Assembly (NCBI RefSeq): GCF_900104385.1
Contig: NZ_FNJA01000001.1
Coordinates: 284,386-348,385 of the forward strand
Direction: 5' to 3'
From: Rhodoferax sp. OV413
Lineage (GTDB): Bacteria > Pseudomonadota > Gammaproteobacteria > Burkholderiales > Burkholderiaceae_C
Length of the DNA stretch: 64,000 bases
Positions 1 through 64,000 of the stretch are shown here, one piece after another; the first letter of the stretch is position 1, and every line of letters starts with the position of its first letter. Below the pieces are notes generated by a model that worked only from the letters and a program-made list of their open reading frames with translations, did no database searches and was not told the DNA's origin. A program made the position numbers and the translations under genes.

Positions 1-813
1 CTGGCCCGGCTGCAGGAGCGCCAGGACAAGGCGGGCGCTGCAGCGGCGCTGGACAGCATCCAGCACGTGGGCATGCGCAACGGCGTGCTGCGCGTGGTGT
101 TCACCTGGGACGACACCCTGCCCGCCCAGCTGCAAGCCGCCCTGGTGCCCGCCGCCGAACAAGACCGGCTGCAGGCCTACCAGGCCCGGCTGGTCACCCT
201 GGCCGCCGCGCCCGGCCCGCGCAGCCTGCCGCTGAGCAAGCTGCTGCAAGACCTGCTGGCCTACGCCGCAGAACGCGGCAATGCGGACAACACCCGTCAC
301 AGCGCCGATGAAAACCGCGCGGCCCTGGTGGCGCTGGCCTTCTACGTCAACGGCAAAGGCCTGGGCGCGGTGCTTCCCAGCGCCAAGCACTGGCCGGTGC
401 CCGCGCCGCGCCAGATCACCCTGGGCGGCCGCGGCGACACGGCCCAGCACTTCAGCATCTCGGCCGCCCTGGCCGCCGCCGCCGGCACCCCGCTGGCCGA
501 CGCCGTTGGCCTGTACAAAGAGCTGGACGATGCCGAAGGCGGCAGCGGTTTCTCTTTCAACGACCTGGCTGCCGACCGCGCCGGCACCCGGCTGGGCGCA
601 CTGCTGCTGACCAGCGCCGGCCAGCAGCGGCTGCAAAAACGCCTGGACGCCGGCCTGCGCGACACCGACCTGCTGCCCAAGGTGCAAGACCTGCCCGAGC
701 TGCTGCAGGCGGCCGAATTCCAGCGCCGCTTTGGTGGCGTCGACGGTGCGGGCTACAAGAAGATGGCCAACGACATAGAGCAGCGCATCGCCGCGCTGGC
801 CTTGTACCGCTAG
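1..813 (+). CDS. C-terminal part of a conserved protein with a YfiM-like motif (5' truncated)
   Basis: The frame is open from the first base of the window, so at least 270 C-terminal residues are present and the ATG at 67 is probably internal. The recognisable part is around 430-600: a histidine followed by an Ala-rich helix, then an acidic KELDD segment, a Gly/Ser stretch reading GGSGFSFNDLAADRAG, and a second short helix. This order resembles the YfiM/DUF2279-type outer-membrane-associated motif, where small residues and an SGFSWxDLxAD signature are conserved. The rest is Leu/Ala-rich helix. No catalytic motif is recognised; the function is unknown and the family link is an inference from the motif only. 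Confidence 0.6.
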   Translation: MARLQERQDKAGAAAALDSIQHVGMRNGVLRVVFTWDDTLPAQLQAALVPAAEQDRLQAYQARLVTLAAAPGPRSLPLSKLLQDLLAYAAERGNADNTRHSADENRAALVALAFYVNGKGLGAVLPSAKHWPVPAPRQITLGGRGDTAQHFSISAALAAAAGTPLADAVGLYKELDDAEGGSGFSFNDLAADRAGTRLGALLLTSAGQQRLQKRLDAGLRDTDLLPKVQDLPELLQAAEFQRRFGGVDGAGYKKMANDIEQRIAALALYR

Positions 814-820
814 CCGCAGA

Positions 821-882
821 TTTACAAGCCTTTTAGGCCTCTGGCGCATATAAAATCTGCGCCAGAAGCTATCAAATATATA
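821..882 (+). repeat. Interspersed repeat, copy A
   Basis: Follows the stop codon of the first gene. It contains AGGCCTCTGGCGCATAT, a short spacer, TGCGCCAGAAGCTAT, then an AT-rich tail ending in ATATAG. Copy B at 1481 shares the left half almost exactly and in the same orientation. The two CTGGCGC/GCGCCAG arms can pair to form a hairpin. Confidence 0.75.
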
Positions 883-1070
883 GTGGACAAGGTGCCAGCG
901 GCAGCCCAGACGAATGCAAGTAATTCGCATCTTGCGCTATCATTCCGGTCCCTACAGCGCGGCTCCCGGCCGTGCTGCCCCAACCCGCCAGCCACCGCCA
1001 GCCTGTTGCCACCGTTTCCGCCCCTGGCGCCCCCTGCGTCTGGGCGGAAGCTTTATTGCACACAGACCGC

Positions 1071-1454
1071 ATGGCCCGCTCCGTACCCACACCACCTCCA
1101 CCGCATGCCCTGCTGGCCCGCTGGCGCTGGCTGGGCTGCAAGGTCCGCTGGGCGCTGGACCCGGAAGAACCCCGGCTGCTGCGGCACTACCTGGACGCCG
1201 GCCAGCAAGCCCAGCAAGGCGGCCAGATCGATGCCTGGAACTGCCACGGCCAGTGCGTCAAGCTGCTGCACGCCACGGCCCGCGACCTGGTGCTGCCCTG
1301 GCATTGGCGGGTGCAGTGCCTGGACATCCTGGTCTGGCCCATGGCCGACCTGGAGCGCCTGGCCGGCACCGATGCCGCCCGCCAGTTCGCCCTGCGCGTG
1401 CTGCGCTCCCAGCTGGCGCTGACCGACATGGCGCCCAGCCTGCCGCTGGACTAG
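1071..1454 (+). CDS. Hypothetical protein, 127 aa
   Basis: A small soluble protein of unknown function. I place the start at the ATG at 1071 because the upstream in-frame extension to 972 is low-complexity Pro/Ala sequence; no convincing ribosome binding site separates the options. The mature part is Trp-rich (WRWLGCK, PWHWRVQCLDILVWP) with two cysteines and ends in a helix-forming Ala/Leu segment. No signal peptide or membrane segment is seen. It lies alone between repeat copies A and B, which are in direct orientation. Codon use matches the neighbours, so it is likely a real but lineage-restricted gene. Confidence 0.5.
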   Translation: MARSVPTPPPPHALLARWRWLGCKVRWALDPEEPRLLRHYLDAGQQAQQGGQIDAWNCHGQCVKLLHATARDLVLPWHWRVQCLDILVWPMADLERLAGTDAARQFALRVLRSQLALTDMAPSLPLD

Positions 1455-1480
1455 CGGGCCACGCACAGGTGCCAGACGCC

Positions 1481-1546
1481 TGTTTTCAAGCTTTTCAGGC
1501 CTCTGGCGCATATTCCACCTGCGCCAGCAGCTATACAATGCATAGC
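1481..1546 (+). repeat. Interspersed repeat, copy B
   Basis: Same orientation as copy A and sharing the block AGGCCTCTGGCGCATAT followed by GCGCCAGCAGCTATACA and a terminal CATAGC. The right-hand AGCTAT...ATAGC mini-palindrome, typical of the family, is complete. It sits just upstream of the HNH gene and probably forms its leader. Confidence 0.8.
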
Positions 1547-1568
1547 AAATCCATTCCCGAGACCTGCC

Positions 1569-1886
1569 ATGAGCCGCCTTGGCCACACCCGCGACAAAAT
1601 CTACAAAACCGTGGCCCGCCAGCTGCACGGCAAAGTGCCCTGCTGGATTTGCGGCGAACACGTGCTGCCCGAAGCCGCCACGCTGGAGCACATCCAGCCC
1701 CTGGGCGAAGGCGGCAACAGCCACCAGGAAAACCTGGCCATCAGCCACGATGTATGCAACAACCAGCGCCATGCCAGCGGCGTCGTGCCCACATCCCCGG
1801 CAATGCCCGGAAAAGTTGCACGCGCAATATCGGCAAAACGGGTGCAGAATTCTGCTACCCAACAAGGAGCCTCCCATGCCGACTGA
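1569..1886 (+). CDS. Small HNH endonuclease-like protein
   Basis: A 105-aa protein with a compact HNH zinc-finger nuclease fold. Visible motif residues are a first CxxC (C25, C28), the LEHI segment with His41 preceded by Glu40, an Asn in the NSHQENL stretch, and a final SHDVCN block with His60 and Cys63. The C-terminal 35 residues are basic and low in motif content. Such stand-alone HNH proteins are common in bacterial genomes; no partner restriction, toxin or phage gene is near, so a role in defence cannot be claimed. The 3' end overlaps the following PilZ gene by 11 bp, suggesting co-transcription. Confidence 0.65.
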   Translation: MSRLGHTRDKIYKTVARQLHGKVPCWICGEHVLPEAATLEHIQPLGEGGNSHQENLAISHDVCNNQRHASGVVPTSPAMPGKVARAISAKRVQNSATQQGASHAD

Positions 1887-2238
1887 ACGCCGCCACTTCG
1901 TGCGGGTTGCCTTTGATGCACCGGCATTTCTGGCCACGCCCTCGGCCTTGATCGAGGTCGAGGTGGTCGACCTGTCCTTCAAAGGCGCGCTGGTGCGCAT
2001 CGCCTCGCCCAGCGCGCTGCGCGTGGGCATGCACACCCAGCTCAGCATCACCCTGGCGGTGATGGAGGTCGGCATCATCATGACCACCGAAGTCGCCCAC
2101 ATCGATGGCAACCAGGTCGGCCTGCTATGCCGCAGCATCGACCTGGACAGCATGACCCACCTGCGCCGGCTGATTGAGCTGCAGCTGAACGACCCGGCAC
2201 TGCTGGATCGCGAATTCAAGGCGCTGGTGTCGGTCTAG
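1876..2238 (+). CDS. PilZ domain protein (probable c-di-GMP receptor)
   Basis: A 120-aa single-domain PilZ protein. The N-terminus carries the RxxxR element as ERRHFVR (Arg6 and Arg10), and the second c-di-GMP contact is the D-x-S-x-x-G motif, seen as DLSFKG at residues 32-37. The rest is the beta-barrel with a C-terminal helix. Start ATG at 1876 has a clear AAGGAG ribosome site six bases upstream, overlapping the end of the HNH frame. Stand-alone PilZ proteins transmit c-di-GMP levels to motility, pilus or exopolysaccharide machinery; the actual partner is not evident from the neighbours. Confidence 0.85.
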   Translation: MPTERRHFVRVAFDAPAFLATPSALIEVEVVDLSFKGALVRIASPSALRVGMHTQLSITLAVMEVGIIMTTEVAHIDGNQVGLLCRSIDLDSMTHLRRLIELQLNDPALLDREFKALVSV

Positions 2239-2301
2239 GCACCAAATTAGTTCCTGACGGAGCCCGCCAGGGCAGCTAAAAGCCCATTTTCGGTGCACGT
2301 A

Positions 2302-2315
2302 TCTTGCATACCAGT
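2302..2315. promoter_or_regulatory. Candidate GntR/FCD operator upstream of the regulator
   Basis: TCTTGCATACCAGT, 12 of 14 positions identical to the perfect palindrome TCTTGCATACAAGA at 3038. It lies 29 bp before the ATG of the GntR gene, a position suited to autorepression. A further perfect inverted repeat GCACGCA-TTC-TGCGTGC follows at 2318-2334 and could be a second site. Confidence 0.55.
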
Positions 2316-2343
2316 TGGCACGCATTCTGCGTGCTGACACTGC

Positions 2344-3123
2344 ATGACAACCGCCGCCGAGATCAGTACCCGCATCATTGAAGCCGTGATGGCGCAAAAG
2401 CTCGCGCCCGGCGCCCGACTGGGCGAGCAGCCGCTGGCCATGCTGTTCGACTGCAGCCGCACCATCGTCCGCGAGGCGCTGACCCGGCTGGCTGCACGCG
2501 GCATCGTCACCGTCAGCGCGCGCCGCGGCTGGTATGTGATCGAACCCTCGCAAGACGAAGCCCGCGAGGCTTTCGAAGCCCGCCGCGTCATAGAAACCGG
2601 CCTGATCCGCAGCCTGCAAAGCATAGGCAAGCCCGCGCTGAAGCGGCTGAAACAGCATTTGAAGGAAGAACAGGCGGCCGTCAACGGCAGCGACGTGGGC
2701 GCACGCAGCTTTCTGCTGGGCGACTTCCACGTCTGCCTGGCCGAGTGCCTGGGCAACAGCCTGCTGGCCGATACCCTGCGCGATTTCACCGCCCGCACCA
2801 CCTTGATCGCCATGCTGTACCAGTCGTCGCACAACGCCGCCCAATCCTGCGAAGACCATGTGCAGATCGTCGCGGCGCTCGAAAAAGGCGATCTGGCCCT
2901 GGCCGAATCGCTGATGGCCGCCCATATCGGCACGGTGCAGCACGCGCTGCGCCTGCCGGTCAGCGTCGATCCGCTGGCCCAGCTGCGCGACGCGCTGGCG
3001 CCGGTGGGCAAAGCTGCACCGCAGACTGCGGCACAAGTCTTGCATACAAGATCACGCAAGGCGGCGGCCAAAACCACTAGCCTTCCCGACGAACCCTCTA
3101 CTTACCTAGGAGCTTTGCTATGA
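2344..3123 (+). CDS. GntR family regulator, FCD subfamily
   Basis: A 259-aa repressor-type regulator. Residues 1-70 form the winged helix-turn-helix (SRTIVREALTRLAARGIV recognition region); residues about 80-210 are the all-helical FCD effector domain, which in this family often binds carboxylic or amino acids through a metal held by Asp and His residues (DFHVCLAE and the HIGTVQHAL segment near the end are candidates). The stop codon overlaps the start of the ABC binding protein as ATGA, so the genes are translationally coupled. Matching TCTTGCATAC palindromes before this gene and before the transporter suggest that it controls both. The ligand is unknown. Confidence 0.85.
   Translation: MTTAAEISTRIIEAVMAQKLAPGARLGEQPLAMLFDCSRTIVREALTRLAARGIVTVSARRGWYVIEPSQDEAREAFEARRVIETGLIRSLQSIGKPALKRLKQHLKEEQAAVNGSDVGARSFLLGDFHVCLAECLGNSLLADTLRDFTARTTLIAMLYQSSHNAAQSCEDHVQIVAALEKGDLALAESLMAAHIGTVQHALRLPVSVDPLAQLRDALAPVGKAAPQTAAQVLHTRSRKAAAKTTSLPDEPSTYLGALL
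3038..3051. promoter_or_regulatory. Candidate GntR/FCD operator before the ABC transporter
   Basis: Perfect palindrome TCTTG-CATA-CAAGA inside the 3' end of the GntR gene, 68 bp upstream of the binding-protein ATG at 3120. It resembles the TTGTATACAA-type sites often bound by FCD regulators and repeats the site before the regulator gene. Confidence 0.6.
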
Positions 3124-3911
3124 CATCCACCCGCCGCCAGTTTCAATCCGGCTTCGCCGCCATCGCCCTGCTCGCCAGCCTGGGCGCGCATGCCCAGACC
3201 GCCCTCGACGACGTGCTGAAGGCCAAGAAGATCACCATCGCCATCCCCACCGACTTCCCGCCCTACGGCTTCGTCGGTACCGACCTCAAGCCCCAGGGCC
3301 TGGACATCGACATGGCCAACTACATCGGCGCCAAGCTCGGCGTGGCGGTGGAACTGGCCCCGGTGACCAGCGCCAACCGTGTGGCCTATCTGCAATCCAA
3401 AAAGGCCGAGCTGGTGATCTCGTCGCTAGGCAAGAACGCCGAGCGCGAGAAGGTCATCGACTTCACCTTTGCCTACTCGCCCTTCTTCCAGGCCGTGTTC
3501 GCCCCCAAGAGCCTGAGCATCAAGAGCTTTGCCGATCTGGCCGGCAAGTCGGTGGGCGTGACCCGCGGCGCCATCGAAGACCAGGAGCTGACAAAGCTAG
3601 CCCCGGCCGGCGCCGACATTAAGCGCTTTGAAGACAATAACGTCACCGTCTCGTCCTTCGTCTCCGGCCAGGTGCAGGTGATTGCCACCGGCGCGTCGGT
3701 GGCCGGCAACCTGATGGCCAAGAACCCGCAGCTGGGCGCCGAATACAAGCTGCTGCTGAAAGACTCGCCGAACTTCATCGGCGTGGCCAAGGGCGAAGAC
3801 AAGCTGCGCACCAAGGTCAACGAAATCATCACCGAAGCCAAGAAGAACGGCGACATCGACAAGATGGCCGTGCGCTGGCTGGGCCGCCCCGCCGGCACGC
3901 TGCCGGAATAA
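3120..3911 (+). CDS. Amino acid ABC transporter, periplasmic binding protein
   Basis: A 263-aa extracellular solute-binding protein of family 3. The first 25 residues form a signal peptide (twin Arg at residues 5-6, hydrophobic core AAIALLASLGA, cleavage after AHA). The mature protein starts with a short helix and the typical TDFPPYGFVG ligand-binding segment, followed by GLDIDMANYI and the VISSLGKNAEREKVIDFT motif usual for polar amino acid binders. It captures substrate in the periplasm for the two permeases that follow. The substrate could be a polar amino acid or a related compound; sequence alone does not decide. Confidence 0.9.
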   Translation: MTSTRRQFQSGFAAIALLASLGAHAQTALDDVLKAKKITIAIPTDFPPYGFVGTDLKPQGLDIDMANYIGAKLGVAVELAPVTSANRVAYLQSKKAELVISSLGKNAEREKVIDFTFAYSPFFQAVFAPKSLSIKSFADLAGKSVGVTRGAIEDQELTKLAPAGADIKRFEDNNVTVSSFVSGQVQVIATGASVAGNLMAKNPQLGAEYKLLLKDSPNFIGVAKGEDKLRTKVNEIITEAKKNGDIDKMAVRWLGRPAGTLPE

Positions 3912-3953
3912 GCCTCGCCTCCTCCGTCCGACCACTCCCTTTGGAGCCTTTCC

Positions 3954-4625
3954 ATGCGCATTGAATTTGATTTTCTGGCCGTGTTGGCCCAATGGCCGCT
4001 GTTGGTCAAGGGCGTGGTCTGGACCCTGGCGCTGACGCTGATCGCCACGCTGATCGGCGCCGCGCTGGGCATCTGCTGCGCCTGGGTGCGCAGCCAGAAT
4101 TCGCGTGCACCGCTGGCGCTGAAATGGGTGGTGGGCGCGTATGTGGAGCTGATCCGCAACACGCCATTCATCGTCCAGCTGTTCTTCATCTTCTTCGGCC
4201 TGCCGGCCCTGGGCTTCAAGCTGTCGCCCGAGGTCGCGTCCATCCTGGCGATGGTGATCAACCTCGGCGCCTACGCCACCGAGATCATCCGCGCCGGCAT
4301 CGATGCCACGCCGCGCGGCCAGATCGAGGCCGCGTCCAGCCTGGCGCTGTCGCAGCTGCAGATCTTCACCCGGGTGGTGCTGCCGCCGGCCTTGAAGAAG
4401 GTCTGGCCGGCGCTGGTCAGCCAGATCATCATCGTGATGCTGGGCTCGGCGGTCTGCGGCCAGATTTCGACCCAGGAACTCAGCTACGCCTCGAACCTGA
4501 TCCAGAGCCGCAACTTCCGCGCGTTCGAGGCCTTCATCATCGGTACCGGCATCTACCTGGCGCTGTCCATCTCGGTGCGCAAGCTGCTGAACTGGCTGGG
4601 CCCCCGCTTCGTCTACGGCAGATAA
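3954..4625 (+). CDS. Amino acid ABC transporter permease (first)
   Basis: A 223-aa inner-membrane permease of the HisM/GlnP type. The hydrophobic segments and the EAA loop (EAASSLALSQLQIFTRVVLPPALKKVWPAL region, around residues 123-152) are clear. The motif VELIRNTPFIVQLFFIFFGLP is characteristic of polar amino acid permeases. It should pair with the second permease to form a heterodimeric channel. The gene starts 42 bp after the binding protein, behind a TTTGGAG ribosome site. Confidence 0.92.
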   Translation: MRIEFDFLAVLAQWPLLVKGVVWTLALTLIATLIGAALGICCAWVRSQNSRAPLALKWVVGAYVELIRNTPFIVQLFFIFFGLPALGFKLSPEVASILAMVINLGAYATEIIRAGIDATPRGQIEAASSLALSQLQIFTRVVLPPALKKVWPALVSQIIIVMLGSAVCGQISTQELSYASNLIQSRNFRAFEAFIIGTGIYLALSISVRKLLNWLGPRFVYGR

Positions 4626-4636
4626 GGACACACACC

Positions 4637-5290
4637 ATGGTTGACTTTGCCCTTTGGGATATTTTCCGCAACCTGCTGCTGGCTGCGCGCTGGACCATCA
4701 GCCTGTCGCTGATCGCCTTCATCGGCGGCGGCCTGGTCGGCGTGCTGCTGCTGGTGGCACGGTTGAGCCAGGTGCGCGGTGCCGATACCTTCGTCGGCGC
4801 CTATGTGCAGGTATTCCAGGGCACGCCGCTGCTGATGCAGCTGTTCCTGGCGTACTTTGGCATCGCGCTGTTTGGCATCAACACCAGCGCCTGGGTGGCG
4901 GCAGCGGTGGCGCTGACGCTGTACACCAGCGCCTTCCTGACCGAAATCTGGCGCGGCTGCGTGGCCTCGATCCCCAAGGGCCAGTGGGAGGCCTCGGAGA
5001 GCCTGGCGCTGAACTTTGGCGAGCGGCTGCGCTACGTGGTGCTGCCCCAGGCCATCAAGATTGCGATTGCACCCACCGTGGGCTTTCTGGTGCAGGTAAT
5101 CAAAGGCACGGCCCTGGCCTCGGTGATCGGCTTCATCGAGCTGACCAAGGCCGGCACCATGATTGCCAACGCCACCTTCAAGCCCTTCGTGGTCTACAGC
5201 TGCGTAGCCCTGATGTATTTCGCCCTGTGTTTCCCGGTCAGTTTCTACGCCAAATTGTTAGAGAGGAAGATGCATGCAGCCCGTCGCTAA
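4637..5290 (+). CDS. Amino acid ABC transporter permease (second)
   Basis: A 217-aa inner-membrane permease of the same family as its upstream neighbour, with about five transmembrane segments, the [22 protein letters not shown] signature and an EAA loop ([24 protein letters not shown]). The start is the ATG at 4637, 11 bp after the previous stop; the frame is open further upstream but that part is a shadow of the first permease. The 3' end overlaps the ATPase start by 17 bp. Together the two permeases form the membrane channel of the uptake system. Confidence 0.92.
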
Positions 5291-6035
5291 AACCAGTTCA
5301 TCCGCCATCGTCGAAATCAAGGGCCTGCGCAAGTCCTTTGGCACGAACGAGGTGCTCAAAGGCATCGACCTGGAAGTACAGGCCGGCGAAGTGATCGCCA
5401 TCATCGGCAAGAGCGGCTCAGGCAAGAGCACCTTGCTGCGCTGCATCAACGGGCTGGAAGTGTTCCAGAGCGGCACGCTGACGGTCGACAACAAGCCCTT
5501 GCTGCACGACAACGCCCTGGCCATGCGCGCGCTGCGCCAGCGGGTTGGCATGATCTTCCAGGGCTTCAACCTGTTCCCGCACCTGACGGTGGGCAAGAAC
5601 GTGATGCTAGCGCCGCGCCTGGTCAAGCAGCAGGCCGAAGAACCGGGCACCGCCCAGGCCAAGAAGCTGCTGGCCCGCGTCGGCCTGGCCGAAAAGTTCG
5701 ATGCATGGCCCGACCAGCTGTCGGGCGGCCAGCAGCAGCGCGTGGCGATTGCCAGGGCTCTGGCAATGGAGCCGGCCGTGCTGTTGTGCGATGAAATTAC
5801 CTCGGCGCTCGACCCGGAACTGGTCGGCGAAGTGCTGCGCGTGGTCGAGGGCCTAGCCGACGAGGGCATGACCCTGCTGATGGTCACGCATGAGATGAGT
5901 TTTGCACGCAAGGTCAGCAACCGCGTGATCTTCATGCACCAGGGCCGGGTGCATGAAATGGGGCCGCCCGACCAGCTGTTTGGCAACCCGCAAACACCAG
6001 AACTCAAGCAGTTCTTGTCGTCGCTGCACGACTAG
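5274..6035 (+). CDS. Amino acid ABC transporter ATP-binding protein
   Basis: A 253-aa ABC ATPase of the HisP/GlnQ type. Walker A is GKSGSGKST at about residues 45-53; the ABC signature is LSGGQQQR; Walker B ends in [13 protein letters not shown], with the catalytic Glu after the Asp; the switch His is in MVTHEM. The Q-loop is in [14 protein letters not shown]. The ATG at 5274 lies within the end of the second permease gene, behind GAGAGGAAG, so translation is coupled. It completes a four-gene importer under the upstream GntR regulator. Confidence 0.93.
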
Positions 6036-6040
6036 CCAGA

Positions 6041-6100
6041 CGCTAGCAATTCAATAGCTGCTCGCGCTTGTTAGATAAGCGCCAGCGGCTATTTTTATTT
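6041..6100 (-). repeat. Interspersed repeat, copy C
   Basis: Lies between the convergent ABC ATPase gene and the small gene at 6106. It contains AATAGCTGCTCGCGCTT, a spacer, then AAGCGCCAGCGGCTATTTTT. The inverted GCGC arms and terminal T run could serve as a transcription terminator for the ABC operon. Confidence 0.7.
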
Positions 6101-6105
6101 AAATC

Positions 6106-6306
6106 TCAAGCTCTTCGCAGCTCGGGTTGCTGACGCTGCGCCGCGTCTTCTTCCTCGATCTGGATCACGGCCGCCTCCAGCTTGCGGTAGGTCGCCACAA
6201 ACAGCTCCTGGCAGGCTATCCGGTGGCCGCTGGACAAGCGATCCACATCCTTGGCCACCAATGCCGCCACAATCAAGGCAGTGGGTTCTATGAGTTCGGT
6301 TTTCAT
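6106..6306 (-). CDS. Hypothetical protein, 66 aa
   Basis: A small acidic soluble protein. I start it at the ATG at 6306, preceded by AAAGGACTTGCT, rather than at the longer upstream frame. It contains a helical segment (ALIVAALVAKDVDRLSSG) and a charged C-terminus with a run of Glu/Asp and Gln/Arg. No family is recognised. It is divergent from the cardiolipin synthase gene at 6429, and the 122 bp between them should contain both promoters. Confidence 0.45.
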   Translation of the reverse strand: MKTELIEPTALIVAALVAKDVDRLSSGHRIACQELFVATYRKLEAAVIQIEEEDAAQRQQPELRRA

Positions 6307-6428
6307 AGCAAGTCCTTTCAAAGGGCAAAGTACGTATGGGCATTGCACGCCCATTTGTTCGACATGGCAACCGGGTACACACTAGGCCCTGATAGCAACT
6401 CGGCATCTTTACCTGGGCTCCACACTGC

Positions 6429-7826
6429 GTGCTGCACGAACTTTTTACCCGCAACTCGATCACCCTGCACAGCGCGCTGGTGGTGCTGGGCCTGGTCATC
6501 TACACCGCGGCGTCGCACACCTTGCGGCAGCGTCGCCACCCGTCGGCCGCCATCGCCTGGATCATTTCACTGGTCTTGCTGCCCTACTTCGCGCTACCGC
6601 TGTACCTGGTGTTCGGCCGGCGCAAGGTGGTCCGCCGCGCGCTGAAGACCGGCCCGGCGGTACATACCAGCGTCAGCGCCCACGAACAGTTGGCCAGCGC
6701 CATCGGCCTCGGCCCTCCGGCCAGCTTTGAGCAGCTGCAGCTGCACCAGGACGGCAGCCACGCACTGCACGCCCTGCGCGAGATGCTGGGCAGCGCCCGC
6801 CAGGCTATCGACGTCTGCACCTTCATCCTCGGCCACGATGTGCTGGGCGACGAGATAGCCGCGCTGCTGATGCGCCGGGCCCGCGAAGGCCTGCAGGTGC
6901 GCCTGCTGCTGGACGGCATAGGCATCTACCTGGGCGGCCACGCCAACCTGCGCCAGCTGCGGGCCGCTGGTGTGCAGGTGCTGCTGTTCGTGCCGCCGCT
7001 GCATTCGCCCCTGAGGGGCCGCACCAACTTGCGCAACCACCGCAAGATGGTGCTGGTCGACGGCCACTGGCTGTGGTGCGGCGGACGCAACCTGGCCGCC
7101 GAATACTTTGAGGGCGACACTTTGTCGGTGCTGAAAAAACCGGTCTGGTTCGACCTGAGCTTTGACCTGCGCGGCGCCCTGGCCCAACAAGCCCAGCAGC
7201 GCTTTGACAACGACTGGAGCTTCGCCAGCACCGGCAAGACCGTGCGCACGCCACTGCTGGCCCACGTTCCCCACGTGCCGGCCAGCGAAGGCCCCCAAGC
7301 CCGCCTGGTGCCCAGCGGCCCCGACCAGGCGGAAGACACGGTCTACACCCTGCTGGTGTCGGGCTGCTTCACCGCGCAGACGCGCATCCTGGCCGTTACG
7401 CCCTACTTCGTGCCCGACCAGACCCTGCTGATGGCGCTGGCGCTGGCCGCTCGCCGCGGCGTGGCGGTGGACCTGCTGCTGCCCGCCCGCTCCAACCACC
7501 GGCTGGCCGACATCGCCCGGCATGCTGCGCTGCGCGAGCTGGTGAGCGCCGGCGCCCGTGTCTGGCTGCTGCCGCAGATGGTGCATGCCAAAGCCGTGTT
7601 GATCGACCAGGACCTGGCCCTGGTCGGCTCGGCCAATCTGGACGAGCGCAGCCTGTTCCTTAACTACGAGCTGATGGTGGCCTTCTACGACCCGCCGGTG
7701 GTGCAGCGCTATGCCGACTGGATCAGCGGCCACCAAGCCCAGGCCACGCCCTACCAGCCGCGCCCGCCGGGGCTGGCACGCGAGCTAGTCGAGGGCCTGG
7801 TGCGCTGGGTGGCTTTCCAGCTGTAG
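6429..7826 (+). CDS. cls: Cardiolipin synthase-like phospholipase D family protein
   Basis: A 465-aa enzyme expected to join two phosphatidylglycerol molecules into cardiolipin and glycerol at the inner membrane. Two N-terminal transmembrane segments (residues about 12-30 and 40-60) are followed by two PLD half-domains, each with an HxK motif: NHRKMVLVDG near residue 203 and VHAKAVLIDQDLALVGSANLDERS near residue 385. The start is a GTG at 6429. Family length (about 480 aa) is normal. It is followed by a strong bidirectional terminator. Which Cls class it belongs to is not certain. Confidence 0.85.
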   Translation: MLHELFTRNSITLHSALVVLGLVIYTAASHTLRQRRHPSAAIAWIISLVLLPYFALPLYLVFGRRKVVRRALKTGPAVHTSVSAHEQLASAIGLGPPASFEQLQLHQDGSHALHALREMLGSARQAIDVCTFILGHDVLGDEIAALLMRRAREGLQVRLLLDGIGIYLGGHANLRQLRAAGVQVLLFVPPLHSPLRGRTNLRNHRKMVLVDGHWLWCGGRNLAAEYFEGDTLSVLKKPVWFDLSFDLRGALAQQAQQRFDNDWSFASTGKTVRTPLLAHVPHVPASEGPQARLVPSGPDQAEDTVYTLLVSGCFTAQTRILAVTPYFVPDQTLLMALALAARRGVAVDLLLPARSNHRLADIARHAALRELVSAGARVWLLPQMVHAKAVLIDQDLALVGSANLDERSLFLNYELMVAFYDPPVVQRYADWISGHQAQATPYQPRPPGLARELVEGLVRWVAFQL

Positions 7827-7832
7827 ATGGCA

Positions 7833-7867
7833 AAAACCCCGGCAGCCGCGAGGCTTGCCGGGGTTTT
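7833..7867. terminator. Bidirectional rho-independent terminator
   Basis: Perfect 12-bp stem AAAACCCCGGCA / TGCCGGGGTTTT with an 11-nt loop, between the convergent cardiolipin synthase gene and accA. The A and T runs give a terminator in both directions. Confidence 0.9.
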
Positions 7868-7888
7868 GTATCGCTAAAGACCGGAGGC

Positions 7889-8866
7889 TTATTTGCTCTC
7901 GGCCTTGGTATCGGTAAAGCGGCCGTAGCTCTGCAGGCGCTCGTAGCGGCGGTCCAGTAGTTCCTTGGTCTTCAGGTCGCTGATCTGGCGGTAGGCATCG
8001 TTCAGCGCGCGCTTCAGGAACGCCGCCATCTGCTTGTGGTCGCGGTGCGCGCCGCCCACGGGCTCATTGACGATCTTGTCGATCAGGCCCAGGGCCTTGA
8101 GGCGGTGCGCGGTAATGCCCAGGGCTTCGGCCGCGTCAGGCGCCTTCTCAGACGTCTTCCACAGAATCGAGGCGCAGCCTTCGGGGCTGATCACCGAGTA
8201 GATGGCGTACTGCAGCATCACCAGCTGGTCGGCCACCGAGATCGCCAGCGCGCCGCCGGAGCCGCCTTCGCCGATGATGGTGGTGATGATGGGCACTTCC
8301 AGCTGCGCCATCTCGTAGATGTTGCGGCCGATGGCTTCGGACTGGCCGCGCTCCTCGGCGTCGATACCCGGGTAGGCGCCGGGGGTGTCGACAAAGGTGA
8401 ACACCGGCAGCTTGAACTTCTCGGCCGTCTTCATCAGGCGCAAGGCCTTGCGGTAGCCCTCAGGCTTGGTCATGCCAAAGTTGCGCAGGCCGCGTTCCTT
8501 GGTGTCACGGCCTTTTTGGTGGCCCAGCACCATGCAAGCCGTGCCGTTGAAGCGGGCCAGGCCGCCGACGATGCTCAGGTCATCGGCAAAGTGGCGGTCG
8601 CCATGCAGTTCGACGAAATCGGTGAAGATTTCATTCACATAGTCCAAGGTGTACGGACGCTCGGCATGGCGGGCGATCTTGGTGATCTGCCACGGCGTGA
8701 GCACGCTGTAGATGTCCTTGGTGAGCTGCAGGCTCTTTTTGCTCAGCTGGTCGATTTCTTCGGAAATGTCGACAGCCGACTCGGTCTGCACATAGCGCAG
8801 CTCTTCAATTTTGGTTTCCAGGTCCGAAATCGGCTGTTCGAAGTCAAGAAAGGTTTTTTTCGCCAA
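7889..8866 (-). CDS. accA: Acetyl-CoA carboxylase carboxyltransferase subunit alpha
   Basis: A 325-aa protein, the usual length for AccA. With AccD it forms the carboxyltransferase that moves CO2 from carboxybiotin to acetyl-CoA, making malonyl-CoA for fatty acid synthesis; here that malonyl-CoA also feeds the aryl polyene pathway encoded at 19-35 kb. The N-terminal helical [18 protein letters not shown] and the core [22 protein letters not shown] and [11 protein letters not shown] are diagnostic. It lies 33 bp downstream of the DNA glycosylase gene on the same strand, in a probable cysS-glycosylase-accA operon. Confidence 0.97.
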
Positions 8867-8899
8867 AGTCGTTCTCCTATGGGATAGGTTTATTGGGGC

Positions 8900-9592
8900 T
8901 TATTTCGGCGGGTTGACCGCGGGTACGGCGGCCAAAGAGCGCCAAATATACCAAGTTGCCACGCTGCAATACGGTGCCCAGGCGGCAGCGACTTCACGCG
9001 CATCGCTGCGGCTGACCGGGTCACCCGAAAAATAGTTCTGGCTGATGCCGTTGATCAGGCCTACATCGTCCAGCGGCAACACGTTGGGCCGCATCATATG
9101 GAAGATCAGGAACATCTCGGCCGTCCAGCGGCCAATGCCGCGGATCGCCACCAGCTCGGCAATGATGGCCTCGTCGTCCATCTCTTCCCAGGCCTGCACA
9201 TGCAGCTTGCCGGCGTCGAAATGCAGGGCCAAATCGACCAGGTATTCAACCTTGCGCGCGCTCAGGCCCGCGGCGCGCATGTCGTCGACCTTGAGCTTGA
9301 GCACATTCATCGGCGCCATCTGCTCGGGCAGCAGCACGAACTTGCCCCACACCGTCTGCGCCGCCTTGACCGAGATCTGCTGGCCGACGATGCTGCGCGC
9401 CAGCGTGGTGAAGGCGTCGCCCCGGGTTTCCAGGCACACGTCGCCAAACTGCGGAATCAGCCGCTTCATCACCCGGTCTTTTTTTACCAGATGCTTGCGC
9501 GCTTCGGCCCAGTAATCGGGGGTGAACACCGTGGGCTCAACCGCTATCTTTTTAAGAGCTACCACCGCACACTCCACTTGCGCTGGAGGCAT
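8900..9592 (-). CDS. DNA-3-methyladenine glycosylase II family (HhH-GPD)
   Basis: A 230-aa base-excision repair glycosylase of the AlkA/HhH-GPD superfamily. The helix-hairpin-helix is VAIRGIGRWTAEMFLIFHM and the catalytic Asp is in LPLDDVGLINGI; the SIVGQQISVKAA segment is typical of the clade. The first 20 residues are encoded by repeat copy I, and the family normally starts near the VFTPDYW segment. The alternative start is a GTG at 9529, so the N-terminus is uncertain. It lies between cysS and accA in a likely operon. Confidence 0.88.
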   Translation of the reverse strand: MPPAQVECAVVALKKIAVEPTVFTPDYWAEARKHLVKKDRVMKRLIPQFGDVCLETRGDAFTTLARSIVGQQISVKAAQTVWGKFVLLPEQMAPMNVLKLKVDDMRAAGLSARKVEYLVDLALHFDAGKLHVQAWEEMDDEAIIAELVAIRGIGRWTAEMFLIFHMMRPNVLPLDDVGLINGISQNYFSGDPVSRSDAREVAAAWAPYCSVATWYIWRSLAAVPAVNPPK

Positions 9593-9596
9593 AAAT
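9541..9596 (-). repeat. Interspersed repeat, copy I, covering the start of the glycosylase gene
   Basis: Read on the minus strand it shows GCCTCCAGCGCAAGT, a spacer, GGTGGTAGCTCTTAAAAAG and ATAGCGG, matching the family order. It contains the annotated ATG and codes for residues 1-20 of the glycosylase. Confidence 0.6.
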
Positions 9597-9614
9597 TACC
9601 CAAACAACAAGGCA

Positions 9615-10991
9615 CTACGCTGCCTCCCAGGTCGTGCCACCGGCGGCGTCTTTGAGCGCGATGCCGTTGGCCAGCAGGTGTTGGCGGATGCGGTCGGCTT
9701 CGGCAAAGTTGCGCGCGGCCTTGGCCTCGGCACGCTGGGCGATCAGGGCCAGGATGGCCGCGTCATCGAGCGCCGCACCGGCTTGCAGGAAGGCCTTGGC
9801 GCTGCCTTGCAGCAAACCAAGCGTGCCGCCCAGAGCTTGCAACAGTCCGGCCAGCTCCGCCGACTGGCTGCGGTTGACTTCTGATGCCAGGTCGAACAGC
9901 ACGGCAATCGCCTCGGGCGTACCAAAATCTTCGTTCATTGCCGCCTGGAAGCGGGCCGCGAACGGCTGGCTCCAGTCGATGGCCGCGGGTACCACCGGCG
10001 TCACCAGGCTAATGGCGGTGTACAGGCGCTTGAGCGCAGTGCGGGCGTCATCCAGATGCGCATCGCTGTAGTTCAGCGGGCTGCGGTAATGGGTGCGGAC
10101 CAGGAAGAAGCGCAGGGTTTCGGCATCGAACTTTTGCAGCACATCGCGGATGGTGAAGAAGTTGCCCAGGCTCTTGGACATCTTCTCGTTGTCCACCCGC
10201 ACAAAGCCGTTGTGCACCCAGAAGTTGGCCAGCCGCTTGCCGGACGCGCCTTCGCTCTGGGCAATTTCGTTCTCGTGGTGCGGGAACTGCAGGTCGGCGC
10301 CGCCGCCGTGGATGTCGAAGCTCTCGCCCAGGGTCTGGCAAGACATGGCAGAGCACTCGATGTGCCAGCCGGGCCGGCCCGGGCCGAAGTCGCTGTCCCA
10401 TTTGGCGTCGGCCGGTTCGGTGGGTTTGGCGGCTTTCCAGAGCACGAAGTCCAGCGGGTCGTCTTTGCCATCCAGCACCGCCACACGCTCACCGGCGTGC
10501 AGTTCGTCCAGCGACTTGCCCGACAGCTGGCCGTAGCCAGGGAACTTGCGCACCGCAAAGTTCACATCGCCTTGCGGTGTGCGGTAGGCCAGGCCTTTTT
10601 GCTCCAGGGTGCCGATCAGGCTCAGCATCTGCGGCACGTATTCGGTAGCGCGCGGCTCGATGGTCGGCGACTCAATACCCAAGGCGCCGATGTCCTGGTG
10701 CATGGCCAGGGTCATCTCATCGGTCAGCGCACGGATGCTGATGCCGCGCTGCACCGCGCGGGCAATGATCTTGTCGTCGATATCGGTGATGTTGCGCACA
10801 TAGGTGACGCGCAGGCCACTGACCTTGAGCCAGCGCTGCACCACGTCGAACGCCATCATCATGCGGGCGTGGCCGATGTGGCACAGGTCGTAAATCGTCA
10901 TGCCGCACACATACATGCGCACATGGCCAGGTTCGATCGGAGAAAACTCTTCCAGAGCACGCGACAGCGTGTTGTAAATGCGCAAACTCAT
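9615..10991 (-). CDS. cysS: Cysteinyl-tRNA synthetase
   Basis: A 458-aa class I synthetase that charges tRNA-Cys. The HIGH motif appears as [12 protein letters not shown] with the zinc-site Cys just before ([13 protein letters not shown]), other zinc ligands lie in GWHIECSAM and the [10 protein letters not shown] segment, and KMSKSLGN is the second ATP motif. I start it at the ATG at 10991 (MSLRIYNTL), the family's usual N-terminus, not at the longer frame from 11003. It is the first gene of a probable minus-strand operon with the glycosylase and accA and is divergent from the TPR gene. Confidence 0.97.
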
Positions 10992-11108
10992 GAAATATAG
11001 CAATTGGGCAGGACGCTCAGGCGTACTGCGGACGTGGTCAGTGGGTTGGCGAACAGGGTCTCCCGCTCAGGCCGTAGGGGTGGAGAAGGCGGCGTCAGAC
11101 CCCTGGGC

Positions 11109-11114
11109 TACAAT
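11109..11114 (+). promoter_or_regulatory. Possible -10 element before the TPR-cyclophilin operon
   Basis: TACAAT, 61 bp before the ATG at 11175. There is no good -35 at the expected distance, so the assignment is weak. The 183 bp between cysS and this operon must hold both promoters. Confidence 0.3.
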
Positions 11115-11174
11115 CCTTCGCAGTATATCGCCCCCTCGTTTGGGCATGGCTTTGCATCCTGTTTAAGAGGCTTT

Positions 11175-11711
11175 ATGGCGCACATGACATCCCGTTTTTC
11201 CGCAGGTTTACGCGTGCTGGCCGCTGCCGCTCTGTTCGCCTGCGCAGCTACCGCCTACGCCGATGAGTACGCCGATGTCAGCCAGCTGCTGCGCACCGGC
11301 AAGCTGGCCGAAGCCCAGGCCAAGGCCGACCTGTACCTGGCCGTCAAACCCCGCGACCCGCAAATGCGCTTTCTGAAGTCGGCCGTGCAATCGGCTAACG
11401 GCCAGGCGGGCGAGGCCATCGCCACCCTGAACGCCCTGACCCAGGAATTCCCCGAGTTGCCCGAGCCGTACAACAACCTGGCCGTGCTGTACGCCAGCCA
11501 GAACGACCTGGACAAGGCCCGCACCGCGCTGGAAATGGCGGTGCGCATCAACCCCGCCTACGCCACCGCCTACGAGAACCTGGGCGACGTGTATGCCAAG
11601 CTGGCCAGCCAGTCGTACAGCAAATCGCTGCAATTGAATGCCAGCAATCCGCAGGCTTCGCAAAAAGTGACCTTGTTGAAAAGCGTTTTGGCTCCAGCTA
11701 AAACCAAGTAA
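11175..11711 (+). CDS. Periplasmic TPR-repeat protein
   Basis: A 178-aa exported protein. The signal peptide runs to about residue 31 (ending ATAYADE). The mature part has tetratricopeptide repeats, most clearly the pair around LPEPYNNLAVLYASQNDLDKARTALEMAVRINP and AYATAYENLGDVYAKLA (described here by position: residues about 95-150). TPR arrays are protein-binding scaffolds; the partner is unknown. The start is the ATG at 11175; an ATG three codons downstream is the alternative. It is the first gene of a plus-strand unit with two cyclophilins, lpxH and mtfA. Confidence 0.75.
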   Translation: MAHMTSRFSAGLRVLAAAALFACAATAYADEYADVSQLLRTGKLAEAQAKADLYLAVKPRDPQMRFLKSAVQSANGQAGEAIATLNALTQEFPELPEPYNNLAVLYASQNDLDKARTALEMAVRINPAYATAYENLGDVYAKLASQSYSKSLQLNASNPQASQKVTLLKSVLAPAKTK

Positions 11712-11779
11712 ACCGGCTATCCGGGATTACTGCGGCCGCTACTGGCGGCCTCCCCGTCCTTTTTATCTTTCTAGTATCC

Positions 11780-12355
11780 ATGACCATGACTTCTATCTCC
11801 AAGCGCGCCTTGCTGCTGGGCTGCGCCCTGTGGGCAGCGGGCAGCGCCTTTGCCGCCGATGCACCCCGCGTCAAGTTCAGCACCTCGATGGGCGAATTTG
11901 TGGTCGAGGTCTACCCCGACAAAGCCCCCAAGACGGTGGAGAACTTCCTGCAGTACACCAAAGACAAGTTCTATGACGGCACCATCTTCCACCGCGTGAT
12001 GGACGGCTTCATGGTGCAAGGCGGCGGCTTCACCGCCGACATGCAGCAAAAGCCTACTCGTCCACCGGTGCCGCTAGAAGCCAGCAACGGCCTGAAGAAC
12101 GACCGCGGCACCATTGCCATGGCGCGCACCGGCAACCCGAATTCGGCCACCGCCCAGTTCTTCATCAATGTGCAGAACAACGCCAGCCTGAACGCGCCCT
12201 CGCCGGACGGCTATGGCTACACCGTGTTCGGCAAAGTGGTGTCGGGCATGGAGGTGATCGACAAGATCCGCGTCGCCCCCACCGGCAACAAAGGCCCGTT
12301 CCAAAACGTCCCGCTGACCACCATCAGCATCCAGTCTGCTACCTCTGTTAACTAA
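11780..12355 (+). CDS. ppiA: Periplasmic peptidyl-prolyl cis-trans isomerase (cyclophilin)
   Basis: A 191-aa cyclophilin with an N-terminal signal peptide ending AFAADA. The catalytic core is present: [14 protein letters not shown], the [17 protein letters not shown] substrate segment and [11 protein letters not shown]. It catalyses proline isomerisation in exported proteins. It is followed after 12 bp by a cytoplasmic paralogue of the same fold without a signal peptide, so this is a tandem duplicate specialised by compartment. Confidence 0.93.
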   Translation: MTMTSISKRALLLGCALWAAGSAFAADAPRVKFSTSMGEFVVEVYPDKAPKTVENFLQYTKDKFYDGTIFHRVMDGFMVQGGGFTADMQQKPTRPPVPLEASNGLKNDRGTIAMARTGNPNSATAQFFINVQNNASLNAPSPDGYGYTVFGKVVSGMEVIDKIRVAPTGNKGPFQNVPLTTISIQSATSVN

Positions 12356-12367
12356 GGAAACCTTGCC

Positions 12368-12874
12368 ATGAGCAACCCTAAAGTCGAACTCCACATTGCC
12401 AACCGCGGCGTCATCACCCTCGAACTCGACGCTGAAAAAGCACCCAAGTCGGTCGCCAACTTCCTGGCCTACGTGGCCAAGGGCCACTACGACAACACCA
12501 TCTTCCACCGCGTGATCCCCGGCTTCATGGTGCAAGGCGGTGGTTTCGAACCCGACATGAAGCAAAAAGGTACGGACGCGCCTATCGACAACGAAGCCAA
12601 CAACGGCCTGAAGAACGACAACTACACCGTGGCCATGGCGCGTACCAATGACCCGCACTCGGCCACCGCCCAGTTCTTTATCAACGTGGCCAACAACGGC
12701 TTCCTGAACCACACCGCCATCTCGGCTTCGGGCTGGGGCTATGCCGTATTCGGCAAAGTGGTCTCGGGCGCTGAAGTGGTCGACGCCATCAAGGCCGTGA
12801 AGACCGGCAACAAGGGCGGCCATGGTGACGTGCCTGTTGAGGACGTGATCATCGAAAAAGCCGTCGCCATCTAA
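12368..12874 (+). CDS. ppiB: Cytoplasmic peptidyl-prolyl cis-trans isomerase
   Basis: A 168-aa cyclophilin without a signal peptide. [19 protein letters not shown], the [17 protein letters not shown] block and [14 protein letters not shown] mark the active site. It follows the periplasmic paralogue with a 12-bp gap and a good AAGGAAAC ribosome site, and precedes lpxH by 12 bp, an arrangement common in Betaproteobacteria. Confidence 0.95.
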
Positions 12875-12886
12875 GTCGGTTTCTTC

Positions 12887-13663
12887 GTGACCTCGACCGT
12901 GCCCCCGGTGGCGGAGCTGATAGCTCCTAGCCACTGGCGCACGGTCGATTGCATTTCGGACCTGCATCTGGTCGCCAGCGAACCCGCCACCTTTGCGGCC
13001 TGGCAGCGCTACATGGCCGAGACTCCGGCCGATGCGGTCTGCATACTTGGCGACCTGTTTGAAGTCTGGGTGGGCGACGACGCAGTGGCAGCCGACCCGG
13101 ACGGCTTCGACGCCGCCTGCATGGAGGTGCTGCGCGCAGCGGCCCGCCAGCGCCCTGTGTACTTCATGCACGGCAACCGCGACTTTCTGGTTGGCCGCGC
13201 CGGCCTGGCGGACTGCGGCGTAACGCTGCTCGACGACCCCACGGTATTGCAGTTCGCCGGCCAGCGCTGGCTGCTCAGCCATGGCGACGCGCTGTGCCTG
13301 GACGATACCGATTACCTGCAATTCCGCGCCCTGGTGCGCAGCCCACAGTGGCAAACCGAGTTTCTGGCCAAACCGCTGGCCGAACGCCAGCAGATCGCGC
13401 GCGGCATCCGCAGCCAAAGCGAGCAGCGCAAGCGCAGCGGCGCCATCTATGCCGATGTGGACACGCCCGCCGCCCGCGACTGGCTGCACGCCGCGCAAGC
13501 CCCGGTGCTCATCCACGGCCATACCCACCGGCCGGCCCTGCACAACCTGGGCGACGGCCTGCAGCGCTGGGTGCTCAGCGACTGGGACCTGGCCGCCACA
13601 CCGCCGCGCGGCGAGGCCTTGCGCTTGTCGGCGGCCGGTGTGCAGCGTCTGCCGCTGGCCTGA
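12887..13663 (+). CDS. lpxH: UDP-2,3-diacylglucosamine diphosphatase
   Basis: A 258-aa calcineurin-type metallophosphoesterase that hydrolyses UDP-2,3-diacylglucosamine to lipid X and UMP in lipid A synthesis. All metal-binding motifs are visible in order: SDLHL, GDLFEVWVGDD, HGNRDFL, LSHGDALCLDD and HGHTHRP. The start is a GTG at 12887, 12 bp after ppiB. The N-terminal extension before SDLHL (about 25 residues) is longer than usual, and part of it may come from a degenerate repeat copy. Confidence 0.93.
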   Translation: MTSTVPPVAELIAPSHWRTVDCISDLHLVASEPATFAAWQRYMAETPADAVCILGDLFEVWVGDDAVAADPDGFDAACMEVLRAAARQRPVYFMHGNRDFLVGRAGLADCGVTLLDDPTVLQFAGQRWLLSHGDALCLDDTDYLQFRALVRSPQWQTEFLAKPLAERQQIARGIRSQSEQRKRSGAIYADVDTPAARDWLHAAQAPVLIHGHTHRPALHNLGDGLQRWVLSDWDLAATPPRGEALRLSAAGVQRLPLA

Positions 13664-13668
13664 ACCGC

Positions 13669-14505
13669 ATGTGGGATTGGCTGCGGGCGAAACGGCAACC
13701 GCCGATTCCCGATGCGCTGTGGCAGCCGCTGCTGGCCCGGCACCGGTTCCTGGCCGAACTGCCAGCGCACGACCAGCTGTATCTGCGCGAACTCAGCCGC
13801 CAGTTCCTGGCGCACAAAGAATTCCACGGTGCACACGGCCTGCAGATCAGCGACGGCATGGCGCTGGCAATTGCCGCCCAGGCCTGCCTGCCGCTGCTCT
13901 ACCTGCCGCGCAAGGCGACCCGCTGGCAGCCGGGCGGGCTCGGCTGGTATGGCGACTTTGTTGGCATCAACGTCTACCCCGGTGAGGTGCTGGCCGGGCG
14001 TGAAAGCGTGGACGACGCGGGCGTGGTGCACCGCTACCGCGAAGCCTTGCTGGGCGAAGCCATGGACGGCGGGCCGGTGGTGCTGAGCTGGGTCGACGTG
14101 GCCCAGGCCGACGCCAGCGCTGCGCAGGGTACCAACCTGGTGATCCACGAGTTCGCCCACAAGATCGCCATGCAGGGTGGCCTGGCGGACGATGAAGAGC
14201 TGGGCTACTGCCCGCCCCTGCCGCCGGGTTTTCTGGGCAGTCGGTCGGCACGGGCCGCGGTGGCCGCCTGGTATGGGCTGCTGCAGCCCGCGTATGAAGG
14301 CTTCCGCGAGCAGGTCATCATCGCCGAGCGCTTCAGCGGCCCGCCGACCTGGCTGGACCCGTATGCGGCAGAGTCGATGGACGAGTTCTTCGCCGTGGCC
14401 TGCGAGGCCTACTGGGTGCAACGGGCCCGGTTTGCCCAGGAGTTCCCGTCGCTGATGCCGCTGATGGACGGATTCTTTCGCCCCGGAAGCGCCGAAAATT
14501 TATAG
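13669..14505 (+). CDS. mtfA: MtfA-type zinc peptidase
   Basis: A 278-aa cytosolic metallopeptidase of the MtfA (DgsA anti-repressor) family. The zinc motif is HEFAH at residues 160-164, and a further ligand is expected in the SMDEFFAVACEAYW segment. In enterobacteria MtfA binds and inactivates the glucose regulator Mlc; whether a Mlc homologue exists here cannot be told. The gene starts five bp after lpxH and is probably co-transcribed with it. It ends at repeat copy D. Confidence 0.9.
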   Translation: MWDWLRAKRQPPIPDALWQPLLARHRFLAELPAHDQLYLRELSRQFLAHKEFHGAHGLQISDGMALAIAAQACLPLLYLPRKATRWQPGGLGWYGDFVGINVYPGEVLAGRESVDDAGVVHRYREALLGEAMDGGPVVLSWVDVAQADASAAQGTNLVIHEFAHKIAMQGGLADDEELGYCPPLPPGFLGSRSARAAVAAWYGLLQPAYEGFREQVIIAERFSGPPTWLDPYAAESMDEFFAVACEAYWVQRARFAQEFPSLMPLMDGFFRPGSAENL

Positions 14506-14560
14506 AAAATCAGGCTCTAGCGCATATTTCACCAGCGCCAACAGCTATTTTTTCAATAGC
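14505..14560 (+). repeat. Interspersed repeat, copy D, between convergent mtfA and a LysR gene
   Basis: Contains CTCTAGCGCATATTTCACC, AGCGCCAACAGCTATTTTTT and CAATAGC. It begins at the stop of mtfA and encodes, on the minus strand, the last 16 or so residues of the LysR protein. Confidence 0.8.
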
Positions 14561-15466
14561 ACGCAGCCTATCCCACACCGGCTCAGCCCCAAAGCGTTCG
14601 GCCAGAAAATCCAGCAAGCTGCGGATGCTGGCCGGCTGGTGGCGGCGCGGCAGGTAGACGGCGTAGATGCCCAGGCGCGCAGGCTGCCATTCGGGCAGCA
14701 CAATCTCCAGCTCGCCAGACTGCAACAGCGGCGCCACCGCATAGGTAGGCTGCAGCGACAGCCCGGCGCCCGCGCGCACCGCCTGCACCAGGGCCGTGGT
14801 GTCGTTGGCGCTGAGGTTGCCGCCGACCTGCACCGAAGCCTCCACACCGTTGCGGTAGAAGGTCCATTGGCTGGTGTCCAGGCGTGACGCCGTCAGGCAG
14901 TTGTGCTGCACCAGGTCTTCCAGCACCTGCGGCACACCTTTGCGCTGCAAGTAGGCCGGCGCCGCGCACAGCACCGACCGGCATACCGACAGCTTTCGGG
15001 CCAGCAGGCTGGCGTCCAGCGCGTTGGCGATCCGCACGGCGACGTCGACCCGGTCTTCGGCCAGCTGCACCAGCCCATCGCCCAACAGCAGATCAACCCG
15101 GACCCGCGGATAGCGCGCCAGGTAGTCGGCCACGGCCGCCGCCAGATGCGACTGCCCGAACCCGCTGCTGCAGGCCACGCGGATCTGGCCATAGGGCTCG
15201 GTATCCCGCTGGCCGACCACTTGCTCGACATCGTGCACCAGCTCCAGCAGCAGATGACTGCGTGCCACGCAGGCCTGGCCGGCTTCGGTCAGCGACAAAC
15301 GGCGGGTGGTGCGCTGCAGCAAGGGTTCGCCCAACCAGTGTTCCAGCTCGGCAATATGCCGTGTCACCATGGCCCGGGACATGCCCAGCGTGCCAGCGGC
15401 CGCGGTAAAGCTGCCGGCCGCCACCACTTCGCCAAAGACCCGCATGGCAGAGATTCGGTCCATCAA
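14510..15466 (-). CDS. LysR family transcriptional regulator
   Basis: A 318-aa LysR regulator: N-terminal helix-turn-helix (residues about 1-62, with GSFTAAAGTLGMSRAMVTRHI) and a type 2 periplasmic-binding effector domain. Its C-terminal tail (AIEKIAVGAGEICARA) lies inside repeat copy D, so the ancestral stop has been replaced. No divergent target gene is adjacent: the gene upstream on the same strand is arfB. An AT-rich palindrome about 100 bp upstream (15563-15586) may be its own operator. The effector and target are unknown. Confidence 0.88.
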   Translation of the reverse strand: MMDRISAMRVFGEVVAAGSFTAAAGTLGMSRAMVTRHIAELEHWLGEPLLQRTTRRLSLTEAGQACVARSHLLLELVHDVEQVVGQRDTEPYGQIRVACSSGFGQSHLAAAVADYLARYPRVRVDLLLGDGLVQLAEDRVDVAVRIANALDASLLARKLSVCRSVLCAAPAYLQRKGVPQVLEDLVQHNCLTASRLDTSQWTFYRNGVEASVQVGGNLSANDTTALVQAVRAGAGLSLQPTYAVAPLLQSGELEIVLPEWQPARLGIYAVYLPRRHQPASIRSLLDFLAERFGAEPVWDRLRAIEKIAVGAGEICARA

Positions 15467-15562
15467 TGTCTCCTAGCTGCCCACGCTTGCCGCCCAAACC
15501 CACTGGAGATCGCCGCAAGAGCACGCGGAACGGCTAAATTTTTTACTATTTTTTGAATACAG

Positions 15563-15586
15563 GCAATATTTTTCAATAAATATTGC
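15563..15586. promoter_or_regulatory. AT-rich perfect palindrome upstream of the LysR gene
   Basis: GCAATATTT / AAATATTGC, nine-bp arms with a six-nt loop, in a 185-bp AT-rich gap between arfB and the LysR gene. Wider GAATA...TATTC flanks extend the symmetry. A LysR-type operator is the simplest reading, but a structured RNA downstream of arfB is possible. Confidence 0.5.
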
Positions 15587-15651
15587 ATACAAATATTCTT
15601 GGACAAATAGCCCAAAAAGTGCTTGCTACCTGCGCAGCGGGGAGACTGGCT

Positions 15652-16062
15652 TTAGTCGAAGACCTTGGCGCGCAAGGCCTTGGTGCTGGATCGCTGGGTT
15701 TTGCCTTCCAGCCGGCGCTGCTTGGAGCCGTAGGTAGGCTGGGTGGCGCGCCGCACCCGCGGCGGCAGGGCCACGCTGTTGACCAGGGCTTGCAGCCGCT
15801 CCAGCGCGTCGGCCCGGTTCTGGTCCTGGCTGCGGGTTTGCTGGGCTTTGATGACCAGCACGCCTTGCTGGGTGATGCGGCTGTCGCGCAAGGCCAGCAG
15901 CCGCTCCTTCACATCCTCCGGCAAGGACGATGCCGGGATGTCGAAGCGCAGATGGACCGCGCTGGAGACCTTGTTGACGTTCTGCCCGCCCGCGCCCTGG
16001 GCCCGTATCGCGGTGATCTCGACTTCGGCCGGATCGATGGGCAGCGGGCGGAAATGGATCAT
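15652..16062 (-). CDS. arfB: Alternative ribosome-rescue factor ArfB (peptidyl-tRNA hydrolase)
   Basis: A 136-aa stand-alone release-factor-like hydrolase. The catalytic GGQ lies in QGAGGQNVNKVSSAV near residues 24-27, and the C-terminus is a basic tail (KQRRLEGKTQRSSTKALR) that enters the mRNA channel of stalled ribosomes. It releases peptide from non-stop ribosomes. Its start overlaps the end of the SIMPL gene by four bases, indicating coupled translation on the minus strand. No ssrA gene lies in this window. Confidence 0.93.
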   Translation of the reverse strand: MIHFRPLPIDPAEVEITAIRAQGAGGQNVNKVSSAVHLRFDIPASSLPEDVKERLLALRDSRITQQGVLVIKAQQTRSQDQNRADALERLQALVNSVALPPRVRRATQPTYGSKQRRLEGKTQRSSTKALRAKVFD

Positions 16063-16790
16063 GGGCTGGTCAGCTGCACCGCGCCGGATACCGTCACCTG
16101 CACCGTGCTGCGCCCGGCTTCCACCGGCACCGCCATGTCGGCCGAGGCCATTTTGGCTTCCATGGCCATGGCGCGTGGCCGGGGCATGCCGCCGACATCG
16201 TTGGCGTTCACCGAGATTTCGCGCAGGCTGTAGCCGGCAAAGCCGAAGCCCTTGGCGATGTCGCTGGCCTTGGCCTTGAACTGTTCAATCGCGATGGCCT
16301 GGGCCTGGCCTTCGACCTGGGCGCGCTGGGCGCGGCTCAGGCTGAAGCTGACGTTGCCCAGGGTCAGGCTGGGAATCTTGCCGGCGGTGCTGGCGATGCG
16401 GGCGAAGTCGCGCCCTTCGAGTACCAGCTCGGTCGTGCCTTGCCAGCCCTGGATCTTGCCGTCCTTGTTGTAGCGCGGGTAGAGGCTGAAATTGCCGGTA
16501 CGCACGTCAAGCTGTCCAGTTTGCGCGGCCTTGCGGGCTTCGGTCAATGCGGCATCCAGGGCCAGCTTGAGCTGGGTTTGCACCACGCCGGCATCGTTGC
16601 CGTCGCGGCTGGTGGCGAGCACCACGGTCAGCAAATCCTGCTGCACCTCGACCGCACCGCTGGCGGCCAGCTGCACCACATTGCGCAGCGGCTGCGTGGC
16701 CAAAGACTCTTGGGCAAAACCACTGCTGGCGCAGACCAACAGTGCGCTGGAAGCTATTACTTTGGTAGCAAATCGGGAAAAAATAGGCAT
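16059..16790 (-). CDS. SIMPL/DUF541 domain periplasmic protein
   Basis: A 243-aa exported protein: signal peptide of about 26 residues ending GFAQE, then a SIMPL (DUF541) domain with the GSIxVxxD-like beta strands (AASGAVEVQQDLLTVVLATSRDG) and the C-terminal VTVSGAVQL strand. SIMPL proteins have been linked to oxidative stress and outer-membrane homeostasis, but no reaction is known. Residues 8-23 of the signal peptide are encoded by repeat copy J. The gene is coupled to arfB and divergent from ompR. Confidence 0.85.
   Translation of the reverse strand: MPIFSRFATKVIASSALLVCASSGFAQESLATQPLRNVVQLAASGAVEVQQDLLTVVLATSRDGNDAGVVQTQLKLALDAALTEARKAAQTGQLDVRTGNFSLYPRYNKDGKIQGWQGTTELVLEGRDFARIASTAGKIPSLTLGNVSFSLSRAQRAQVEGQAQAIAIEQFKAKASDIAKGFGFAGYSLREISVNANDVGGMPRPRAMAMEAKMASADMAVPVEAGRSTVQVTVSGAVQLTSP
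16722..16770 (+). repeat. Interspersed repeat, copy J, inside a signal-peptide coding region
   Basis: Reads ACTGCTGGCGCAGACC, a short spacer, AGTGCGCTGGAAGCTATT and a terminal GGTAGCA. It matches the family order (GCGC, spacer, GCGC, AGCTATT, TAGCA), and on the minus strand encodes residues 8-23 of the SIMPL protein. Confidence 0.65.
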
Positions 16791-16935
16791 GCAAAACTTT
16801 CTGGTGTTGGTGCGGAACAGGGCTGTTCCAGGGAGGTAGAGCGGCAGCTTGCCACAGGGGTTCCATGGTTCGCCGAAGCTTGGTATTTTCAGCGCGGCAG
16901 CCCCTCAAAAAGCACACAAGACAGTATGCAAAAGT

Positions 16936-17010
16936 TGTAACATTCTGTCATAACACCTCCTTCGCCGCGGCTTTGGGCTGTTACACACTGCAGAATCCCT
17001 CCTTGTTACA
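16936..17010. promoter_or_regulatory. Cluster of GTAACA-type sites upstream of ompR
   Basis: TGTAACA at 16936, TGTTACA at 16979 and TGTTACA at 17004, with TGTCATAACA at 16946, in the 240-bp gap before the response-regulator gene. The GTAACA hexamer is the core of E. coli OmpR sites, so autoregulation is likely. Confidence 0.5.
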
Positions 17011-17029
17011 TATTACCGGCCTACAGACT

Positions 17030-17761
17030 ATGAACCAGACTGCCAACCGTCCCGACAAAATCCTGGTGGTCGATGATGACTCCCGGATCCGCGACTTGCT
17101 GCGCCGCTACCTCATGCAAGAAGGCTTTGAAGTGATGCTGGCCGAAGACGGCAAAGCCCTGAGCCGCATCATGCTGCGCGACACCGCCGACCTGATCGTG
17201 CTTGACCTGATGATGCCCGGCGAAGACGGCCTGAGCATCTGCCGCCGCCTGCGCGCCAACAACGACCGCACGCCCATCATCATGCTCACTGCCAAGGGCG
17301 AAGACATCGACCGCATCGTCGGCCTGGAAGTCGGCGCCGACGATTACCTGGGCAAGCCCTTCAACCCGCGCGAACTGCTGGCCCGCATCCACGCCGTGCT
17401 GCGCCGCCGCCCGGCCAAAGAGGCGCCAGGTGCGCCGTCCATCGACAACGAAATCATCACCTTTGGCCCGTTTGCCTTCGACCTCGGATCGCGCACGCTG
17501 AACCGCAATGGCGAAGAGCTGCCGCTGACCACCGGCGAATTCGCCATGCTGAAAGCCCTGGTACGCCACCCGCGCCAGCCGCTGTCGCGCGAAAAGCTGG
17601 CCCTGCTGGCCCGCGGCCGCGAGTTTGAGCCGTTCGACCGCAGCCTGGACGTACAAGTCTCCCGCCTGCGCAAGCTGGTCGAGGTAGACGCCGCCGCGCC
17701 GCGCTACATCCAAACCGTATGGGGCGTGGGCTATGTATTCGTTCCAGACGGAGCGGGTTGA
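17030..17761 (+). CDS. ompR: OmpR-type response regulator
   Basis: A 243-aa two-component regulator: receiver domain with phospho-acceptor Asp59 (LIVLDLMMPG), conserved Lys in GKPFNPRELL, and a C-terminal winged-helix DNA-binding domain (LTTGEFAMLKALV ... LDVQVSRLRKLVE ... IQTVWGVGYVF). The start is the ATG at 17030; the longer open frame upstream is promoter sequence. It is followed after six bp by the sensor kinase gene. Targets are probably porin or osmotic-response genes, by family analogy only. Confidence 0.93.
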   Translation: MNQTANRPDKILVVDDDSRIRDLLRRYLMQEGFEVMLAEDGKALSRIMLRDTADLIVLDLMMPGEDGLSICRRLRANNDRTPIIMLTAKGEDIDRIVGLEVGADDYLGKPFNPRELLARIHAVLRRRPAKEAPGAPSIDNEIITFGPFAFDLGSRTLNRNGEELPLTTGEFAMLKALVRHPRQPLSREKLALLARGREFEPFDRSLDVQVSRLRKLVEVDAAAPRYIQTVWGVGYVFVPDGAG

Positions 17762-17767
17762 TCCGTT

Positions 17768-19207
17768 TTGAGCAAGTCACAGACCACCCACTTCCGCCGG
17801 GGCGAGCTGTCCGACCCGTCTGACGCCACCAGTCCAGCGCCGCTGGAGATGCTGCCCAACAAGACGCATCTGTCACGCCAGATGGTGGTGGTGAGTCTGT
17901 TCTGGCGTACCTTCTTCCTGCTGGCAGCCCTGCTGATGGGCAGCATGTTGGCCTGGCTGATGACCTTGCGGGCGCTGGACTTCACGCCGCGCGCCATCCA
18001 GACCGCCCAGCAAATTGCCTCGCAGGTGAATCTGAGCCGCGCGGCTTTGGTACATGCTGACCCGATTGCCCGGGTCTCTCTGATCAAGGCGATGGCCGAG
18101 CAGGAACGCATGCGCATCCTGCCACGCGAGCCCTCCGACCAGCACCTGCCATTTGACCGGGACAGCCTGAGCCAGAGCATCGCCGAAGAGCTGACCAAAA
18201 TTCTGGGCCCCAGCACCGTGGTGGCGCGCAGCGTCAACGGCGTCGATGGGCTGTGGGTCGGCTTTGAAATCAATGGCGACGCCAATTGGCTGCAGCTGGA
18301 CCACGAGCGCTTCAACCCGGCCAGCAACAAGACCTGGCTGATCTGGCTGTGCACCATAGGCGCCCTGTCGCTGGCCGGCGCAGCGTTGATTGCGCGGCTG
18401 ATCAACCGCCCGCTGAAACAGCTGTCGTTTGCCACCAGCCGCGTGCGCGAGGGCGACTTCGATGCTAGCCACCTGGACGAACGCGGCGTGACCGGCGAGG
18501 TGCGCGAAGTCAACATCGGCTTCAACCGCATGGCGCAAAAGCTGGCCAAGATCGAACAAGACCGCGTCATCATGCTGGCCGGCATCTCGCACGACCTGCG
18601 CACGCCGCTGGCCCGGCTGCGGCTGGAAACCGAGATGAGCGTGGCCGACAACGATGCCCGCGAGCACATGGTGGCCGACATCGGCCAGCTGGACGCCATC
18701 ATCGACAAGTTTCTGGACTATGCGCGCCCCGGCCATGCCAAGCTCAACACGGTGTCACTCAACGATGTGCTGGAATCCAGCCTCTACGCTGTGCTCGATT
18801 ACGAAGACATGCGCATCAACCTGACAGTGGATGAACCTCTGAAGGTGCTGGCCGACGAGGTCGAGCTGGGCCGCGTGATCTCCAACCTGCTGGAAAACGC
18901 GCGCCGTTACGGCAAGTCTCCCGACACCGGCATTGCCGTGGTGGACATCGCCGCCAAGGGCCGTGAAGACTGGGTGCTGCTGAAGGTACGCGACCACGGC
19001 CGCGGCGTAGACCCCGAGCAACTGGCCAGCCTGTCCAAGCCCTTCTTCCGAGGCGACGCCGCCCGAACCGCCGCCACCGGCGCCGGCCTGGGCCTGTCCA
19101 TCGTGGACAAAGCCATCCAGCGCATGGGTGGTGAATTCGAGCTGACCAATACCGCATCCGGCGGGCTGGCAGCGCACATCAAGCTGCAGCGGGCACCCAA
19201 GAGCTGA
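17768..19207 (+). CDS. envZ: EnvZ-type sensor histidine kinase
   Basis: A 479-aa inner-membrane kinase. It has two transmembrane segments (residues about 43-68 and 193-215) around a periplasmic loop, a HAMP linker, a HisKA domain with phospho-acceptor His275 in GISHDLRTPLARL, and an ATPase domain with the N box (NLLENARRYG), G1 (DHGRGVDP) and G2 (GAGLGLSI). It starts at a TTG at 17768; an ATG at 17849 would remove the first 27, unstructured residues. It is the partner of the preceding response regulator. It ends 11 bp before the convergent PPTase gene. Confidence 0.92.
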   Translation: MSKSQTTHFRRGELSDPSDATSPAPLEMLPNKTHLSRQMVVVSLFWRTFFLLAALLMGSMLAWLMTLRALDFTPRAIQTAQQIASQVNLSRAALVHADPIARVSLIKAMAEQERMRILPREPSDQHLPFDRDSLSQSIAEELTKILGPSTVVARSVNGVDGLWVGFEINGDANWLQLDHERFNPASNKTWLIWLCTIGALSLAGAALIARLINRPLKQLSFATSRVREGDFDASHLDERGVTGEVREVNIGFNRMAQKLAKIEQDRVIMLAGISHDLRTPLARLRLETEMSVADNDAREHMVADIGQLDAIIDKFLDYARPGHAKLNTVSLNDVLESSLYAVLDYEDMRINLTVDEPLKVLADEVELGRVISNLLENARRYGKSPDTGIAVVDIAAKGREDWVLLKVRDHGRGVDPEQLASLSKPFFRGDAARTAATGAGLGLSIVDKAIQRMGGEFELTNTASGGLAAHIKLQRAPKS

Positions 19208-19218
19208 ATTTTCAGCCC

Positions 19219-19896
19219 CTAAACCGCGCCCACCTGCCACCAGGAGGGCGCGGTTGCCATCCATCCTTCACCAACGACCTGGGCATCTGCAGATGCAATC
19301 AAGGCCAAAGTGACGCCCTCGGCTTGCCAAACCCGGGCATTGCCCTGCCCTATGGGCATCGCCTGCGTGTGCAAAGCGGCCAGCCGCTCCAAAGCCAGCC
19401 CTTCGCCTCGGGACTTGAACCAGGCTTCCTTCAGAGTCCAGACGCGGTAGAAATACTGCAACGCATCGGCGGCGTCCAGGCCTTCGGCGCTTTTCAGTTC
19501 AGCCGTAGAAAACACGGTGGGCGCCAAGCGTGCCCAATCGCGCGCACGTGCCGGGGCTTCGATGTCTACCCCAATAGGTGCATCCGATACCGCACACACC
19601 ACCCAGTCGGCACTATGGCTCAGCGACAGATGAAGATGCGGGTGGCCCAGTACGGTAGGTGCGCCAGCAGCATTGGCGGCCAGCGCCCAGAGCTGCGGTG
19701 CAGCTGCGCCGGCAAAGGCCGACAAGGCCTGCCGAGCCAACCAATGCCCTGCCAAAAACTGGCTACGCCGCAACGGGGCACTGATATGCGCCACCCTATG
19801 CGCTTCGTGGGCAGACAACCATTGCAGATCCGTTTGCTCGGCCTCGGCGGCGCATTGCGCTACCGGGGCAACACACACACGGATCTGCTGGATCAC
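19219..19896 (-). CDS. 4'-phosphopantetheinyl transferase of the aryl polyene operon
   Basis: A 225-aa Sfp-type transferase that attaches phosphopantetheine from CoA to the ACPs. Mg-binding residues are in GVDIE (residues 109-113, Asp111 and Glu113), and the second motif is WTLKEAWFKSRGEG (153-166). I choose a GTG start at 19896 because it overlaps the preceding stop as GTGA, the coupling pattern of this operon; an ATG at 19962 would cut deep into the upstream gene. It is the last gene of the 19-gene cluster and should activate the two ACPs at 33.4-33.9 kb. Confidence 0.88.
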   Translation of the reverse strand: MIQQIRVCVAPVAQCAAEAEQTDLQWLSAHEAHRVAHISAPLRRSQFLAGHWLARQALSAFAGAAAPQLWALAANAAGAPTVLGHPHLHLSLSHSADWVVCAVSDAPIGVDIEAPARARDWARLAPTVFSTAELKSAEGLDAADALQYFYRVWTLKEAWFKSRGEGLALERLAALHTQAMPIGQGNARVWQAEGVTLALIASADAQVVGEGWMATAPSWWQVGAV

Positions 19897-20345
19897 TGGG
19901 CTGCCACTTTGGCGTAGCTTGCTTTCAGCACCACATGGATACGGAAAGTGCCCGCATGGCATTCGACCGTCGTCGGACTTTTGGTGGGTTCGTTTTTGAA
20001 ATTACTGTGGATGTCGACCACGGCATTGGCACCGAGCTTCTTGGCCTTGGCCTGGAAGGCCAGCAATGACGACAGGGCTGCAGCATGGCAACCCGCCAGT
20101 TCCTCCTTGACGGAACCATTCGCCGAGCCATGCGACCTGTCTTCGCGCAAGGTTTGTTCAATGACCGGGGTGTTCTGGCCTGACAGGTAAAACTTCACCG
20201 AACCGTCCAGCTTGGCCTGGGCCTCGGGCATTTTGAGTACGTCTTCCAGCGGGATCTGGTACTCAACATCGCGTGCGAATGCAGGTACGGTAAACGCCGC
20301 GCTCAAAGCGAACACAGCAACAGACAGGGCAATGGTATTTTTCAT
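19893..20345 (-). CDS. Exported protein of unknown function in the aryl polyene operon
   Basis: A 150-aa protein with a signal peptide ending VPAFARD (about 23 residues). The mature part has two cysteines (GCHAAAL and VECHAGTF) and a central LGANAVVDIHSNF segment that recalls the YbjQ/DUF74 fold, where LGANAVVGV-type strands form the core. It could be a periplasmic helper of export or assembly; no function is established. The start at 20345 (MKNTIALSV) follows a short gap after the ketosynthase gene. Similar small exported genes occur beside other aryl polyene clusters, as far as I recall. Confidence 0.6.
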   Translation of the reverse strand: MKNTIALSVAVFALSAAFTVPAFARDVEYQIPLEDVLKMPEAQAKLDGSVKFYLSGQNTPVIEQTLREDRSHGSANGSVKEELAGCHAAALSSLLAFQAKAKKLGANAVVDIHSNFKNEPTKSPTTVECHAGTFRIHVVLKASYAKVAAQ

Positions 20346-20383
20346 AAGGTGGTTAGAGCAAGGTATCCAGAAACAGCGCTGTG

Positions 20384-21616
20384 TCAAACACCGCGCCAGC
20401 GGCCAAAAATCAAGGAGGTGTTGATGCCTCCAAACGCAAAGTTGTTGCTCATCACATGGTCGGTCTGCAAGCTGAGACCATCGCCCATCACGTACTGCAG
20501 CGGTGCGCAGCGCGGGTCTACCTGGCGCAGATTGACAGTCGGGGCAAACCAGCCCTCACGCATCATCTCGATGGTCATCCAGGCTTCCAGCGCGCCGCAG
20601 GCCCCGAGGGTGTGGCCCATGTAGCTCTTCAACGAGCTCAGCGGCACACGCTCGCCAAAAATGGCGTGGGTGGCAATCGACTCGGCCACGTCGCCGTGGT
20701 CGGTTGCCGTGCCGTGGGCATTCACGTAGCCAATCGCCTCGGGCGCCAGGCTGGCACTTTCCAGCGCTAGCCGGATCGCCTCGGCCATGGTTTCAGACTT
20801 GGGCTGGGTGACATGGGCGCCATCGCTGTTCGTGCCATAGCCCAGCACTTCTGCATGGATGCGTGCGCCACGGGCCAAGGCATGCTCCAGCTCTTCCAGC
20901 ACCAAGGTTCCCGCGCCTTCGCCGAGTACCAGGCCATCACGCTCCGCATCGAAAGGCCGGGGCGTTGACCCAGGCTCGTCATTGCGCACGCTGGTGGCAA
21001 ACAAGGTATCGAACACCGCGGCTTCGGTCGCATCCAGCTCTTCGGCGCCACCGGCGAGCATGGCAATTTGCTTGCCCGACTGGATTGCCTCAAACGCCGA
21101 ACCAATCCCCTGGCTACCCGAGGTACAAGCGCTGGAGGTAGTGATGATGCGCCCCGTCATGCCAAAGAAAACGCCGATGTTGACAGCCGCAGTATGCGAC
21201 ATCATCTTGATATAGGTGGTGGCGTTGATGCCCTCGGTGCTTTTCTCCGACATCATGCGGCCAAAGTCACCAATCGCCGACGGTGTACCCGCCGACGAAC
21301 CATAGGACACGCCCATGCGGCCACTCTTGACCAAGGGGTCACCCAGCAAGCCCGCATCGATTAAGGCAAGCTCGCTGGCCCGCGTGGCCAGCACCGCCAC
21401 ACGGCCCATGCTGCGCATCGATTTGCGGTTGTAGTGTGCAGGTAGCTCGAAGGGTTGGGCAGGTGCGCCCAAGCGCGTATGCAAGCCCTCGAACACAGCC
21501 CAGTCGTGCATGGTGACCACGGCATTGCGTTTGTCTTGCAAGTGCTGGCGAACGCTCGGCCAGTCGTGGCCTAGAGGGCTCAAGGCGCCAAATCCGGTAA
21601 TAACAACCCGCTTCAT
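20384..21616 (-). CDS. apeR: Aryl polyene beta-ketoacyl-ACP synthase (ApeR-type)
   Basis: A 410-aa FabF-like condensing enzyme. The catalytic triad is complete: Cys164 in TTSSACTSGS, His in NAHGTATDHGD and His in YMGHTLGACG. It condenses malonyl-ACP with the growing chain; in the characterised Xenorhabdus system one ketosynthase elongates and a second acts in early or accessory steps. Its start overlaps the ketoreductase stop as ATGA. The assignment as ApeR rests on its place next to apeQ. Confidence 0.88.
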   Translation of the reverse strand: MKRVVITGFGALSPLGHDWPSVRQHLQDKRNAVVTMHDWAVFEGLHTRLGAPAQPFELPAHYNRKSMRSMGRVAVLATRASELALIDAGLLGDPLVKSGRMGVSYGSSAGTPSAIGDFGRMMSEKSTEGINATTYIKMMSHTAAVNIGVFFGMTGRIITTSSACTSGSQGIGSAFEAIQSGKQIAMLAGGAEELDATEAAVFDTLFATSVRNDEPGSTPRPFDAERDGLVLGEGAGTLVLEELEHALARGARIHAEVLGYGTNSDGAHVTQPKSETMAEAIRLALESASLAPEAIGYVNAHGTATDHGDVAESIATHAIFGERVPLSSLKSYMGHTLGACGALEAWMTIEMMREGWFAPTVNLRQVDPRCAPLQYVMGDGLSLQTDHVMSNNFAFGGINTSLIFGRWRGV

Positions 21617-22344
21617 CCGACCATCCCTCCATTCACCGAGATTACCTGGCGGGTGATGTAGGCGGCATCCGGGGTCATCAAGAAGGCCACCACGGCAGCC
21701 ACTTCCTGGGGCGTGCCCATGCGCCGCAACGGGATGATCTTCAAAGCCTCTTCCAGCACATGGGGTTCGACCATTTCCGTATCAATCAAACCGGGGGCCA
21801 CGCAGTTCACCGTGATGGCCCGTTTAGCCAGTTCAACGGCCAGGGATTTGGTAGCGGCAATCACACCGGCTTTGGCAGCGCTGTAATTGGTTTGGCCGCG
21901 GTTGCCCATCAGCGCAGATACCGAGGCCAGGGTCACGATACGCCCCGGCTGGCGGCGCTGCACCATGGGCATCACCACAGGATGGAGTACGTTGTAGAAG
22001 GCATCTAGGTTGGTGTGTACTACCGCGTCCCATTCCTCGCCCGTCATGGCTGGAAAAGCGTTGTCACGTGCCAAACCCGCATTGCAGACCACGCCGTAGT
22101 AGGCACCGTGCTGGTCCATATCCGCCTGCAGTTCGGCGGCACAGGCCTGCCGGTCGGCCACGTCAAAAGCCAGTACCCGGGCTTGCCGCCCGAGCGCAAC
22201 TATCTCTTGCACCACCGCCTGCGCCTGGCTGAGTTGGGCACGGCAATGCACCACGATGTCAAAGCCATCGGCCGCCAAGCGCAGGGCAATGGCTTTGCCT
22301 ATGCCCCGGCTCGCGCCGGTCACCAAAATGGTGGAAGATTTCAT
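21613..22344 (-). CDS. apeQ: Aryl polyene 3-ketoacyl-ACP reductase (ApeQ-type)
   Basis: A 243-aa FabG-like short-chain dehydrogenase. The NADP site is TGASRGIGKAIA (residues 9-20), and the catalytic residues are Ser141, Tyr154 and Lys158 in the NYSAAKAG motif. It reduces the beta-keto group after each condensation so that ApeP/ApeI-type dehydratases can form the conjugated double bonds. The ATG overlaps the dehydratase stop by one base (TAATG) and its stop overlaps the next ketosynthase start. Confidence 0.9.
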   Translation of the reverse strand: MKSSTILVTGASRGIGKAIALRLAADGFDIVVHCRAQLSQAQAVVQEIVALGRQARVLAFDVADRQACAAELQADMDQHGAYYGVVCNAGLARDNAFPAMTGEEWDAVVHTNLDAFYNVLHPVVMPMVQRRQPGRIVTLASVSALMGNRGQTNYSAAKAGVIAATKSLAVELAKRAITVNCVAPGLIDTEMVEPHVLEEALKIIPLRRMGTPQEVAAVVAFLMTPDAAYITRQVISVNGGMVG

Positions 22345-22808
22345 TACGGGGTTCCCTCTGATTCTTGTAAGTAGGCCATGCCGTCCTTGGGCTCGAACAC
22401 CGAAACATGCGCGCGGGCCAGCTCTTTTTCATCTGCATAAATTCGGCAATCAAACATGCCCAGACCATTGTCGGCAACCAGCTCGGCACGCGCCTCGATA
22501 CGCAGCACGCTGCCCACTGCAAAGCCCGCGCAGTCGGCTACATAGCGCCGGGTTCCCAGCAAAAAACCGATATTGACCGGCTCGCCACGCTCCATAGACC
22601 GGACACCGGCCCAGGCGGCAATCGCCTGCGCCATTAGCTCCACCCCTACCCATGCGGGCAATTGCGCACCTTGGACAAACAACCGGTCGGCCCGTACATC
22701 AGCCTCTACCGACACAGAGTCCGGGCCAACGGAGACCAGGCGATCGATCAAACGCATAGCACCGCGGTGCGGGATATAGGTTTCAATAGAAGATGCCACT
22801 GCCGACAT
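22344..22808 (-). CDS. apeP: Aryl polyene 3-hydroxyacyl-ACP dehydratase (ApeP-type)
   Basis: A 154-aa hotdog-fold dehydratase. The region ETYIPHRGAMRLID holds the active-site His, and VGVELMAQAIAAWAG the central helix with the catalytic Glu. It dehydrates 3-hydroxyacyl-ACP to the trans-enoyl form. The cluster has a second hotdog dehydratase fused to the ligase at 31139, as expected since aryl polyene systems use two. The start is the ATG at 22808, one base after the ketosynthase stop. Confidence 0.85.
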   Translation of the reverse strand: MSAVASSIETYIPHRGAMRLIDRLVSVGPDSVSVEADVRADRLFVQGAQLPAWVGVELMAQAIAAWAGVRSMERGEPVNIGFLLGTRRYVADCAGFAVGSVLRIEARAELVADNGLGMFDCRIYADEKELARAHVSVFEPKDGMAYLQESEGTP

Positions 22809-22809
22809 A

Positions 22810-23991
22810 TCAGCCCTGCGCGAATAAAAGCGCGGCATTGCTGCCGCCAAACGCAAACGAGTTGCTCATGACATACCGTGGCGATCGTCCCAACGACTCA
22901 CCCGCATGCACCAGGTGGAGCGGTGGTAGCTGCGGATCGCGTACACCATCAAACCAATGCGGTGGCAAGTAACCTAAAGGATTGTCCACCAGCGTTGCCC
23001 AGGCCAATGCCGCTTCGATGGAGCCAGCAGCCGCCAATGCGTGGCCCGTCATGGGCTTGGTAGAGCTTACAGGTACCTCGCACCCCAGCAGATCGGCCAC
23101 CGCACGGCTCTCCATGGCATCGTTCTGCACTGTGGCCGTGCCATGCAAGTTCAAATAGTCCACCATATCAGCCGCTACACCGGCCCGTGCCAGTGCCAGC
23201 CGCATGGCGTCGGCCGCACCTTGGCCGCTGGGCTCGGGTGCAGACATATGGTGCGCATCCGATGTCTCGCCCCAACCCGCCAGGCGCATCGGCCCCGCGT
23301 CACGCCCCATCAAAAACAAGGCTGCACCCTCCCCCAGGTTGATGCCATTGCGATGCAGCGACATCGGATTGCAGCGTTCGGCCGATACGGACTCCAGCGA
23401 TGAAAAGCCGGCAATCGTAAAAGTGCTCAGCGCATCGGCACCGCCTGCCACCACTGCGTCGACCAAGCCCGCGCGTAACAAACGGGCGCCACTGGCCAGT
23501 GCCTTGGCACCCGACGAGCAGGCGGTAGAGATGGTGTAAACCGGCCCCGTTGCGCCTATTTCCCGGGCTACAAACGCGGCGCCTGATCCCAGAGTCTGCT
23601 GGGCATAGTCGTACCCTACCGGCCAAACCCCATGTGCACGGTGAGAGCGCACAGCCTGCTCTCCCTCTTCCAAACCCGGTGCGCTGCCGCCCAAAATCAC
23701 GGCGACCCGGGACGGGCCATGGCGTAACACTGCTGCCTGCACCGAGCTGCGCATCTGATGCAGGGCTTGGGCCAGCAGGGCGTTATGGCGGCTACGCTGC
23801 GCTAAGGGCACCTGGCCCCAGTCGGGCGACTCTGTCTGAACCCGGCCCAGGTGCAATAAGCGCCCAGGCGTGTACTGGTCGCTGGGCGCCACACTATCGG
23901 GTATCTCATGCGCCCACAGCTTGGCCCGGATACCGGGCAAGTCAGAGCCCAAAGAGCAGACCACCCCAAGCGACTGGAGGTATACGTTCAT
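22810..23991 (-). CDS. apeO: Aryl polyene ketosynthase (ApeO-type)
   Basis: A 393-aa ketosynthase with Cys158 (STACSSGAKAL), His in NLHGTATVQND and His in MTGHALAAAG, so it is catalytically complete. In the Xenorhabdus pathway ApeO works as a heterodimer with the chain-length-factor-like ApeC, whose counterpart here is at 34658. The N-terminus lacks the usual glycine-rich opening of FabF, typical of this clade. Its start overlaps the DUF3261 gene stop by four bases. Confidence 0.87.
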   Translation of the reverse strand: MNVYLQSLGVVCSLGSDLPGIRAKLWAHEIPDSVAPSDQYTPGRLLHLGRVQTESPDWGQVPLAQRSRHNALLAQALHQMRSSVQAAVLRHGPSRVAVILGGSAPGLEEGEQAVRSHRAHGVWPVGYDYAQQTLGSGAAFVAREIGATGPVYTISTACSSGAKALASGARLLRAGLVDAVVAGGADALSTFTIAGFSSLESVSAERCNPMSLHRNGINLGEGAALFLMGRDAGPMRLAGWGETSDAHHMSAPEPSGQGAADAMRLALARAGVAADMVDYLNLHGTATVQNDAMESRAVADLLGCEVPVSSTKPMTGHALAAAGSIEAALAWATLVDNPLGYLPPHWFDGVRDPQLPPLHLVHAGESLGRSPRYVMSNSFAFGGSNAALLFAQG

Positions 23992-24533
23992 GGCGTTTGC
24001 TCCACCGATTCAATCTGCAACTGGTAACCCGCGCGGTGGTTGAAAACATCCACATGCTGGCCATCGCGGTACTGCACTTGCATTACTTCTTCGCCCTTCC
24101 ACAGCAAGCGCCGCTGGGCGACGCTACTATCCAAGGTCCAGCCCTCGGGCAGCGCAGCACGCACTACCTCGGCCGGCCACCAGACGAGTTGCAGGTCACT
24201 CAAAATGCGTTCGCCACGCACAACATCCGGCAGCCAGCTGGCGCGGGTTTGCTGCAACGTCTGGCCATCCCAGCTCATCCGCACCACGGTTTGGTTCATG
24301 CCCAGCACTGCCAGGCGCAACTCCTGCGGATCGACCTCCAGCGCCACATCTACCGCCTGGCTACGGCCCGCGGCCATCACCACCAGGTGCTGTTGCAGCC
24401 ACATGGAGCGGCCCAGACTGGCAGGCGCCAAACGCAGCAGCAATTCATGCTCTGGAGAAGCGCCCATGCGCCCAGCGCAGGCGCCCAACAGCAGCAGCAA
24501 AAACAGCGTACAGAAACGTAGCAATAGCATCAT
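23988..24533 (-). CDS. DUF3261 lipoprotein of the aryl polyene operon
   Basis: A 181-aa lipoprotein: the signal sequence ends in a lipobox LGAC, with Cys19 the lipidated residue. The mature domain matches the DUF3261 pattern of a LolB-like half-barrel (LRLAPASLGRSMWLQQHLVV, then VLGMNQTVVRMSWDG and the closing YQLQIESV). With LolA-like and MMPL proteins in the same operon it probably carries the lipid-linked polyene to the outer membrane. The function is inferred from context. The ATG overlaps the MMPL stop (ATGA). Confidence 0.8.
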   Translation of the reverse strand: MMLLLRFCTLFLLLLLGACAGRMGASPEHELLLRLAPASLGRSMWLQQHLVVMAAGRSQAVDVALEVDPQELRLAVLGMNQTVVRMSWDGQTLQQTRASWLPDVVRGERILSDLQLVWWPAEVVRAALPEGWTLDSSVAQRRLLWKGEEVMQVQYRDGQHVDVFNHRAGYQLQIESVEQTP

Positions 24534-26833
24534 TGCGGCAGCCTCTCAGGAGGACGAAAAAAGGGAGACAAGGCCCACACCAAGCTCACACCGCAGGCCA
24601 TTGTGAAACCAAAAGCCTGCAGCGCTGGCGTAGAAGACAGGGCCAACAAACCAAACGACAACAGCGTGCTGGCAGCACCCAAGGCGATAGCCAACCACGC
24701 AGAGCGGTCACCCCGGTGTTCCAGCAGAAATATGCCGTAGTCCACCCCCATGCCCAGCAACAAAACCAGCGCCAGCACATTGAACAGCTGAAATGGGATG
24801 CCGCAAAAACCTTGAATCGCCAGACTCAAGCCACTGGCCAACACAGTAGGCACCCAGGCCCGCCAGGCATCGCCGCGGTAGCGCCAGAACAAAGCCAGGA
24901 ACACCACCACATAACCGCCAGCCAACAGACCGAGCATGGACACGCGGTAGCGCCCCAGCAGCGAGGACACATTGGCCGTGGTATCAACCCAGCGCACCCC
25001 GTCCAGGCCTTCGGCCAGCTGTGCCAGGTGCGGCAAAGAGGCAGCCCCTGCCACGCCCTGCAACATCACCACGCTGCTCATCTGCCCGTTCACCTCGCCC
25101 AGCCACAACGGCCGCGCCACGGCGGAAACCGGGTGCGCCAGCCAGGATGCAAGATCCAGAGCCTGCGGGGCAAAGGCAGGACGCGTAAAAGTCTCGCCCA
25201 ATTGCTGGGCCACGGTGGCTAGAACTTCATGTTCGGCCCGCGCAGTCAACGCCGCATCCGCTTGCTGCCGGGCTTGCGACGGCAGCCAATCCGATACCGC
25301 ACGCCAGCCGCCGACCAGGCCTTGCGCGGCCAATGGCTCCAAGGCTTGCTTCAGTGCTTCCTCCCGCACCAGTACCTGCTCGGCATCCTGTCCCCGCACC
25401 AGGTAAAACTGCGCCGGACTCGGCAGCGCCAGCAACGCGCCCACCTCTCGCTGGGCGTCAATCAAAGCCTTGGGTGAACCTTGCAGCTGGCGTACATCGT
25501 CGTTGGTCTGCAAACGGTTGATACCGAACACCATCAACGCCGCCATCACCAGTGCGCTAGCCCACAGCGCTGGCCGCATGCGCAGCACCGGCACATGGTC
25601 GAGACTGTAGGAGATACGCTGGGCAAAGCCGCTCATGGGCACCTGCCCCCGGTCCAGCCAGGGGAACCAGCACACCACCGTCAGAAATGCAGCCACCAGA
25701 CCGACCGAGGAAAAAACGGCCATCTGGCGCAAGCCCGGAAATGGCGCCAAGCCCAGCACCAGATAGGCCAGCACACTGGTAGTCAGCGCCAGCGCCAGCC
25801 CCGGCAGCAGGTTGCCCATCACCGCCCAACGTGCTTGGCCCTGGCGCGATTGGCGGGTCGCAAAATAATGGATGCCGAAGTCTTCGGCAACCCCGACCAG
25901 GCTGGCGCCAAACACCAGTGTCAAGAGATGCACTTTGCCAAACAGCAGTGCGGTCACCGACAGTGCTGTCGCACATCCCACCAGCAAGGACAGGGACACC
26001 AAGGCAATCGGCCGCAGGGAGCGAAACGCCAGCCAGACCAGTAGCAGCACCGCTGCCAAAGACCCCCAGCCAATCGTATTCACCTCCCGGTTAGCCTGGG
26101 CCGCAGCGGCTTCCGCATGCAGGGCAATGCCTATCGACACAATGCGCAGGTCCGGCGTCTGGACTGCAGCCGCCGCCTGCGCCAAGGTGTCGGTTATCGG
26201 TGTACTGCCATCCATGGCAAATGCCGGACCAGACAACTCATAGACCAGCACCACCCAATCCATGCCGTTTGCCGCCACCCATGGCCAGCCGTCGCGCAAG
26301 CGCGCCCGGCTCTCCCCGGCGCGTTGGGCCCACCACTGCGGCCACAAAGCCAAGGGGTCCGTCACCCAGTCGGATAGCTTCAAGCCGACCCCGGGCTGGT
26401 AGAGCCCGGCCAAGGCAGACTGGACCAGCGTGGCCGGAGGGCTGTCCGCCAATTGCGCGCGCTGGGCTGGCGTCAGTAGGCGGTCACGGTAGGGGCGGTA
26501 GAAATCCAGCACCTGCGCTAAACCTGCTGCGTCCATACCGGGCAAAGGCTTGAGTCCACCCGGCCGGGCGGCAACTGCAGCACGGTGTGCCTCGGCCGCC
26601 TGGCGCACCTGGTCCCAGTTTTTCCCGCCCAGCACCACCACGACCTGGCGCGAGGTCTGTTCCGCCAAGCGCCGCGTCGCAGCCGACACCTCCGGCGCAT
26701 GCTCGTCCTGCGGCAACAGCGTCAGCACGTCGCTATCCAGATTGGCAGCACGCCAGAAATGCCATTGGTGTGCCGCCACCAGCACCACCACCAACAGCCA
26801 GACCAGTGCCAGTGCATGCCATAAGCGCGGCAT
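24530..26833 (-). CDS. MMPL/RND-type exporter of the aryl polyene operon
   Basis: A 767-aa inner-membrane protein with about 12 transmembrane segments in two halves, each with an RND-like cluster of helices (SLAAVLLLVWLAFRSLRP with GVAEDFGIHYF in the first half, and LALVLLLGMGVDYGIFLLEHRG in the second) and two periplasmic domains. This is the arrangement of MMPL lipid exporters. It should flip or deliver the polyene lipid across the inner membrane. I prefer the ATG at 26833; a GTG at 26875 would overlap the LolA gene by 26 bp. Confidence 0.85.
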   Translation of the reverse strand: MPRLWHALALVWLLVVVLVAAHQWHFWRAANLDSDVLTLLPQDEHAPEVSAATRRLAEQTSRQVVVVLGGKNWDQVRQAAEAHRAAVAARPGGLKPLPGMDAAGLAQVLDFYRPYRDRLLTPAQRAQLADSPPATLVQSALAGLYQPGVGLKLSDWVTDPLALWPQWWAQRAGESRARLRDGWPWVAANGMDWVVLVYELSGPAFAMDGSTPITDTLAQAAAAVQTPDLRIVSIGIALHAEAAAAQANREVNTIGWGSLAAVLLLVWLAFRSLRPIALVSLSLLVGCATALSVTALLFGKVHLLTLVFGASLVGVAEDFGIHYFATRQSRQGQARWAVMGNLLPGLALALTTSVLAYLVLGLAPFPGLRQMAVFSSVGLVAAFLTVVCWFPWLDRGQVPMSGFAQRISYSLDHVPVLRMRPALWASALVMAALMVFGINRLQTNDDVRQLQGSPKALIDAQREVGALLALPSPAQFYLVRGQDAEQVLVREEALKQALEPLAAQGLVGGWRAVSDWLPSQARQQADAALTARAEHEVLATVAQQLGETFTRPAFAPQALDLASWLAHPVSAVARPLWLGEVNGQMSSVVMLQGVAGAASLPHLAQLAEGLDGVRWVDTTANVSSLLGRYRVSMLGLLAGGYVVVFLALFWRYRGDAWRAWVPTVLASGLSLAIQGFCGIPFQLFNVLALVLLLGMGVDYGIFLLEHRGDRSAWLAIALGAASTLLSFGLLALSSTPALQAFGFTMACGVSLVWALSPFFRPPERLPQ

Positions 26834-26849
26834 CCTGGCGTTGAGCGCC

Positions 26850-27470
26850 TTATTCAAACCGCACTTCCTCGTCACGGCTCAGCGCCACACCAGGCACCAT
26901 GGCGGTGAATCGAATCAGCGTGCTGTCACCCTGGGCTTCGGCCATTTTGATACTGCGGACAAACTGGTCGCCTTCGATATCCACCTGGGTAAACACCTGC
27001 AAAAGCGCTGCCTCCCGCGGCACCAGCCGCAACCGCCAGGCGTCTTTGCCCAATAGCTCCCCGTCCACGCTGAAGCGCGCCGACAGCGCCGCCACATCGC
27101 CGCGCAACAACGCAAACATCACGCTGTTGACCACGCGCAAGCCCGGCTCGTCCCGGGTATTGAGCTGTGCGCTGATCTGGCCATCGGCCTGGCGCGCCAC
27201 CAGGCGCTCCTGGGTTACCACCAAGGTCGAGGCAAAAGGCTCGCGGGTCAACCACTGCACGCCTTTGCCACGCGCCACCAAAAACTGGCCGCGCGAGACC
27301 AGGGGTTTCTTGAACCCCTTGAGAGTCTTGGACTGCTCGAACTCGCCGCGGAGCAGCTCGGTGTCCTGCAAACGCTGACGCACCTGGGCCGCTATGTCGG
27401 CCGCAACCGCTGCAGGTATCCAGGGCAAGGCTCCCAACCCGGCTAATGCCAATAGCTGCCGCCTCAGCAT
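26850..27470 (-). CDS. LolA-like outer-membrane lipoprotein carrier of the aryl polyene operon
   Basis: A 206-aa periplasmic protein with a signal peptide (MLRRQLLALAGLGALPWIPA, cleavage after AVA) and a LolA/LolB half-barrel: RGEFEQSKTLKGFKKPLVSRG followed by alternating beta strands. It probably shuttles the lipid product through the periplasm. The start ATG at 27470 lies within the end of the thioesterase gene. In the Ape nomenclature it corresponds by position to ApeL. Confidence 0.82.
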   Translation of the reverse strand: MLRRQLLALAGLGALPWIPAAVAADIAAQVRQRLQDTELLRGEFEQSKTLKGFKKPLVSRGQFLVARGKGVQWLTREPFASTLVVTQERLVARQADGQISAQLNTRDEPGLRVVNSVMFALLRGDVAALSARFSVDGELLGKDAWRLRLVPREAALLQVFTQVDIEGDQFVRSIKMAEAQGDSTLIRFTAMVPGVALSRDEEVRFE

Positions 27471-27880
27471 GGTGGCACCCCCAGCCGCTCCCAGAGCACC
27501 GGAGGACACACGTACTGCATTTGCTGGCTGGCCATATCCACCGCCACCTGGATGGTGTAAGCCGAGGTGAGCTTGCTGCCGGTCTGCACATCGCGGATCA
27601 GGTAATTGATCTTCAAGCGGCTCTCCCACTCCACAATTTCACAACGCACGGCAATCCGCTGGCCAAAGGAGGCCGGGCGCACGTACTTCAGACGCATATC
27701 GACGATAGGCCAGGCGTACCCAGAGGCCCGCATCTGCGGGTAGTCGTAGTCCATGCGTGCCAGCAAGGCACAGCGGGCAATTTCCATGTACTTGACGTAG
27801 TGGCCGTGCCAGACAATTTCCATGACGTCCATGTCATGGAATGCCGGCACCAATTCAATCTCGTGTACCCATTCCGCCAT
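27464..27880 (-). CDS. apeK: Acyl-CoA/ACP thioesterase, 4HBT family
   Basis: A 138-aa hotdog thioesterase of the YbgC/4HBT group. The active-site segment is FHDMDVMEIVWHGHYVKYME, with Asp as general base and the usual HG-YxxY turn. It should release or edit the polyene chain from the ACP. It starts one base after the ammonia-lyase stop. The name follows from position in the ape gene order (ApeK in the Xenorhabdus scheme). Confidence 0.82.
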   Translation of the reverse strand: MAEWVHEIELVPAFHDMDVMEIVWHGHYVKYMEIARCALLARMDYDYPQMRASGYAWPIVDMRLKYVRPASFGQRIAVRCEIVEWESRLKINYLIRDVQTGSKLTSAYTIQVAVDMASQQMQYVCPPVLWERLGVPPC

Positions 27881-27881
27881 T

Positions 27882-29435
27882 TCAGATCTCCCACACCTGG
27901 GCGCGCAAGGCTTGCAACAAGGCCTGCAGGTCTTGGTCCAGCGCACGGTCTTCGTCCACAAACGCGACGCGGCTTTCCAGATCGGCCGCGAACGCCGCCA
28001 AACCCGGGCTCAGGCTCTGCAGCGGGTCCATGCGCCCGCGCAGCGCCAGGCCCTGGCGGGCTGCAATCAGCAGGCCAGCGCAGACCTGTTCGGTCAGCTC
28101 CAGCACCCGCAGACAGTCGCGGGCGGCAATCGTGCCCATGCTGACCTTGTCCTGGTTGTGGCATTCGGTAGAACGAGAGAACACCGAAGCCGGCATGGTC
28201 TGCTTCAAGGCCTCGGCGGTCCAGGCCGAGACGCTGATCTGCAAGGCCTTGAGCCCGTGGTTAATGGCCGCACGCGGGCCGGTCGCTCCCGACAGGTTAG
28301 ACGGCAAACCGTGGTTGAAACGGGTATCGACCAGCAGGGCCAGTTGCCGGTCCAGCAGGTCCGCCACATTGGCCACCGCGGTCTTCAGGCTGTCCATCGC
28401 AAATGCGATGTGGCCGCCATAGAAGTGACCACCGTGCAGCACACGTTCGCCATCGGGGTCGATCAGTGGGTTGTCGTTGGCGCTGTTGAGCTCGTTCTCG
28501 ATCAGCGTGCGCATAAAAGGCAGGGCATCTTCGAGCACACCGATCACGTGCGGCGCACAGCGCAGGGAATAGCGGTCTTGCAAACGCTGGTCGTTGCGAG
28601 CCGGCCGGTCGCTGGCCAAGTCGGCGCGCAGGCGTGCAGCCACCGCCTGCTGTCCGGGGTGGGGCTTGAGCGCAAACAGGGTTTCATCGAAATGGTGGGC
28701 ATTGCCGGCACTGGCCACTACATTGCAAGCCGTCAAGCGCGTGGCCAAACGCGACACATAGCTGGCACGCTCAAACGCCAGGCAGGCCAGCCCGGTCATC
28801 ACGGCCGTGCCGTTCATGATGGCCAGGCCCTCCTTGGGGCGCAGGCGCAAAGGGGTGCGGCCCACCGCCTGCAAAGCCTCTGCGGCCGGCCGGCGCGCGC
28901 CATTGAACCAGACCTCGCGCTCACCGCACAGCACCGCGGCCACATAGGACAAAGGCGTGAGATCGCCACTGGCACCCACCGATCCTTCGGCCGGGATCAT
29001 GGGCAGCACATCGTGGACCAGCAACGCCTCCAGCTGCACCAGCAAATCCACGCTGACTGCCGAATAGCCTTGCGACAAAGACGCCAGCCGCGCAGCCAGC
29101 ACCGCCCGCACCTCTTCTGGAGCCAGCATCCGACCGGCACCGATACCGTGGTAGGTATACAGATGGTGCGGCAGCTCCGCCACCAGATCCAGCGGTATGT
29201 GCACCGTACAAGAGTCGCCATAGCCAGTGGTTACGCCATACACCACGCCGTCTTCGCGCAACAGCCGATCCAGAAAATCAGCGCCTTTGGCAATCCGCGC
29301 GCGAAAAGCCGGGGCCGCTGACAGCACGGGTGGCCGCTCACGCCGGGCTAAGGCACAGATGTCCTCAATGCACAAACGCGTACCGTCAAAGCAGACCGGC
29401 TCTGGCGCCGGAACAGAAATGGGGGATGACAACAT
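27882..29435 (-). CDS. MIO-dependent aromatic ammonia-lyase (HAL/PAL/TAL family)
   Basis: A 517-aa lyase that eliminates ammonia from an aromatic amino acid to give a trans-acrylic acid. The prosthetic MIO group forms from Ala155-Ser156-Gly157 (GSVGASGDLTPL), and the catalytic Tyr66 is in YGVTTGYGD. The residue pair that sets substrate choice appears to be Tyr95-His96 (LYTYHGIGAG), unlike Ser-His of typical histidine lyases. In this operon the most plausible product is 4-coumarate from tyrosine, used as polyene starter. A histidine lyase role is unlikely, since no hut genes are near. Confidence 0.87.
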   Translation of the reverse strand: MLSSPISVPAPEPVCFDGTRLCIEDICALARRERPPVLSAAPAFRARIAKGADFLDRLLREDGVVYGVTTGYGDSCTVHIPLDLVAELPHHLYTYHGIGAGRMLAPEEVRAVLAARLASLSQGYSAVSVDLLVQLEALLVHDVLPMIPAEGSVGASGDLTPLSYVAAVLCGEREVWFNGARRPAAEALQAVGRTPLRLRPKEGLAIMNGTAVMTGLACLAFERASYVSRLATRLTACNVVASAGNAHHFDETLFALKPHPGQQAVAARLRADLASDRPARNDQRLQDRYSLRCAPHVIGVLEDALPFMRTLIENELNSANDNPLIDPDGERVLHGGHFYGGHIAFAMDSLKTAVANVADLLDRQLALLVDTRFNHGLPSNLSGATGPRAAINHGLKALQISVSAWTAEALKQTMPASVFSRSTECHNQDKVSMGTIAARDCLRVLELTEQVCAGLLIAARQGLALRGRMDPLQSLSPGLAAFAADLESRVAFVDEDRALDQDLQALLQALRAQVWEI

Positions 29436-29443
29436 AGGTAAGC

Positions 29444-30403
29444 TTAAAAACGCCGGGAAGCCAGAGACGCGTCACCACGCCCCTGCGCCCAAAATGGGAA
29501 AAAATTGAACCAGTCGTACGGAGCCTGCTGCAGCAAAAGCTCCAGCTGCTGGACGAACCCTGCCGCGTATTCGGCCAAAGCCGCCTCGCGCCGCGCCCTT
29601 GGCAGAACGACCTGCTGTGCCAGACGGGCGAAGCGTAGGGTGTGAACCGCGTCTTCACGGACACAGCCCATGAAGTACAAGGGGCATTTCAGCAATGCCG
29701 ACAGCACATACGGCCCCACGGGAAACCGCGCGGCATGGCCTAGAAATAGCGCCTCCACCGTGCGCCCAGCCCCCAAGGGAACGCGATCGCCGGCAATCGC
29801 CACGAACTCCCCGCGCTCCACCCGCTCAGACAACCAGACGGCCGTGCCCGCAGACACCTCGCTGACCTGCAGCAGCTGCACGGCGCTGTGCGGATGCAGA
29901 CGCTTGAGCAGGCGGTTGAAGCGCTCGGCATGCGCCGTATGCACCAGAATATTCATTCGCAAACCGGGTAGGCGTTCAGCGAGGACCTGGCATAGCTCCA
30001 GGCAGCCCACGTGGCCGGTCACGATCACACCGCCCTGCCCCGCGGCCAAGGCTTGCAGCAGCGGTGCCTGGCCTTCGATGCGGACGCTGTCAAACGGATA
30101 GCGCCCGCCCATGGCCAGCATCTTGTCGAGCAAGGTATCGGCAAAAGACACGAAATGGCGCAAGCTGTGCCAGTGCCCAGGCGTATGTCCCACGCTGCCG
30201 TGGGACGCCTGTAGCCGCTGCAAATATTCCAGGGAGGAGCGCCGTGCCAATGCACCTGTAGCCCAGTACACCAGCACCACAGGATACAGGCACAGCACAA
30301 AGGGCACGCGTCCCAGCCAGCGGTGTATCCAGGCCAGCAGCAGCATGCCGAACACGCAGGTGTTCTCTCCCACGTTCGCCCAATGGGGCGCTGGCGCACT
30401 CAT
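29444..30403 (-). CDS. LpxL-type acyltransferase of the aryl polyene operon
   Basis: A 319-aa lipid A-type acyltransferase (HtrB/LpxL fold) with an N-terminal transmembrane segment and the VIVTGHVGCLELCQVLAERLP block holding a catalytic-like His and Glu, followed by the ERGEFVAIAGDRVP motif. It is expected to transfer the polyene acyl chain, or a fatty acyl chain, to a sugar or glycerol-phosphate acceptor. The ATG at 30403 overlaps the glycosyltransferase stop (ATGA), so the two are coupled and may work in one complex. Confidence 0.82.
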   Translation of the reverse strand: MSAPAPHWANVGENTCVFGMLLLAWIHRWLGRVPFVLCLYPVVLVYWATGALARRSSLEYLQRLQASHGSVGHTPGHWHSLRHFVSFADTLLDKMLAMGGRYPFDSVRIEGQAPLLQALAAGQGGVIVTGHVGCLELCQVLAERLPGLRMNILVHTAHAERFNRLLKRLHPHSAVQLLQVSEVSAGTAVWLSERVERGEFVAIAGDRVPLGAGRTVEALFLGHAARFPVGPYVLSALLKCPLYFMGCVREDAVHTLRFARLAQQVVLPRARREAALAEYAAGFVQQLELLLQQAPYDWFNFFPFWAQGRGDASLASRRF

Positions 30404-31146
30404 GGCTTGCGCCCCAGCTTGCGCCATAGCAGCAGTGGTGAGCGCAGCAGCATGCCGAAGAACAGCCGCGTATGCATGCGCGTGATCAATAGATTGTCCA
30501 GCCAGAGCCGGAAGTGCGAAATCCCATCCAGCGGATAGGTTACCCGGGTCGGCTGGTTCACCACCGCGACACCCCGCCAATGCAGGCGCACCAGCACGTC
30601 GGTATCAAAGTCCATGCGGTGGCCGATATCCACCTGGTCCATCAGCTGCACCACGGCCGCCAACGGATAGACCCGGAAACCACACATTGAATCGCGGATA
30701 TCCAGCGACAAGGTATTGATCCAGACCCAGATGTGGGTGGCATAACGGGCGATCAAGCGGGTCCGCGGCACCGATGCATCGAACAGCGGGCAACCGGCAA
30801 TCACCGCCAGCGGGCGCTGGGCGCTGCGCGCCAGAAATACCGGAATATCCGCGGGCTGGTGCTGGCCGTCGGCATCGATCTGCAAGGCATGGGTATAGCC
30901 CAGCGCATGGGCCCGACGCAAGCCGGCCACCATCGCCGCGCCTTTGCCCTGGTTGTGCGGCAAACGCAGCAGCAGCACCGTGTCGGCATGGCGCTGGGCC
31001 AAGGCCTGCAGCACCGCCGCGCACTCCGGCCCGCTGCCATCGTCCACCAGGATGCAGGCCAAGGCACGCGCGTGCACAGCCGCCACCATGGTGCCTATGG
31101 CCTCGCCATGGTTGTAGACGGGAATCACCGCCACCGGCTTAAACAT
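30400..31146 (-). CDS. Family 2 glycosyltransferase of the aryl polyene operon
   Basis: A 248-aa GT-A enzyme. The nucleotide-sugar motifs are VIPVYNHGEAIG at the N-terminus, LVDDGSGPECAAVL, and the DXD-like DADGQHQPADI segment, with QxxRW-region equivalents further on. It lacks obvious membrane segments until the basic C-terminus. It should glycosylate the polyene anchor or its carrier. The start ATG at 31146 overlaps the ligase gene by eight bases. It is paired with the acyltransferase downstream. Confidence 0.85.
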   Translation of the reverse strand: MFKPVAVIPVYNHGEAIGTMVAAVHARALACILVDDGSGPECAAVLQALAQRHADTVLLLRLPHNQGKGAAMVAGLRRAHALGYTHALQIDADGQHQPADIPVFLARSAQRPLAVIAGCPLFDASVPRTRLIARYATHIWVWINTLSLDIRDSMCGFRVYPLAAVVQLMDQVDIGHRMDFDTDVLVRLHWRGVAVVNQPTRVTYPLDGISHFRLWLDNLLITRMHTRLFFGMLLRSPLLLWRKLGRKP

Positions 31147-32827
31147 GCGCAGGCCCGGCAAACACGATACGGCCGCTGGAATGCATCTGCTCGCCGGAGC
31201 GGTAGGCAAATACCAAAGTCGATGCCGCGGCACGCCAGGTCAGCGCAAGAGTGATACGGTCGCCCGGCCGCACCGGGCGCTGGAATTTGAGCGTTTCCAC
31301 GCGCAAGAAATCGCCGTTGATGGGAAAACACTCGCGGCCAAACGACACCGCCCAATCCAGCTGGGCTACCCCCGGCAGCACCGGTGCCACCGGGAAATGT
31401 CCGTCGAAAACCCGCAGGTCCGCCTGGATATCCAGCACGGCACGGGCCTCGGCTGGATCGCGCTGCTGCCACTGCGCTATGGGCCGGGTCGGGCGCAGTA
31501 AATCCAATAGCAAGGCCTCGGTGGTCTTGCTCTGCGCGTTCACAGGCATCTGCGCGGGGTAGCGCCAGCGCTTAGGCAGCGCCACCGGCTCCACCACCGA
31601 GGCCAGCAGTTCACGCAGCCTCTGATTAACAGCTGGTTTGCCCAGCCGGGCCAAGGCCTCGTTGCCTTCGGGCGTAAGAACAGCCACCACGGCCAGCCGC
31701 CCCTGGTAAACCAGCGCACGCACTTCTTGCACCCAGGGTGACTGGGCCAGATGCCGCTCGATGGCCGTCAGGGAAACGCGCTTTTCCTCGATCTTGACGA
31801 TACGGTCTTCGCGCCCCAGCAACACAAACCCACCCGATGCGGTGGGCGCAATCCTGTCGGTGCTACGCCACCAGCTACTGTCGGCCAGGTTCGGAGAGCG
31901 CAACTCCAGCACCTCGTGCGCCACCCGCCATTGCACGCCCACAAAAACCTGCCAAGTATCGCCATGCTCTCTGCGCTGGCGCCAGGCAATGCCACCGGTT
32001 TCCGAGCTGCCAAAGACTTCCACTGGAGAGCAGCCCCATAGCCGCAGCGTGTCGTCCGCCGCCTGCGGCGGCAAAGGGCCACCCGAAGAAAACACCATGC
32101 GCACACCTTGGCGCGCCGCGGCCCAGTCCAGCGTCTCGGGCAAGCGGCGCAAATGGGCCGGGCTGGCAATCAGCACACTGGGCTCAGGCCCCAAGGCCTG
32201 CGCCATCTGTTCGGGGTAGACCAAACGCTCTGCCACGAAGCGCATACCACTGGCCAGCGGCCACAGGATGGCGAACAGCAGCCCGTAAATATGCTGGTGC
32301 GACACGGTGGTCAGAATATGGGCCTGCGGCTCAGAGGGCATGCGCGCGGCAAAGCTCTGGTGCAGGGTGCCGATCTCGGCCTCCAGCTGCCGCAGCGACT
32401 TGGCGATCGCCTCCGGCTCGCCGCTGGAGCCCGAGGTGTACAGCACCAACCGGGTGTTTTCCAAATCCAGCGCCTGCCGGGCGTGCGCCGCATCCACGCT
32501 GGCCGCGCACAGGCCTTGCGGCACATCGCCAGCCCAGCCATCCACCTCGGCATTCAAGCGCGCAACGCTGCCGGGCTGCACATCGCCGGGCAGGAACACC
32601 GTCTTGCCCGCGTGCCATGCGCCGTACAAGGCACAGGCGAACTGGTAGCCATCTTCAAAATACAGCGCCCAACGCAAACCTGTGCTCTGGGCAAAAACGG
32701 TTTGCCAACGCCCCACATCGGCGACGAAGTCTGCATGGCTGCGGGCTTGCCCGGCTTGCCGTGCCACTACCCGCCCATGGCGACCAGCCCCGCAAGCGAC
32801 CTCGGTCAGGGAAATGAACTCAAACAT
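31139..32827 (-). CDS. apeH: Aryl-acid ligase fused to a hotdog dehydratase (ApeH-ApeI type)
   Basis: A 562-aa two-domain protein. Residues 1 to about 425 are an acyl-adenylating ligase with P-loop YTSGSSGEP (about 130-138), the A5 block VFGSSETGGIAW, and an A8 block GREDRIVKIEEKRVSL. Residues about 450-562 are a FabA/Z-type hotdog domain with FDGHFPVAPVLPGVAQLDW. The first would load the aromatic starter acid on ACP and the second dehydrate 3-hydroxyacyl-ACP. These are usually separate genes, ApeH and ApeI. The ATG at 32827 overlaps the upstream membrane-protein gene by eight bp. Confidence 0.88.
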   Translation of the reverse strand: MFEFISLTEVACGAGRHGRVVARQAGQARSHADFVADVGRWQTVFAQSTGLRWALYFEDGYQFACALYGAWHAGKTVFLPGDVQPGSVARLNAEVDGWAGDVPQGLCAASVDAAHARQALDLENTRLVLYTSGSSGEPEAIAKSLRQLEAEIGTLHQSFAARMPSEPQAHILTTVSHQHIYGLLFAILWPLASGMRFVAERLVYPEQMAQALGPEPSVLIASPAHLRRLPETLDWAAARQGVRMVFSSGGPLPPQAADDTLRLWGCSPVEVFGSSETGGIAWRQRREHGDTWQVFVGVQWRVAHEVLELRSPNLADSSWWRSTDRIAPTASGGFVLLGREDRIVKIEEKRVSLTAIERHLAQSPWVQEVRALVYQGRLAVVAVLTPEGNEALARLGKPAVNQRLRELLASVVEPVALPKRWRYPAQMPVNAQSKTTEALLLDLLRPTRPIAQWQQRDPAEARAVLDIQADLRVFDGHFPVAPVLPGVAQLDWAVSFGRECFPINGDFLRVETLKFQRPVRPGDRITLALTWRAAASTLVFAYRSGEQMHSSGRIVFAGPAHV

Positions 32828-33392
32828 GCGCATCCTGCAGATGGCGCCAGCGCGCCTTGACCCGGCGGCGCACCAGCCATTCGCCACCAAACAACAGCCC
32901 CATCAGGCCGTAGGCCAGCAAACCGTTGTACAGCGCCCAGACCGCCGGGCTGGCCCATAGCGCGGTCAGCAACGCAACCGTGCCGTTCAACACAAAAAAT
33001 CCGCACCACAGCTTGGTCACCTGGCGCGTGTAGGCGATGGCCTGGGGCGGCAGGTCAGGCTCGGTCAGCCGGGCCAGCCGTTCAATGGCCGAAGGGGGAT
33101 AGGCCAGGCTGGCGGCAAACACGGTGCACAGCACCGCATTCACCAGCACCGGGTACAGCTTGAGCGGCAACAGCGCATTGCCCCAGATGCTGAGCAGGGC
33201 CAGGCACAAAGCGCCGGCCGCAGCCACCCACCAGAACCGTTGCCGCGTCACCAGCAGGCGCAACAGCGCCAGCGCCAGCAGCAGCAGCGCCAGCCAGCGC
33301 GGTTCAAAATGGCCGATACCAAAGTACACGGCCAGCGGATAGGCCAGAGTCAGCGCCCCCAGCAACAGCGTTTTAGGCTGGAGCGGCGTCAT
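32820..33392 (-). CDS. COG4648-type membrane protein of the aryl polyene operon
   Basis: A 190-aa protein with about five transmembrane segments (LGALTLAYPLAVYFGIG, WLALLLLALALLRLL, VAAAGALCLALLS, FVLNGTVALLTALW and LLAYGLMGLLFGG regions) and a basic C-terminal tail. It is of unknown function, but proteins of this size and topology lie at this place, between the ACPs and the ligase, in other aryl polyene clusters. It corresponds to ApeG by position. Its start overlaps the second ACP gene by 20 bp. Confidence 0.75.
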   Translation of the reverse strand: MTPLQPKTLLLGALTLAYPLAVYFGIGHFEPRWLALLLLALALLRLLVTRQRFWWVAAAGALCLALLSIWGNALLPLKLYPVLVNAVLCTVFAASLAYPPSAIERLARLTEPDLPPQAIAYTRQVTKLWCGFFVLNGTVALLTALWASPAVWALYNGLLAYGLMGLLFGGEWLVRRRVKARWRHLQDAHV

Positions 33393-33630
33393 TCACAAGG
33401 CCGTGCAAGGCATCGACGATGTCTTGTACGGTCCGCACCGATTTGAATGCCTCGGGCTGCAGACGTTTGCCCACCAGGGGCTTCAACTGGACGATCAGAT
33501 CCACGGCGTCAATGCTGTCGATGTCCAGGTCGTCATAAAGCCGGGAGGTGGGCGTGACCCGGTCTGGCTCTATGTCAAAAGCGTCTTTCAGGATGCTCCG
33601 GATGCGTTCAAAAATTTCGTCTTTGGTCAT
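33373..33630 (-). CDS. apeF: Acyl carrier protein (ApeF-type)
   Basis: An 85-aa acyl carrier protein. The phosphopantetheine serine is Ser39 in DLDIDSIDAVDL. The start is the ATG at 33630; a TTG at 33648 would add six residues but is less likely. It is acidic and helical like all ACPs. In the Xenorhabdus system two ACPs are used, one for the starter and one for chain extension. It should be activated by the PPTase at 19219. Confidence 0.88.
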   Translation of the reverse strand: MTKDEIFERIRSILKDAFDIEPDRVTPTSRLYDDLDIDSIDAVDLIVQLKPLVGKRLQPEAFKSVRTVQDIVDALHGLVNDAAPA

Positions 33631-33644
33631 AGCGTTCTTCAATT

Positions 33645-33905
33645 TCAAGCCGCGCGTTGGCCGTTCACAAAAGCCACCAAGGCGTCAACGCTGGCAAAGT
33701 GGCGGCGCGTCTGCTCCGAGTCGGTGCCCATGCTCACGCCGTAGCGTTTTTGCAAGGCCATGCCCAGCTCCAGTGCATCGATAGAGTCCAGGCCCAAGCC
33801 TTCTACAAACAAGGGTTCGGAGGACACGATGTCCTGCGGCGTGATGTCTTCCAGCGCCAGCGCGGAAATGATGAGTTCTTTGATCTCAAGCTCTAAGGTG
33901 GACAC
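33645..33905 (-). CDS. apeE: Acyl carrier protein (ApeE-type)
   Basis: An 86-aa acyl carrier protein with the attachment site Ser41 in GLGLDSIDALELG. Its motif is DSIDALEL, different from that of the second ACP (DSIDAVDL), so the two are diverged and may have different partners. It overlaps the acyltransferase gene by 20 bp and lies 14 bp before the second ACP gene. Confidence 0.88.
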   Translation of the reverse strand: MSTLELEIKELIISALALEDITPQDIVSSEPLFVEGLGLDSIDALELGMALQKRYGVSMGTDSEQTRRHFASVDALVAFVNGQRAA

Positions 33906-34665
33906 CTTGGGTCTCCCATGAAAAATAATCGGTCAGGTGCGTCGTCAGCCGGCGCGCCGCCACCCCTTCGGCCACACCTTCCAGAAAGGGGGCCACCACA
34001 ATATCGTCACGCACTTCAATCACAAAGTGCATGCGGCGGATCGGAATCTGGTACCACTTGTCGCCCTTGCTCAGGGTGGGCGGCTCGCAGCGTATCGATA
34101 CCGGCGTGATGTTCACGCGCCCGCGCACTGCCACATTGGCCGCGCCGCGCTGCAGATGCATGCCGCCACTGCGCGCGGTACGCGTGCCTTCGGGAAAGAT
34201 GATCAGGTTGTTGCCCGCATGCAGCGAGTCTATGCAGCCCTGCACCAGGTCGGCACCCGAGTCATTGCAGACAAAGCCGGCGGCCGTCACCGGCCCGCGC
34301 ATGAACGGGTTGTCGCGCAGCGCCGCCTTGACCACGCAGTCGGCGCGCTGCGTCAACGACATCAGGAACACCACATCCAGCAAGGTGGGGTGGTTGGCCA
34401 ACACCAGCAAACCATGGCGCTGCAGCTTTTCTACCCCGTGCAGCTCGCAGCTCATGACGCCCAGCCCGCGCATCATGCCGAGGAACATACGAAACGCACC
34501 GCGAATCACCTCCTTGACCAGCAGCGCCCGGCGCACCGGATCGCGCACCAGCGTGGCCAGCACCGGGAACAGCAGCACCCGCATCACCAGCCCGCCCAGG
34601 CCGAACACCACGAAGCAGAAACCAGTGGTGAACACGCGCACGGCACGCTCCAGCCGGCTAAACAT
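33886..34665 (-). CDS. 1-acylglycerol-3-phosphate acyltransferase-like enzyme (ApeD-type)
   Basis: A 259-aa PlsC-family acyltransferase. The catalytic HX4D motif is NHPTLLD, and the acceptor motif is FPEGTRT. One or two hydrophobic segments lie in the first 45 residues. It probably transfers an acyl chain to a glycerol-phosphate or sugar anchor of the polyene lipid. The start at the ATG 34665 overlaps the upstream gene by eight bp. The position matches ApeD. Confidence 0.84.
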   Translation of the reverse strand: MFSRLERAVRVFTTGFCFVVFGLGGLVMRVLLFPVLATLVRDPVRRALLVKEVIRGAFRMFLGMMRGLGVMSCELHGVEKLQRHGLLVLANHPTLLDVVFLMSLTQRADCVVKAALRDNPFMRGPVTAAGFVCNDSGADLVQGCIDSLHAGNNLIIFPEGTRTARSGGMHLQRGAANVAVRGRVNITPVSIRCEPPTLSKGDKWYQIPIRRMHFVIEVRDDIVVAPFLEGVAEGVAARRLTTHLTDYFSWETQGVHLRA

Positions 34666-35392
34666 GGCGTTGCCACTCCCAGCCGCTGCCGGCCACCGGG
34701 CGCGCAAACTGCATTTCCCCCGACAAGGCGAATCGCAGCACATCCAGGCCGTAAGGCAACAGCGCCGGTGCCACTTCTGTGCTGTCGGCAACAGTGCTGC
34801 ACAAGCGTAGCCGTGAAGCCCCGGCCTCAGCCGGCGCCATGCGCCAGGCCCAGGCATAGGTGGCCGCCGGCTCATCGCGAAAAACACTGTAGTGGCCGGG
34901 CAGCGGGGTGTCATAGCACAGCAACAGCACCTCGGGCGCGCCGTCAGCCAGCAGGCCCACGGCCTCGACCACGCCCAGGGCCACGGTATCGGCACCGGCT
35001 GCCACGGCCAGGTAATTGGAACGGTCGCCGCGCGCAATCGAATACATCGCACCGATGGCGTTGTGCACCGACAGGCCAAAGCCGGTGGGCGACATGGGTT
35101 CTTGCGCAGCCAGATCGGCCAGCAAGGCCAGTGAACGCTCCAGATCGCCGTGGCGCGATGCCAGCACCACCGGCACGCCAGATTGCTCAGCCTGCGCCCA
35201 GTAGGCTACCTGCAGAGCCATGCGGCCCAGGGTGTTGGCGCGGCGGCGCGCCATGGGCGCCAGTTCGGGCAAAGCCGGAGCCGCTTCGTCCTGCGGCAGA
35301 AACGGCTGTGCAGCCCACGCCATCCATGCTTCTGGAGAGTGCAGCCCGGACGCAAACGCGGCCCATCCACGAAGACAGAAATCAAACGCCAA
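34658..35392 (-). CDS. apeC: Chain-length-factor-like ketosynthase domain (ApeC-type)
   Basis: A 244-aa protein with only the N-terminal ketosynthase half, of the group annotated as beta-ketoacyl synthase N-terminal domain. It has no active-site Cys; GLSVHNAIGAMYSIARG stands where the KS thiolase core begins. In Xenorhabdus ApeC pairs with ApeO and acts as a chain-length factor. The start must be the TTG at 35392, since an in-frame stop lies just upstream and the next Met is residue 24, past the conserved N-terminus. First gene of the operon. Confidence 0.82.
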   Translation of the reverse strand: MAFDFCLRGWAAFASGLHSPEAWMAWAAQPFLPQDEAAPALPELAPMARRRANTLGRMALQVAYWAQAEQSGVPVVLASRHGDLERSLALLADLAAQEPMSPTGFGLSVHNAIGAMYSIARGDRSNYLAVAAGADTVALGVVEAVGLLADGAPEVLLLCYDTPLPGHYSVFRDEPAATYAWAWRMAPAEAGASRLRLCSTVADSTEVAPALLPYGLDVLRFALSGEMQFARPVAGSGWEWQRHV

Positions 35393-35567
35393 AATATTGA
35401 GTATTCAAGAAGAATGCAGGAGCGATGCAGACCCGACGATGCGCAGGCAGAACGCGGCACCAGAATAAGCCCGCTACACGAACGGGAAATGCAACCGTGT
35501 TAAGGCTAGGGATTCTACCCCGCATGCGCATGCGGCCAGCCCCCGCCTCTCTGCCTGCCAACTTAGA

Positions 35568-35625
35568 TATAAAAAATGTCTCTAGCGCATATTGAACAAG
35601 CGCAAGCAGCTATTTATTCAATAGC
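35568..35625 (+). repeat. Interspersed repeat, copy E, at the 3' end of ispF
   Basis: Contains CTCTAGCGCATATTGAAC, AAGCGCAAGCAGCTATTTATT and CAATAGC. The last four residues and stop of ispF (FAIE) lie inside it. It sits between ispF and the start of the aryl polyene operon, both on the minus strand, and its GCGC arms could terminate ispF transcripts. Confidence 0.8.
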
Positions 35626-36096
35626 AAAAAGCAGCACCACCGCCCGCGCCTCTATGCTCTGGCCCAAACCCACCGGGCCCATCTTCTCGGCCGTTTTGGC
35701 CTTGATGTTGATTTGCTCCAGCGCCAGGCCCAGCCCGCTGGCGATGCGTTCGCGCATGGCCAAGATGTGCGGCATCATCTTTGGCGCCTGGGCGACGATG
35801 GTGCTGTCGATATTGCCGATCTTGTAGCCCTTGGCCGCGACCCGGCGCATCGCTTCCACCAACAACACCATCGAATCCGCGCCCTTGAACTGGGGGTCGG
35901 TATCAGAGAAATGCGTGCCGATGTCGCCCAGCGCGGCCGCGCCCAGCAACGCATCGGTGATGGCGTGCAACAAGGCATCGGCATCCGAGTGGCCGAGCAA
36001 ACCCATGGTATGGGGAATCTCCACCCCGCCCAATATCAGCTTGCGGCCCGCCACCAGTGCGTGCACATCCCAGCCTTCTCCAATCCGAAACGACAT
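35614..36096 (-). CDS. ispF: 2-C-methyl-D-erythritol 2,4-cyclodiphosphate synthase
   Basis: A 160-aa MEP-pathway enzyme that converts CDP-ME-2-phosphate to the cyclic diphosphate with release of CMP. Metal and substrate residues are in GEGWDVHAL, the [20 protein letters not shown] segment, and [13 protein letters not shown]. Its start overlaps the ispD stop by one base (TAATG). The C-terminus is encoded by repeat copy E, ending in FAIE. It forms the usual ispD-ispF pair. Confidence 0.95.
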
Positions 36097-36821
36097 TAAT
36101 CCATCCTTTGTGAATACCGGCTTTGCAGAACGGCCTCGGCCAGCGCAAAGTCTTCGGGGTAGGTTACTTTGAAATTCTGCGCGCTGCCCGGCACCAACTT
36201 GGGCGCCAGCCCCAGCGCCTCGATAGCGCTGGACTCGTCGGTCACCTCGGCGCCGGCAGCCTGCAGCGCCTGCGACAGCATGCCGATGCGGAACATCTGC
36301 GGCGTCTGCGCCAGCCATTTGTCGGCGCGCGGCACGGTAGCCGCGACACGGCCCTGGTCTTCGCTTTTGAGCGTATCGGCCAGCCGATGCGCCAGCAGAC
36401 CACCGACCGCATCGCCCTCGCAGGCGTCGATCAGCGCGTTGATCTGCGCGGGCGTGACCAGGCAGCGCGCCGCATCGTGTACCAGCACCCAGTCGTGGCC
36501 CTGCGCGCCTTGCTCATACAAGTCGTGCAACCCATTGGCCACGGTTTCGGCGCGGGTGGCCCCGCCGCAGTCGGACACCACGCAGGTGGAACTCTGGTGC
36601 TCGAAAAAATCATCGCCAGCAGAGACCACCACCAGCACGTCGGCGATCCGCGGCACGCTGGCAAAAGCCGCCAGGGTGTGCATCACCATAGGCTGGCCGG
36701 CAATCGGCTGGTATTGCTTGGGTATGGGAGCCGCACCGGCAAGCAGCGCGCGGCTGCCCACGCCGGCGCAAGGAATCAGAGCAAAAAAACGGGATAACGG
36801 GGGCTGGGCAGCGGTAGACAT
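36096..36821 (-). CDS. ispD: 2-C-methyl-D-erythritol 4-phosphate cytidylyltransferase
   Basis: A 241-aa MEP-pathway enzyme joining CTP and MEP to give CDP-ME. The nucleotide-binding N-terminus is [23 protein letters not shown], and the [11 protein letters not shown] and [10 protein letters not shown] motifs follow. I start at the ATG at 36821 (MSTAAQ); an ATG three codons upstream at 36830 is equally possible. The frame open to 36902 runs into the hairpin before mfd and is unlikely to be translated. Coupled to ispF. Confidence 0.94.
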
Positions 36822-36849
36822 GGGCCGCATTCTAGAATCAGCCCCATCC

Positions 36850-36882
36850 ACACCCCCCGCCCTCGCGCCGGGGGGTGTTTTT
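36850..36882 (+). terminator. Terminator-like hairpin in the mfd leader
   Basis: ACACCCCCC / GGGGGGTGT, nine-bp stem with an 11-nt GC-rich loop, followed by five T. It reads on the plus strand, 46 bp before the mfd ATG, although no plus-strand gene lies upstream. It may act as an attenuator or as protection against read-through. Confidence 0.5.
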
Positions 36883-36928
36883 GCATTCCTGAACCCGCCC
36901 AACCGCAGCCACCGCCACCACCGCCCAT

Positions 36929-39900
36929 ATGGACCTCCCCAAACTCCCCCCCGGCAAACGCTTCACCCTGCCCCGCCCCCAAGGCTCGGCCGATGCGGTG
37001 CTGCTGGCCCAGCTGGCTCTGCGGGAAAAGGCCAAGGGTTCGCTGACGGCGATCTTCACCTCGGACGCCAGCGACGCCCAGCGGCTGATGGAAGAAATCG
37101 TCTTCTTCGCGCCGAGTCTGCGCTGCGCCATGTTTCCCGACTGGGAAACCCTGCCCTACGACACGTTTTCGCCGCACCAAGACCTGATTAGCGAGCGCCT
37201 GGCCACGCTGTGGCGCATCAGCCAGCGCGACAAGGACACCGGTGCCGACGTAGTCATCGTGCCGGCCACCACCGCGCTGTACCGGCTGGCACCGCCCAGC
37301 TTCATGGCCGGCTACACCTTCCAGTTCAAGACCAAGCAGAAACTCAACGAAGCCAAGCTCAAAGCCCAGCTGACCCTGGCCGGCTACAGCCATGTGACCC
37401 AGGTGGTCAGCCCCGGTGAGTACGCGGTGCGCGGCGGCCTGATCGATCTGTTCCCCATGGGCAGCCAGGTGCCTTACCGGGTCGATCTGTTCGACGACGA
37501 GATCGATAGCATCCGCACCTTCGACCCCGACAGCCAGCGCAGCCTGTACCCGGTGCCCGAAGTGCGCCTGCTACCGGGCCGCGAGTTCCCGATGGACGAC
37601 GACGCACGTGCCAAGTTCCGCAGCCGCTGGCGTGAGTTGCTTGACGGCGATCCGACCAAGAGCCGCATCTACAAGGACATGGGCAATGGCGTGGCCACCG
37701 CGGGCATCGAGTACTACCTGCCGCTGTTCTTTGAAGACACGGCCACTGTGTTCGACTACATCGGTGCCGATGCCACCGTGGTGCTGCACGGCGATCTGGA
37801 GCCATCGATCCTGCGCTTCTGGCAGGACACGAAAGAGCGCTACCGCCTGGTGCAAGGCGATATAGACCGCCCCGCTCTGCCGCCCGAGGCCTTGTTCCTG
37901 GGCACCGAGCAGTTCTATGCGCTGACCAACCAGCACGCCCAGCTGGCCTTGCGCACTGTGGAAAGCAGCAGCGACACCGGCTTCGAAGCGCTGCCCGTTC
38001 TGTCGGTGGCGCGTGGTGCCGAAGACCCGCTGACGCAGCTGAAGATGCACATCCAGCGCACGCCGCACCGGGTACTGCTGCTGGCCGAAAGCAATGGTCG
38101 GCGCGAGAGCCTGCTGGATCTGCTGCGCGCCAGCCAGGTGAACCCGCCGGCCTTCGACTCTCTGGAAGACTTCCAAACCAGCAGCGAGAAGATCGGCATC
38201 GCCACCGCTGCGCTGAACACCGGTTTCAGCTGGCTGGCCGAGGCCATCGACTTTGTCACCGAAACCGAGCTGTTCGCCGCCGGCCCGACCACGCGCCGCC
38301 GCAAGAAGCAAGAACAGGTCAGCGATGTCGAGGCGCTGATCAAGGATTTGAGCGAACTGACCTTGGGCGACCCGGTGGTGCATTCGGCCCACGGCATTGG
38401 CCGCTACAAAGGCCTGGTGCATCTGGACCTGGGCCAGGGCAAGAACGCCGACGGCACGCCGGTGCTGCAGGAATTTCTGTTCCTGGAATACGCCGACAAG
38501 GCCACGCTGTACGTGCCGGTCAGCCAGCTACAGCACATCAGCCGCTACACCGGCGTCAGCGCCGACGAAGCGCCGCTGCACCGCCTCGGCTCGGGCCAGT
38601 GGGAAAAGGCCAAGCGCAAGGCGGCAGAACAGGTACGCGACTCCGCGGCAGAGCTTCTGAACATCTACGCCCGCCGCGCGGCGCGCGAAGGCCATGCGTT
38701 CCGCTACTCGCCCAACGACTACGAGGTGTTTGCCAACGACTTCGGCTTCGAGGAAACGCCGGACCAGAAGGCCGCCATCCACGCCGTCATCCAGGACATG
38801 ATCAGCCCGCGTCCCATGGACCGCTTGGTCTGCGGCGACGTGGGGTTCGGCAAGACCGAGGTGGCTTTGCGCGCTGCCTTCATCGCCATCACCGGCGGCA
38901 AGCAGGTAGCCTTGCTGGCGCCTACCACCTTGTTGGCCGAGCAGCATTACCAGACCCTGGTAGACCGCTTCGCCAAATGGCCGGTGAAGGTGGCCGAGGT
39001 ATCCCGCTTCCGCTCCGGCAAGGAAATCACCGCCGCTCTCAAAGGCATAGCAGAAGGTGGCGTGGATATTGTGGTGGGCACGCATAAGCTGCTTAGCGAA
39101 TCGACCAAGTTCGCGAATCTCGGCCTGCTGATCATCGACGAGGAACACCGCTTTGGTGTGCGCCATAAGGAACAGATGAAGGCGCTGCGGGCGGAGATCG
39201 ACGTGCTGACCTTGACTGCCACACCGATCCCGCGCACCTTGGGCATGGCGCTGGAAGGCCTGCGCGACCTGAGCGTCATCGCCACCGCGCCACAGCGCCG
39301 GCTGGCGATCAAGACCTTTGTCCGCAGTGAGAGCAATGGCGTGATCCGCGAAGCCGTGCTGCGCGAACTGAAGCGCGGCGGCCAGGTCTACTTTCTGCAT
39401 AACGAGGTCGAGACCATCGAGAACCGCCGGCAGAAGCTCGAAGAGCTGCTGCCCGAGGCCCGCATCGCCGTAGCCCACGGCCAGATGCCGGAACGCCAGC
39501 TGGAATCGGTGATGCGCGACTTCGTGGCCCAGCGCTTCAATCTGCTGCTGTGCTCGACGATTATTGAAACCGGCATCGACGTGCCCAGCGCCAACACCAT
39601 CGTCATGGCGCGCGCCGACAAGTTCGGCCTGGCCCAGCTGCACCAGCTGCGCGGCCGTGTGGGGCGCAGCCACCACCAGGCCTATGCCTATCTGATGGTG
39701 CCGGACCTGGAAGGCCTGACCAAGCAGGCGAACCAGCGCCTGGATGCGATCCAGAAAATGGAAGAACTCGGCTCCGGCTTCTACCTGGCGATGCACGATC
39801 TGGAAATCCGCGGCGCTGGCGAGGTGCTGGGCGAAAACCAGAGCGGCAATATGCTGGAAGTCGGCTTCCAGCTGTACAACGAGATGCTGAACGAAGCCGT

Positions 39901-40408
39901 ACGCTGCCTGAAGGCCGGCATCGAACCCGATCTGCTGAGCCCGCTGAGCGTCACGACCGAGATCAACTTGCACGCCCCGGCCCTGCTGCCCAACGACTAC
40001 TGTGGCGACGTGCACCTGCGCCTCAGCTTCTACAAAAAGCTGGCCACCGCCAAGACCACCGACCAGATCGACGCGCTGCTGGAAGAAATCGTCGACCGCT
40101 TCGGCAAGCTGCCGGCCCAGGCGCAGACCCTGATCGACGGGCATCGCCTGCGGGTGCTGGCGCGGCCCTATGGCGTGGTCAAGGTGGATGCGGCGCCGGG
40201 GGTGATCAACATCACCTTCAAGGCCAACCCGCCGATCGAGCCGATGCGCATCATCGAGCTGATCCAGAAGAACAAGCACATCAAGCTGGCCGGTAACGAG
40301 AAGCTGCGCATCGAACGCGAGCTGCCCGAGCCCAAGGACCGCGCGCAGATGGTGCGCGACGTGCTGCGCAGCCTGGGCCAACCGCGGGTAGAGGCGGTGC
40401 CCGCCTAG
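36929..40408 (+). CDS. mfd: Transcription-repair coupling factor
   Basis: An 1159-aa translocase that pushes RNA polymerase off DNA damage and recruits UvrA. It has the N-terminal UvrB-like module (residues 1-400), the RNA-polymerase interaction domain (VHSAHGIGRYKGLVHLDLG near 485), and a RecG-like motor with Walker A GDVGFGKTEVALRAA, DEEHRFG and TATPIPRTL, then RGRVGRS motif VI and a C-terminal TRCF domain. The length is normal. It is monocistronic and ends before a rho-independent terminator. Confidence 0.97.
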   Translation: MDLPKLPPGKRFTLPRPQGSADAVLLAQLALREKAKGSLTAIFTSDASDAQRLMEEIVFFAPSLRCAMFPDWETLPYDTFSPHQDLISERLATLWRISQRDKDTGADVVIVPATTALYRLAPPSFMAGYTFQFKTKQKLNEAKLKAQLTLAGYSHVTQVVSPGEYAVRGGLIDLFPMGSQVPYRVDLFDDEIDSIRTFDPDSQRSLYPVPEVRLLPGREFPMDDDARAKFRSRWRELLDGDPTKSRIYKDMGNGVATAGIEYYLPLFFEDTATVFDYIGADATVVLHGDLEPSILRFWQDTKERYRLVQGDIDRPALPPEALFLGTEQFYALTNQHAQLALRTVESSSDTGFEALPVLSVARGAEDPLTQLKMHIQRTPHRVLLLAESNGRRESLLDLLRASQVNPPAFDSLEDFQTSSEKIGIATAALNTGFSWLAEAIDFVTETELFAAGPTTRRRKKQEQVSDVEALIKDLSELTLGDPVVHSAHGIGRYKGLVHLDLGQGKNADGTPVLQEFLFLEYADKATLYVPVSQLQHISRYTGVSADEAPLHRLGSGQWEKAKRKAAEQVRDSAAELLNIYARRAAREGHAFRYSPNDYEVFANDFGFEETPDQKAAIHAVIQDMISPRPMDRLVCGDVGFGKTEVALRAAFIAITGGKQVALLAPTTLLAEQHYQTLVDRFAKWPVKVAEVSRFRSGKEITAALKGIAEGGVDIVVGTHKLLSESTKFANLGLLIIDEEHRFGVRHKEQMKALRAEIDVLTLTATPIPRTLGMALEGLRDLSVIATAPQRRLAIKTFVRSESNGVIREAVLRELKRGGQVYFLHNEVETIENRRQKLEELLPEARIAVAHGQMPERQLESVMRDFVAQRFNLLLCSTIIETGIDVPSANTIVMARADKFGLAQLHQLRGRVGRSHHQAYAYLMVPDLEGLTKQANQRLDAIQKMEELGSGFYLAMHDLEIRGAGEVLGENQSGNMLEVGFQLYNEMLNEAVRCLKAGIEPDLLSPLSVTTEINLHAPALLPNDYCGDVHLRLSFYKKLATAKTTDQIDALLEEIVDRFGKLPAQAQTLIDGHRLRVLARPYGVVKVDAAPGVINITFKANPPIEPMRIIELIQKNKHIKLAGNEKLRIERELPEPKDRAQMVRDVLRSLGQPRVEAVPA

Positions 40409-40470
40409 GCCAAGCCTCTATTACGGTGCATGGACGCACCAAATAAGGCGCAAACAGCGCCTAAACATAC

Positions 40471-40507
40471 GCCCAACATCGCCCAAACGCGGTGTCGGGC
40501 TTTTTTT
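40471..40507 (+). terminator. Rho-independent terminator of mfd
   Basis: GCCCAACATC / GGTGTCGGGC pairs with one mismatch over ten bases around a ten-nt loop and is followed by seven T. Confidence 0.8.
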
Positions 40508-40519
40508 CGCCCCAAAACA

Positions 40520-40536
40520 CGGCATGAACTTTGCTT
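40520..40536 (+). promoter_or_regulatory. Sigma-54 promoter of the cache-CheW gene
   Basis: CGGCATGAACTTTGCTT keeps the -24 GG (40521-40522) and -12 GC (40533-40534) with exact spacing, and TTTTTTTCGCCCCAAAA lies just upstream. The same layout occurs at 43539 before the nitrate transporter. Confidence 0.7.
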
Positions 40537-40787
40537 AATTTTGTAATTATTTGTTAAGCGTTCTGAGGACGTGTTCCATGCCAGGTTTTCTCCGATGCAC
40601 CCCGCGCCCGCCGCATTCTGACGGCCAAGCCGCCCGCCCCTCGGTCCAGCGTCACCCCGGTATGCACCCGCCGGCGCCGCGCTAGCACCCACCTGCCCCG
40701 CCCAGCCACGGCCGGGCCCACCGCCTTGCGCTTGACACCTTGCCACCCTACAGTGGCGAGCGCCGGCAGCGACACCCAACCATAGAC

Positions 40788-43442
40788 ATGCACACACCCG
40801 CAAGCAATCCACTTCTCCAGCCCGAACAACTGCTGCGCTACATGCCCGGCGTGCAGCACCAGCGCCAGGAACTGCGCTTGATTGAAGCCGCTTGGGACAA
40901 CCTCTCGCTGCTGTCGTCCCTGTCCACCCTGTCCAGCAAAGCCTCTGCCGGCGGCGACCTGGCCCAGGCACGGCGCGACTTTGCCGCCTTGTCCGAAGAA
41001 ATGATGCGCGGACTGGCTACCGAGGCCCTGAAAACCGCGCTCGACGACCTGGGCTCGCGCGCCCAGGTGTGCATCGACATCCTGGTACGCAACCTGTTTG
41101 AGCGCACGGCGGATATCGGCTTTTTTGCCACCGACGGCGCAATGGCCGACTACCTGGCCCAGCCCGACCCCGCGCTGCGCCCGGCCCTGGAAAGCCGCTT
41201 GCGCGACTACGCCAGCAAATACACGGTGTATGACAACATCTACCTGTTCGACACGCAAGCCCAGCTGCAAGCCTGCCTGACCGCCCAAGCTGCGCACAGC
41301 CTGCCTACCAGCGCCAGCGATACCGCATTCCTGGCCGAAGTCCAGGCCAGCCACGCCGCCTATACCGAGCACTACGCAGTGCACGATTTTTGCACCGCCG
41401 CCAGCCCCAGCCTGCTCTACGCCCAGCCCGTCGCGGTGGCCGGCCACGCCCAGGGCGTGATGTGCCTGCAGTTCAAACTGGCCGACGAGGCCGGCGCCAT
41501 CTTTGCCCAGGTGCAAGGCGACAACCCACAGGGCCAGGACGTAGTGCTGGCCCTGGTCGACGCCCAGGGCGCGGTCATCCATTCCAGCGACGCACTGCAG
41601 TTGCCACTGGGCTGGCGCCTGCCGCAAGCCACGGCTGCGGGCACGTTTACCCTGCGCCACCTGGGCCGCAAATACCTGACCGTGGTGCGCGACACCCTGG
41701 GCTTCCAGGGCTATGCCGGCCCGGGTTGGCGTGGGCTGGCCATGCTGCCGCTGGACAGCGCTTTCGAGTCGGATGCCGACGAAGCCCGGTCCGCCCTGAT
41801 GGACGAAGTCGCCGCCCACCCTGACTTTCTGGCCGGCGAGCTGAGCCACATCCCCAAACGCTCGGCCGCCATCCAGTCGGCGCTGGAACGTTCGGTATGG
41901 AACGGGCTGCTGGAACTGAACCGCACCGCGACAGACAGCAGCGAATCCGCACGCGACACCTTGTTCGCCAAGACCCTGCTGTCCGAAATCGGCGCCACCG
42001 CCCAAAAAACCGCCGCCGCCTTTGCCAGCGCGCTGCACGACCTGCAAAAGGTGGTGATGCGCTCGGTGCTGCGCGATGCCCACAGCCGCGCTGAGCTGGC
42101 GATGCAGATCCTGGACCGCAACCTCTATGAGCGCGCCAACGACTGCCGCTGGTGGGCATTGACACCCCAATTCGCTACAACATTAATAGCTGGTAGCGCA
42201 GGCTGCAAAAGCGCTACAGCCGTTTTAGAGCAAATAAATTCGCTGTATACCGTGTACGCCTGCCTGGTGCTGTTCGACCGCCAGGGCCGCGTCATAGCGG
42301 TGTCCCGCCCCGACCAAGCCGAGCAGGTAGGCCAGGTTCTGGACGAACCCTGGGTCGCCCACACCCTGCGCCAGGGCAATGGCCAGGACTACAGCGTCAG
42401 CAGCTACGGCCCCAGCCGCTTTTATGCCGACGGCCCGACCTTCGTCTACACCGCCGCGGTGCGCGACCCGCAAAGCCGCCAGGGTGCGGCCCTGGGTGGC
42501 ATCGCCATCGTCTGGGACGCAACCGGCCAGATGCAATCCATCCTGGGCGACTGCGCGGCCGGGCTGGACGCCCAAGACCTGCTGGCGTTTGTAGACGCCA
42601 GCGGCCAGGTGCTGCACGCCAGTGGGCCAGACGGCTTGCGCCAGCACCTACCCGCGCTGCGCACGGCGCAGACGGGCCAGCCGGTGATCGATCTGCAAGG
42701 CCAGCTGTACGGCCTGGGCGATGCGCCCGGCCGCGGCTACCGCGAATTCGGCAGCAGCGACAGCTACCGCCACGGCCTGCGCTGCCTTTCGCTGCGCCAC
42801 CTGTGTGCACGCCAAGACAGCCGCCTGGCCACCCCCAACCTGCCCGCTGCGCAAGCGGGGCAACGCACGGCTGCCGAATACCACCTGCAGCTGGCCACCT
42901 TCACGATTGCCGGCCACTGGCTGGGCATAGACGCGCGCCACATCCTCAAAGCCGCACCCGACACCACGGTGATGAGCGCTGGCAGCGCCCGGCCACCGCT
43001 GCTGGGCTTCACGCAGATCGGCAAGCAGGTCTACCCGGTGGTCGAGCTGCGCAGCGTGATCACCGACTACACCGGCCCGCTGTCCCGCGACGCCGACCCG
43101 ACCCGCCAGATGCTGGTACTGCGCCTGCCGCCGGATAACGGCAACGGCAGCAGCAGCGGCAGCGGCAAGGGCCGTGAATTCGCCCTGCGCGTAGACACCC
43201 TGGGCAGCATGCTCGACATCGACAGCCGCCAGCTGCAGGCCTTGCACGCATCGGCCGACCCCGGCGCTGCCCCGATGGTGGACGCGGTGGTATCGGTAGG
43301 CAACGACGCATCCAGCAAGCAGCCGCTGCTGTGCCGGATGTCGCTGGCCTGGCTGCAGCAATGCACCAACGGCGAACTGGTGCCACAAGATCTGGATGCC
43401 TTGACCGCGCCCCTGCCGGCAGCGCGGAGCGCACGGGAATAG
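40788..43442 (+). CDS. Soluble tandem cache-like sensor with C-terminal CheW-like domain
   Basis: An 884-aa protein with no transmembrane segment. It has two related sensor halves: NLFERTADIGFFATD near residue 102 followed by YASKYTVYDNIYLFD (141-155), and NLYERANDCRWWALT near 445 followed by INSLYTVYACLVLFD. Residues about 700-870 form a CheW-like domain (LATFTIAGHWLGIDARHIL, then VYPVVELRSVI and FALRVDTLGSMLDI). So it is likely a cytoplasmic chemotaxis-type signalling or scaffold protein. I start it at the ATG at 40788; a TTG at 40740 is possible. The pairing with a nitrate transporter suggests a nitrogen signal. The family is not fully recognised. Confidence 0.6.
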   Translation: MHTPASNPLLQPEQLLRYMPGVQHQRQELRLIEAAWDNLSLLSSLSTLSSKASAGGDLAQARRDFAALSEEMMRGLATEALKTALDDLGSRAQVCIDILVRNLFERTADIGFFATDGAMADYLAQPDPALRPALESRLRDYASKYTVYDNIYLFDTQAQLQACLTAQAAHSLPTSASDTAFLAEVQASHAAYTEHYAVHDFCTAASPSLLYAQPVAVAGHAQGVMCLQFKLADEAGAIFAQVQGDNPQGQDVVLALVDAQGAVIHSSDALQLPLGWRLPQATAAGTFTLRHLGRKYLTVVRDTLGFQGYAGPGWRGLAMLPLDSAFESDADEARSALMDEVAAHPDFLAGELSHIPKRSAAIQSALERSVWNGLLELNRTATDSSESARDTLFAKTLLSEIGATAQKTAAAFASALHDLQKVVMRSVLRDAHSRAELAMQILDRNLYERANDCRWWALTPQFATTLIAGSAGCKSATAVLEQINSLYTVYACLVLFDRQGRVIAVSRPDQAEQVGQVLDEPWVAHTLRQGNGQDYSVSSYGPSRFYADGPTFVYTAAVRDPQSRQGAALGGIAIVWDATGQMQSILGDCAAGLDAQDLLAFVDASGQVLHASGPDGLRQHLPALRTAQTGQPVIDLQGQLYGLGDAPGRGYREFGSSDSYRHGLRCLSLRHLCARQDSRLATPNLPAAQAGQRTAAEYHLQLATFTIAGHWLGIDARHILKAAPDTTVMSAGSARPPLLGFTQIGKQVYPVVELRSVITDYTGPLSRDADPTRQMLVLRLPPDNGNGSSSGSGKGREFALRVDTLGSMLDIDSRQLQALHASADPGAAPMVDAVVSVGNDASSKQPLLCRMSLAWLQQCTNGELVPQDLDALTAPLPAARSARE
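42172..42240 (-). repeat. Interspersed repeat, copy F, inside the cache-CheW gene
   Basis: Reads CGCTACAACATTAATAGCTG, GTAGCGCAGG, then AAGCGCTACAGCCGTTTTAG. It is in frame and encodes residues 462-484, in the part of the second sensor half that aligns with ATDGAMADYLAQPDPAL of the first half. Base composition is clearly lower in GC than the flanks. Confidence 0.75.
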
Positions 43443-43538
43443 AGCATGTGCCACGCACAGACTTTGTGCGGCGCAACCAAAAACAACTCTACTGCCGCTA
43501 AAAACCGATAGATCGCCGCATTTTTACGCCCCAAAATC

Positions 43539-43554
43539 TGGCGCGCAACTTGCT
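43539..43554 (+). promoter_or_regulatory. Sigma-54 promoter of the nitrate transporter
   Basis: TGGCGCGCAACTTGCT: the -24 GG at 43540-43541 and -12 GC at 43552-43553 lie 12 bp apart. It is one substitution from the consensus TGGCACG-N4-TTGCT and 39 bp before the ATG. The upstream block TTTTTACGCCCCAAAA is nearly identical to that before the cache-CheW gene. Confidence 0.8.
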
Positions 43555-43593
43555 TTGGTGCATGGGATTGTTTTTAATTTCAGGATCTGCACC

Positions 43594-44808
43594 ATGTCGG
43601 GATTTCGTAGTTTTCTCAAGAGCGGGCACTCGCCCACGCTATTCGCCGCATTTTTGTATTTCTCCTTTTCTTGCTGCATCTGGGTACTCAACGGTGCGAT
43701 GGCACCGTTCATTTCGGAAACCTTCAACCTCAGCCCTGCGCAAAAGGGGTTGATGCTGTCCATTCCCATCATGGCCGGCGCCTTGATGCGCTTCCCGCTA
43801 GGCCTGTTGTCGCAGTACATCGGCCGCAAGAAAGCCACGCTGGTCGAGATGGGCATGATCATGGTGGCCATGCTGTTCGGCTTCTTCTTCGTAAAAAGCT
43901 TCAACGACCTGCTGGCCATGGGCGTGCTGCTGGGCATTGCCGGCGCCAGCTTCGGCGTGGCCTTGTCGCTGGGCTCGGGCTCGTTCCCACCCAAGCACAA
44001 AGGCCTGGCCATGGGCTTGGTGGGTGCGGGCAATGTCGGCACCGCGGTCTGCGTGCTGGTAGCACCGCCGCTGGCCCAGGCCTATGGCTGGGTCACGGTG
44101 TATGGCTTCGCGGCCGCGGCGATCATGATCCCGATGGTTGTGATGGTCATCTACGCGCAGGAGCCGCCGGACCTGGACCCGCATGCCAGCTTCAAGGAAC
44201 ACATCGCCTGCCTGTTTGAAAAAGACGGCTGGGCCTTCAGCCTGATCTACGCAGTGACCTTCGGCGGCTTCATCGGCCTGATCACCTTCCTGCCCACCTA
44301 CTATTACGACCAGTTTGGCGTGAGCAAGGTGCAAGCCGGGCAGTTGACCATGCTGGCCGCCTTCATGGGCGCGGCGCTGCGGGTGTTCGGCGGCTGGATC
44401 TCCGACCGCTGGGGCGGCGTCAACACGCTGAACCTGGTGCTGCTCACCGTCGCCGCCACGCTGGTGGCCTGCGGCCTGGCCGGCAACTCGCTGACCCTGA
44501 CGACGCTGCTGATGATTCTGTGCTTTGCCGCGCTGGGCGCCGGCAACGGCGCGCTGTTCCAGCTGGTGCCGCTGCGCTGGCCCCTGGCCACCGCCGTGGC
44601 CGGCTCGATGATCGGCGAAATCGGTGCCCTGGGCGGCGGCCTGGTGCCGAACGCCATGGGCTTGTCCAAGCAATACGGCGGCAGCTATATGTGGGGCTTC
44701 ATGCTCTTCGCCGGCCTGGCCATCGTCATGCTGGTGATGCTGCGCGTAATGCAAATCCGCTGGACCCGCACTTGGGCGGAGAAAGGTGGGCGGGCGCGCA
44801 GCGCCTGA
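43594..44808 (+). CDS. Nitrate/nitrite transporter, NarK/NasA (NNP) family
   Basis: A 404-aa MFS protein with about 12 transmembrane segments. It has the two nitrate-family signatures, MGLVGAGNVGTAV (residues 140-152) and LGAGNGALFQLVP, as well as the substrate Arg66 (LMRFPLG) in segment 2. It should import nitrate or exchange nitrate and nitrite. Control by sigma-54 points to nitrogen assimilation rather than respiration. No nitrate reductase gene is in the window. The start is the ATG at 43594. Confidence 0.88.
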   Translation: MSGFRSFLKSGHSPTLFAAFLYFSFSCCIWVLNGAMAPFISETFNLSPAQKGLMLSIPIMAGALMRFPLGLLSQYIGRKKATLVEMGMIMVAMLFGFFFVKSFNDLLAMGVLLGIAGASFGVALSLGSGSFPPKHKGLAMGLVGAGNVGTAVCVLVAPPLAQAYGWVTVYGFAAAAIMIPMVVMVIYAQEPPDLDPHASFKEHIACLFEKDGWAFSLIYAVTFGGFIGLITFLPTYYYDQFGVSKVQAGQLTMLAAFMGAALRVFGGWISDRWGGVNTLNLVLLTVAATLVACGLAGNSLTLTTLLMILCFAALGAGNGALFQLVPLRWPLATAVAGSMIGEIGALGGGLVPNAMGLSKQYGGSYMWGFMLFAGLAIVMLVMLRVMQIRWTRTWAEKGGRARSA

Positions 44809-44834
44809 GAGCCACATCTGCACACAGTGGTTTT

Positions 44835-44893
44835 ATATAAAAACCACTGCTAGCGCAATATTTAACTGCGCTAGCAGCTATTAAATCAATAGC
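44835..44893 (+). repeat. Interspersed repeat, copy G
   Basis: Lies between the convergent nitrate transporter and hydrolase genes. It contains ACTGCTAGCGCAATATTT, AACTGCGCTAGCAGCTATT and CAATAGC, with near-perfect CTGCTAGCGC/GCGCTAGCAG arms. It may act as a terminator for both genes. Confidence 0.85.
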
Positions 44894-44895
44894 AA

Positions 44896-45942
44896 CTAGC
44901 CGCGGATCCGGGCCTGTGCCTGCGCATAGCGGGCGGCCGCCACCACGCTGAGGATGGCGGTGGTCACCATATCGGGCTGGTCCTGGTGGATGTTGTGGCC
45001 ACTGTCTTCGCAAACCTTGATGCGGCCCAGGCGCGACATCTTGGCCATGTTGCGCTGGCTAGCCGCCCAGACCTTGCCCAGCCGCTCCGGCCATTTGCCG
45101 GTGTCTTTGGACTGTGTCAGCACGATCAGCGGCACGGCCGGGAACGGCCCGGCCTGGCGGGCCTGGCGCATGGTCAAAGACGCGGCCGCCAGCTCGGCCC
45201 GCATGGCACTAGGAGACAGCGCAAACAGTACCGACGGGGGCTCGTACCAGAGCCGGCTCACGCCCAGCTGCCGGCAGCGCTTGGCGAATTCGGCCGCGCG
45301 CGCATCCACCAGCACCACGCCCACCACTTCGTCCGGGTAGGTTCGGGCAAACAGCTTCATGATGGTGCCGCCCAGCGAGTGCCCTACCAACACGTATGGC
45401 GGTTTGATTTCCTCGGCCTGCAGCATAGCGCGCAGCTCGCGCAGTATCTGCAAGCCATCGCGCGGCTGGTCCGACGGCTCACTCTGGCCGTAGCCCGCCC
45501 GGTCGTAGGCGACCGCATGGGTCACGGCGCTGACCTCGTTGAAGATGCTGCTCCAAGCCTCTTTACCGCTACCCAGGCCGGACTCAAACAGCACCGTCGG
45601 CGAGCTATTGCCCGCACCCGCACTGATGAAAGAGCGGGTGCCGAATTCGGTATAGCTGGTCAGCGCCGGCGGCAAGGCTTTGTGGCGGACTGCCGGGTCG
45701 ATATTCGCGCGTATAGCCTCGACCGACAAGGTAGGCAGCGGCGGCACAGGCGCCGTAGGTGGCTTGGGCGCCTTGCCGACAGTGACCCGGCCGATGGGTT
45801 TGAGGAAGGGCAAGGCATTGGCCATGGCGGTGCTCAGCACGGTCGTGCGGCGCCGCACCGGGGGAGCATCAAAATGCTCGGACAATTCAGATGCAGATGG
45901 CTCTGTGGAACTCTGGGGTGGAATGGTAAAGGCTCGGACCAT
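44896..45942 (-). CDS. Alpha/beta-fold hydrolase
   Basis: A 348-aa hydrolase with the nucleophile elbow GHSLGG (VLVGHSLGGTIMKLFAR) and the acid and histidine of the triad in VVLVDARA and CEDSGHNIHQDQP. The oxyanion-side segment is VLFESGLGSGKEAW. Residues 1-100 are a Pro/Thr-rich, low-complexity extension with no obvious signal peptide. I start it at the ATG at 45942; the frame is open to 46122 but that part reaches the dnaG region. Esterase or lipase activity is plausible, but the substrate is unknown. Confidence 0.78.
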   Translation of the reverse strand: MVRAFTIPPQSSTEPSASELSEHFDAPPVRRRTTVLSTAMANALPFLKPIGRVTVGKAPKPPTAPVPPLPTLSVEAIRANIDPAVRHKALPPALTSYTEFGTRSFISAGAGNSSPTVLFESGLGSGKEAWSSIFNEVSAVTHAVAYDRAGYGQSEPSDQPRDGLQILRELRAMLQAEEIKPPYVLVGHSLGGTIMKLFARTYPDEVVGVVLVDARAAEFAKRCRQLGVSRLWYEPPSVLFALSPSAMRAELAAASLTMRQARQAGPFPAVPLIVLTQSKDTGKWPERLGKVWAASQRNMAKMSRLGRIKVCEDSGHNIHQDQPDMVTTAILSVVAAARYAQAQARIRG

Positions 45943-46130
45943 TTCAAAAACAGGCGGTAAGGGATGCAACGGCTGCGCAAGCCCGCTGGCGGAGCCCAGG
46001 CGCAAGGCAAAAGTTGTACATGTCCATGCTTCTATTATCCGATAGAGCGTGACAATCCAGAGACAGGCATTTACGCCCCATAGCCCCGGCATTTCCCGCC
46101 GCCCCCGCCCAAGCAGAGACAATAGGCCCT

Positions 46131-48011
46131 GTGACTATCCCCCATACCTTCATCCAGGAACTGATTGCCCGCGCCGACGTGGTCGAGATCGTCGGCCGCT
46201 ACGTGCAGCTGAAAAAAGGCGGCGCCAACTTCATGGGCCTATGCCCGTTCCATTCCGAGAAATCGCCGTCCTTCTCGGTCAGCCCGACCAAGCAGTTCTA
46301 CCACTGCTTTGGCTGCGGCAAGAGCGGCGACGCCCTGCGCTTTCTGATGGACCACGCGGGCATGACCTTCATCGAGGCGGTGAACGACCTGGCCCAGCAA
46401 TTCGGCATGCAGGTGCCCGAAGACGATGCCTCGCCGCAAGACCGCGCGCGCGCCGCCGAGCAAAAGCAGAAACAAGCCACCCTGACCGATGTGCTTGAAC
46501 AGGCTTGCACCGCCTACAAGAAGCACCTGCGGGATTCGCCGCGCGCCATCGACTACTTCAAGGGCCGCGGCCTGTCGGGAGAAATCGCCAAGCAATTCGA
46601 CCTGGGCTATGCGCCAGAGGGCTGGCGCAGCCTGGCAGGGGTGTTCCCGCGATACGACGACCCACTGCTGGCCGAAAGTGGCCTGGTCATCACCAGCGAA
46701 GACGATCCAGAAAAACGCTACGACCGCTTCCGCGACCGGGTGATGTTCCCGATCCGCAACGTCAAGGGCGAATGCATAGGCTTTGGCGGCCGGGTGCTGG
46801 GCGACGACAAGCCCAAATATTTAAATTCACCCGAAACCCCGGTGTTCAGCAAGGGCCGCGAGCTCTACGGCCTGTTCGAAGCCCGCAACGCCTTGCGAGA
46901 CGCCGGCTACGCCCTGGTCACCGAAGGCTATATGGACGTGGTGGCGCTGGCCCAGTTGGGCTTCCCGAACGCCGTCGCCACGCTGGGCACGGCCTGCACG
47001 GCCGACCATCTGCAAAAGCTGTTCCGCTTTACCGATGCGGTCGTCTTCAGCTTTGACGGCGACGCCGCCGGCCGCCGCGCCGCCCGCAAGGCGCTGGACG
47101 GCGCCCTGCCCCTGGCCACCGATGTGCGCAGCTGCAAGTTCTTGTTCCTGCCCGCCGAGCACGACCCGGACAGCTACATCCGCGCCTATGGCCGCGACGC
47201 GTTCGCCCGCTACATCTCCGAAGCCACGCCGCTCAGCCGGTTTTTGATCGAATCGGTGCGCGAAGGCTGCGACCTGAACAGCGCCGAGGGCCGGGCCCAC
47301 CTGGCCAGCAACGCCAAGCCGCTGTGGAGCCAGCTACCCGAGGGCGCGTTGAAGCGCCAACTGCTGGGCGAAATCGCCGACCTGGTGCAGCTCAACAGCA
47401 ACGAGCTGACCGACGTCTGGGCCGGTAAAGCCATAGGCCAGCGCTCTGAAGCCAAAAGCTCCAAAAAATATAGCACCCCGTACACACCCGGTAAGCGCTA
47501 CAGCCCTAAAGAACCTCCAATCGGATCGGACAGCGCAGGACGGCGCCAGCCCGCCAGCCGGGCCGACCACGCTACCCGATTGCTACTGGCCAACAGCAGC
47601 GGCTGGGACAGCCTGACCCACGAAGACCACGCCCTGCTCTGCGAGCTGCCCGCGCCGCACGGCCCCTTGTTCGTCTGGCTGGAAAGCCAGCAGCACGAGC
47701 ACGGCCCGCAAGACTGGGAGGCGCTGCGCGGCCGTTTGCAGGCGCAGGCCTTCGAAAGCCTGGCCCTCAAGCTGATGTCCAGCCCGGTCGCCGCCGGCGC
47801 GCCCGACGCCGCAGATGCACCGCCCGCCCGCGAAGCCCTGCAAGAGCTGCGCGCCCTGCTGAATCTGATGCTGATAGACCGCCTCAAGCAACTGGAAACC
47901 GAAGCCCTGGAAGCCGCTAAATCAGATCCCACCGCGCTGCAGCGCTACCGCGAGCTGAACGCACGGCGCCGAGAACTCATGGCCGCCACGGCGGGCACCA
48001 GCACCTCCTAG
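46131..48011 (+). CDS. dnaG: DNA primase
   Basis: A 626-aa primase that makes RNA primers on the lagging strand. The CHC2 zinc finger uses Cys38, His41, Cys59 and Cys62 (LCPFHSEKSPS ... FYHCFGCG). The TOPRIM domain has EGYMDVVAL and FSFDGDAAGRRAARKAL. The C-terminal domain contacts DnaB helicase. Start is a GTG at 46131. The linker at residues 442-461 is encoded by repeat copy K. It is followed by a gene of unknown function and then rpoD. Confidence 0.96.
   Translation: MTIPHTFIQELIARADVVEIVGRYVQLKKGGANFMGLCPFHSEKSPSFSVSPTKQFYHCFGCGKSGDALRFLMDHAGMTFIEAVNDLAQQFGMQVPEDDASPQDRARAAEQKQKQATLTDVLEQACTAYKKHLRDSPRAIDYFKGRGLSGEIAKQFDLGYAPEGWRSLAGVFPRYDDPLLAESGLVITSEDDPEKRYDRFRDRVMFPIRNVKGECIGFGGRVLGDDKPKYLNSPETPVFSKGRELYGLFEARNALRDAGYALVTEGYMDVVALAQLGFPNAVATLGTACTADHLQKLFRFTDAVVFSFDGDAAGRRAARKALDGALPLATDVRSCKFLFLPAEHDPDSYIRAYGRDAFARYISEATPLSRFLIESVREGCDLNSAEGRAHLASNAKPLWSQLPEGALKRQLLGEIADLVQLNSNELTDVWAGKAIGQRSEAKSSKKYSTPYTPGKRYSPKEPPIGSDSAGRRQPASRADHATRLLLANSSGWDSLTHEDHALLCELPAPHGPLFVWLESQQHEHGPQDWEALRGRLQAQAFESLALKLMSSPVAAGAPDAADAPPAREALQELRALLNLMLIDRLKQLETEALEAAKSDPTALQRYRELNARRRELMAATAGTSTS
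47456..47512 (-). repeat. Interspersed repeat, copy K, inside dnaG
   Basis: Contains AGCTCCAAAAAATATAGCACC and, after a spacer, AAGCGCTACAGCCCTAAAG, the latter nearly equal to AAGCGCTACAGCCGTTTTAG in copy F. It encodes the linker of DnaG (residues 442-461). Confidence 0.55.
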
Positions 48012-48050
48012 CAGTCCGTACACTGCACGCTCTTTAATTTCCACTGAACC

Positions 48051-48659
48051 ATGAAAACCATCTTGACCGCCGGGCTGCTGGCCATCACCAGCACGGCCTT
48101 CGCCGCCGATAAAGTGCTGCTGGAACTGCCTGTGACCTATACCGCAGATGCCAGCGTCGTCCAGCCGGTGCGCGAGCAATGCGAAATCGAAGACAAACTG
48201 ACCCGCCATGTGGGCACGGCCATGGCCAAACTGAACCGGTCAGGCCCCGGCACGGTCGCCTCGGCCGCCGAGGCAGGCGATGCCAGCGTGCTGAAGATTC
48301 AAATTTCGCACATCCTGGGCGTCGGTGGTGGTGCCTGGAGCGGCCCAAAGGCTGTCACCGTCTATGCAACCTTGACCGATAAAGACGGCACACAGCGCAA
48401 AACCCGTATCAACCGCTGGTCTGTTGGCGGCTTTTGGGGCGGCTTCAAAGGTACCTGCTCCATCATTGAGCGCTGCACGGTCGCCATCGGCAAAGACCTG
48501 CAGCGCTGGGTGCGCGACGCGTCTTATGTGGTGAAAGACGAAGGTCCACCCAAGGAAGGTGCTCCTGTCGATGGCGAAAAAGCTCCCGCCGAACCCGCGG
48601 CCAGCGATGACAAGGCAAGCCCCTCGGCCACGCCACCCGCCTCTGCCGTAGCGCTATAA
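48051..48659 (+). CDS. Exported protein of unknown function between dnaG and rpoD
   Basis: A 202-aa protein with a signal peptide (MKTILTAGLLAITSTAFAA). The mature part has a predominantly beta-strand core with two Cys (EQCEIEDKLTRH, GTCSIIERCTVAIGKDL), and the last 45 residues are a disordered Pro/Ala/Asp tail. No family is recognised with confidence. It is inserted between dnaG and rpoD, which are adjacent in most bacteria, and has its own 39-bp leader. Confidence 0.65.
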   Translation: MKTILTAGLLAITSTAFAADKVLLELPVTYTADASVVQPVREQCEIEDKLTRHVGTAMAKLNRSGPGTVASAAEAGDASVLKIQISHILGVGGGAWSGPKAVTVYATLTDKDGTQRKTRINRWSVGGFWGGFKGTCSIIERCTVAIGKDLQRWVRDASYVVKDEGPPKEGAPVDGEKAPAEPAASDDKASPSATPPASAVAL

Positions 48660-49025
48660 AGCTAGCAAACGGGGCAGCGCAGCATCCGGTGAAACACCTC
48701 TTGCCGGCATCCGGCGGCTGCAACCTGCCCAATTAACGCCACAACCGCTCCAAAAGCCCTTGAATTTCAGCCAACAAGCTATAATCTAAGGCTAACTGCT
48801 CGGCAAGAGCGACAGCAACACCTCCGGATACGGCCAACAGCCGCCATAGCGCGCACCGGCCACCCCACCGCAAGGATTGCCTGCATGGATGCCAACAACC
48901 ATGCAAATGATCGCCCTCCCATCTTGCCAACAAGAAATTCTCTCTCTTACGTTTACGCACCCGCGCCGGTAGCCTGTGGCTCCCGGGTTTATTTCGTTTT
49001 TTTGTTGTCCTGAGGTTCTTCGCCC
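48660..49025 (+). promoter_or_regulatory. 366-bp rpoD leader with promoter and attenuator-like hairpin
   Basis: A TATAAT at 48780-48785 is the best -10. TTGAAT at 48760 is a poor -35 because the spacing is 14. About 240 bp of leader follow, with a hairpin and T-rich run at 48966-49003 and a TGAGG ribosome site before the ATG. There is no small gene that I can support in it. Confidence 0.45.
48966..49003 (+). terminator. Terminator-like hairpin in the rpoD leader
   Basis: CCGGTAGCC / GGCTCCCGG (one mismatch, three-nt loop), followed by GTTTATTTCGTTTTTTT. It lies 22 bp upstream of the rpoD ATG and would stop transcription before rpoD unless bypassed. Confidence 0.5.
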
Positions 49026-51386
49026 ATGCCCGCTCCAAAGTCCGAGAAGCCCGTTAAGCCCGCAGCCAAAACCAGCGCCAAAGGAGCAGCGAAAGCCGCC
49101 CCCGAGGCCGTGGTCAAGCCCGCTTTGAAAGTCAAATCAGTGCCCGCATCGAAGTCCCCCGCCGTCAAAGAAGTCGCATCTGCAGCCGATGATGCCAAGA
49201 AGAAACCCGGCCGCCCGCCCAAGGTCGTGACCCTGCCCGCCGCCAAAACCAGCACCAAAGCAGCCGCTGCTGCCGCCGCAGCGGCGCCGGTGAAGGCCAA
49301 GCCCGCGGGCGCCAAGCGCGGCCCCAAACCCAAAGGCTCGATCTCCACCGAGATCAACCTGGACGACCTGATCGAGATCGAGGAGGATCCGGTTGAAGAA
49401 ACCCCGGTCCAGCTCAGCCCCACCGGCGAGAAGATCAAGCCACTGCGCATGAAGATCAGCAAGGCCAAGGAGCGCGCGCTGATGAAGGAATTCGGCCTGG
49501 ACGAAACCGTCCTGTCCGAAGAAGACATGGCCAAGCGCCGCATGCGCCTGAAGGCGCTGATCAAGCTGGGCAAGACCCGCGGCTACCTGACACACGGCGA
49601 AATCTCCGACCACTTGCCCGACAAGCTGGTCGACGCGGAAACGCTGGAAGTCGTGGTCAACATGTTGAACGACATGGGTGTGGCGGTGTATGAGCAAACG
49701 CCGGACGCCGAAACCCTGCTGCTGAACAACACGGCACCGACGGCTGCGACCGAAGAAGAAGCCGAAGAAGAAGCCGAAGCTGCGCTGTCCACCGTGGACA
49801 GCGAGTTCGGCCGCACCACCGACCCGGTGCGCATGTACATGCGTGAAATGGGCACGGTCGAGCTGCTGACCCGCGAAGGCGAAATTGAAATCGCCAAGCG
49901 CATCGAAGGCGGCCTGATGCGCATGATGGAAGCCATCAGCGCCAGCCCCGCCACCTTGGCCGAAGTGTTCGCCATGGGCGAGCAGATCCGCGAAGGCAAG
50001 GTCGTGATCTCGACCATTGTTGACGGCTTCTCGAACCCCAACGAAGCCGACGATTACGTGGCCGAAGAAGACTTCGACGAGTTCGACGCGGCTGACGATG
50101 ACGATGGCAAGGGCGGCTCGAAAGCGCTGACCAAGAAGCTCGAAGAACTAAAGAACGAAGCCCTGACCCGATTCGACCGTCTGCGAGAGCTGTTCGAGAA
50201 GGTCCACAAGATCTACGATAAGGAAGGCTACGGCACGCCGCACTACGTCAAGGCCCAGGCGGCTTTGAGCGAAGAGCTGATGACCATCCGCTTCACCGCC
50301 AAGACCATTGAAAAGCTCTGCGACCTGCTACGCAGCCAGGTGGACGACGTGCGCAAGAAGGAGCGCGAGCTACGCCGCATCATCGTGGACAAATGCGGCT
50401 ACCCGCAAGAAAACTTCATCGCTGACTTCAGCGGCCGCGACAAGATGGGCAACAAAGTGCCATCGCACCTGCTGGACCTGAAGTGGATCGAAAAGCAAAC
50501 CGCGGCTAACAAGCCCTGGAGCGCGATCATGGGCCGCAACATCCCACCGGTGCAGGATCTGCAGCAAAAACTGACCGATCTGCAAGCCCGCGTGGTGGTG
50601 CCGCTGGACGAACTCAAGGGCATCAACAAGCGCATGAACGAAGGCGAAGCCTCGTCGCGCGATGCCAAGAAGGAAATGATCGAGGCCAATTTGCGCCTGG
50701 TGATCTCCATCGCCAAGAAGTACACGAATCGCGGCCTGCAGTTCCTGGATCTGATCCAGGAAGGCAACATCGGCTTGATGAAGGCGGTGGACAAGTTCGA
50801 ATACCGCCGCGGCTACAAGTTCTCGACCTATGCCACCTGGTGGATTCGCCAGGCCATCACGCGTTCGATTGCCGACCAGGCGCGCACCATCCGGATTCCG
50901 GTGCACATGATCGAAACCATCAACAAGATGAACCGCATCAGCCGCCAGCACTTGCAAGAGTTCGGCTTTGAGCCCGATGCATCCATCCTGGCCGAAAAAA
51001 TGGAGATCCCGGAAGACAAGATCCGCAAGATCATGAAGATCGCCAAAGAGCCGATCTCCATGGAAACGCCGATTGGCGACGATGACGACAGCCACCTGGG
51101 CGACTTCATCGAAGACGGCGCCAACACCGCGCCTATCGAAGCCGCCATGCAGGCCGGCCTGCGCGATGTGGTGAAAGACATCCTCGACAGCCTGACCCCG
51201 CGCGAAGCCAAGGTGCTGCGCATGCGCTTCGGTATCGAAATGAGCACCGACCACACGCTGGAAGAAGTCGGCAAGCAGTTCGACGTGACCCGCGAGCGCA
51301 TCCGCCAAATAGAAGCCAAGGCGCTGCGCAAGCTCAAGCACCCCAGCCGTTCCGACAAGCTGCGCAGCTTTATCGACACGCTGTAA
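49026..51386 (+). CDS. rpoD: RNA polymerase sigma-70 factor
   Basis: A 786-aa primary sigma factor. Residues 1-110 are a Lys/Ala/Pro-rich extension with AT-hook-like KKPGRPPK. Region 1.2 is [21 protein letters not shown], the non-conserved insert spans about 300-450, region 2 has [38 protein letters not shown] (as parts), and region 4 ends with [26 protein letters not shown]. It directs transcription of housekeeping genes. It is followed by a strong terminator. Confidence 0.97.
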
Positions 51387-51403
51387 GCCAGCCGCCACAA
51401 GAG

Positions 51404-51438
51404 GCCCCCGCCGGTGTTGCACCCGCGGGGGCTTTTTT
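51404..51438 (+). terminator. Rho-independent terminator of rpoD
   Basis: GCCCCCGC / GCGGGGGC, eight-bp perfect stem with a 13-nt loop and six T. It lies between the convergent rpoD and ligB genes. Confidence 0.9.
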
Positions 51439-51452
51439 ATGCGCGCCAGGGT

Positions 51453-52304
51453 TCAGGCAGCAGGCTCCATCAGCATCAGGCCGGCCGCGGTATTGGAGAT
51501 CGGGATGTGGTAGTTCGAATGCAGCAGCCGGGCTGGGCCGGGCATGGCAGCCCGGGCGGTCAGCCACATCAGCAGCTCGATACCCTGGGTGCCCACCTTC
51601 TCCACCAGCCCATGGATGCTGAAGCGGGTGGCCCAGGCCGGGTCGCTGACCAGGCTGTGCATGAACTGCAGGTCAAATTCTTTGTTGATGAAGCCGGCCC
51701 GCTGGCCATCCAGCTGGTGGCTCAGGCCGCCGGTGCCGATGACGACCACCCGGGCATCGCTGTCCCAGGACGCTACCGCCCGGCCAATCGCTTCGCCCAG
51801 CTTGTAGCAGCGCGCCGCCGTGGGCAGTGGAAACTGCACCGTGTTCAGGCATACCGGCACCGTGGTGACCGGCCAGCTGCCTTGGGCGCCGGCATCCGGC
51901 CACAGCAGCGCCATCGGCAAGCAGAAAGCATGGTCCACCAGCATTTCCTGGCAGGTCGTAATGTCGAACTCGTCGTTAACCAGGCTGTTGATCAGATGCC
52001 AGGACAGGTCCTGGTTGCCCTGGAACGGCACCATGTCGGCCAGACCCCAGCCCTCATCGGCATTGCGGTACGAAGCAGCAGCCCCCACCGAAAAGGTCGG
52101 CATCTTGTCGAGGAAAAAATTCAGCCCGTGGTCGTTGTAGATAACCACTGCGACGTCGGGTTTGACCTCATTCAACCATTGGCGCACCGGCGGAAAACCA
52201 TCGAAAAACGGCTTCCAGTATGGATCATTCTGCAGATCCTTGGCAATCGCGCGGCCAATGGCGGGCACATGGGAGGTGGTGATAGCGCCTACGATATGTG
52301 CCAT
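51453..52304 (-). CDS. Extradiol ring-cleavage dioxygenase, LigB-type beta subunit
   Basis: A 283-aa class III extradiol dioxygenase. Fe(II) ligands are His12 (TTSHVPAIG), His59 (YNDHGLNFF) and Glu243 (GIELLMW), and the catalytic base is His196 (GGLSHQL), the same places as in the protocatechuate 4,5-dioxygenase LigB. It cleaves a catechol-type ring between the hydroxyl and the adjacent ring carbon with O2. Substrate could be protocatechuate or gallate. It starts two bases after the alpha-subunit stop. Confidence 0.88.
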   Translation of the reverse strand: MAHIVGAITTSHVPAIGRAIAKDLQNDPYWKPFFDGFPPVRQWLNEVKPDVAVVIYNDHGLNFFLDKMPTFSVGAAASYRNADEGWGLADMVPFQGNQDLSWHLINSLVNDEFDITTCQEMLVDHAFCLPMALLWPDAGAQGSWPVTTVPVCLNTVQFPLPTAARCYKLGEAIGRAVASWDSDARVVVIGTGGLSHQLDGQRAGFINKEFDLQFMHSLVSDPAWATRFSIHGLVEKVGTQGIELLMWLTARAAMPGPARLLHSNYHIPISNTAAGLMLMEPAA

Positions 52305-52306
52305 GT

Positions 52307-52648
52307 TTACGCTCCTGCGGCCAGCAGGCGGGCCTTGAATGCGTCTTTGCTCATACCGGTCTGCTGGGCACCGATGTCCTGCATATCCAGCCCGAAGATT
52401 CCTGCAAACTTGGCCAGGTAGTAGGCATTGCCACCCGCCGCGATCAGTTCCAGCACATTGCGCCGGCGAATCGCCTCGGCCTGCTCGGCGTTCAGCCCAA
52501 ACTGGCGCATGTACGCCTCTTCGTCGCACAGGAATGCGGCGCGCGCTTCGGCGCTATTGAATGAAAAGCACATCTTGTTCAAGGCGTAGCCTTTGCGGGC
52601 CTGGATGCCGTCGAACAAGGTGGTGCCGGGGATATCGGCGTGGACCAT
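52307..52648 (-). CDS. Extradiol dioxygenase, LigA-type alpha subunit
   Basis: A 113-aa small subunit, typical of LigA/PmdA (113-150 residues), with the conserved FNSAEARAAFLCDEEAYMRQFGL and AGGNAYYLAKFAGIFGL segments. It caps the active site of the large subunit. The ATG at 52648 follows the ribosome site CAGGAGATCACC; the longer open frame upstream lies in the divergent promoter. Together with the downstream gene it makes the dioxygenase. Confidence 0.88.
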   Translation of the reverse strand: MVHADIPGTTLFDGIQARKGYALNKMCFSFNSAEARAAFLCDEEAYMRQFGLNAEQAEAIRRRNVLELIAAGGNAYYLAKFAGIFGLDMQDIGAQQTGMSKDAFKARLLAAGA

Positions 52649-52669
52649 GGTGATCTCCTGTGAAGTGGG

Positions 52670-52719
52670 TAAACCCAGTATTCCCAGAACCACCACCCGA
52701 ATAAACCAGATAATCCAGA
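52670..52719. promoter_or_regulatory. Direct-repeat operator between ligA and a divergent LysR gene
   Basis: TAAACCCAGTATTCCCAGA (52670-52688) and TAAACCAGATAATCCAGA (52702-52719) are near-identical with 32 bp between their starts, three helical turns. They lie in the 79-bp divergent gap and are probably the binding sites of the LysR regulator. Confidence 0.6.
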
Positions 52720-52727
52720 TCGAACCC

Positions 52728-53666
52728 ATGAGCAAATTCGATTACTCCCACCTGGATGGCCAATTGTTGCAGCTGCTGTTGGCAGTGCTGGAGGAAGGCT
52801 CGATCACCCGGGCCGCCCAACGCCTGGGAGTCACGCAGTCGGCTGTCAGCCATTTACTGGACAAGCTGCGCAGCATCACCGGCGACCCGCTGTTTGTGAA
52901 ATCGGGCCGCGGCATCGTCCCTACCGCGCGTGCCGAAGCCCTGGCCCAGCCCGCGCGCCTGCTGCTGGAGGACATGCAACGCCTGGCCACGCCAGACCAA
53001 TTTGACCCGGCGTCCCTGCAGGTCTGCTTCACCATCGCCGCCAACGACATGCAGCGTGACCTGCTGCTGCCACCATTGCTGCGGCGGCTGCGCCTGCAAG
53101 CGCCTCGGGTACGGCTGCACACCATTCCCTCGGGCGTGCCCAGCGCCGAAATGCTGCGTGACGGCAGCTGCCAACTGGTGCTGTCTCCACGCCCGCCGGA
53201 TGCCAGCGACATCGTGCAAAAACGCTTGTTTGAAACTCCGTACCGTGTGTTCTATGACGCCAGCATGCGTGCAGCACCCGATACGCTGGCCGGCTACCTG
53301 GCCAGCGAGCACGTCAGCGTGCTCTACCAACCACGGCGCATGCTTGACATCGACCAATGGCTGCAAGCACAAGGCGTACAGCGCCGCATGGCCGCCACCG
53401 TGCCCGGCTTCGCTGGCATTGCCGCGTTCCTGCAGGGCAGCCCCTGGCTGGCCAGCGTGCCGGGTTTGCTAGGCCAGGGCATGCTGCGGGGGTTTGCCAG
53501 CTGCGCGCTACCTCTGCCCTGCCCCAACCTGCCGATGTACATGCTCTGGCATTTGCGGCACCAGCACGACCCGGTACAACGATGGCTGCGCGCGTCGCTC
53601 GAAGCCACTGCAGCCGACGTATTGCCCCCGACCGCGCATGCATTCCAACCCACGACACAGACATGA
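52728..53666 (+). CDS. LysR family regulator of the adjacent dioxygenase
   Basis: A 312-aa LysR regulator with an N-terminal HTH (GSITRAAQRLGVTQSAVSHLLDKLRS) and an effector-binding domain that begins near residue 90. The ATG at 52728 is chosen because the upstream frame would cover the divergent promoter. Divergence from ligA and the direct repeat between them make it the probable activator of ligAB, with the aromatic substrate or a breakdown product as inducer. Confidence 0.87.
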   Translation: MSKFDYSHLDGQLLQLLLAVLEEGSITRAAQRLGVTQSAVSHLLDKLRSITGDPLFVKSGRGIVPTARAEALAQPARLLLEDMQRLATPDQFDPASLQVCFTIAANDMQRDLLLPPLLRRLRLQAPRVRLHTIPSGVPSAEMLRDGSCQLVLSPRPPDASDIVQKRLFETPYRVFYDASMRAAPDTLAGYLASEHVSVLYQPRRMLDIDQWLQAQGVQRRMAATVPGFAGIAAFLQGSPWLASVPGLLGQGMLRGFASCALPLPCPNLPMYMLWHLRHQHDPVQRWLRASLEATAADVLPPTAHAFQPTTQT

Positions 53667-53675
53667 ATTTCACAC

Positions 53676-53732
53676 ATAAAATAGCCCGCTAGCGCAATCA
53701 GAACATATGCCACAAGCTATTAAATCTATAGT
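53676..53732 (+). repeat. Interspersed repeat, copy H, at the start of the thioredoxin-like gene
   Basis: Contains CCCGCTAGCGCAATCAGAAC, ATATGCCACAAGCTATT, then ATCTATAGTA. It holds the start codon at 53707 and encodes the first nine residues of the thioredoxin-like protein. Confidence 0.65.
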
Positions 53733-54078
53733 AAACAGCCCCAGTTTATGGGTTGCCTGCCTGTGTGCCGATTGGTGCGGCAGCTGCCGCGACTACCAGG
53801 AGCGGTTTGAGCAGGTGGGGCGCAGCTTTCCGGGCGCCGAATTTGTGTGGATCGATATCGAAGACCAGGCCGATCTGGTGGACCCGATCGAGGTAGACAA
53901 TTTCCCGACGCTGTTAGTGCTGGTAGACCAGCAGGTACGCTTCTTTGGCAGCATCACGCCGCAGACCGAGACGCTGCAGCGCCTGGTGCAGGCCCAGCTG
54001 GAATCGACAGCACCCAGTACACCCGCAAACCCCGCGCTCACCGCGCTGGCGCAGCGGCTACTGGCCCAGCAGGCCTGA
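53707..54078 (+). CDS. Thioredoxin-like protein
   Basis: A 123-aa thioredoxin-fold protein. The redox motif is WCGSC (ADWCGSCRDYQERF), the cis-Pro is in NFPTLLVL, and the ends are shorter than in thioredoxin. No signal peptide is present, so it acts in the cytoplasm. Its N-terminal residues PQAIKSIVN lie in repeat copy H, so the true start may differ; GTG or TTG starts further in would remove little. It probably reduces disulfides, partner unknown. Confidence 0.83.
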   Translation: MPQAIKSIVNSPSLWVACLCADWCGSCRDYQERFEQVGRSFPGAEFVWIDIEDQADLVDPIEVDNFPTLLVLVDQQVRFFGSITPQTETLQRLVQAQLESTAPSTPANPALTALAQRLLAQQA

Positions 54079-54085
54079 ATCCGGT

Positions 54086-54673
54086 TCAGTGCGCTGGTTT
54101 GGGCTTGTCTGGCTGGACGGCATCGGTATCGACGTCTTCCAGGTCTTGCACCAGGTAGTGCTGAACCAGGGCAAAAAACCGGTCGTAGAACGACTCGGAC
54201 ACCACGGTTTCGCTCCCTACCTTGACCATGGCATCGCTGCTGGAGCTGAGCGGCAAAGATACCGAGCCCAGCGCCCCCACGCCCAGGCTGGCCGAGGTAT
54301 TCGACTTTTTCAGCGCATAGCGGTCTTGCAGCGCCGTCACAAAGCCCAGGCTGACGCGTCCGTCCTTGCTCTCAGGGGCACAGACCACGCGGATGCCGAC
54401 CTGCACATGGGTTTCGCTCTCCGGTTGGAAGCTTTTCTGCCCTTGAATCAGCTCCTTGTCCGCGGTAGAAATCACGTAGCCCTGGCTCATCAAGGCACGC
54501 CGGGCCGCCTCGCAGGTTTGCGCAGCAGACGCATCAAACATGCGCGAAAACTTGCCGGCGGAGCTGAAGTCTTCCTGCTGCGGAATGGCTTTCATGGGCA
54601 GCGAACAAGCCGCCAACGCACCTGCCACACACACGACCGTCAGGGCCTGTACACCACGCAATAAAGTTTGCAT
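54086..54673 (-). CDS. DUF2242 lipoprotein
   Basis: A 195-aa lipoprotein with a signal sequence ending in the lipobox LAAC and conserved lipid-attached Cys. The mature domain has YVISTADKELIQGQKSFQPE and VGIRVVCAPE blocks typical of DUF2242, a Betaproteobacteria-specific family of unknown role. It starts three bases after the DOPA dioxygenase-like gene stop, hence is in one operon with it. I begin at the ATG at 54673. Confidence 0.75.
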   Translation of the reverse strand: MQTLLRGVQALTVVCVAGALAACSLPMKAIPQQEDFSSAGKFSRMFDASAAQTCEAARRALMSQGYVISTADKELIQGQKSFQPESETHVQVGIRVVCAPESKDGRVSLGFVTALQDRYALKKSNTSASLGVGALGSVSLPLSSSSDAMVKVGSETVVSESFYDRFFALVQHYLVQDLEDVDTDAVQPDKPKPAH

Positions 54674-54675
54674 CG

Positions 54676-55044
54676 TCAATCTTCGGGAAGCTCGTAGATG
54701 GTGTCGACACCCGACAGCACCGACAAGTTCAGCGGACGCACTGCACCCATCCACATCGCGTAGTCGCGGTGGTCGATCAAGTCGTTACCGGTGATCGGGT
54801 GGATGAACACCACCAGGCCGCGGCGGTGCATGGCCAGCCATGGCACCAGGTCGGTGAACACAGCCGGCCCGAAAGCCAGCTGGCAACTCCAGTCCGGGTG
54901 CGGGCCTACCGGCTGTTGATGCACCCGCCCCATGGCCAGTTTGAATTGGCTGGCGGCATCCACGCACAACGCGCGCGCCTGCTCCAGCGTAGTGGCATCG
55001 AAGTAGACGTGGGCATGGAAACCCCGGATACGTGGCTCGCTCAT
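54676..55044 (-). CDS. DOPA 4,5-dioxygenase family protein
   Basis: A 122-aa single-domain protein of the DOPA 4,5-dioxygenase family. The HAHVYFD near the N-terminus and the block VVFIHPITGNDLIDHRDYAMW hold the conserved His residues of the fold. Plant and fungal members cleave DOPA, but bacterial homologues are largely uncharacterised. Start overlaps the upstream small gene by four bp. A role in aromatic metabolism is suggested only by family. Confidence 0.82.
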   Translation of the reverse strand: MSEPRIRGFHAHVYFDATTLEQARALCVDAASQFKLAMGRVHQQPVGPHPDWSCQLAFGPAVFTDLVPWLAMHRRGLVVFIHPITGNDLIDHRDYAMWMGAVRPLNLSVLSGVDTIYELPED

Positions 55045-55280
55045 GGAGCGCGGTGCAAGCGCGGGCTGGCCAGCGCCACCACCTGCTCGTTAAGGGCGGT
55101 ATCCACATTGGGATGGCGCGCGGGCGCGTTGGGCAGCTGCAACATCACACGCAGCTGGGCCACATCTTTGGCGCTGGGCGCAGCCTTGATCTGGGCAATG
55201 GCCGCCGTGGCATTGCCGCTACGGATCAATGCCAGCATTTTGGTTACCCATTCACTGGGGCCGGATTTGTGTTTGACCAT
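55041..55280 (-). CDS. Hypothetical protein, 79 aa
   Basis: A small basic protein starting at the ATG at 55280 (MVKHKSGPSEW). It has a helical segment MLALIRSGNATAAIAQIKAAPSA and an Asn/Pro-rich middle. No family is recognised. It overlaps the DOPA dioxygenase-like gene by four bases and is the first gene of that minus-strand trio. Confidence 0.5.
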   Translation of the reverse strand: MVKHKSGPSEWVTKMLALIRSGNATAAIAQIKAAPSAKDVAQLRVMLQLPNAPARHPNVDTALNEQVVALASPRLHRAP

Positions 55281-55321
55281 GGGCTCGATTCTGCTTGAAT
55301 TTGGAACTGCACAAATGACAA

Positions 55322-55360
55322 CGCCGCGTAGGGTGCCTGTTGAAGGCAACCTACGCGGCG
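55322..55360 (-). terminator. Strong intergenic hairpin
   Basis: CGCCGCGTAGGGTGCC / GGCAACCTACGCGGCG, a 16-bp stem with one mismatch and a seven-nt loop, downstream of the 55-aa gene. The T run on the minus strand is poor, so it may be a terminator or RNA-stabilising element. Confidence 0.5.
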
Positions 55361-55393
55361 CAGTGCTCGCAAAAGAGAGGGCTTAGCCGCCTC

Positions 55394-55561
55394 TTAACCG
55401 CCTTTATGGGGACGCTTGCCAGGGTTCTTCTTGCTGCGAGTTGCAACGCCACGTTCCAGGCTGCGCTTTTGGCCGCGGCTCACGGGGTTGGTGTAACCAG
55501 GCAGGGGCGTAGGACGGGGAGTCGCGCGACGCTCTGCTTCGGTACGGGGTTCTTGTGCCAT
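55394..55561 (-). CDS. Small basic protein, 55 aa
   Basis: A short gene with ATG at 55561 and stop at 55394. It encodes a protein rich in Arg, Lys and Pro: an N-terminal acidic helix (MAQEPRTEAERRA), a central LPGYTNPVSRGQKRSLERG segment, and a basic tail. It resembles a small ribosome- or RNA-associated protein but no family is recognised. Upstream AATTACTCC reads as GGAGTAATT on the minus strand, a good ribosome site. Confidence 0.65.
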   Translation of the reverse strand: MAQEPRTEAERRATPRPTPLPGYTNPVSRGQKRSLERGVATRSKKNPGKRPHKGG

Positions 55562-55639
55562 TTAATTACTCCATTGAAAATTGGTCAACCCGCAATTAGG
55601 CCACAACCGCAGGGCCAGTTTGCAGGAAGACGGTGAAAT

Positions 55640-55870
55640 TTAGCTTGCTGCTTCGTCCATCGCTTGGCACGATGGGGCGCAAACCGCCTGGGATTTGCCC
55701 AATACCTTGCGCGTGCCCATCAGCGAACGGGTACGATGCTTGCCGCACAGGAAGCACGACATGGTGGCGCCGCCAAATGATGCAGCAGCCGCAAAGGGCG
55801 AGCCAGAAGCCTTGGATTTGTAACGCAATCCGTCAGCAAGCATGGCAGTTTTGGAATCAGCTTTCGCCAT
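55640..55870 (-). CDS. Small Cys-containing protein, 76 aa
   Basis: A 76-aa protein with a possible zinc site: CFLCGKHRTRS (Cys39 and Cys42) and VCAPSC (Cys64 and Cys68 region). The first 35 residues are an Ala/Ser-rich basic helix. The spacing C-x2-C ... C-x3-C suggests a zinc ribbon, but no family is recognised. The ATG at 55870 is followed upstream by a palindrome at 55890-55904. Confidence 0.6.
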   Translation of the reverse strand: MAKADSKTAMLADGLRYKSKASGSPFAAAASFGGATMSCFLCGKHRTRSLMGTRKVLGKSQAVCAPSCQAMDEAAS

Positions 55871-55889
55871 CGATAGAACCTTTGTTGGG

Positions 55890-55904
55890 ATGCCTTTAAG
55901 GCAT
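55890..55904. promoter_or_regulatory. Palindrome upstream of the 76-aa gene
   Basis: ATGCCTTTAAGGCAT, perfectly symmetric (7+1+7), 20 bp before the start codon. Could be an operator or an RNA structure at the ribosome site. The 192-bp gap to the MATE gene shows no other gene. Confidence 0.4.
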
Positions 55905-56062
55905 ATAGAATGCGGCGCGAAGCCGGATCGAAGCCCGTATTATCCTCTTGATCGAAATGCCCTCTGTGCGCTAGCGCGCACACCAAGGCGGTATACAGGG
56001 TTATTCATCCTCAATTTTCAGGAGATTCGTGAAGTTTTTGGCTTCCGCGGCCGCCCATCTGC

Positions 56063-57475
56063 CTATAAGCGCTGCACGGGCTTCTTGCGCCACACCAGAC
56101 GGTAGTAGGTCGTCTGCATCGCCAGCATGGCCAGAAATGCAATTGGATAGGCCGCCCAGATGCCGTTCAAACCGTAGTAATGGCTCAGCACCCAGGCCAC
56201 CGGGATCTCCACTCCGGCAATCGCCAGCATGGTCAATACCGTGGGCACCAGCACGGCGCCGCTGGCGCGCATCAGACCTGACAAAACCATAGACATGCCC
56301 ATGATCACGCTGCTCCACAGCATGATGTGCAGCAGGGTTTGCGCCAGATCGACCACCGCCGCATCGGTAATGAACAAGCCCAGAATGCTGCGCGAGAACA
56401 CATAGCCCAGCAGCACCAGCGAGCCGGTCAGCAGCAGATTCATCCAGATGCCGGTGCGGGCAATCAACCCCAAGGTATGGCCGCGCCCCGCGCCAATTGC
56501 CTGCGCGCCCAGAATCGACGCGGTAATCGCAATCGAAATCGCCGGGAACTGCACGTACGAAACAATCTGGTTCACCGCGCCGTACGCCGCCGTAGCCTGC
56601 GAACCATAGCGATTCACCAGGAACAGCACCGCGATTTCAGCTATCGAGATGGTGATCATCGACAGCGCTGTCGGCAGGCCGATGCGCAGCACCTTGGCCA
56701 GGATCGCCCGGTCGATGCGCAGATACGGCATAAAGGCCGCGTTCGGCGCCATCACATGGTTTTTGCGCCGCAACGACCAGGCCGTCCAGACCATGGACAC
56801 CACAAAGCCGACGCCCGCCGCATACGCACCGCTGGCCACGCCCATTTGCGGCAAACCGGCCCAGCCGCGGATCAACGCCGGGGTCACCACCAAACCCACC
56901 GCGGTAGAAATCAGCAGCGTTTTCAACGGCGTGGTGGTGTCACCCACGCCGCGCAGCATGGATGTCACCAGCAAAAAGATGAACACCGCGGGCGCTGCCA
57001 ACAGCATCACCTGCGCATAGGCCGTCGCCCCGGGCAAGATGTCGTCCGGCGTGCCCAAAGCGCGTAGCATGCTCTGCGTAAATGCGCCACCAAATACCGC
57101 CACCACCAGGCCGGCGCACAGGCCCACCATCAAGGTGGTGCCGGCAATCGCCTTGACGCGGTCCAGCTCCTTCGCTCCCCAGGCCTGGCCGATCAACACC
57201 GCAGCACCGGCACCTAGGCCGATCATGAAGGAGATCAGAAAAAACAACACAGGGAAGAAGGCCGAGACCGATGCCATCGCCCCCACGCCCAGCATCTGGC
57301 CCAGGTAGATGTTGTTGATGGTGCCCGACAAGGCCTGCAGGAAGTTGCTGGCGATCATCGGCACCAGGAACGCCAGATACACCTTCCACAACACCTTGGG
57401 CTGTGGCGCGCCCGCAGCGGCGGCTGAAGATGGGGAAGTCACGGTACTTGTGTCCATACGGTTCTCACGGTTCAT
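56063..57475 (-). CDS. MATE family multidrug exporter
   Basis: A 470-aa inner-membrane protein with 12 predicted transmembrane segments in two homologous halves, beginning with the typical VLWKVYLAFLVPMIASNFLQALSG and GVGAMASVSAFFPV. These export organic cations or drugs against a Na+ or H+ gradient. The start overlaps the DUF2239 stop (ATGA), so the pair are co-transcribed. An ATG six codons in (57457) is an alternative. Substrate unknown. Confidence 0.88.
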   Translation of the reverse strand: MNRENRMDTSTVTSPSSAAAAGAPQPKVLWKVYLAFLVPMIASNFLQALSGTINNIYLGQMLGVGAMASVSAFFPVLFFLISFMIGLGAGAAVLIGQAWGAKELDRVKAIAGTTLMVGLCAGLVVAVFGGAFTQSMLRALGTPDDILPGATAYAQVMLLAAPAVFIFLLVTSMLRGVGDTTTPLKTLLISTAVGLVVTPALIRGWAGLPQMGVASGAYAAGVGFVVSMVWTAWSLRRKNHVMAPNAAFMPYLRIDRAILAKVLRIGLPTALSMITISIAEIAVLFLVNRYGSQATAAYGAVNQIVSYVQFPAISIAITASILGAQAIGAGRGHTLGLIARTGIWMNLLLTGSLVLLGYVFSRSILGLFITDAAVVDLAQTLLHIMLWSSVIMGMSMVLSGLMRASGAVLVPTVLTMLAIAGVEIPVAWVLSHYYGLNGIWAAYPIAFLAMLAMQTTYYRLVWRKKPVQRL

Positions 57476-58125
57476 GCCTGGAAGGCGTCTGCCAGGATTT
57501 TTTTCAGATGGGTTTGCACATCTATCGGCCAGCCGGCGATACGCGCCTCAAAGCCGGCCCGGTCGCCGGCAAACAGCGCGCGGCTGGCCTCTTCAAAGGC
57601 CGGCTCATGCCCAGCCATGGTGGCCATGAACTTGTAGCCGGCGGCACTGCAGCGTCGTACGCGGTCCTTCTGCACCGAGTCCCGGCGTGCGACTTCGACC
57701 AGCTTGCGCAGCGCCACAGAGGCGCCACCCGGTTGACCGGCCAGCCACTCCCAATGGCGGGGCAGCAAGGTGACCTCTCGCGCCACCACCCCCAGCTTGG
57801 GCCGGCCGGGGCCGCGCGGCACCTCGGCGTCCGTTGACGCGGTATCGGCCCAGTCATCGCTGGCGCTGGTATCCGGCACCGCCACCGCATCCAACGCAGC
57901 AGCCAACTGTACGAGCCTGTTGCTGAACACTTCCGGTGTGCCACGCCAGTCCAGCTCTATGGTTTCGCTGCTCGCATCGCTGAACACCAGCACCGGCAAG
58001 GGCGCTGTGCTGCTGGCCGCCAGATCAACCGCCGCCTTGGCGCGCGGCGCAACATCGTTCAGCGCGCCACTGGCGATGCATTGACCGCCTTCAAATGCCG
58101 TACACGGCGTATCTAACCAAGCCAT
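57472..58125 (-). CDS. DUF2239 family protein
   Basis: A 217-aa soluble protein of the DUF2239 family, with the LDWRGTPEVFSNRL segment, the VPRGPGRPKLGVVAREVTLLPRHWEWLAGQPGGASVALRKL core (as motifs GRPKLG and REVTLLPRHWEWL) and an RRxSxAGYKFMATMAG helix. The GRPKLG and basic helices suggest nucleic-acid binding, but no function is known. Co-transcribed with the MATE gene. Three ACCCGG-type motifs lie directly upstream. Confidence 0.8.
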   Translation of the reverse strand: MAWLDTPCTAFEGGQCIASGALNDVAPRAKAAVDLAASSTAPLPVLVFSDASSETIELDWRGTPEVFSNRLVQLAAALDAVAVPDTSASDDWADTASTDAEVPRGPGRPKLGVVAREVTLLPRHWEWLAGQPGGASVALRKLVEVARRDSVQKDRVRRCSAAGYKFMATMAGHEPAFEEASRALFAGDRAGFEARIAGWPIDVQTHLKKILADAFQA

Positions 58126-58130
58126 ATTTT

Positions 58131-58202
58131 TATCCGGGTGAAATTCAGAATGAACAAATTCTACCCGGATATAACACCAAACGTATTTCACCCGGGTAAA
58201 TA
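58131..58202. promoter_or_regulatory. Cluster of ACCCGG palindromes in the DUF2239/LysR divergent gap
   Basis: TATCCGGGT at 58131 and its exact inverse ACCCGGATA at 58163 form nine-bp arms 23 bp apart; the self-palindromic ACCCGGGT lies at 58190-58197. The motif is repeated in a 132-bp gap between two divergent genes, so it is a good operator candidate, but not of a known regulator. Confidence 0.55.
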
Positions 58203-58257
58203 AACATCATCCATACAGACTCTCAACCCATGGCGCCGAACCAGGGACAATGCCGCA

Positions 58258-59151
58258 ATGGAATTCAACCAACTGAGGGCATTTCTGGCCGTGGCGCGCA
58301 GCGGCCAGCTGGTGCGGGCGTCCGAGCAGCTGCACCTGACCCAATCTGCCCTCTCCAAGCAAATCAAGGGCTTGGAAGATGAGCTGGGGGTCTTGCTGTT
58401 CGCCCGCACGCCCAGCGGCATGGTGCTCACCGGAGAAGGCCGGCGCCTGCTACCGCTGGCCACCAAGACCCTCGATGCCATGCAGGACATCAGTGCACAG
58501 GCGGCATTGATGCGCGGCACCGTCTCGGGCGCACTGAGGCTGGGCACCATCATCGATCCAGAGTCGATCCGCTTGGGCCCCCTGCTCACCGCCTTGCTGC
58601 AGTTCTACCCCCATGTGGACGTGACACTGCTGCACGGCATCTCTGGCAGCGCACTGCAGATGCTGCGCGACGGCCAAGTCGACGCCTGCTTCTACCTGGG
58701 GACGCTGAAGGACACGGACATCGCAGTGCGGCAGCTGTCGCTAGAGCACTATGTGGTGGTGGGGCCGGCGGCTTGGGAAGAACGGCTGCGCCATGCCGGC
58801 TGGAACGAGCTGGCCGCCATGCCCTGGCTCGCCACAGCCGTCGGCAGCTCGCAATACGGCCTGGTGGCCCAGATGTTTGCCGAGCGCGGCCTGACCTACC
58901 GCACCGTGGTGCAGGCCGACCAGGAAGCCACCATGCTGGAACTGGTGCAAACCGGGGTCGCACTCGGCCTGATGCGCGAACAGATCGCCGCTCCCGTAGT
59001 GCAAAGCGGCCAGGCCGTCACCTGGCAGGGCGTGCGCCTGCCCTGCCCCTTGTCCCTGCTCTACCGGCGCTCCAGCGAAGACTCCGCCACCCTCCAGGCG
59101 CTGCTGGCCATGCTGGATGTGGTGTGGCAAACCGAGCCGGACATAGGCTAA
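58258..59151 (+). CDS. LysR family regulator (TtuA-like position)
   Basis: A 297-aa LysR regulator with N-terminal HTH (SGQLVRASEQLHLTQSALSKQIKGLE) and an effector domain beginning near residue 90. It is the first of a same-strand group with an MFS transporter, glycerate kinase and pyruvate kinase, the arrangement of Agrobacterium ttuABDE. It may also act on the divergent DUF2239 and MATE genes. Its stop is followed by a GCGGCCG/CGGCCGC hairpin. Confidence 0.85.
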   Translation: MEFNQLRAFLAVARSGQLVRASEQLHLTQSALSKQIKGLEDELGVLLFARTPSGMVLTGEGRRLLPLATKTLDAMQDISAQAALMRGTVSGALRLGTIIDPESIRLGPLLTALLQFYPHVDVTLLHGISGSALQMLRDGQVDACFYLGTLKDTDIAVRQLSLEHYVVVGPAAWEERLRHAGWNELAAMPWLATAVGSSQYGLVAQMFAERGLTYRTVVQADQEATMLELVQTGVALGLMREQIAAPVVQSGQAVTWQGVRLPCPLSLLYRRSSEDSATLQALLAMLDVVWQTEPDIG

Positions 59152-59321
59152 GCGGCCGTTCCGGCCGCCTAGGGGTTTTCACCTGGCCCACCGCGGCCAC
59201 AGCGTGCAAGTCCTTGTCACACAAGGCTATTCCAGCGAGTTGAGGCCTGCTTGACGAGATGTCACTCGGCATCCAGCGCGTCCCTCTCTAGACTGCGTGC
59301 ACCATCTATTGGAGACAAAAA

Positions 59322-60644
59322 ATGCCCAGTCCATCCCCCTCCAGCGCCGCGCTGGAAAAAGCCGCGTACAGCAAAGTCACCTGGCGACTCATTCCCTTTC
59401 TGTTTCTTTGCTACGTCGTCGCCTACCTCGACCGGGTCAACGTCGGCTTCGCCAAGCTGCAGATGCTGGCCGACCTGAAGTTCAGCGAAACCGTCTACGG
59501 CCTGGGCGCCGGCATCTTCTTCATCGGCTACTTTTTGTTCGAAGTGCCGAGCAACATGATCCTGCACCGCACCGGCGCACGGGTCTGGATCGCCCGCATC
59601 ATGGTGACCTGGGGCGTCATCTCCTCGGCCATGATGTTCGTGTCAACGCCAACGACTTTCTACGTGCTGCGCTTTTTCCTCGGTGTTGCCGAAGCCGGCT
59701 TCTTTCCCGGCATCATCCTGTACCTGACCTACTGGTTCCCGTCGGCCCGGCGCGCCCGTGTCGTCGCGCTGTTCATGACGGCGATTGCTTTGTCTGGCGT
59801 CATCGGCGGGCCACTGTCGGGCTGGATCATGCAGGCCTTCGCCGGTGTGCACGGCTGGGCTGGCTGGCAATGGCTGTTCCTGCTCGAAGGCATTCCTTCG
59901 ATCCTCGTCGGCATCTGTGTGTTCTTCTACCTCGACGACTCGATCGCCAAGGCCACCTGGCTGACCGATGCCGAAAAGCAGCTGCTGATCGCCAACATCA
60001 GCCGCGACGAAGGCTCGCGCGCCGACCACAGCCTGAAGCAAGTCTTCAGCAATGGCCGGGTCTGGCTGATGGCCAGCATCTATTTCTGCTTCATCATGGG
60101 GCTCTACGGCATCAGCTTCTGGCTGCCACAGCTGATCAAGACCGCGGGCGTCAAAGACGTGCTGAATGTCGGCCTGCTGACCATGATCCCCTACGGACTG
60201 GCCGCCGTCGCCATGGTGCTGGCCAGCCGCAGCTCCGACCGCAGCGGTGAGCGCCGCTTCCACACCGCCGGGGCCGGCTTCGTGGGCGGCGTGGGCCTGG
60301 TGCTGAGTGGCCTGTTTGGTGGCGATGTCACCTGGGCCATGGCCGCGCTGAGCCTGGCCACCATGGGCATTCTCACGGGCTTGCCGCTGTTCTGGACCTT
60401 GCCGACCAGCATGCTGCGCGGTACCGCCGCCGCAGCCGGCATCGCCCTGATCAACTCGGTCGGCAACCTGGCCGGCTTCGTCAGCCCCTTCATGGTCGGC
60501 AGCATCAAAGACGCCACCGGCAGCACCACCGCAGGCCTGTATGTGCTGGCGGCCAGCCTGTTCCTGGGCGGCATCCTGGTACTGCTGGCAACACGTGGGC
60601 AGGGCCGGGTATCGCCCCTGGCTGCCAGCGCATCACGCACCTAG
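59322..60644 (+). CDS. MFS transporter, ACS/tartrate transporter type (TtuB-like)
   Basis: A 440-aa major facilitator of the anion:cation symporter family, with 12 transmembrane segments. The motif DRVNVGFAKLQM follows the first segment, and GYFLFEVPSNMILHRTGAR lies in the second. The family takes up small organic anions (tartrate, galactarate, phthalate and others). It is followed by glycerate kinase after 26 bp, so a substrate related to tartrate, glycerate or hydroxypyruvate is expected. The ATG at 59322 follows a GGAGA site. Confidence 0.87.
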   Translation: MPSPSPSSAALEKAAYSKVTWRLIPFLFLCYVVAYLDRVNVGFAKLQMLADLKFSETVYGLGAGIFFIGYFLFEVPSNMILHRTGARVWIARIMVTWGVISSAMMFVSTPTTFYVLRFFLGVAEAGFFPGIILYLTYWFPSARRARVVALFMTAIALSGVIGGPLSGWIMQAFAGVHGWAGWQWLFLLEGIPSILVGICVFFYLDDSIAKATWLTDAEKQLLIANISRDEGSRADHSLKQVFSNGRVWLMASIYFCFIMGLYGISFWLPQLIKTAGVKDVLNVGLLTMIPYGLAAVAMVLASRSSDRSGERRFHTAGAGFVGGVGLVLSGLFGGDVTWAMAALSLATMGILTGLPLFWTLPTSMLRGTAAAAGIALINSVGNLAGFVSPFMVGSIKDATGSTTAGLYVLAASLFLGGILVLLATRGQGRVSPLAASASRT

Positions 60645-60670
60645 CCGGCACCCGCTTGATCGGAAGCCAT

Positions 60671-61960
60671 ATGACCACAGAACCATTGCCCGACCGCCGC
60701 CCCCTGCTGCGCAGCCTGTTCGATGCGGCTGTCGCCGCGGCGCAGCCCGCGCTGTGCCTGTCGCGCCATCTGCCGGCGCCACCCAAAGGGCGGACCATCG
60801 TCATCGGCGCGGGCAAGGCCTCTGCAGCCATGGCCCGGTCGCTGGAGCAGCATTGGGATGGCCCACTCGAAGGCCTGGTGGTTACCCGCTACGGCTATGC
60901 CGTGCCCTGCGAGCGCATCGAGATCGCCGAGGCCGCCCATCCCGTGCCCGATGAGGCCGGCCTGCGTACCACCGAGCGCATCCGCCAACTGGTCAGCGGC
61001 CTAAGTGCCGACGACCTGGTGATTGCGCTGATCTCCGGCGGCGGTTCCTCGCTGCTGGTCGCGCCCGCAGAAGGCCTGACCCTGGGCGACAAACAGGCGG
61101 TCAACACCGCCCTGCTCGAATCCGGCGCCAGCATCTCGGAGATGAATTGCGTGCGCCGCCATCTGTCCCAGGTCAAGGGCGGGCGGTTGGCCGCTGCCTG
61201 CCACCCGGCGCGCCTGGTTACTCTGTTGATCTCCGACGTGCCGGGCGACGCACCTATCGACATCGCCTCTGGCCCCACCGTGGCCGACCCGACGACCTGC
61301 GCCGACGCGCTGGCCATCATCAAGCGCTACCGCATCCCGGTGCCCGCCGCTGTGCACGCGCTGCTGGAAAGCGGCAAGGGTGAAAGCATCCAACCCGGCG
61401 ATCCGCGGCTGGCAACCAGCAGCACGTATACCATCACCGCACCACAGATCGCGCTCGAAGCCGCGGCCGCGGTCGCCCGCGCCGCCGGCTACACGCCCTA
61501 CATCCTGGGCGACAGCCTGGAAGGCGAAGCCCGTGACCTGGGCAAGGCGCTGGCCGGCATCACCCGCCAGGTCGTGCTGCACGGCCAGCCATTCCAGCCG
61601 CCCTGCGTGCTGCTGTCAGGTGGCGAAACCACGGTAACCCTCAAGGGCCAGGGACGAGGCGGCCGCAATGTCGAGTTCCTGCTCTCGTTGGCCGTCGCGC
61701 TCGATGGCCTGCCCGGCGTGCACGCCATCGCCGGCGACACCGACGGCGTGGACGGCGCCGAAGAAATCGCCGGTGCCACCCTGGCGCCCGACACCCTGGC
61801 CCGCGCCTGGGCCCAGGGCATACGCCCGCGCCACAGCCTGGACAACAACGACGGCCACGGCTTCTTCCAGGCGCTGGGCGACTCGGTCATCACCGGCCCC
61901 ACCCTGACCAACGTCAACGACTTCCGCGCCATCCTGATTGACGCTCCCATCCCCCACTAA
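60671..61960 (+). CDS. ttuD: Glycerate 2-kinase, MOFRL type (TtuD-like)
   Basis: A 429-aa kinase that phosphorylates D-glycerate to 2-phosphoglycerate. This family was earlier called hydroxypyruvate reductase (TtuD). The MOFRL fold shows IGAGKASAAMAR, the nucleotide loop ISGGGSSLLVAP, and the C-terminal LLSGGETTVTLKGQGRGGRN and DTDGVDGA motifs. It sits nine bp before pyruvate kinase. The start at 60671 is preferred to the TTG at 60656. Confidence 0.87.
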   Translation: MTTEPLPDRRPLLRSLFDAAVAAAQPALCLSRHLPAPPKGRTIVIGAGKASAAMARSLEQHWDGPLEGLVVTRYGYAVPCERIEIAEAAHPVPDEAGLRTTERIRQLVSGLSADDLVIALISGGGSSLLVAPAEGLTLGDKQAVNTALLESGASISEMNCVRRHLSQVKGGRLAAACHPARLVTLLISDVPGDAPIDIASGPTVADPTTCADALAIIKRYRIPVPAAVHALLESGKGESIQPGDPRLATSSTYTITAPQIALEAAAAVARAAGYTPYILGDSLEGEARDLGKALAGITRQVVLHGQPFQPPCVLLSGGETTVTLKGQGRGGRNVEFLLSLAVALDGLPGVHAIAGDTDGVDGAEEIAGATLAPDTLARAWAQGIRPRHSLDNNDGHGFFQALGDSVITGPTLTNVNDFRAILIDAPIPH

Positions 61961-61968
61961 GGTTACCG

Positions 61969-63387
61969 ATGCCACATTCCCACAACGCCAAGATCGTCGC
62001 CACCCTCGGCCCGGCCAGCGCCGACCGCGCCACCATCACCGCCCTGGTACGCGCCGGTGCCAACGTGTTCCGGCTGAACTTCAGCCATGGCACGCACGCC
62101 GACCACCGCCAGCGCTTCGAGCTGATACGCGCGATTGAAGCCGAGCTGGGCCGCCCCATTGGCATCCTGCTCGACCTGCAAGGCCCCAAGCTGCGTATCG
62201 GCACCTTCGCCCACGGGCCGGTCCAATTGCTCGACGGCGCCGCCTTCCGTCTGGACCTGGATGCAGCCCGGCCCGGCGACGCGACCCGCGCGTCCATGCC
62301 ACACCCGCAGATCTTCGCCGCCCTGAAGCCAGGCGCCGAGCTGCTGCTGGACGACGGCAAGCTCAAGCTGGAGGTGCAAAGCTGCGGCGCCGACCATGCA
62401 GAAACCCGGGTCATCAACGGCGGCCAGCTGTCCGACCGCAAAGGCGTGAACGTGCCCGGCGTGGTCCTTCCGCTGTCGGCCCTCACCGAAAAAGACAAGG
62501 CCGACCTGGACTTCGGCCTCAGCCTCGGCGTCGACTGGGTGGCGCTGTCCTTCGTGCAGCGCGCGGCCGACATCACCGAGGTCAAGCAGATCGTGCAAGG
62601 CCGGGCTGGCATCGTCGCCAAGCTGGAAAAACCGGCCGCCATCGAAAGCCTGGAAGCCATACTCGCCGAAACCGATGCGGTGATGGTGGCGCGCGGCGAC
62701 CTGGGCGTGGAGATGCCGGCCGAGCAGGTGCCTGCGATCCAGAAGCGCATCGTCCGCGCCTGCCGCCGGCTCGGCAAGCCGGTGATTGTGGCCACGCAGA
62801 TGCTCGAATCCATGATTGCCGCACCCGTGCCGACGCGGGCCGAGGCATCGGACGTGGCCACCGCCATCTACGACGGCGCCGATGCGGTGATGCTGTCGGC
62901 CGAATCGGCCTCGGGCCGGTTCCCGGTCGAGTCGGTGGCCATGATGGCGCGCATCATCGCCCAGACCGAGGCCGACCCGCACTACCGCGACGCGCTAGAC
63001 GCCTCGCACACCCCGCCCAGCGCAAACACCGCCGATGCGATTGGCCACGCGGCCCACGCGGTGGCCGGGCTGCTGGACGTGGCTACCATGGTGGCCTACA
63101 CCAGTTCGGGCGCATCGGCCCTGCGCATGGCGCGCGAACGGCCGCGGGCCAGCATCCTTGGCCTGACGCCCAACCCCGCCACGGCCCGGCGCCTGGCGCT
63201 GGTCTGGGGCGTGCGCCCGGTGCTGTGCCAGGACGTGACCAATGTCAGCGAAATGACCGAAGTAGCCCTCCAAACCGCGGTGGCCCAGCAGTTCGCCGCA
63301 TCCGGCCAGACCATCGTCATCGCGGCCGGCATGCCGTTCGGCGCGTCGGGCAGCACCAACCTGCTGCGCATCGCGCAGGTCGGCTAG
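61969..63387 (+). CDS. ttuE: Pyruvate kinase (TtuE-like)
   Basis: A 472-aa pyruvate kinase: KIVATLGPASAD, FRLNFSHGTHADH, LLDLQGPKLRIG, VARGDLGVEMPAEQVP, ATQMLESMI and the catalytic MLSAESASGRFPVE are all present. It converts phosphoenolpyruvate and ADP to pyruvate and ATP. With the kinase upstream it would complete glycerate to pyruvate, aside from an enolase from elsewhere. Its stop TAG overlaps the hrpA stop on the other strand. Confidence 0.94.
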   Translation: MPHSHNAKIVATLGPASADRATITALVRAGANVFRLNFSHGTHADHRQRFELIRAIEAELGRPIGILLDLQGPKLRIGTFAHGPVQLLDGAAFRLDLDAARPGDATRASMPHPQIFAALKPGAELLLDDGKLKLEVQSCGADHAETRVINGGQLSDRKGVNVPGVVLPLSALTEKDKADLDFGLSLGVDWVALSFVQRAADITEVKQIVQGRAGIVAKLEKPAAIESLEAILAETDAVMVARGDLGVEMPAEQVPAIQKRIVRACRRLGKPVIVATQMLESMIAAPVPTRAEASDVATAIYDGADAVMLSAESASGRFPVESVAMMARIIAQTEADPHYRDALDASHTPPSANTADAIGHAAHAVAGLLDVATMVAYTSSGASALRMARERPRASILGLTPNPATARRLALVWGVRPVLCQDVTNVSEMTEVALQTAVAQQFAASGQTIVIAAGMPFGASGSTNLLRIAQVG

Positions 63388-64000
63388 CCCAGCTGGGCCC
63401 AGGCTTTGTCCAGCCGCTTGGCGCTCACCGGCTGCGGGGTCTTCAGCTCTTGCGCGAAGAAGCTGACCCGCAGCTCCTCCAGCAGCCAGCGGAATTCCTG
63501 CATGCGCGCGTCGGCCACACCTTTGCGCTCTGCCACCAGTCGCCAGTAGCGCTGCTCCTGCGGGCGCAGCTCGGCCAGCTTGGTGGCGTCTCGGGCCGGG
63601 TCGGCGCGGTATTTGTCCAGCCGCGCGGTGATGGCCTTCAGGTAGCGCGCGTAATGCTGCAGCGGGCCCCAGGGCGTGTTCGCCAAGAAGCGCTTGGGCA
63701 TCAGCCGCGCCAGCTGCTGGGCGGCGTCGGCGGTGGCTTCGGGTGCGTTCTTGGTGTCCTTGATCTTGCGGGCGGCCGTGGCGTATTCAGTCAGTATGGT
63801 GAGTGATAGGCGCGCCACCTCGTTGGCGATCAGGGTCAGGCGGCCCCGACCCTCTTCGATGCGGCGCTTGAAGGCGAACTCGTCGGTGGGCAGCGGATCG
63901 AGCAGGAATGCGCGGTCCAGCGCCACATCGATGATCTGCGCACGCAGTTCTTCAATCGTGCCGCCGCCCGAGCCGTCGGCGTTCTTGCCGACCTGCATGA
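63384..64000 (-). CDS. hrpA: ATP-dependent RNA helicase HrpA, C-terminal part (truncated by window end)
   Basis: The frame runs off the right end of the window. The 205 residues seen belong to the HrpA C-terminal DUF3418 domain: LDRAFLLDPLPTDEFAFKRRIEEGRGRLTLIANEVARL as parts, YATAARKI, and the closing EFRWLLEELRVSFFAQELKTPQPVSAKRLDKAW. The helicase motifs lie outside the window. The gene is convergent with pyruvate kinase. The whole gene cannot be checked here. Confidence 0.9.
   Translation of the reverse strand, partial: MQVGKNADGSGGGTIEELRAQIIDVALDRAFLLDPLPTDEFAFKRRIEEGRGRLTLIANEVARLSLTILTEYATAARKIKDTKNAPEATADAAQQLARLMPKRFLANTPWGPLQHYARYLKAITARLDKYRADPARDATKLAELRPQEQRYWRLVAERKGVADARMQEFRWLLEELRVSFFAQELKTPQPVSAKRLDKAWAQLG

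Follow-up and report, generated by a model that had tools for sequence, protein, structure and literature searches.

Architecture of the operon and its insertion site

Aryl polyenes (APEs) are a known type of yellow membrane pigment that absorbs blue light, and Cimermancic et al. reportedly observed ammonia-lyases in clusters of this kind in 2014. In the flexirubin system of Chitinophaga pinensis, as set out in the available text, a cluster-encoded tyrosine ammonia-lyase (TAL; FlxA) makes the aryl polyene starter, and the cluster, unlike the operon described here, includes a methyltransferase step (PMC3992019). The xanthomonadin/arcuflavin clusters, according to the available part of the source, make an aryl polyene and contain related genes for the ligase, exporter and acyltransferases (PMC3949708); their XanB2-type chorismatase, halogenase and methyltransferase genes have no counterpart in this operon. 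As far as the accessible text of the source goes, the apeA–R cluster of E. coli CFT073 has nearly the same core gene order (PMC8253772).

In the window (the whole stretch of 64,000 nucleotides analysed here), the ORF listing contains all 19 ORFs of the operon on the minus strand from 35392 to 19219, with 17 of the 18 junctions overlapping and one 8-base gap. We searched the operon proteins against Pfam and NCBIfam profiles. The matches cover the APE biosynthetic set (KS/CLF pair, second KS, KR, two DH domains, ACPs, AMP-ligase) and the set for lipid attachment and export (acyltransferases, LolA, MMPL, DUF3261; ApeM by homology to 80 loci only). ORFs and profile matches thus agree with the preliminary description of a full APE operon of 19 minus-strand genes. 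For three genes (33392–32820, 26875–24530 and 20387–19893) there was no Pfam match. The features are as follows.

19211..35570, no strand: whole inserted block, approximate bounds, between a histidine kinase gene (ends at 19207, plus strand) and ispF (minus strand)
34658..35392, minus: ApeC-like chain-length factor; PF13723 (KS N-terminal domain), 221.3 bits
33886..34794, minus: ApeD-like glycerolipid acyltransferase; PF01553, 61.9 bits
33645..33905, minus: acyl carrier protein, ApeE-like; PF00550
33373..33648, minus: acyl carrier protein, ApeF-like; PF00550; NF003757, 124 bits, over cut-off
32820..33392, minus: ApeG-like membrane protein, by position and conservation among related clusters
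31139..32890, minus: ApeH AMP-ligase fused to ApeI dehydratase; PF00501, PF22818 (ApeI-like)
30400..31233, minus: glycosyltransferase family 2, half of a split ApeJ; PF00535, 61.7 bits
29444..30580, minus: LpxL-like acyltransferase, second half of the split ApeJ; PF03279, 30.5 bits
27882..29435, minus: MIO aromatic amino acid ammonia-lyase, predicted TAL; PF00221, 526.6 bits
27464..27961, minus: ApeK-like 4HBT thioesterase; PF13279, 51.1 bits
26850..27629, minus: ApeL, LolA-like carrier; PF03548, 47.5 bits
24530..26875, minus: ApeM, putative RND/MMPL-type exporter; HpnN-type NCBIfam matches below cut-off; 80 homologous loci
24530..24533, no strand: apeM–apeN junction, a 4-base overlap in this operon
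23988..24533, minus: ApeN, DUF3261 LolB-like protein; PF11659, 120.7 bits
22810..23991, minus: ApeO-like ketosynthase; NF006618, 443 bits (cut-off 407); Cys in TACSSG
22344..22856, minus: ApeP dehydratase; PF22817, 71 bits
21613..22344, minus: ApeQ ketoreductase; PF13561, 178 bits
20384..21616, minus: ApeR-like ketosynthase; NF006587, 703.6 bits (cut-off 470); Cys in SACTSG
19893..20387, minus: small conserved protein, present in 46 of 80 related loci; no Pfam match
19219..19962, minus: 4'-phosphopantetheinyl transferase (PPTase); PF01648, 59.9 bits

The translation of the ApeC-like CLF lacks the active-site Cys. Its start codon (TTG) is uncertain, and the real start of the ApeD-like gene lies somewhere within 33886..34794.

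The operon forms a clean insertion of about 16.35 kb, with the histidine-kinase gene on one side and ispF on the other. All five congeners in which the locus was found (L108–L112) have the site without the operon, and the empty-site sequence of L109 matches 19121–19214 and then, one base on, 35571–35722. Horizontal acquisition of the operon is part of the best explanation of these data; alternatively, it may have been lost from all five congeners.

Decoration of the aryl ring

None of the 19 ORFs encodes a methyltransferase, in line with what had been claimed. An E. coli ApeB query matched nothing in the genome, in a search that covers the ApeB type only and had no control of its own; the same query, run on 80 related loci, matched six, each with an E value of at most 1e-77. 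The accompanying statement that many such clusters carry a methyltransferase does not apply to this lineage, given these six loci. Where both apeM and apeN were seen, the slot between them holds a halogenase-like flavoprotein in 59 of 70 related loci and an ApeB-type methyltransferase in five, with both genes in one locus. The notable absence is that of the halogenase-like gene of this slot; the missing methyltransferase is the rule in the lineage. Searched against the genome, the halogenase-like protein gave weak partial matches only (26–31% identity).

Judged from gene content, the head group probably carries neither a methyl group nor a halogen: with neither gene present, the ring would be expected to stay a plain 4-hydroxyphenyl. 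The apeM–apeN slot (halogenase-like gene, methyltransferase or none) offers a simple sequence rule for ring decoration. The data are still best read as a head group that derives from an aromatic amino acid and stays unmethylated, as first proposed; its predicted origin can be narrowed to tyrosine, via p-coumarate.

The ammonia-lyase and its neighbourhoods

The MIO ammonia-lyase reported at 29435–27882 was confirmed by its PF00221 match (526.6 bits) and by an intact MIO-forming Ala-Ser-Gly triad at residue 155. All 60 members of its clade in the alignment share a signature of YH plus CHNQDKVSM, from which six HAL-type rows differ by SH (five) or AR (one) plus Q/L-E-D-H; neither histidine-lyase motif (SH; QEDHVSM) is present in the clade. 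We take the HAL/TAL selectivity positions to be equivalent to RsTAL residues 89–90 and PpHAL residues 82–83. The lyase tree and alignment omitted L078, the rows of ≤480 residues (L063 and L083) and the partial L107, and outgroup branches in the tree were flagged as long. The operon lyase scored below the cut-offs of its closest NCBIfam models (BagA/FevW, hutH and FlxA), with 398.9 bits for TIGR01225 (hutH; cut-off 539.15) and 314.2 bits for NF053541 (FlxA flexirubin TAL; curated cut-off 700).

In locus L103, from the same family, a 77% identical lyase nested in the clade lies divergently beside genes for photoactive yellow protein (PYP; TIGR02373, 190.2 bits, over cut-off) and 4-coumarate-CoA ligase (pcl; TIGR02372, 343.3 bits, over cut-off). 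According to the available text of two sources, PYP depends on p-coumarate made by TAL (PMC12826048, PMC9664959). Because of this neighbour, p-coumarate is the most likely product, and the operon lyase is most likely a TAL, predicted to convert tyrosine to p-coumarate; this substrate is read from one neighbourhood together with the motifs.

A general association of PYP with the lyase is not supported, as the one adjacency (L103) stands against five PYP–pcl loci (L127, L128, L129, L132 and L135) with no such lyase in the stretches fetched. In genome G494 the APE-type lyase is not adjacent to the PYP gene, and among 18 genomes (17 with an APE-type lyase besides the window's own) only that of L103 had a PYP over the curated cut-off. 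The window genome encodes a PYP homologue that keeps Tyr42, Glu46 and Cys69 and adjoins GGDEF/EAL-type sequence; its only MIO-intact lyases are the APE lyase and HutH. It is conceivable, if doubtful, that one imported TAL feeds p-coumarate both to the membrane pigment and to this PYP-homologue blue-light sensor. Light sensing and pigment supply would then draw on one common precursor, and lyases of this clade would pass from one kind of locus to the other.

Proposed pathway

At a probability of roughly 70%, we favour a horizontally acquired APE operon in which lyase-derived p-coumarate is loaded by ApeH to give a plain 4-hydroxyphenyl polyene that is mounted on lipid and exported. Gene content, insertion, motif and distribution are observed. 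The lyase would deaminate tyrosine to p-coumarate, which ApeH would adenylate and transfer to an ACP. ApeO/ApeC, ApeQ and ApeI/ApeP (and ApeR) would add C2 units to yield the 4-hydroxyphenyl polyene, with the ring left undecorated, and the thioesterase, acyltransferases and LolA/MMPL/DUF3261 proteins would attach the polyene to lipid and carry it to the outer membrane.

Starter unit and alternative readings

Results of the comparison showed that the lyase occupies the same slot in 48 of the 76 related clusters having both flanking genes and is absent from 28, which makes it dispensable for an APE cluster as such; neither a cluster-borne lyase nor a missing methyltransferase is unusual in this lineage. 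Of the 28 lyase-free loci, 24 (all but L057, L065, L068 and L075) had their genomes searched, 23 in number, and a lyase of the same type was present elsewhere in only three of these genomes. In a tree built from 61 ApeHI rows longer than 480 residues, without E. coli, lyase presence needs at least seven changes, four of them forced by starred branches. From the clade signature and the PYP neighbour, a substrate can be proposed, in a form open to testing, for the lyases in no fewer than 48 clusters. These clusters come from relatives in the Burkholderiales, Lysobacterales and Myxococcota.

A single round of extension turns 4-hydroxybenzoate (4-HBA) into p-coumarate. The lyase may be an optional on-ramp that enters the pathway one round later than 4-HBA, so that it could come and go while the other operon genes are kept; this logic, like lyase substrate, loading and product, is what we infer. 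Head-group mass had been suggested as a check, and it can indeed test methylation. It cannot prove use of the lyase, since p-coumarate equals once-extended 4-HBA and product mass alone does not separate a tyrosine-derived from a 4-HBA-derived starter. Nor does sequence settle which APE clusters use tyrosine and which chorismate.

A rather unlikely alternative is that the starter is 4-HBA, as in E. coli, whose ApeH uses it according to the available text of the source (PMC8253772), and that the lyase feeds the 4-HBA pool by side-chain shortening or serves another pathway. Consistent with this are the 28 lyase-free clusters, the 20 of 23 searched genomes that lack this type of lyase anywhere, and an ApeH without a clear pocket switch. 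The best NCBIfam model of ApeH is TIGR02372 (4-coumarate-CoA ligase; 91.5 bits, below the cut-off of 334.7), a match that does not discriminate because the ApeH of lyase-free E. coli shares it (75.1 bits). When lyase presence was compared by mutual information with alignment positions in the remaining operon proteins, no column stood out as a clean marker of specificity; the top value for ApeHI was 0.60 bits. At ApeHI column 99, 23 of 24 lyase-free rows have Val and 22 of the lyase rows have Tyr; the column was dropped as a marker, being confounded by ancestry, as Comamonas and Acidovorax rows have Val with or without a lyase in the cluster. The lack of a separating ApeHI column fits the on-ramp idea, yet it is no positive evidence that coumarate is loaded.

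UbiC was not detected in the window genome, which makes another source of 4-HBA possible. However, among 24 genomes of the family 22 have no UbiC (PF04345), and most of these have no such lyase either, so we rejected the idea that the lyase is there to make up for a lost UbiC. The chorismatase profile PF21168 gave no match, and its controls were equally silent. The operon also has no gene for side-chain shortening, which argues against this alternative.

It is improbable that the enzyme is a phenylalanine ammonia-lyase giving an unsubstituted phenyl head group. The lyase exceeds the cut-off of no named lyase model, and the available text of PMC3992019 holds that substrates of this superfamily cannot be safely predicted from sequence; yet the chromophore of PYP requires a ring with a 4-hydroxy group, and the same-signature enzyme of L103 adjoins PYP–pcl. 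That a histidine ammonia-lyase was carried along with no role in the pigment is highly improbable: hutH is among the best models, but the score stays below its cut-off, both histidine-lyase motifs are absent, a HutH proper (L001), well over cut-off, is encoded elsewhere in the genome, and the lyase slot is fixed in 48 of 76 clusters.

Comparison with known systems

The E. coli CFT073 cluster resembles the operon in its MMPL/LolA/DUF3261 export, its two KS plus CLF, and ApeH/I/P/Q. It differs in having the ApeB methyltransferase and ApeA and in lacking both lyase and PPTase, whereas ApeH–I are fused and ApeJ is split in the operon. Compared with flexirubin, the operon lyase is unlike FlxA (314 against a cut-off of 700) and carries its own signature. 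The L103 PYP–pcl locus shares a 77% identical lyase with the same signature, but it serves a photoreceptor and had no APE gene in the stretch fetched. Methylibium rhizosphaerae (L007) and Rhizobacter Root1221 (L005) have the gene order of the operon, with lyases 82% and 81% identical, respectively; unlike the operon, both have an ApeB-type methyltransferase after apeM, and L005 also a halogenase-like gene. The closest copy is that of the Comamonadaceae MAG Jr-20nov17-118 (L048, L071), where the cluster, seen on two short contigs, likewise has no gene between apeM and apeN, with a lyase 91% (tblastn) and an ApeR 93% identical to those of the operon.

Operon content and the tailoring slot

The preliminary description had claimed 19 minus-strand genes, most of them overlapping, that form a full aryl polyene (APE) pathway with an ammonia-lyase of its own and no methyltransferase. 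The two features concerned are:

35392-19219, minus strand, 19-gene APE operon
29435-27882, minus strand, MIO aromatic ammonia-lyase (PF00221 protein)

We found 19 contiguous ORFs with overlaps at 17 of the 18 junctions, and domain searches recovered the full pathway together with a PPTase. The lyase is full-length with an intact ASG triad, and no methyltransferase lies within the operon. The methyltransferase search elsewhere in the genome, also proposed there, was performed with E. coli ApeB as query and gave no match in the whole window genome; this search had no positive control of its own. GC content is 0.60-0.66, and the operon is not distinguishable by GC.

For comparison we used the best 80 of 122 loci from one scan with the exporter ApeM, whose sources include Burkholderiales, Lysobacterales, Chitinibacteraceae and Myxococcota. 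The earlier remark that a methyltransferase is present in many such clusters did not hold for this lineage: among these best 80 of 122 loci, the same ApeB query matched just 6 of 80 (E 1e-77 or better). A halogenase-like flavoprotein lies instead between apeM and apeN in 59 of the 70 loci with both genes (among the best 80 of 122), one of which also has a methyltransferase; a methyltransferase alone occupies this tailoring slot in 4/70, and neither gene in 7/70. In domain searches this putative halogenase hits PF04820 (Trp_halogenase) at 94.5 bits, and its top NCBIfam model, CmlS, scores below cut-off. In nine more APE clusters, from the family to which the window genome belongs, the slot holds a halogenase-like gene (4), a methyltransferase (3) or neither (1); the ninth slot lies beyond the contig end. 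The closest copy of the operon among the best 80 of 122, a MAG split over two contigs (L048 and L071), likewise has no gene between apeM and apeN. In the light of these counts, the true oddity of the window operon is its empty tailoring slot, common to a minority of relatives.

Origin of the operon

The histidine kinase locus was located in 5/7 congeners, and in all five the kinase gene and ispF are adjacent with no APE genes between them; no match was found in the other two, whose genomes are 73% and 71% complete. In the congener locus L109, sequence corresponding to window positions 19121-19214 is joined straight to 35571-35722. The APE genes accordingly form one clean ~16.35-kb block, which was acquired in the window's lineage or, less simply, lost five times. 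At one congener's empty site (L111), a short sequence is repeated several times between the kinase gene and ispF.

Substrate of the lyase

Named models scored the lyase at 411.6 (BagA/FevW), 398.9 (hutH) and 314.2 bits (FlxA), all under their own cut-offs. Among 66 aligned lyases, the first selectivity site reads YH and a segment close to the end reads CHNQDKVSM in all 60 APE-type rows; the six others have SH (5) or AR (1) at the former and keep Glu-Asp-His in the latter. APE-type lyases occur in 12 of 200 sampled genomes of the window's family, the window's own counted. One locus of this family, L103, carries at 9400-12855 a lone lyase, 77% identical to the window's, divergent from an operon in which genes for photoactive yellow protein (PYP; TIGR02373, 190.2 bits) and 4-coumarate-CoA ligase (pcl; TIGR02372, 343.3 bits) overlap, both above cut-off. 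A second PYP-like gene lies ~4 kb away. PYP is described as requiring p-coumarate from tyrosine ammonia-lyase, activated by 4-coumarate-CoA ligase (PMC12826048, PMC9664959), and the L103 lyase is nested among APE lyases in the tree (smallest starred set, 8 rows, 7 APE). From this adjacency, the nesting and the motifs, we therefore infer that the window lyase would act on tyrosine. Against tyrosine stands that L103 is a single case: no APE-type lyase occurs in the stretches examined around five other PYP-pcl loci, and of 8 other PYP-positive genomes only G494 has one (L142), not adjoining its PYP.

The window genome encodes four PF00221 proteins, one being a regular HutH. A HutH-like protein ~5 kb from it (L002, C22:682183-683628) scores over the HutH cut-offs and has an open frame, but is without the MIO-forming Ala-Ser-Gly; a divergent protein (L004, C9:421498-422874) also lacks this triad and falls under named-lyase cut-offs.

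A PYP homologue is also present (C4:263551-263910; L120, L134; 32% identity), adjoining sequence resembling signalling genes of the GGDEF/EAL type. It keeps Tyr42, Glu46 and Cys69 and scores 72.7 bits against the TIGR02373 cut-off of 143.05, a model reported to match just ~20% of PYP homologues (PMC9664959). Hence one imported lyase might supply both pigment and photoreceptor, which we consider improbable; no pcl gene lies within the 13 kb examined around the homologue.

The lyase as a proposed optional on-ramp

The lyase slot is occupied by a lyase in 48 and not in 28 of the 76 loci with both flanking genes (among the best 80 of 122). On the tree of ApeHI, the ligase-dehydratase fusion, lyase presence needs at least 7 changes, 4 forced by starred branches, and no ApeHI alignment column cleanly splits lyase-plus from lyase-minus clusters. 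Chemically, 4-hydroxybenzoate after one extension cycle gives p-coumarate, and the same polyene could therefore arise by either route. Head-group mass, earlier proposed as a check, therefore cannot show lyase use. Gain or loss of the lyase would then require no change in the remaining operon, so that it may come and go with the rest unaffected. 4-Hydroxybenzoate is described as the APE starter in E. coli (PMC8253772), and the aryl polyene ligase ArcT as having low substrate specificity in vitro (PMC3949708). UbiC was detected neither in the window genome nor in 22 of 24 sampled genomes of the family. Of 23 genomes whose APE cluster is without the lyase, 3 (G042, G045 and G040) have an APE-type lyase elsewhere and 20 have none. 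Lyases outside APE clusters are L105 (G042), L106 (G045), L107 (G040, partial) and L142 (G494); in G042, G045 and G040 the APE cluster was found without a lyase.

Comparison with known systems

Searches by title and abstract start gave no paper dealing with the lyase clade as a part of APE clusters, and a literature search gave none joining aryl polyenes with photoactive yellow protein; both covered little of the subscription literature, and the former result does not imply unpublished status. Known analogues are the flexirubin TAL for a cluster-borne lyase, as described in PMC3992019, and, for the absence of a halogenase, the Lysobacter pigment clusters presented as halogenase-free in PMC3691225.
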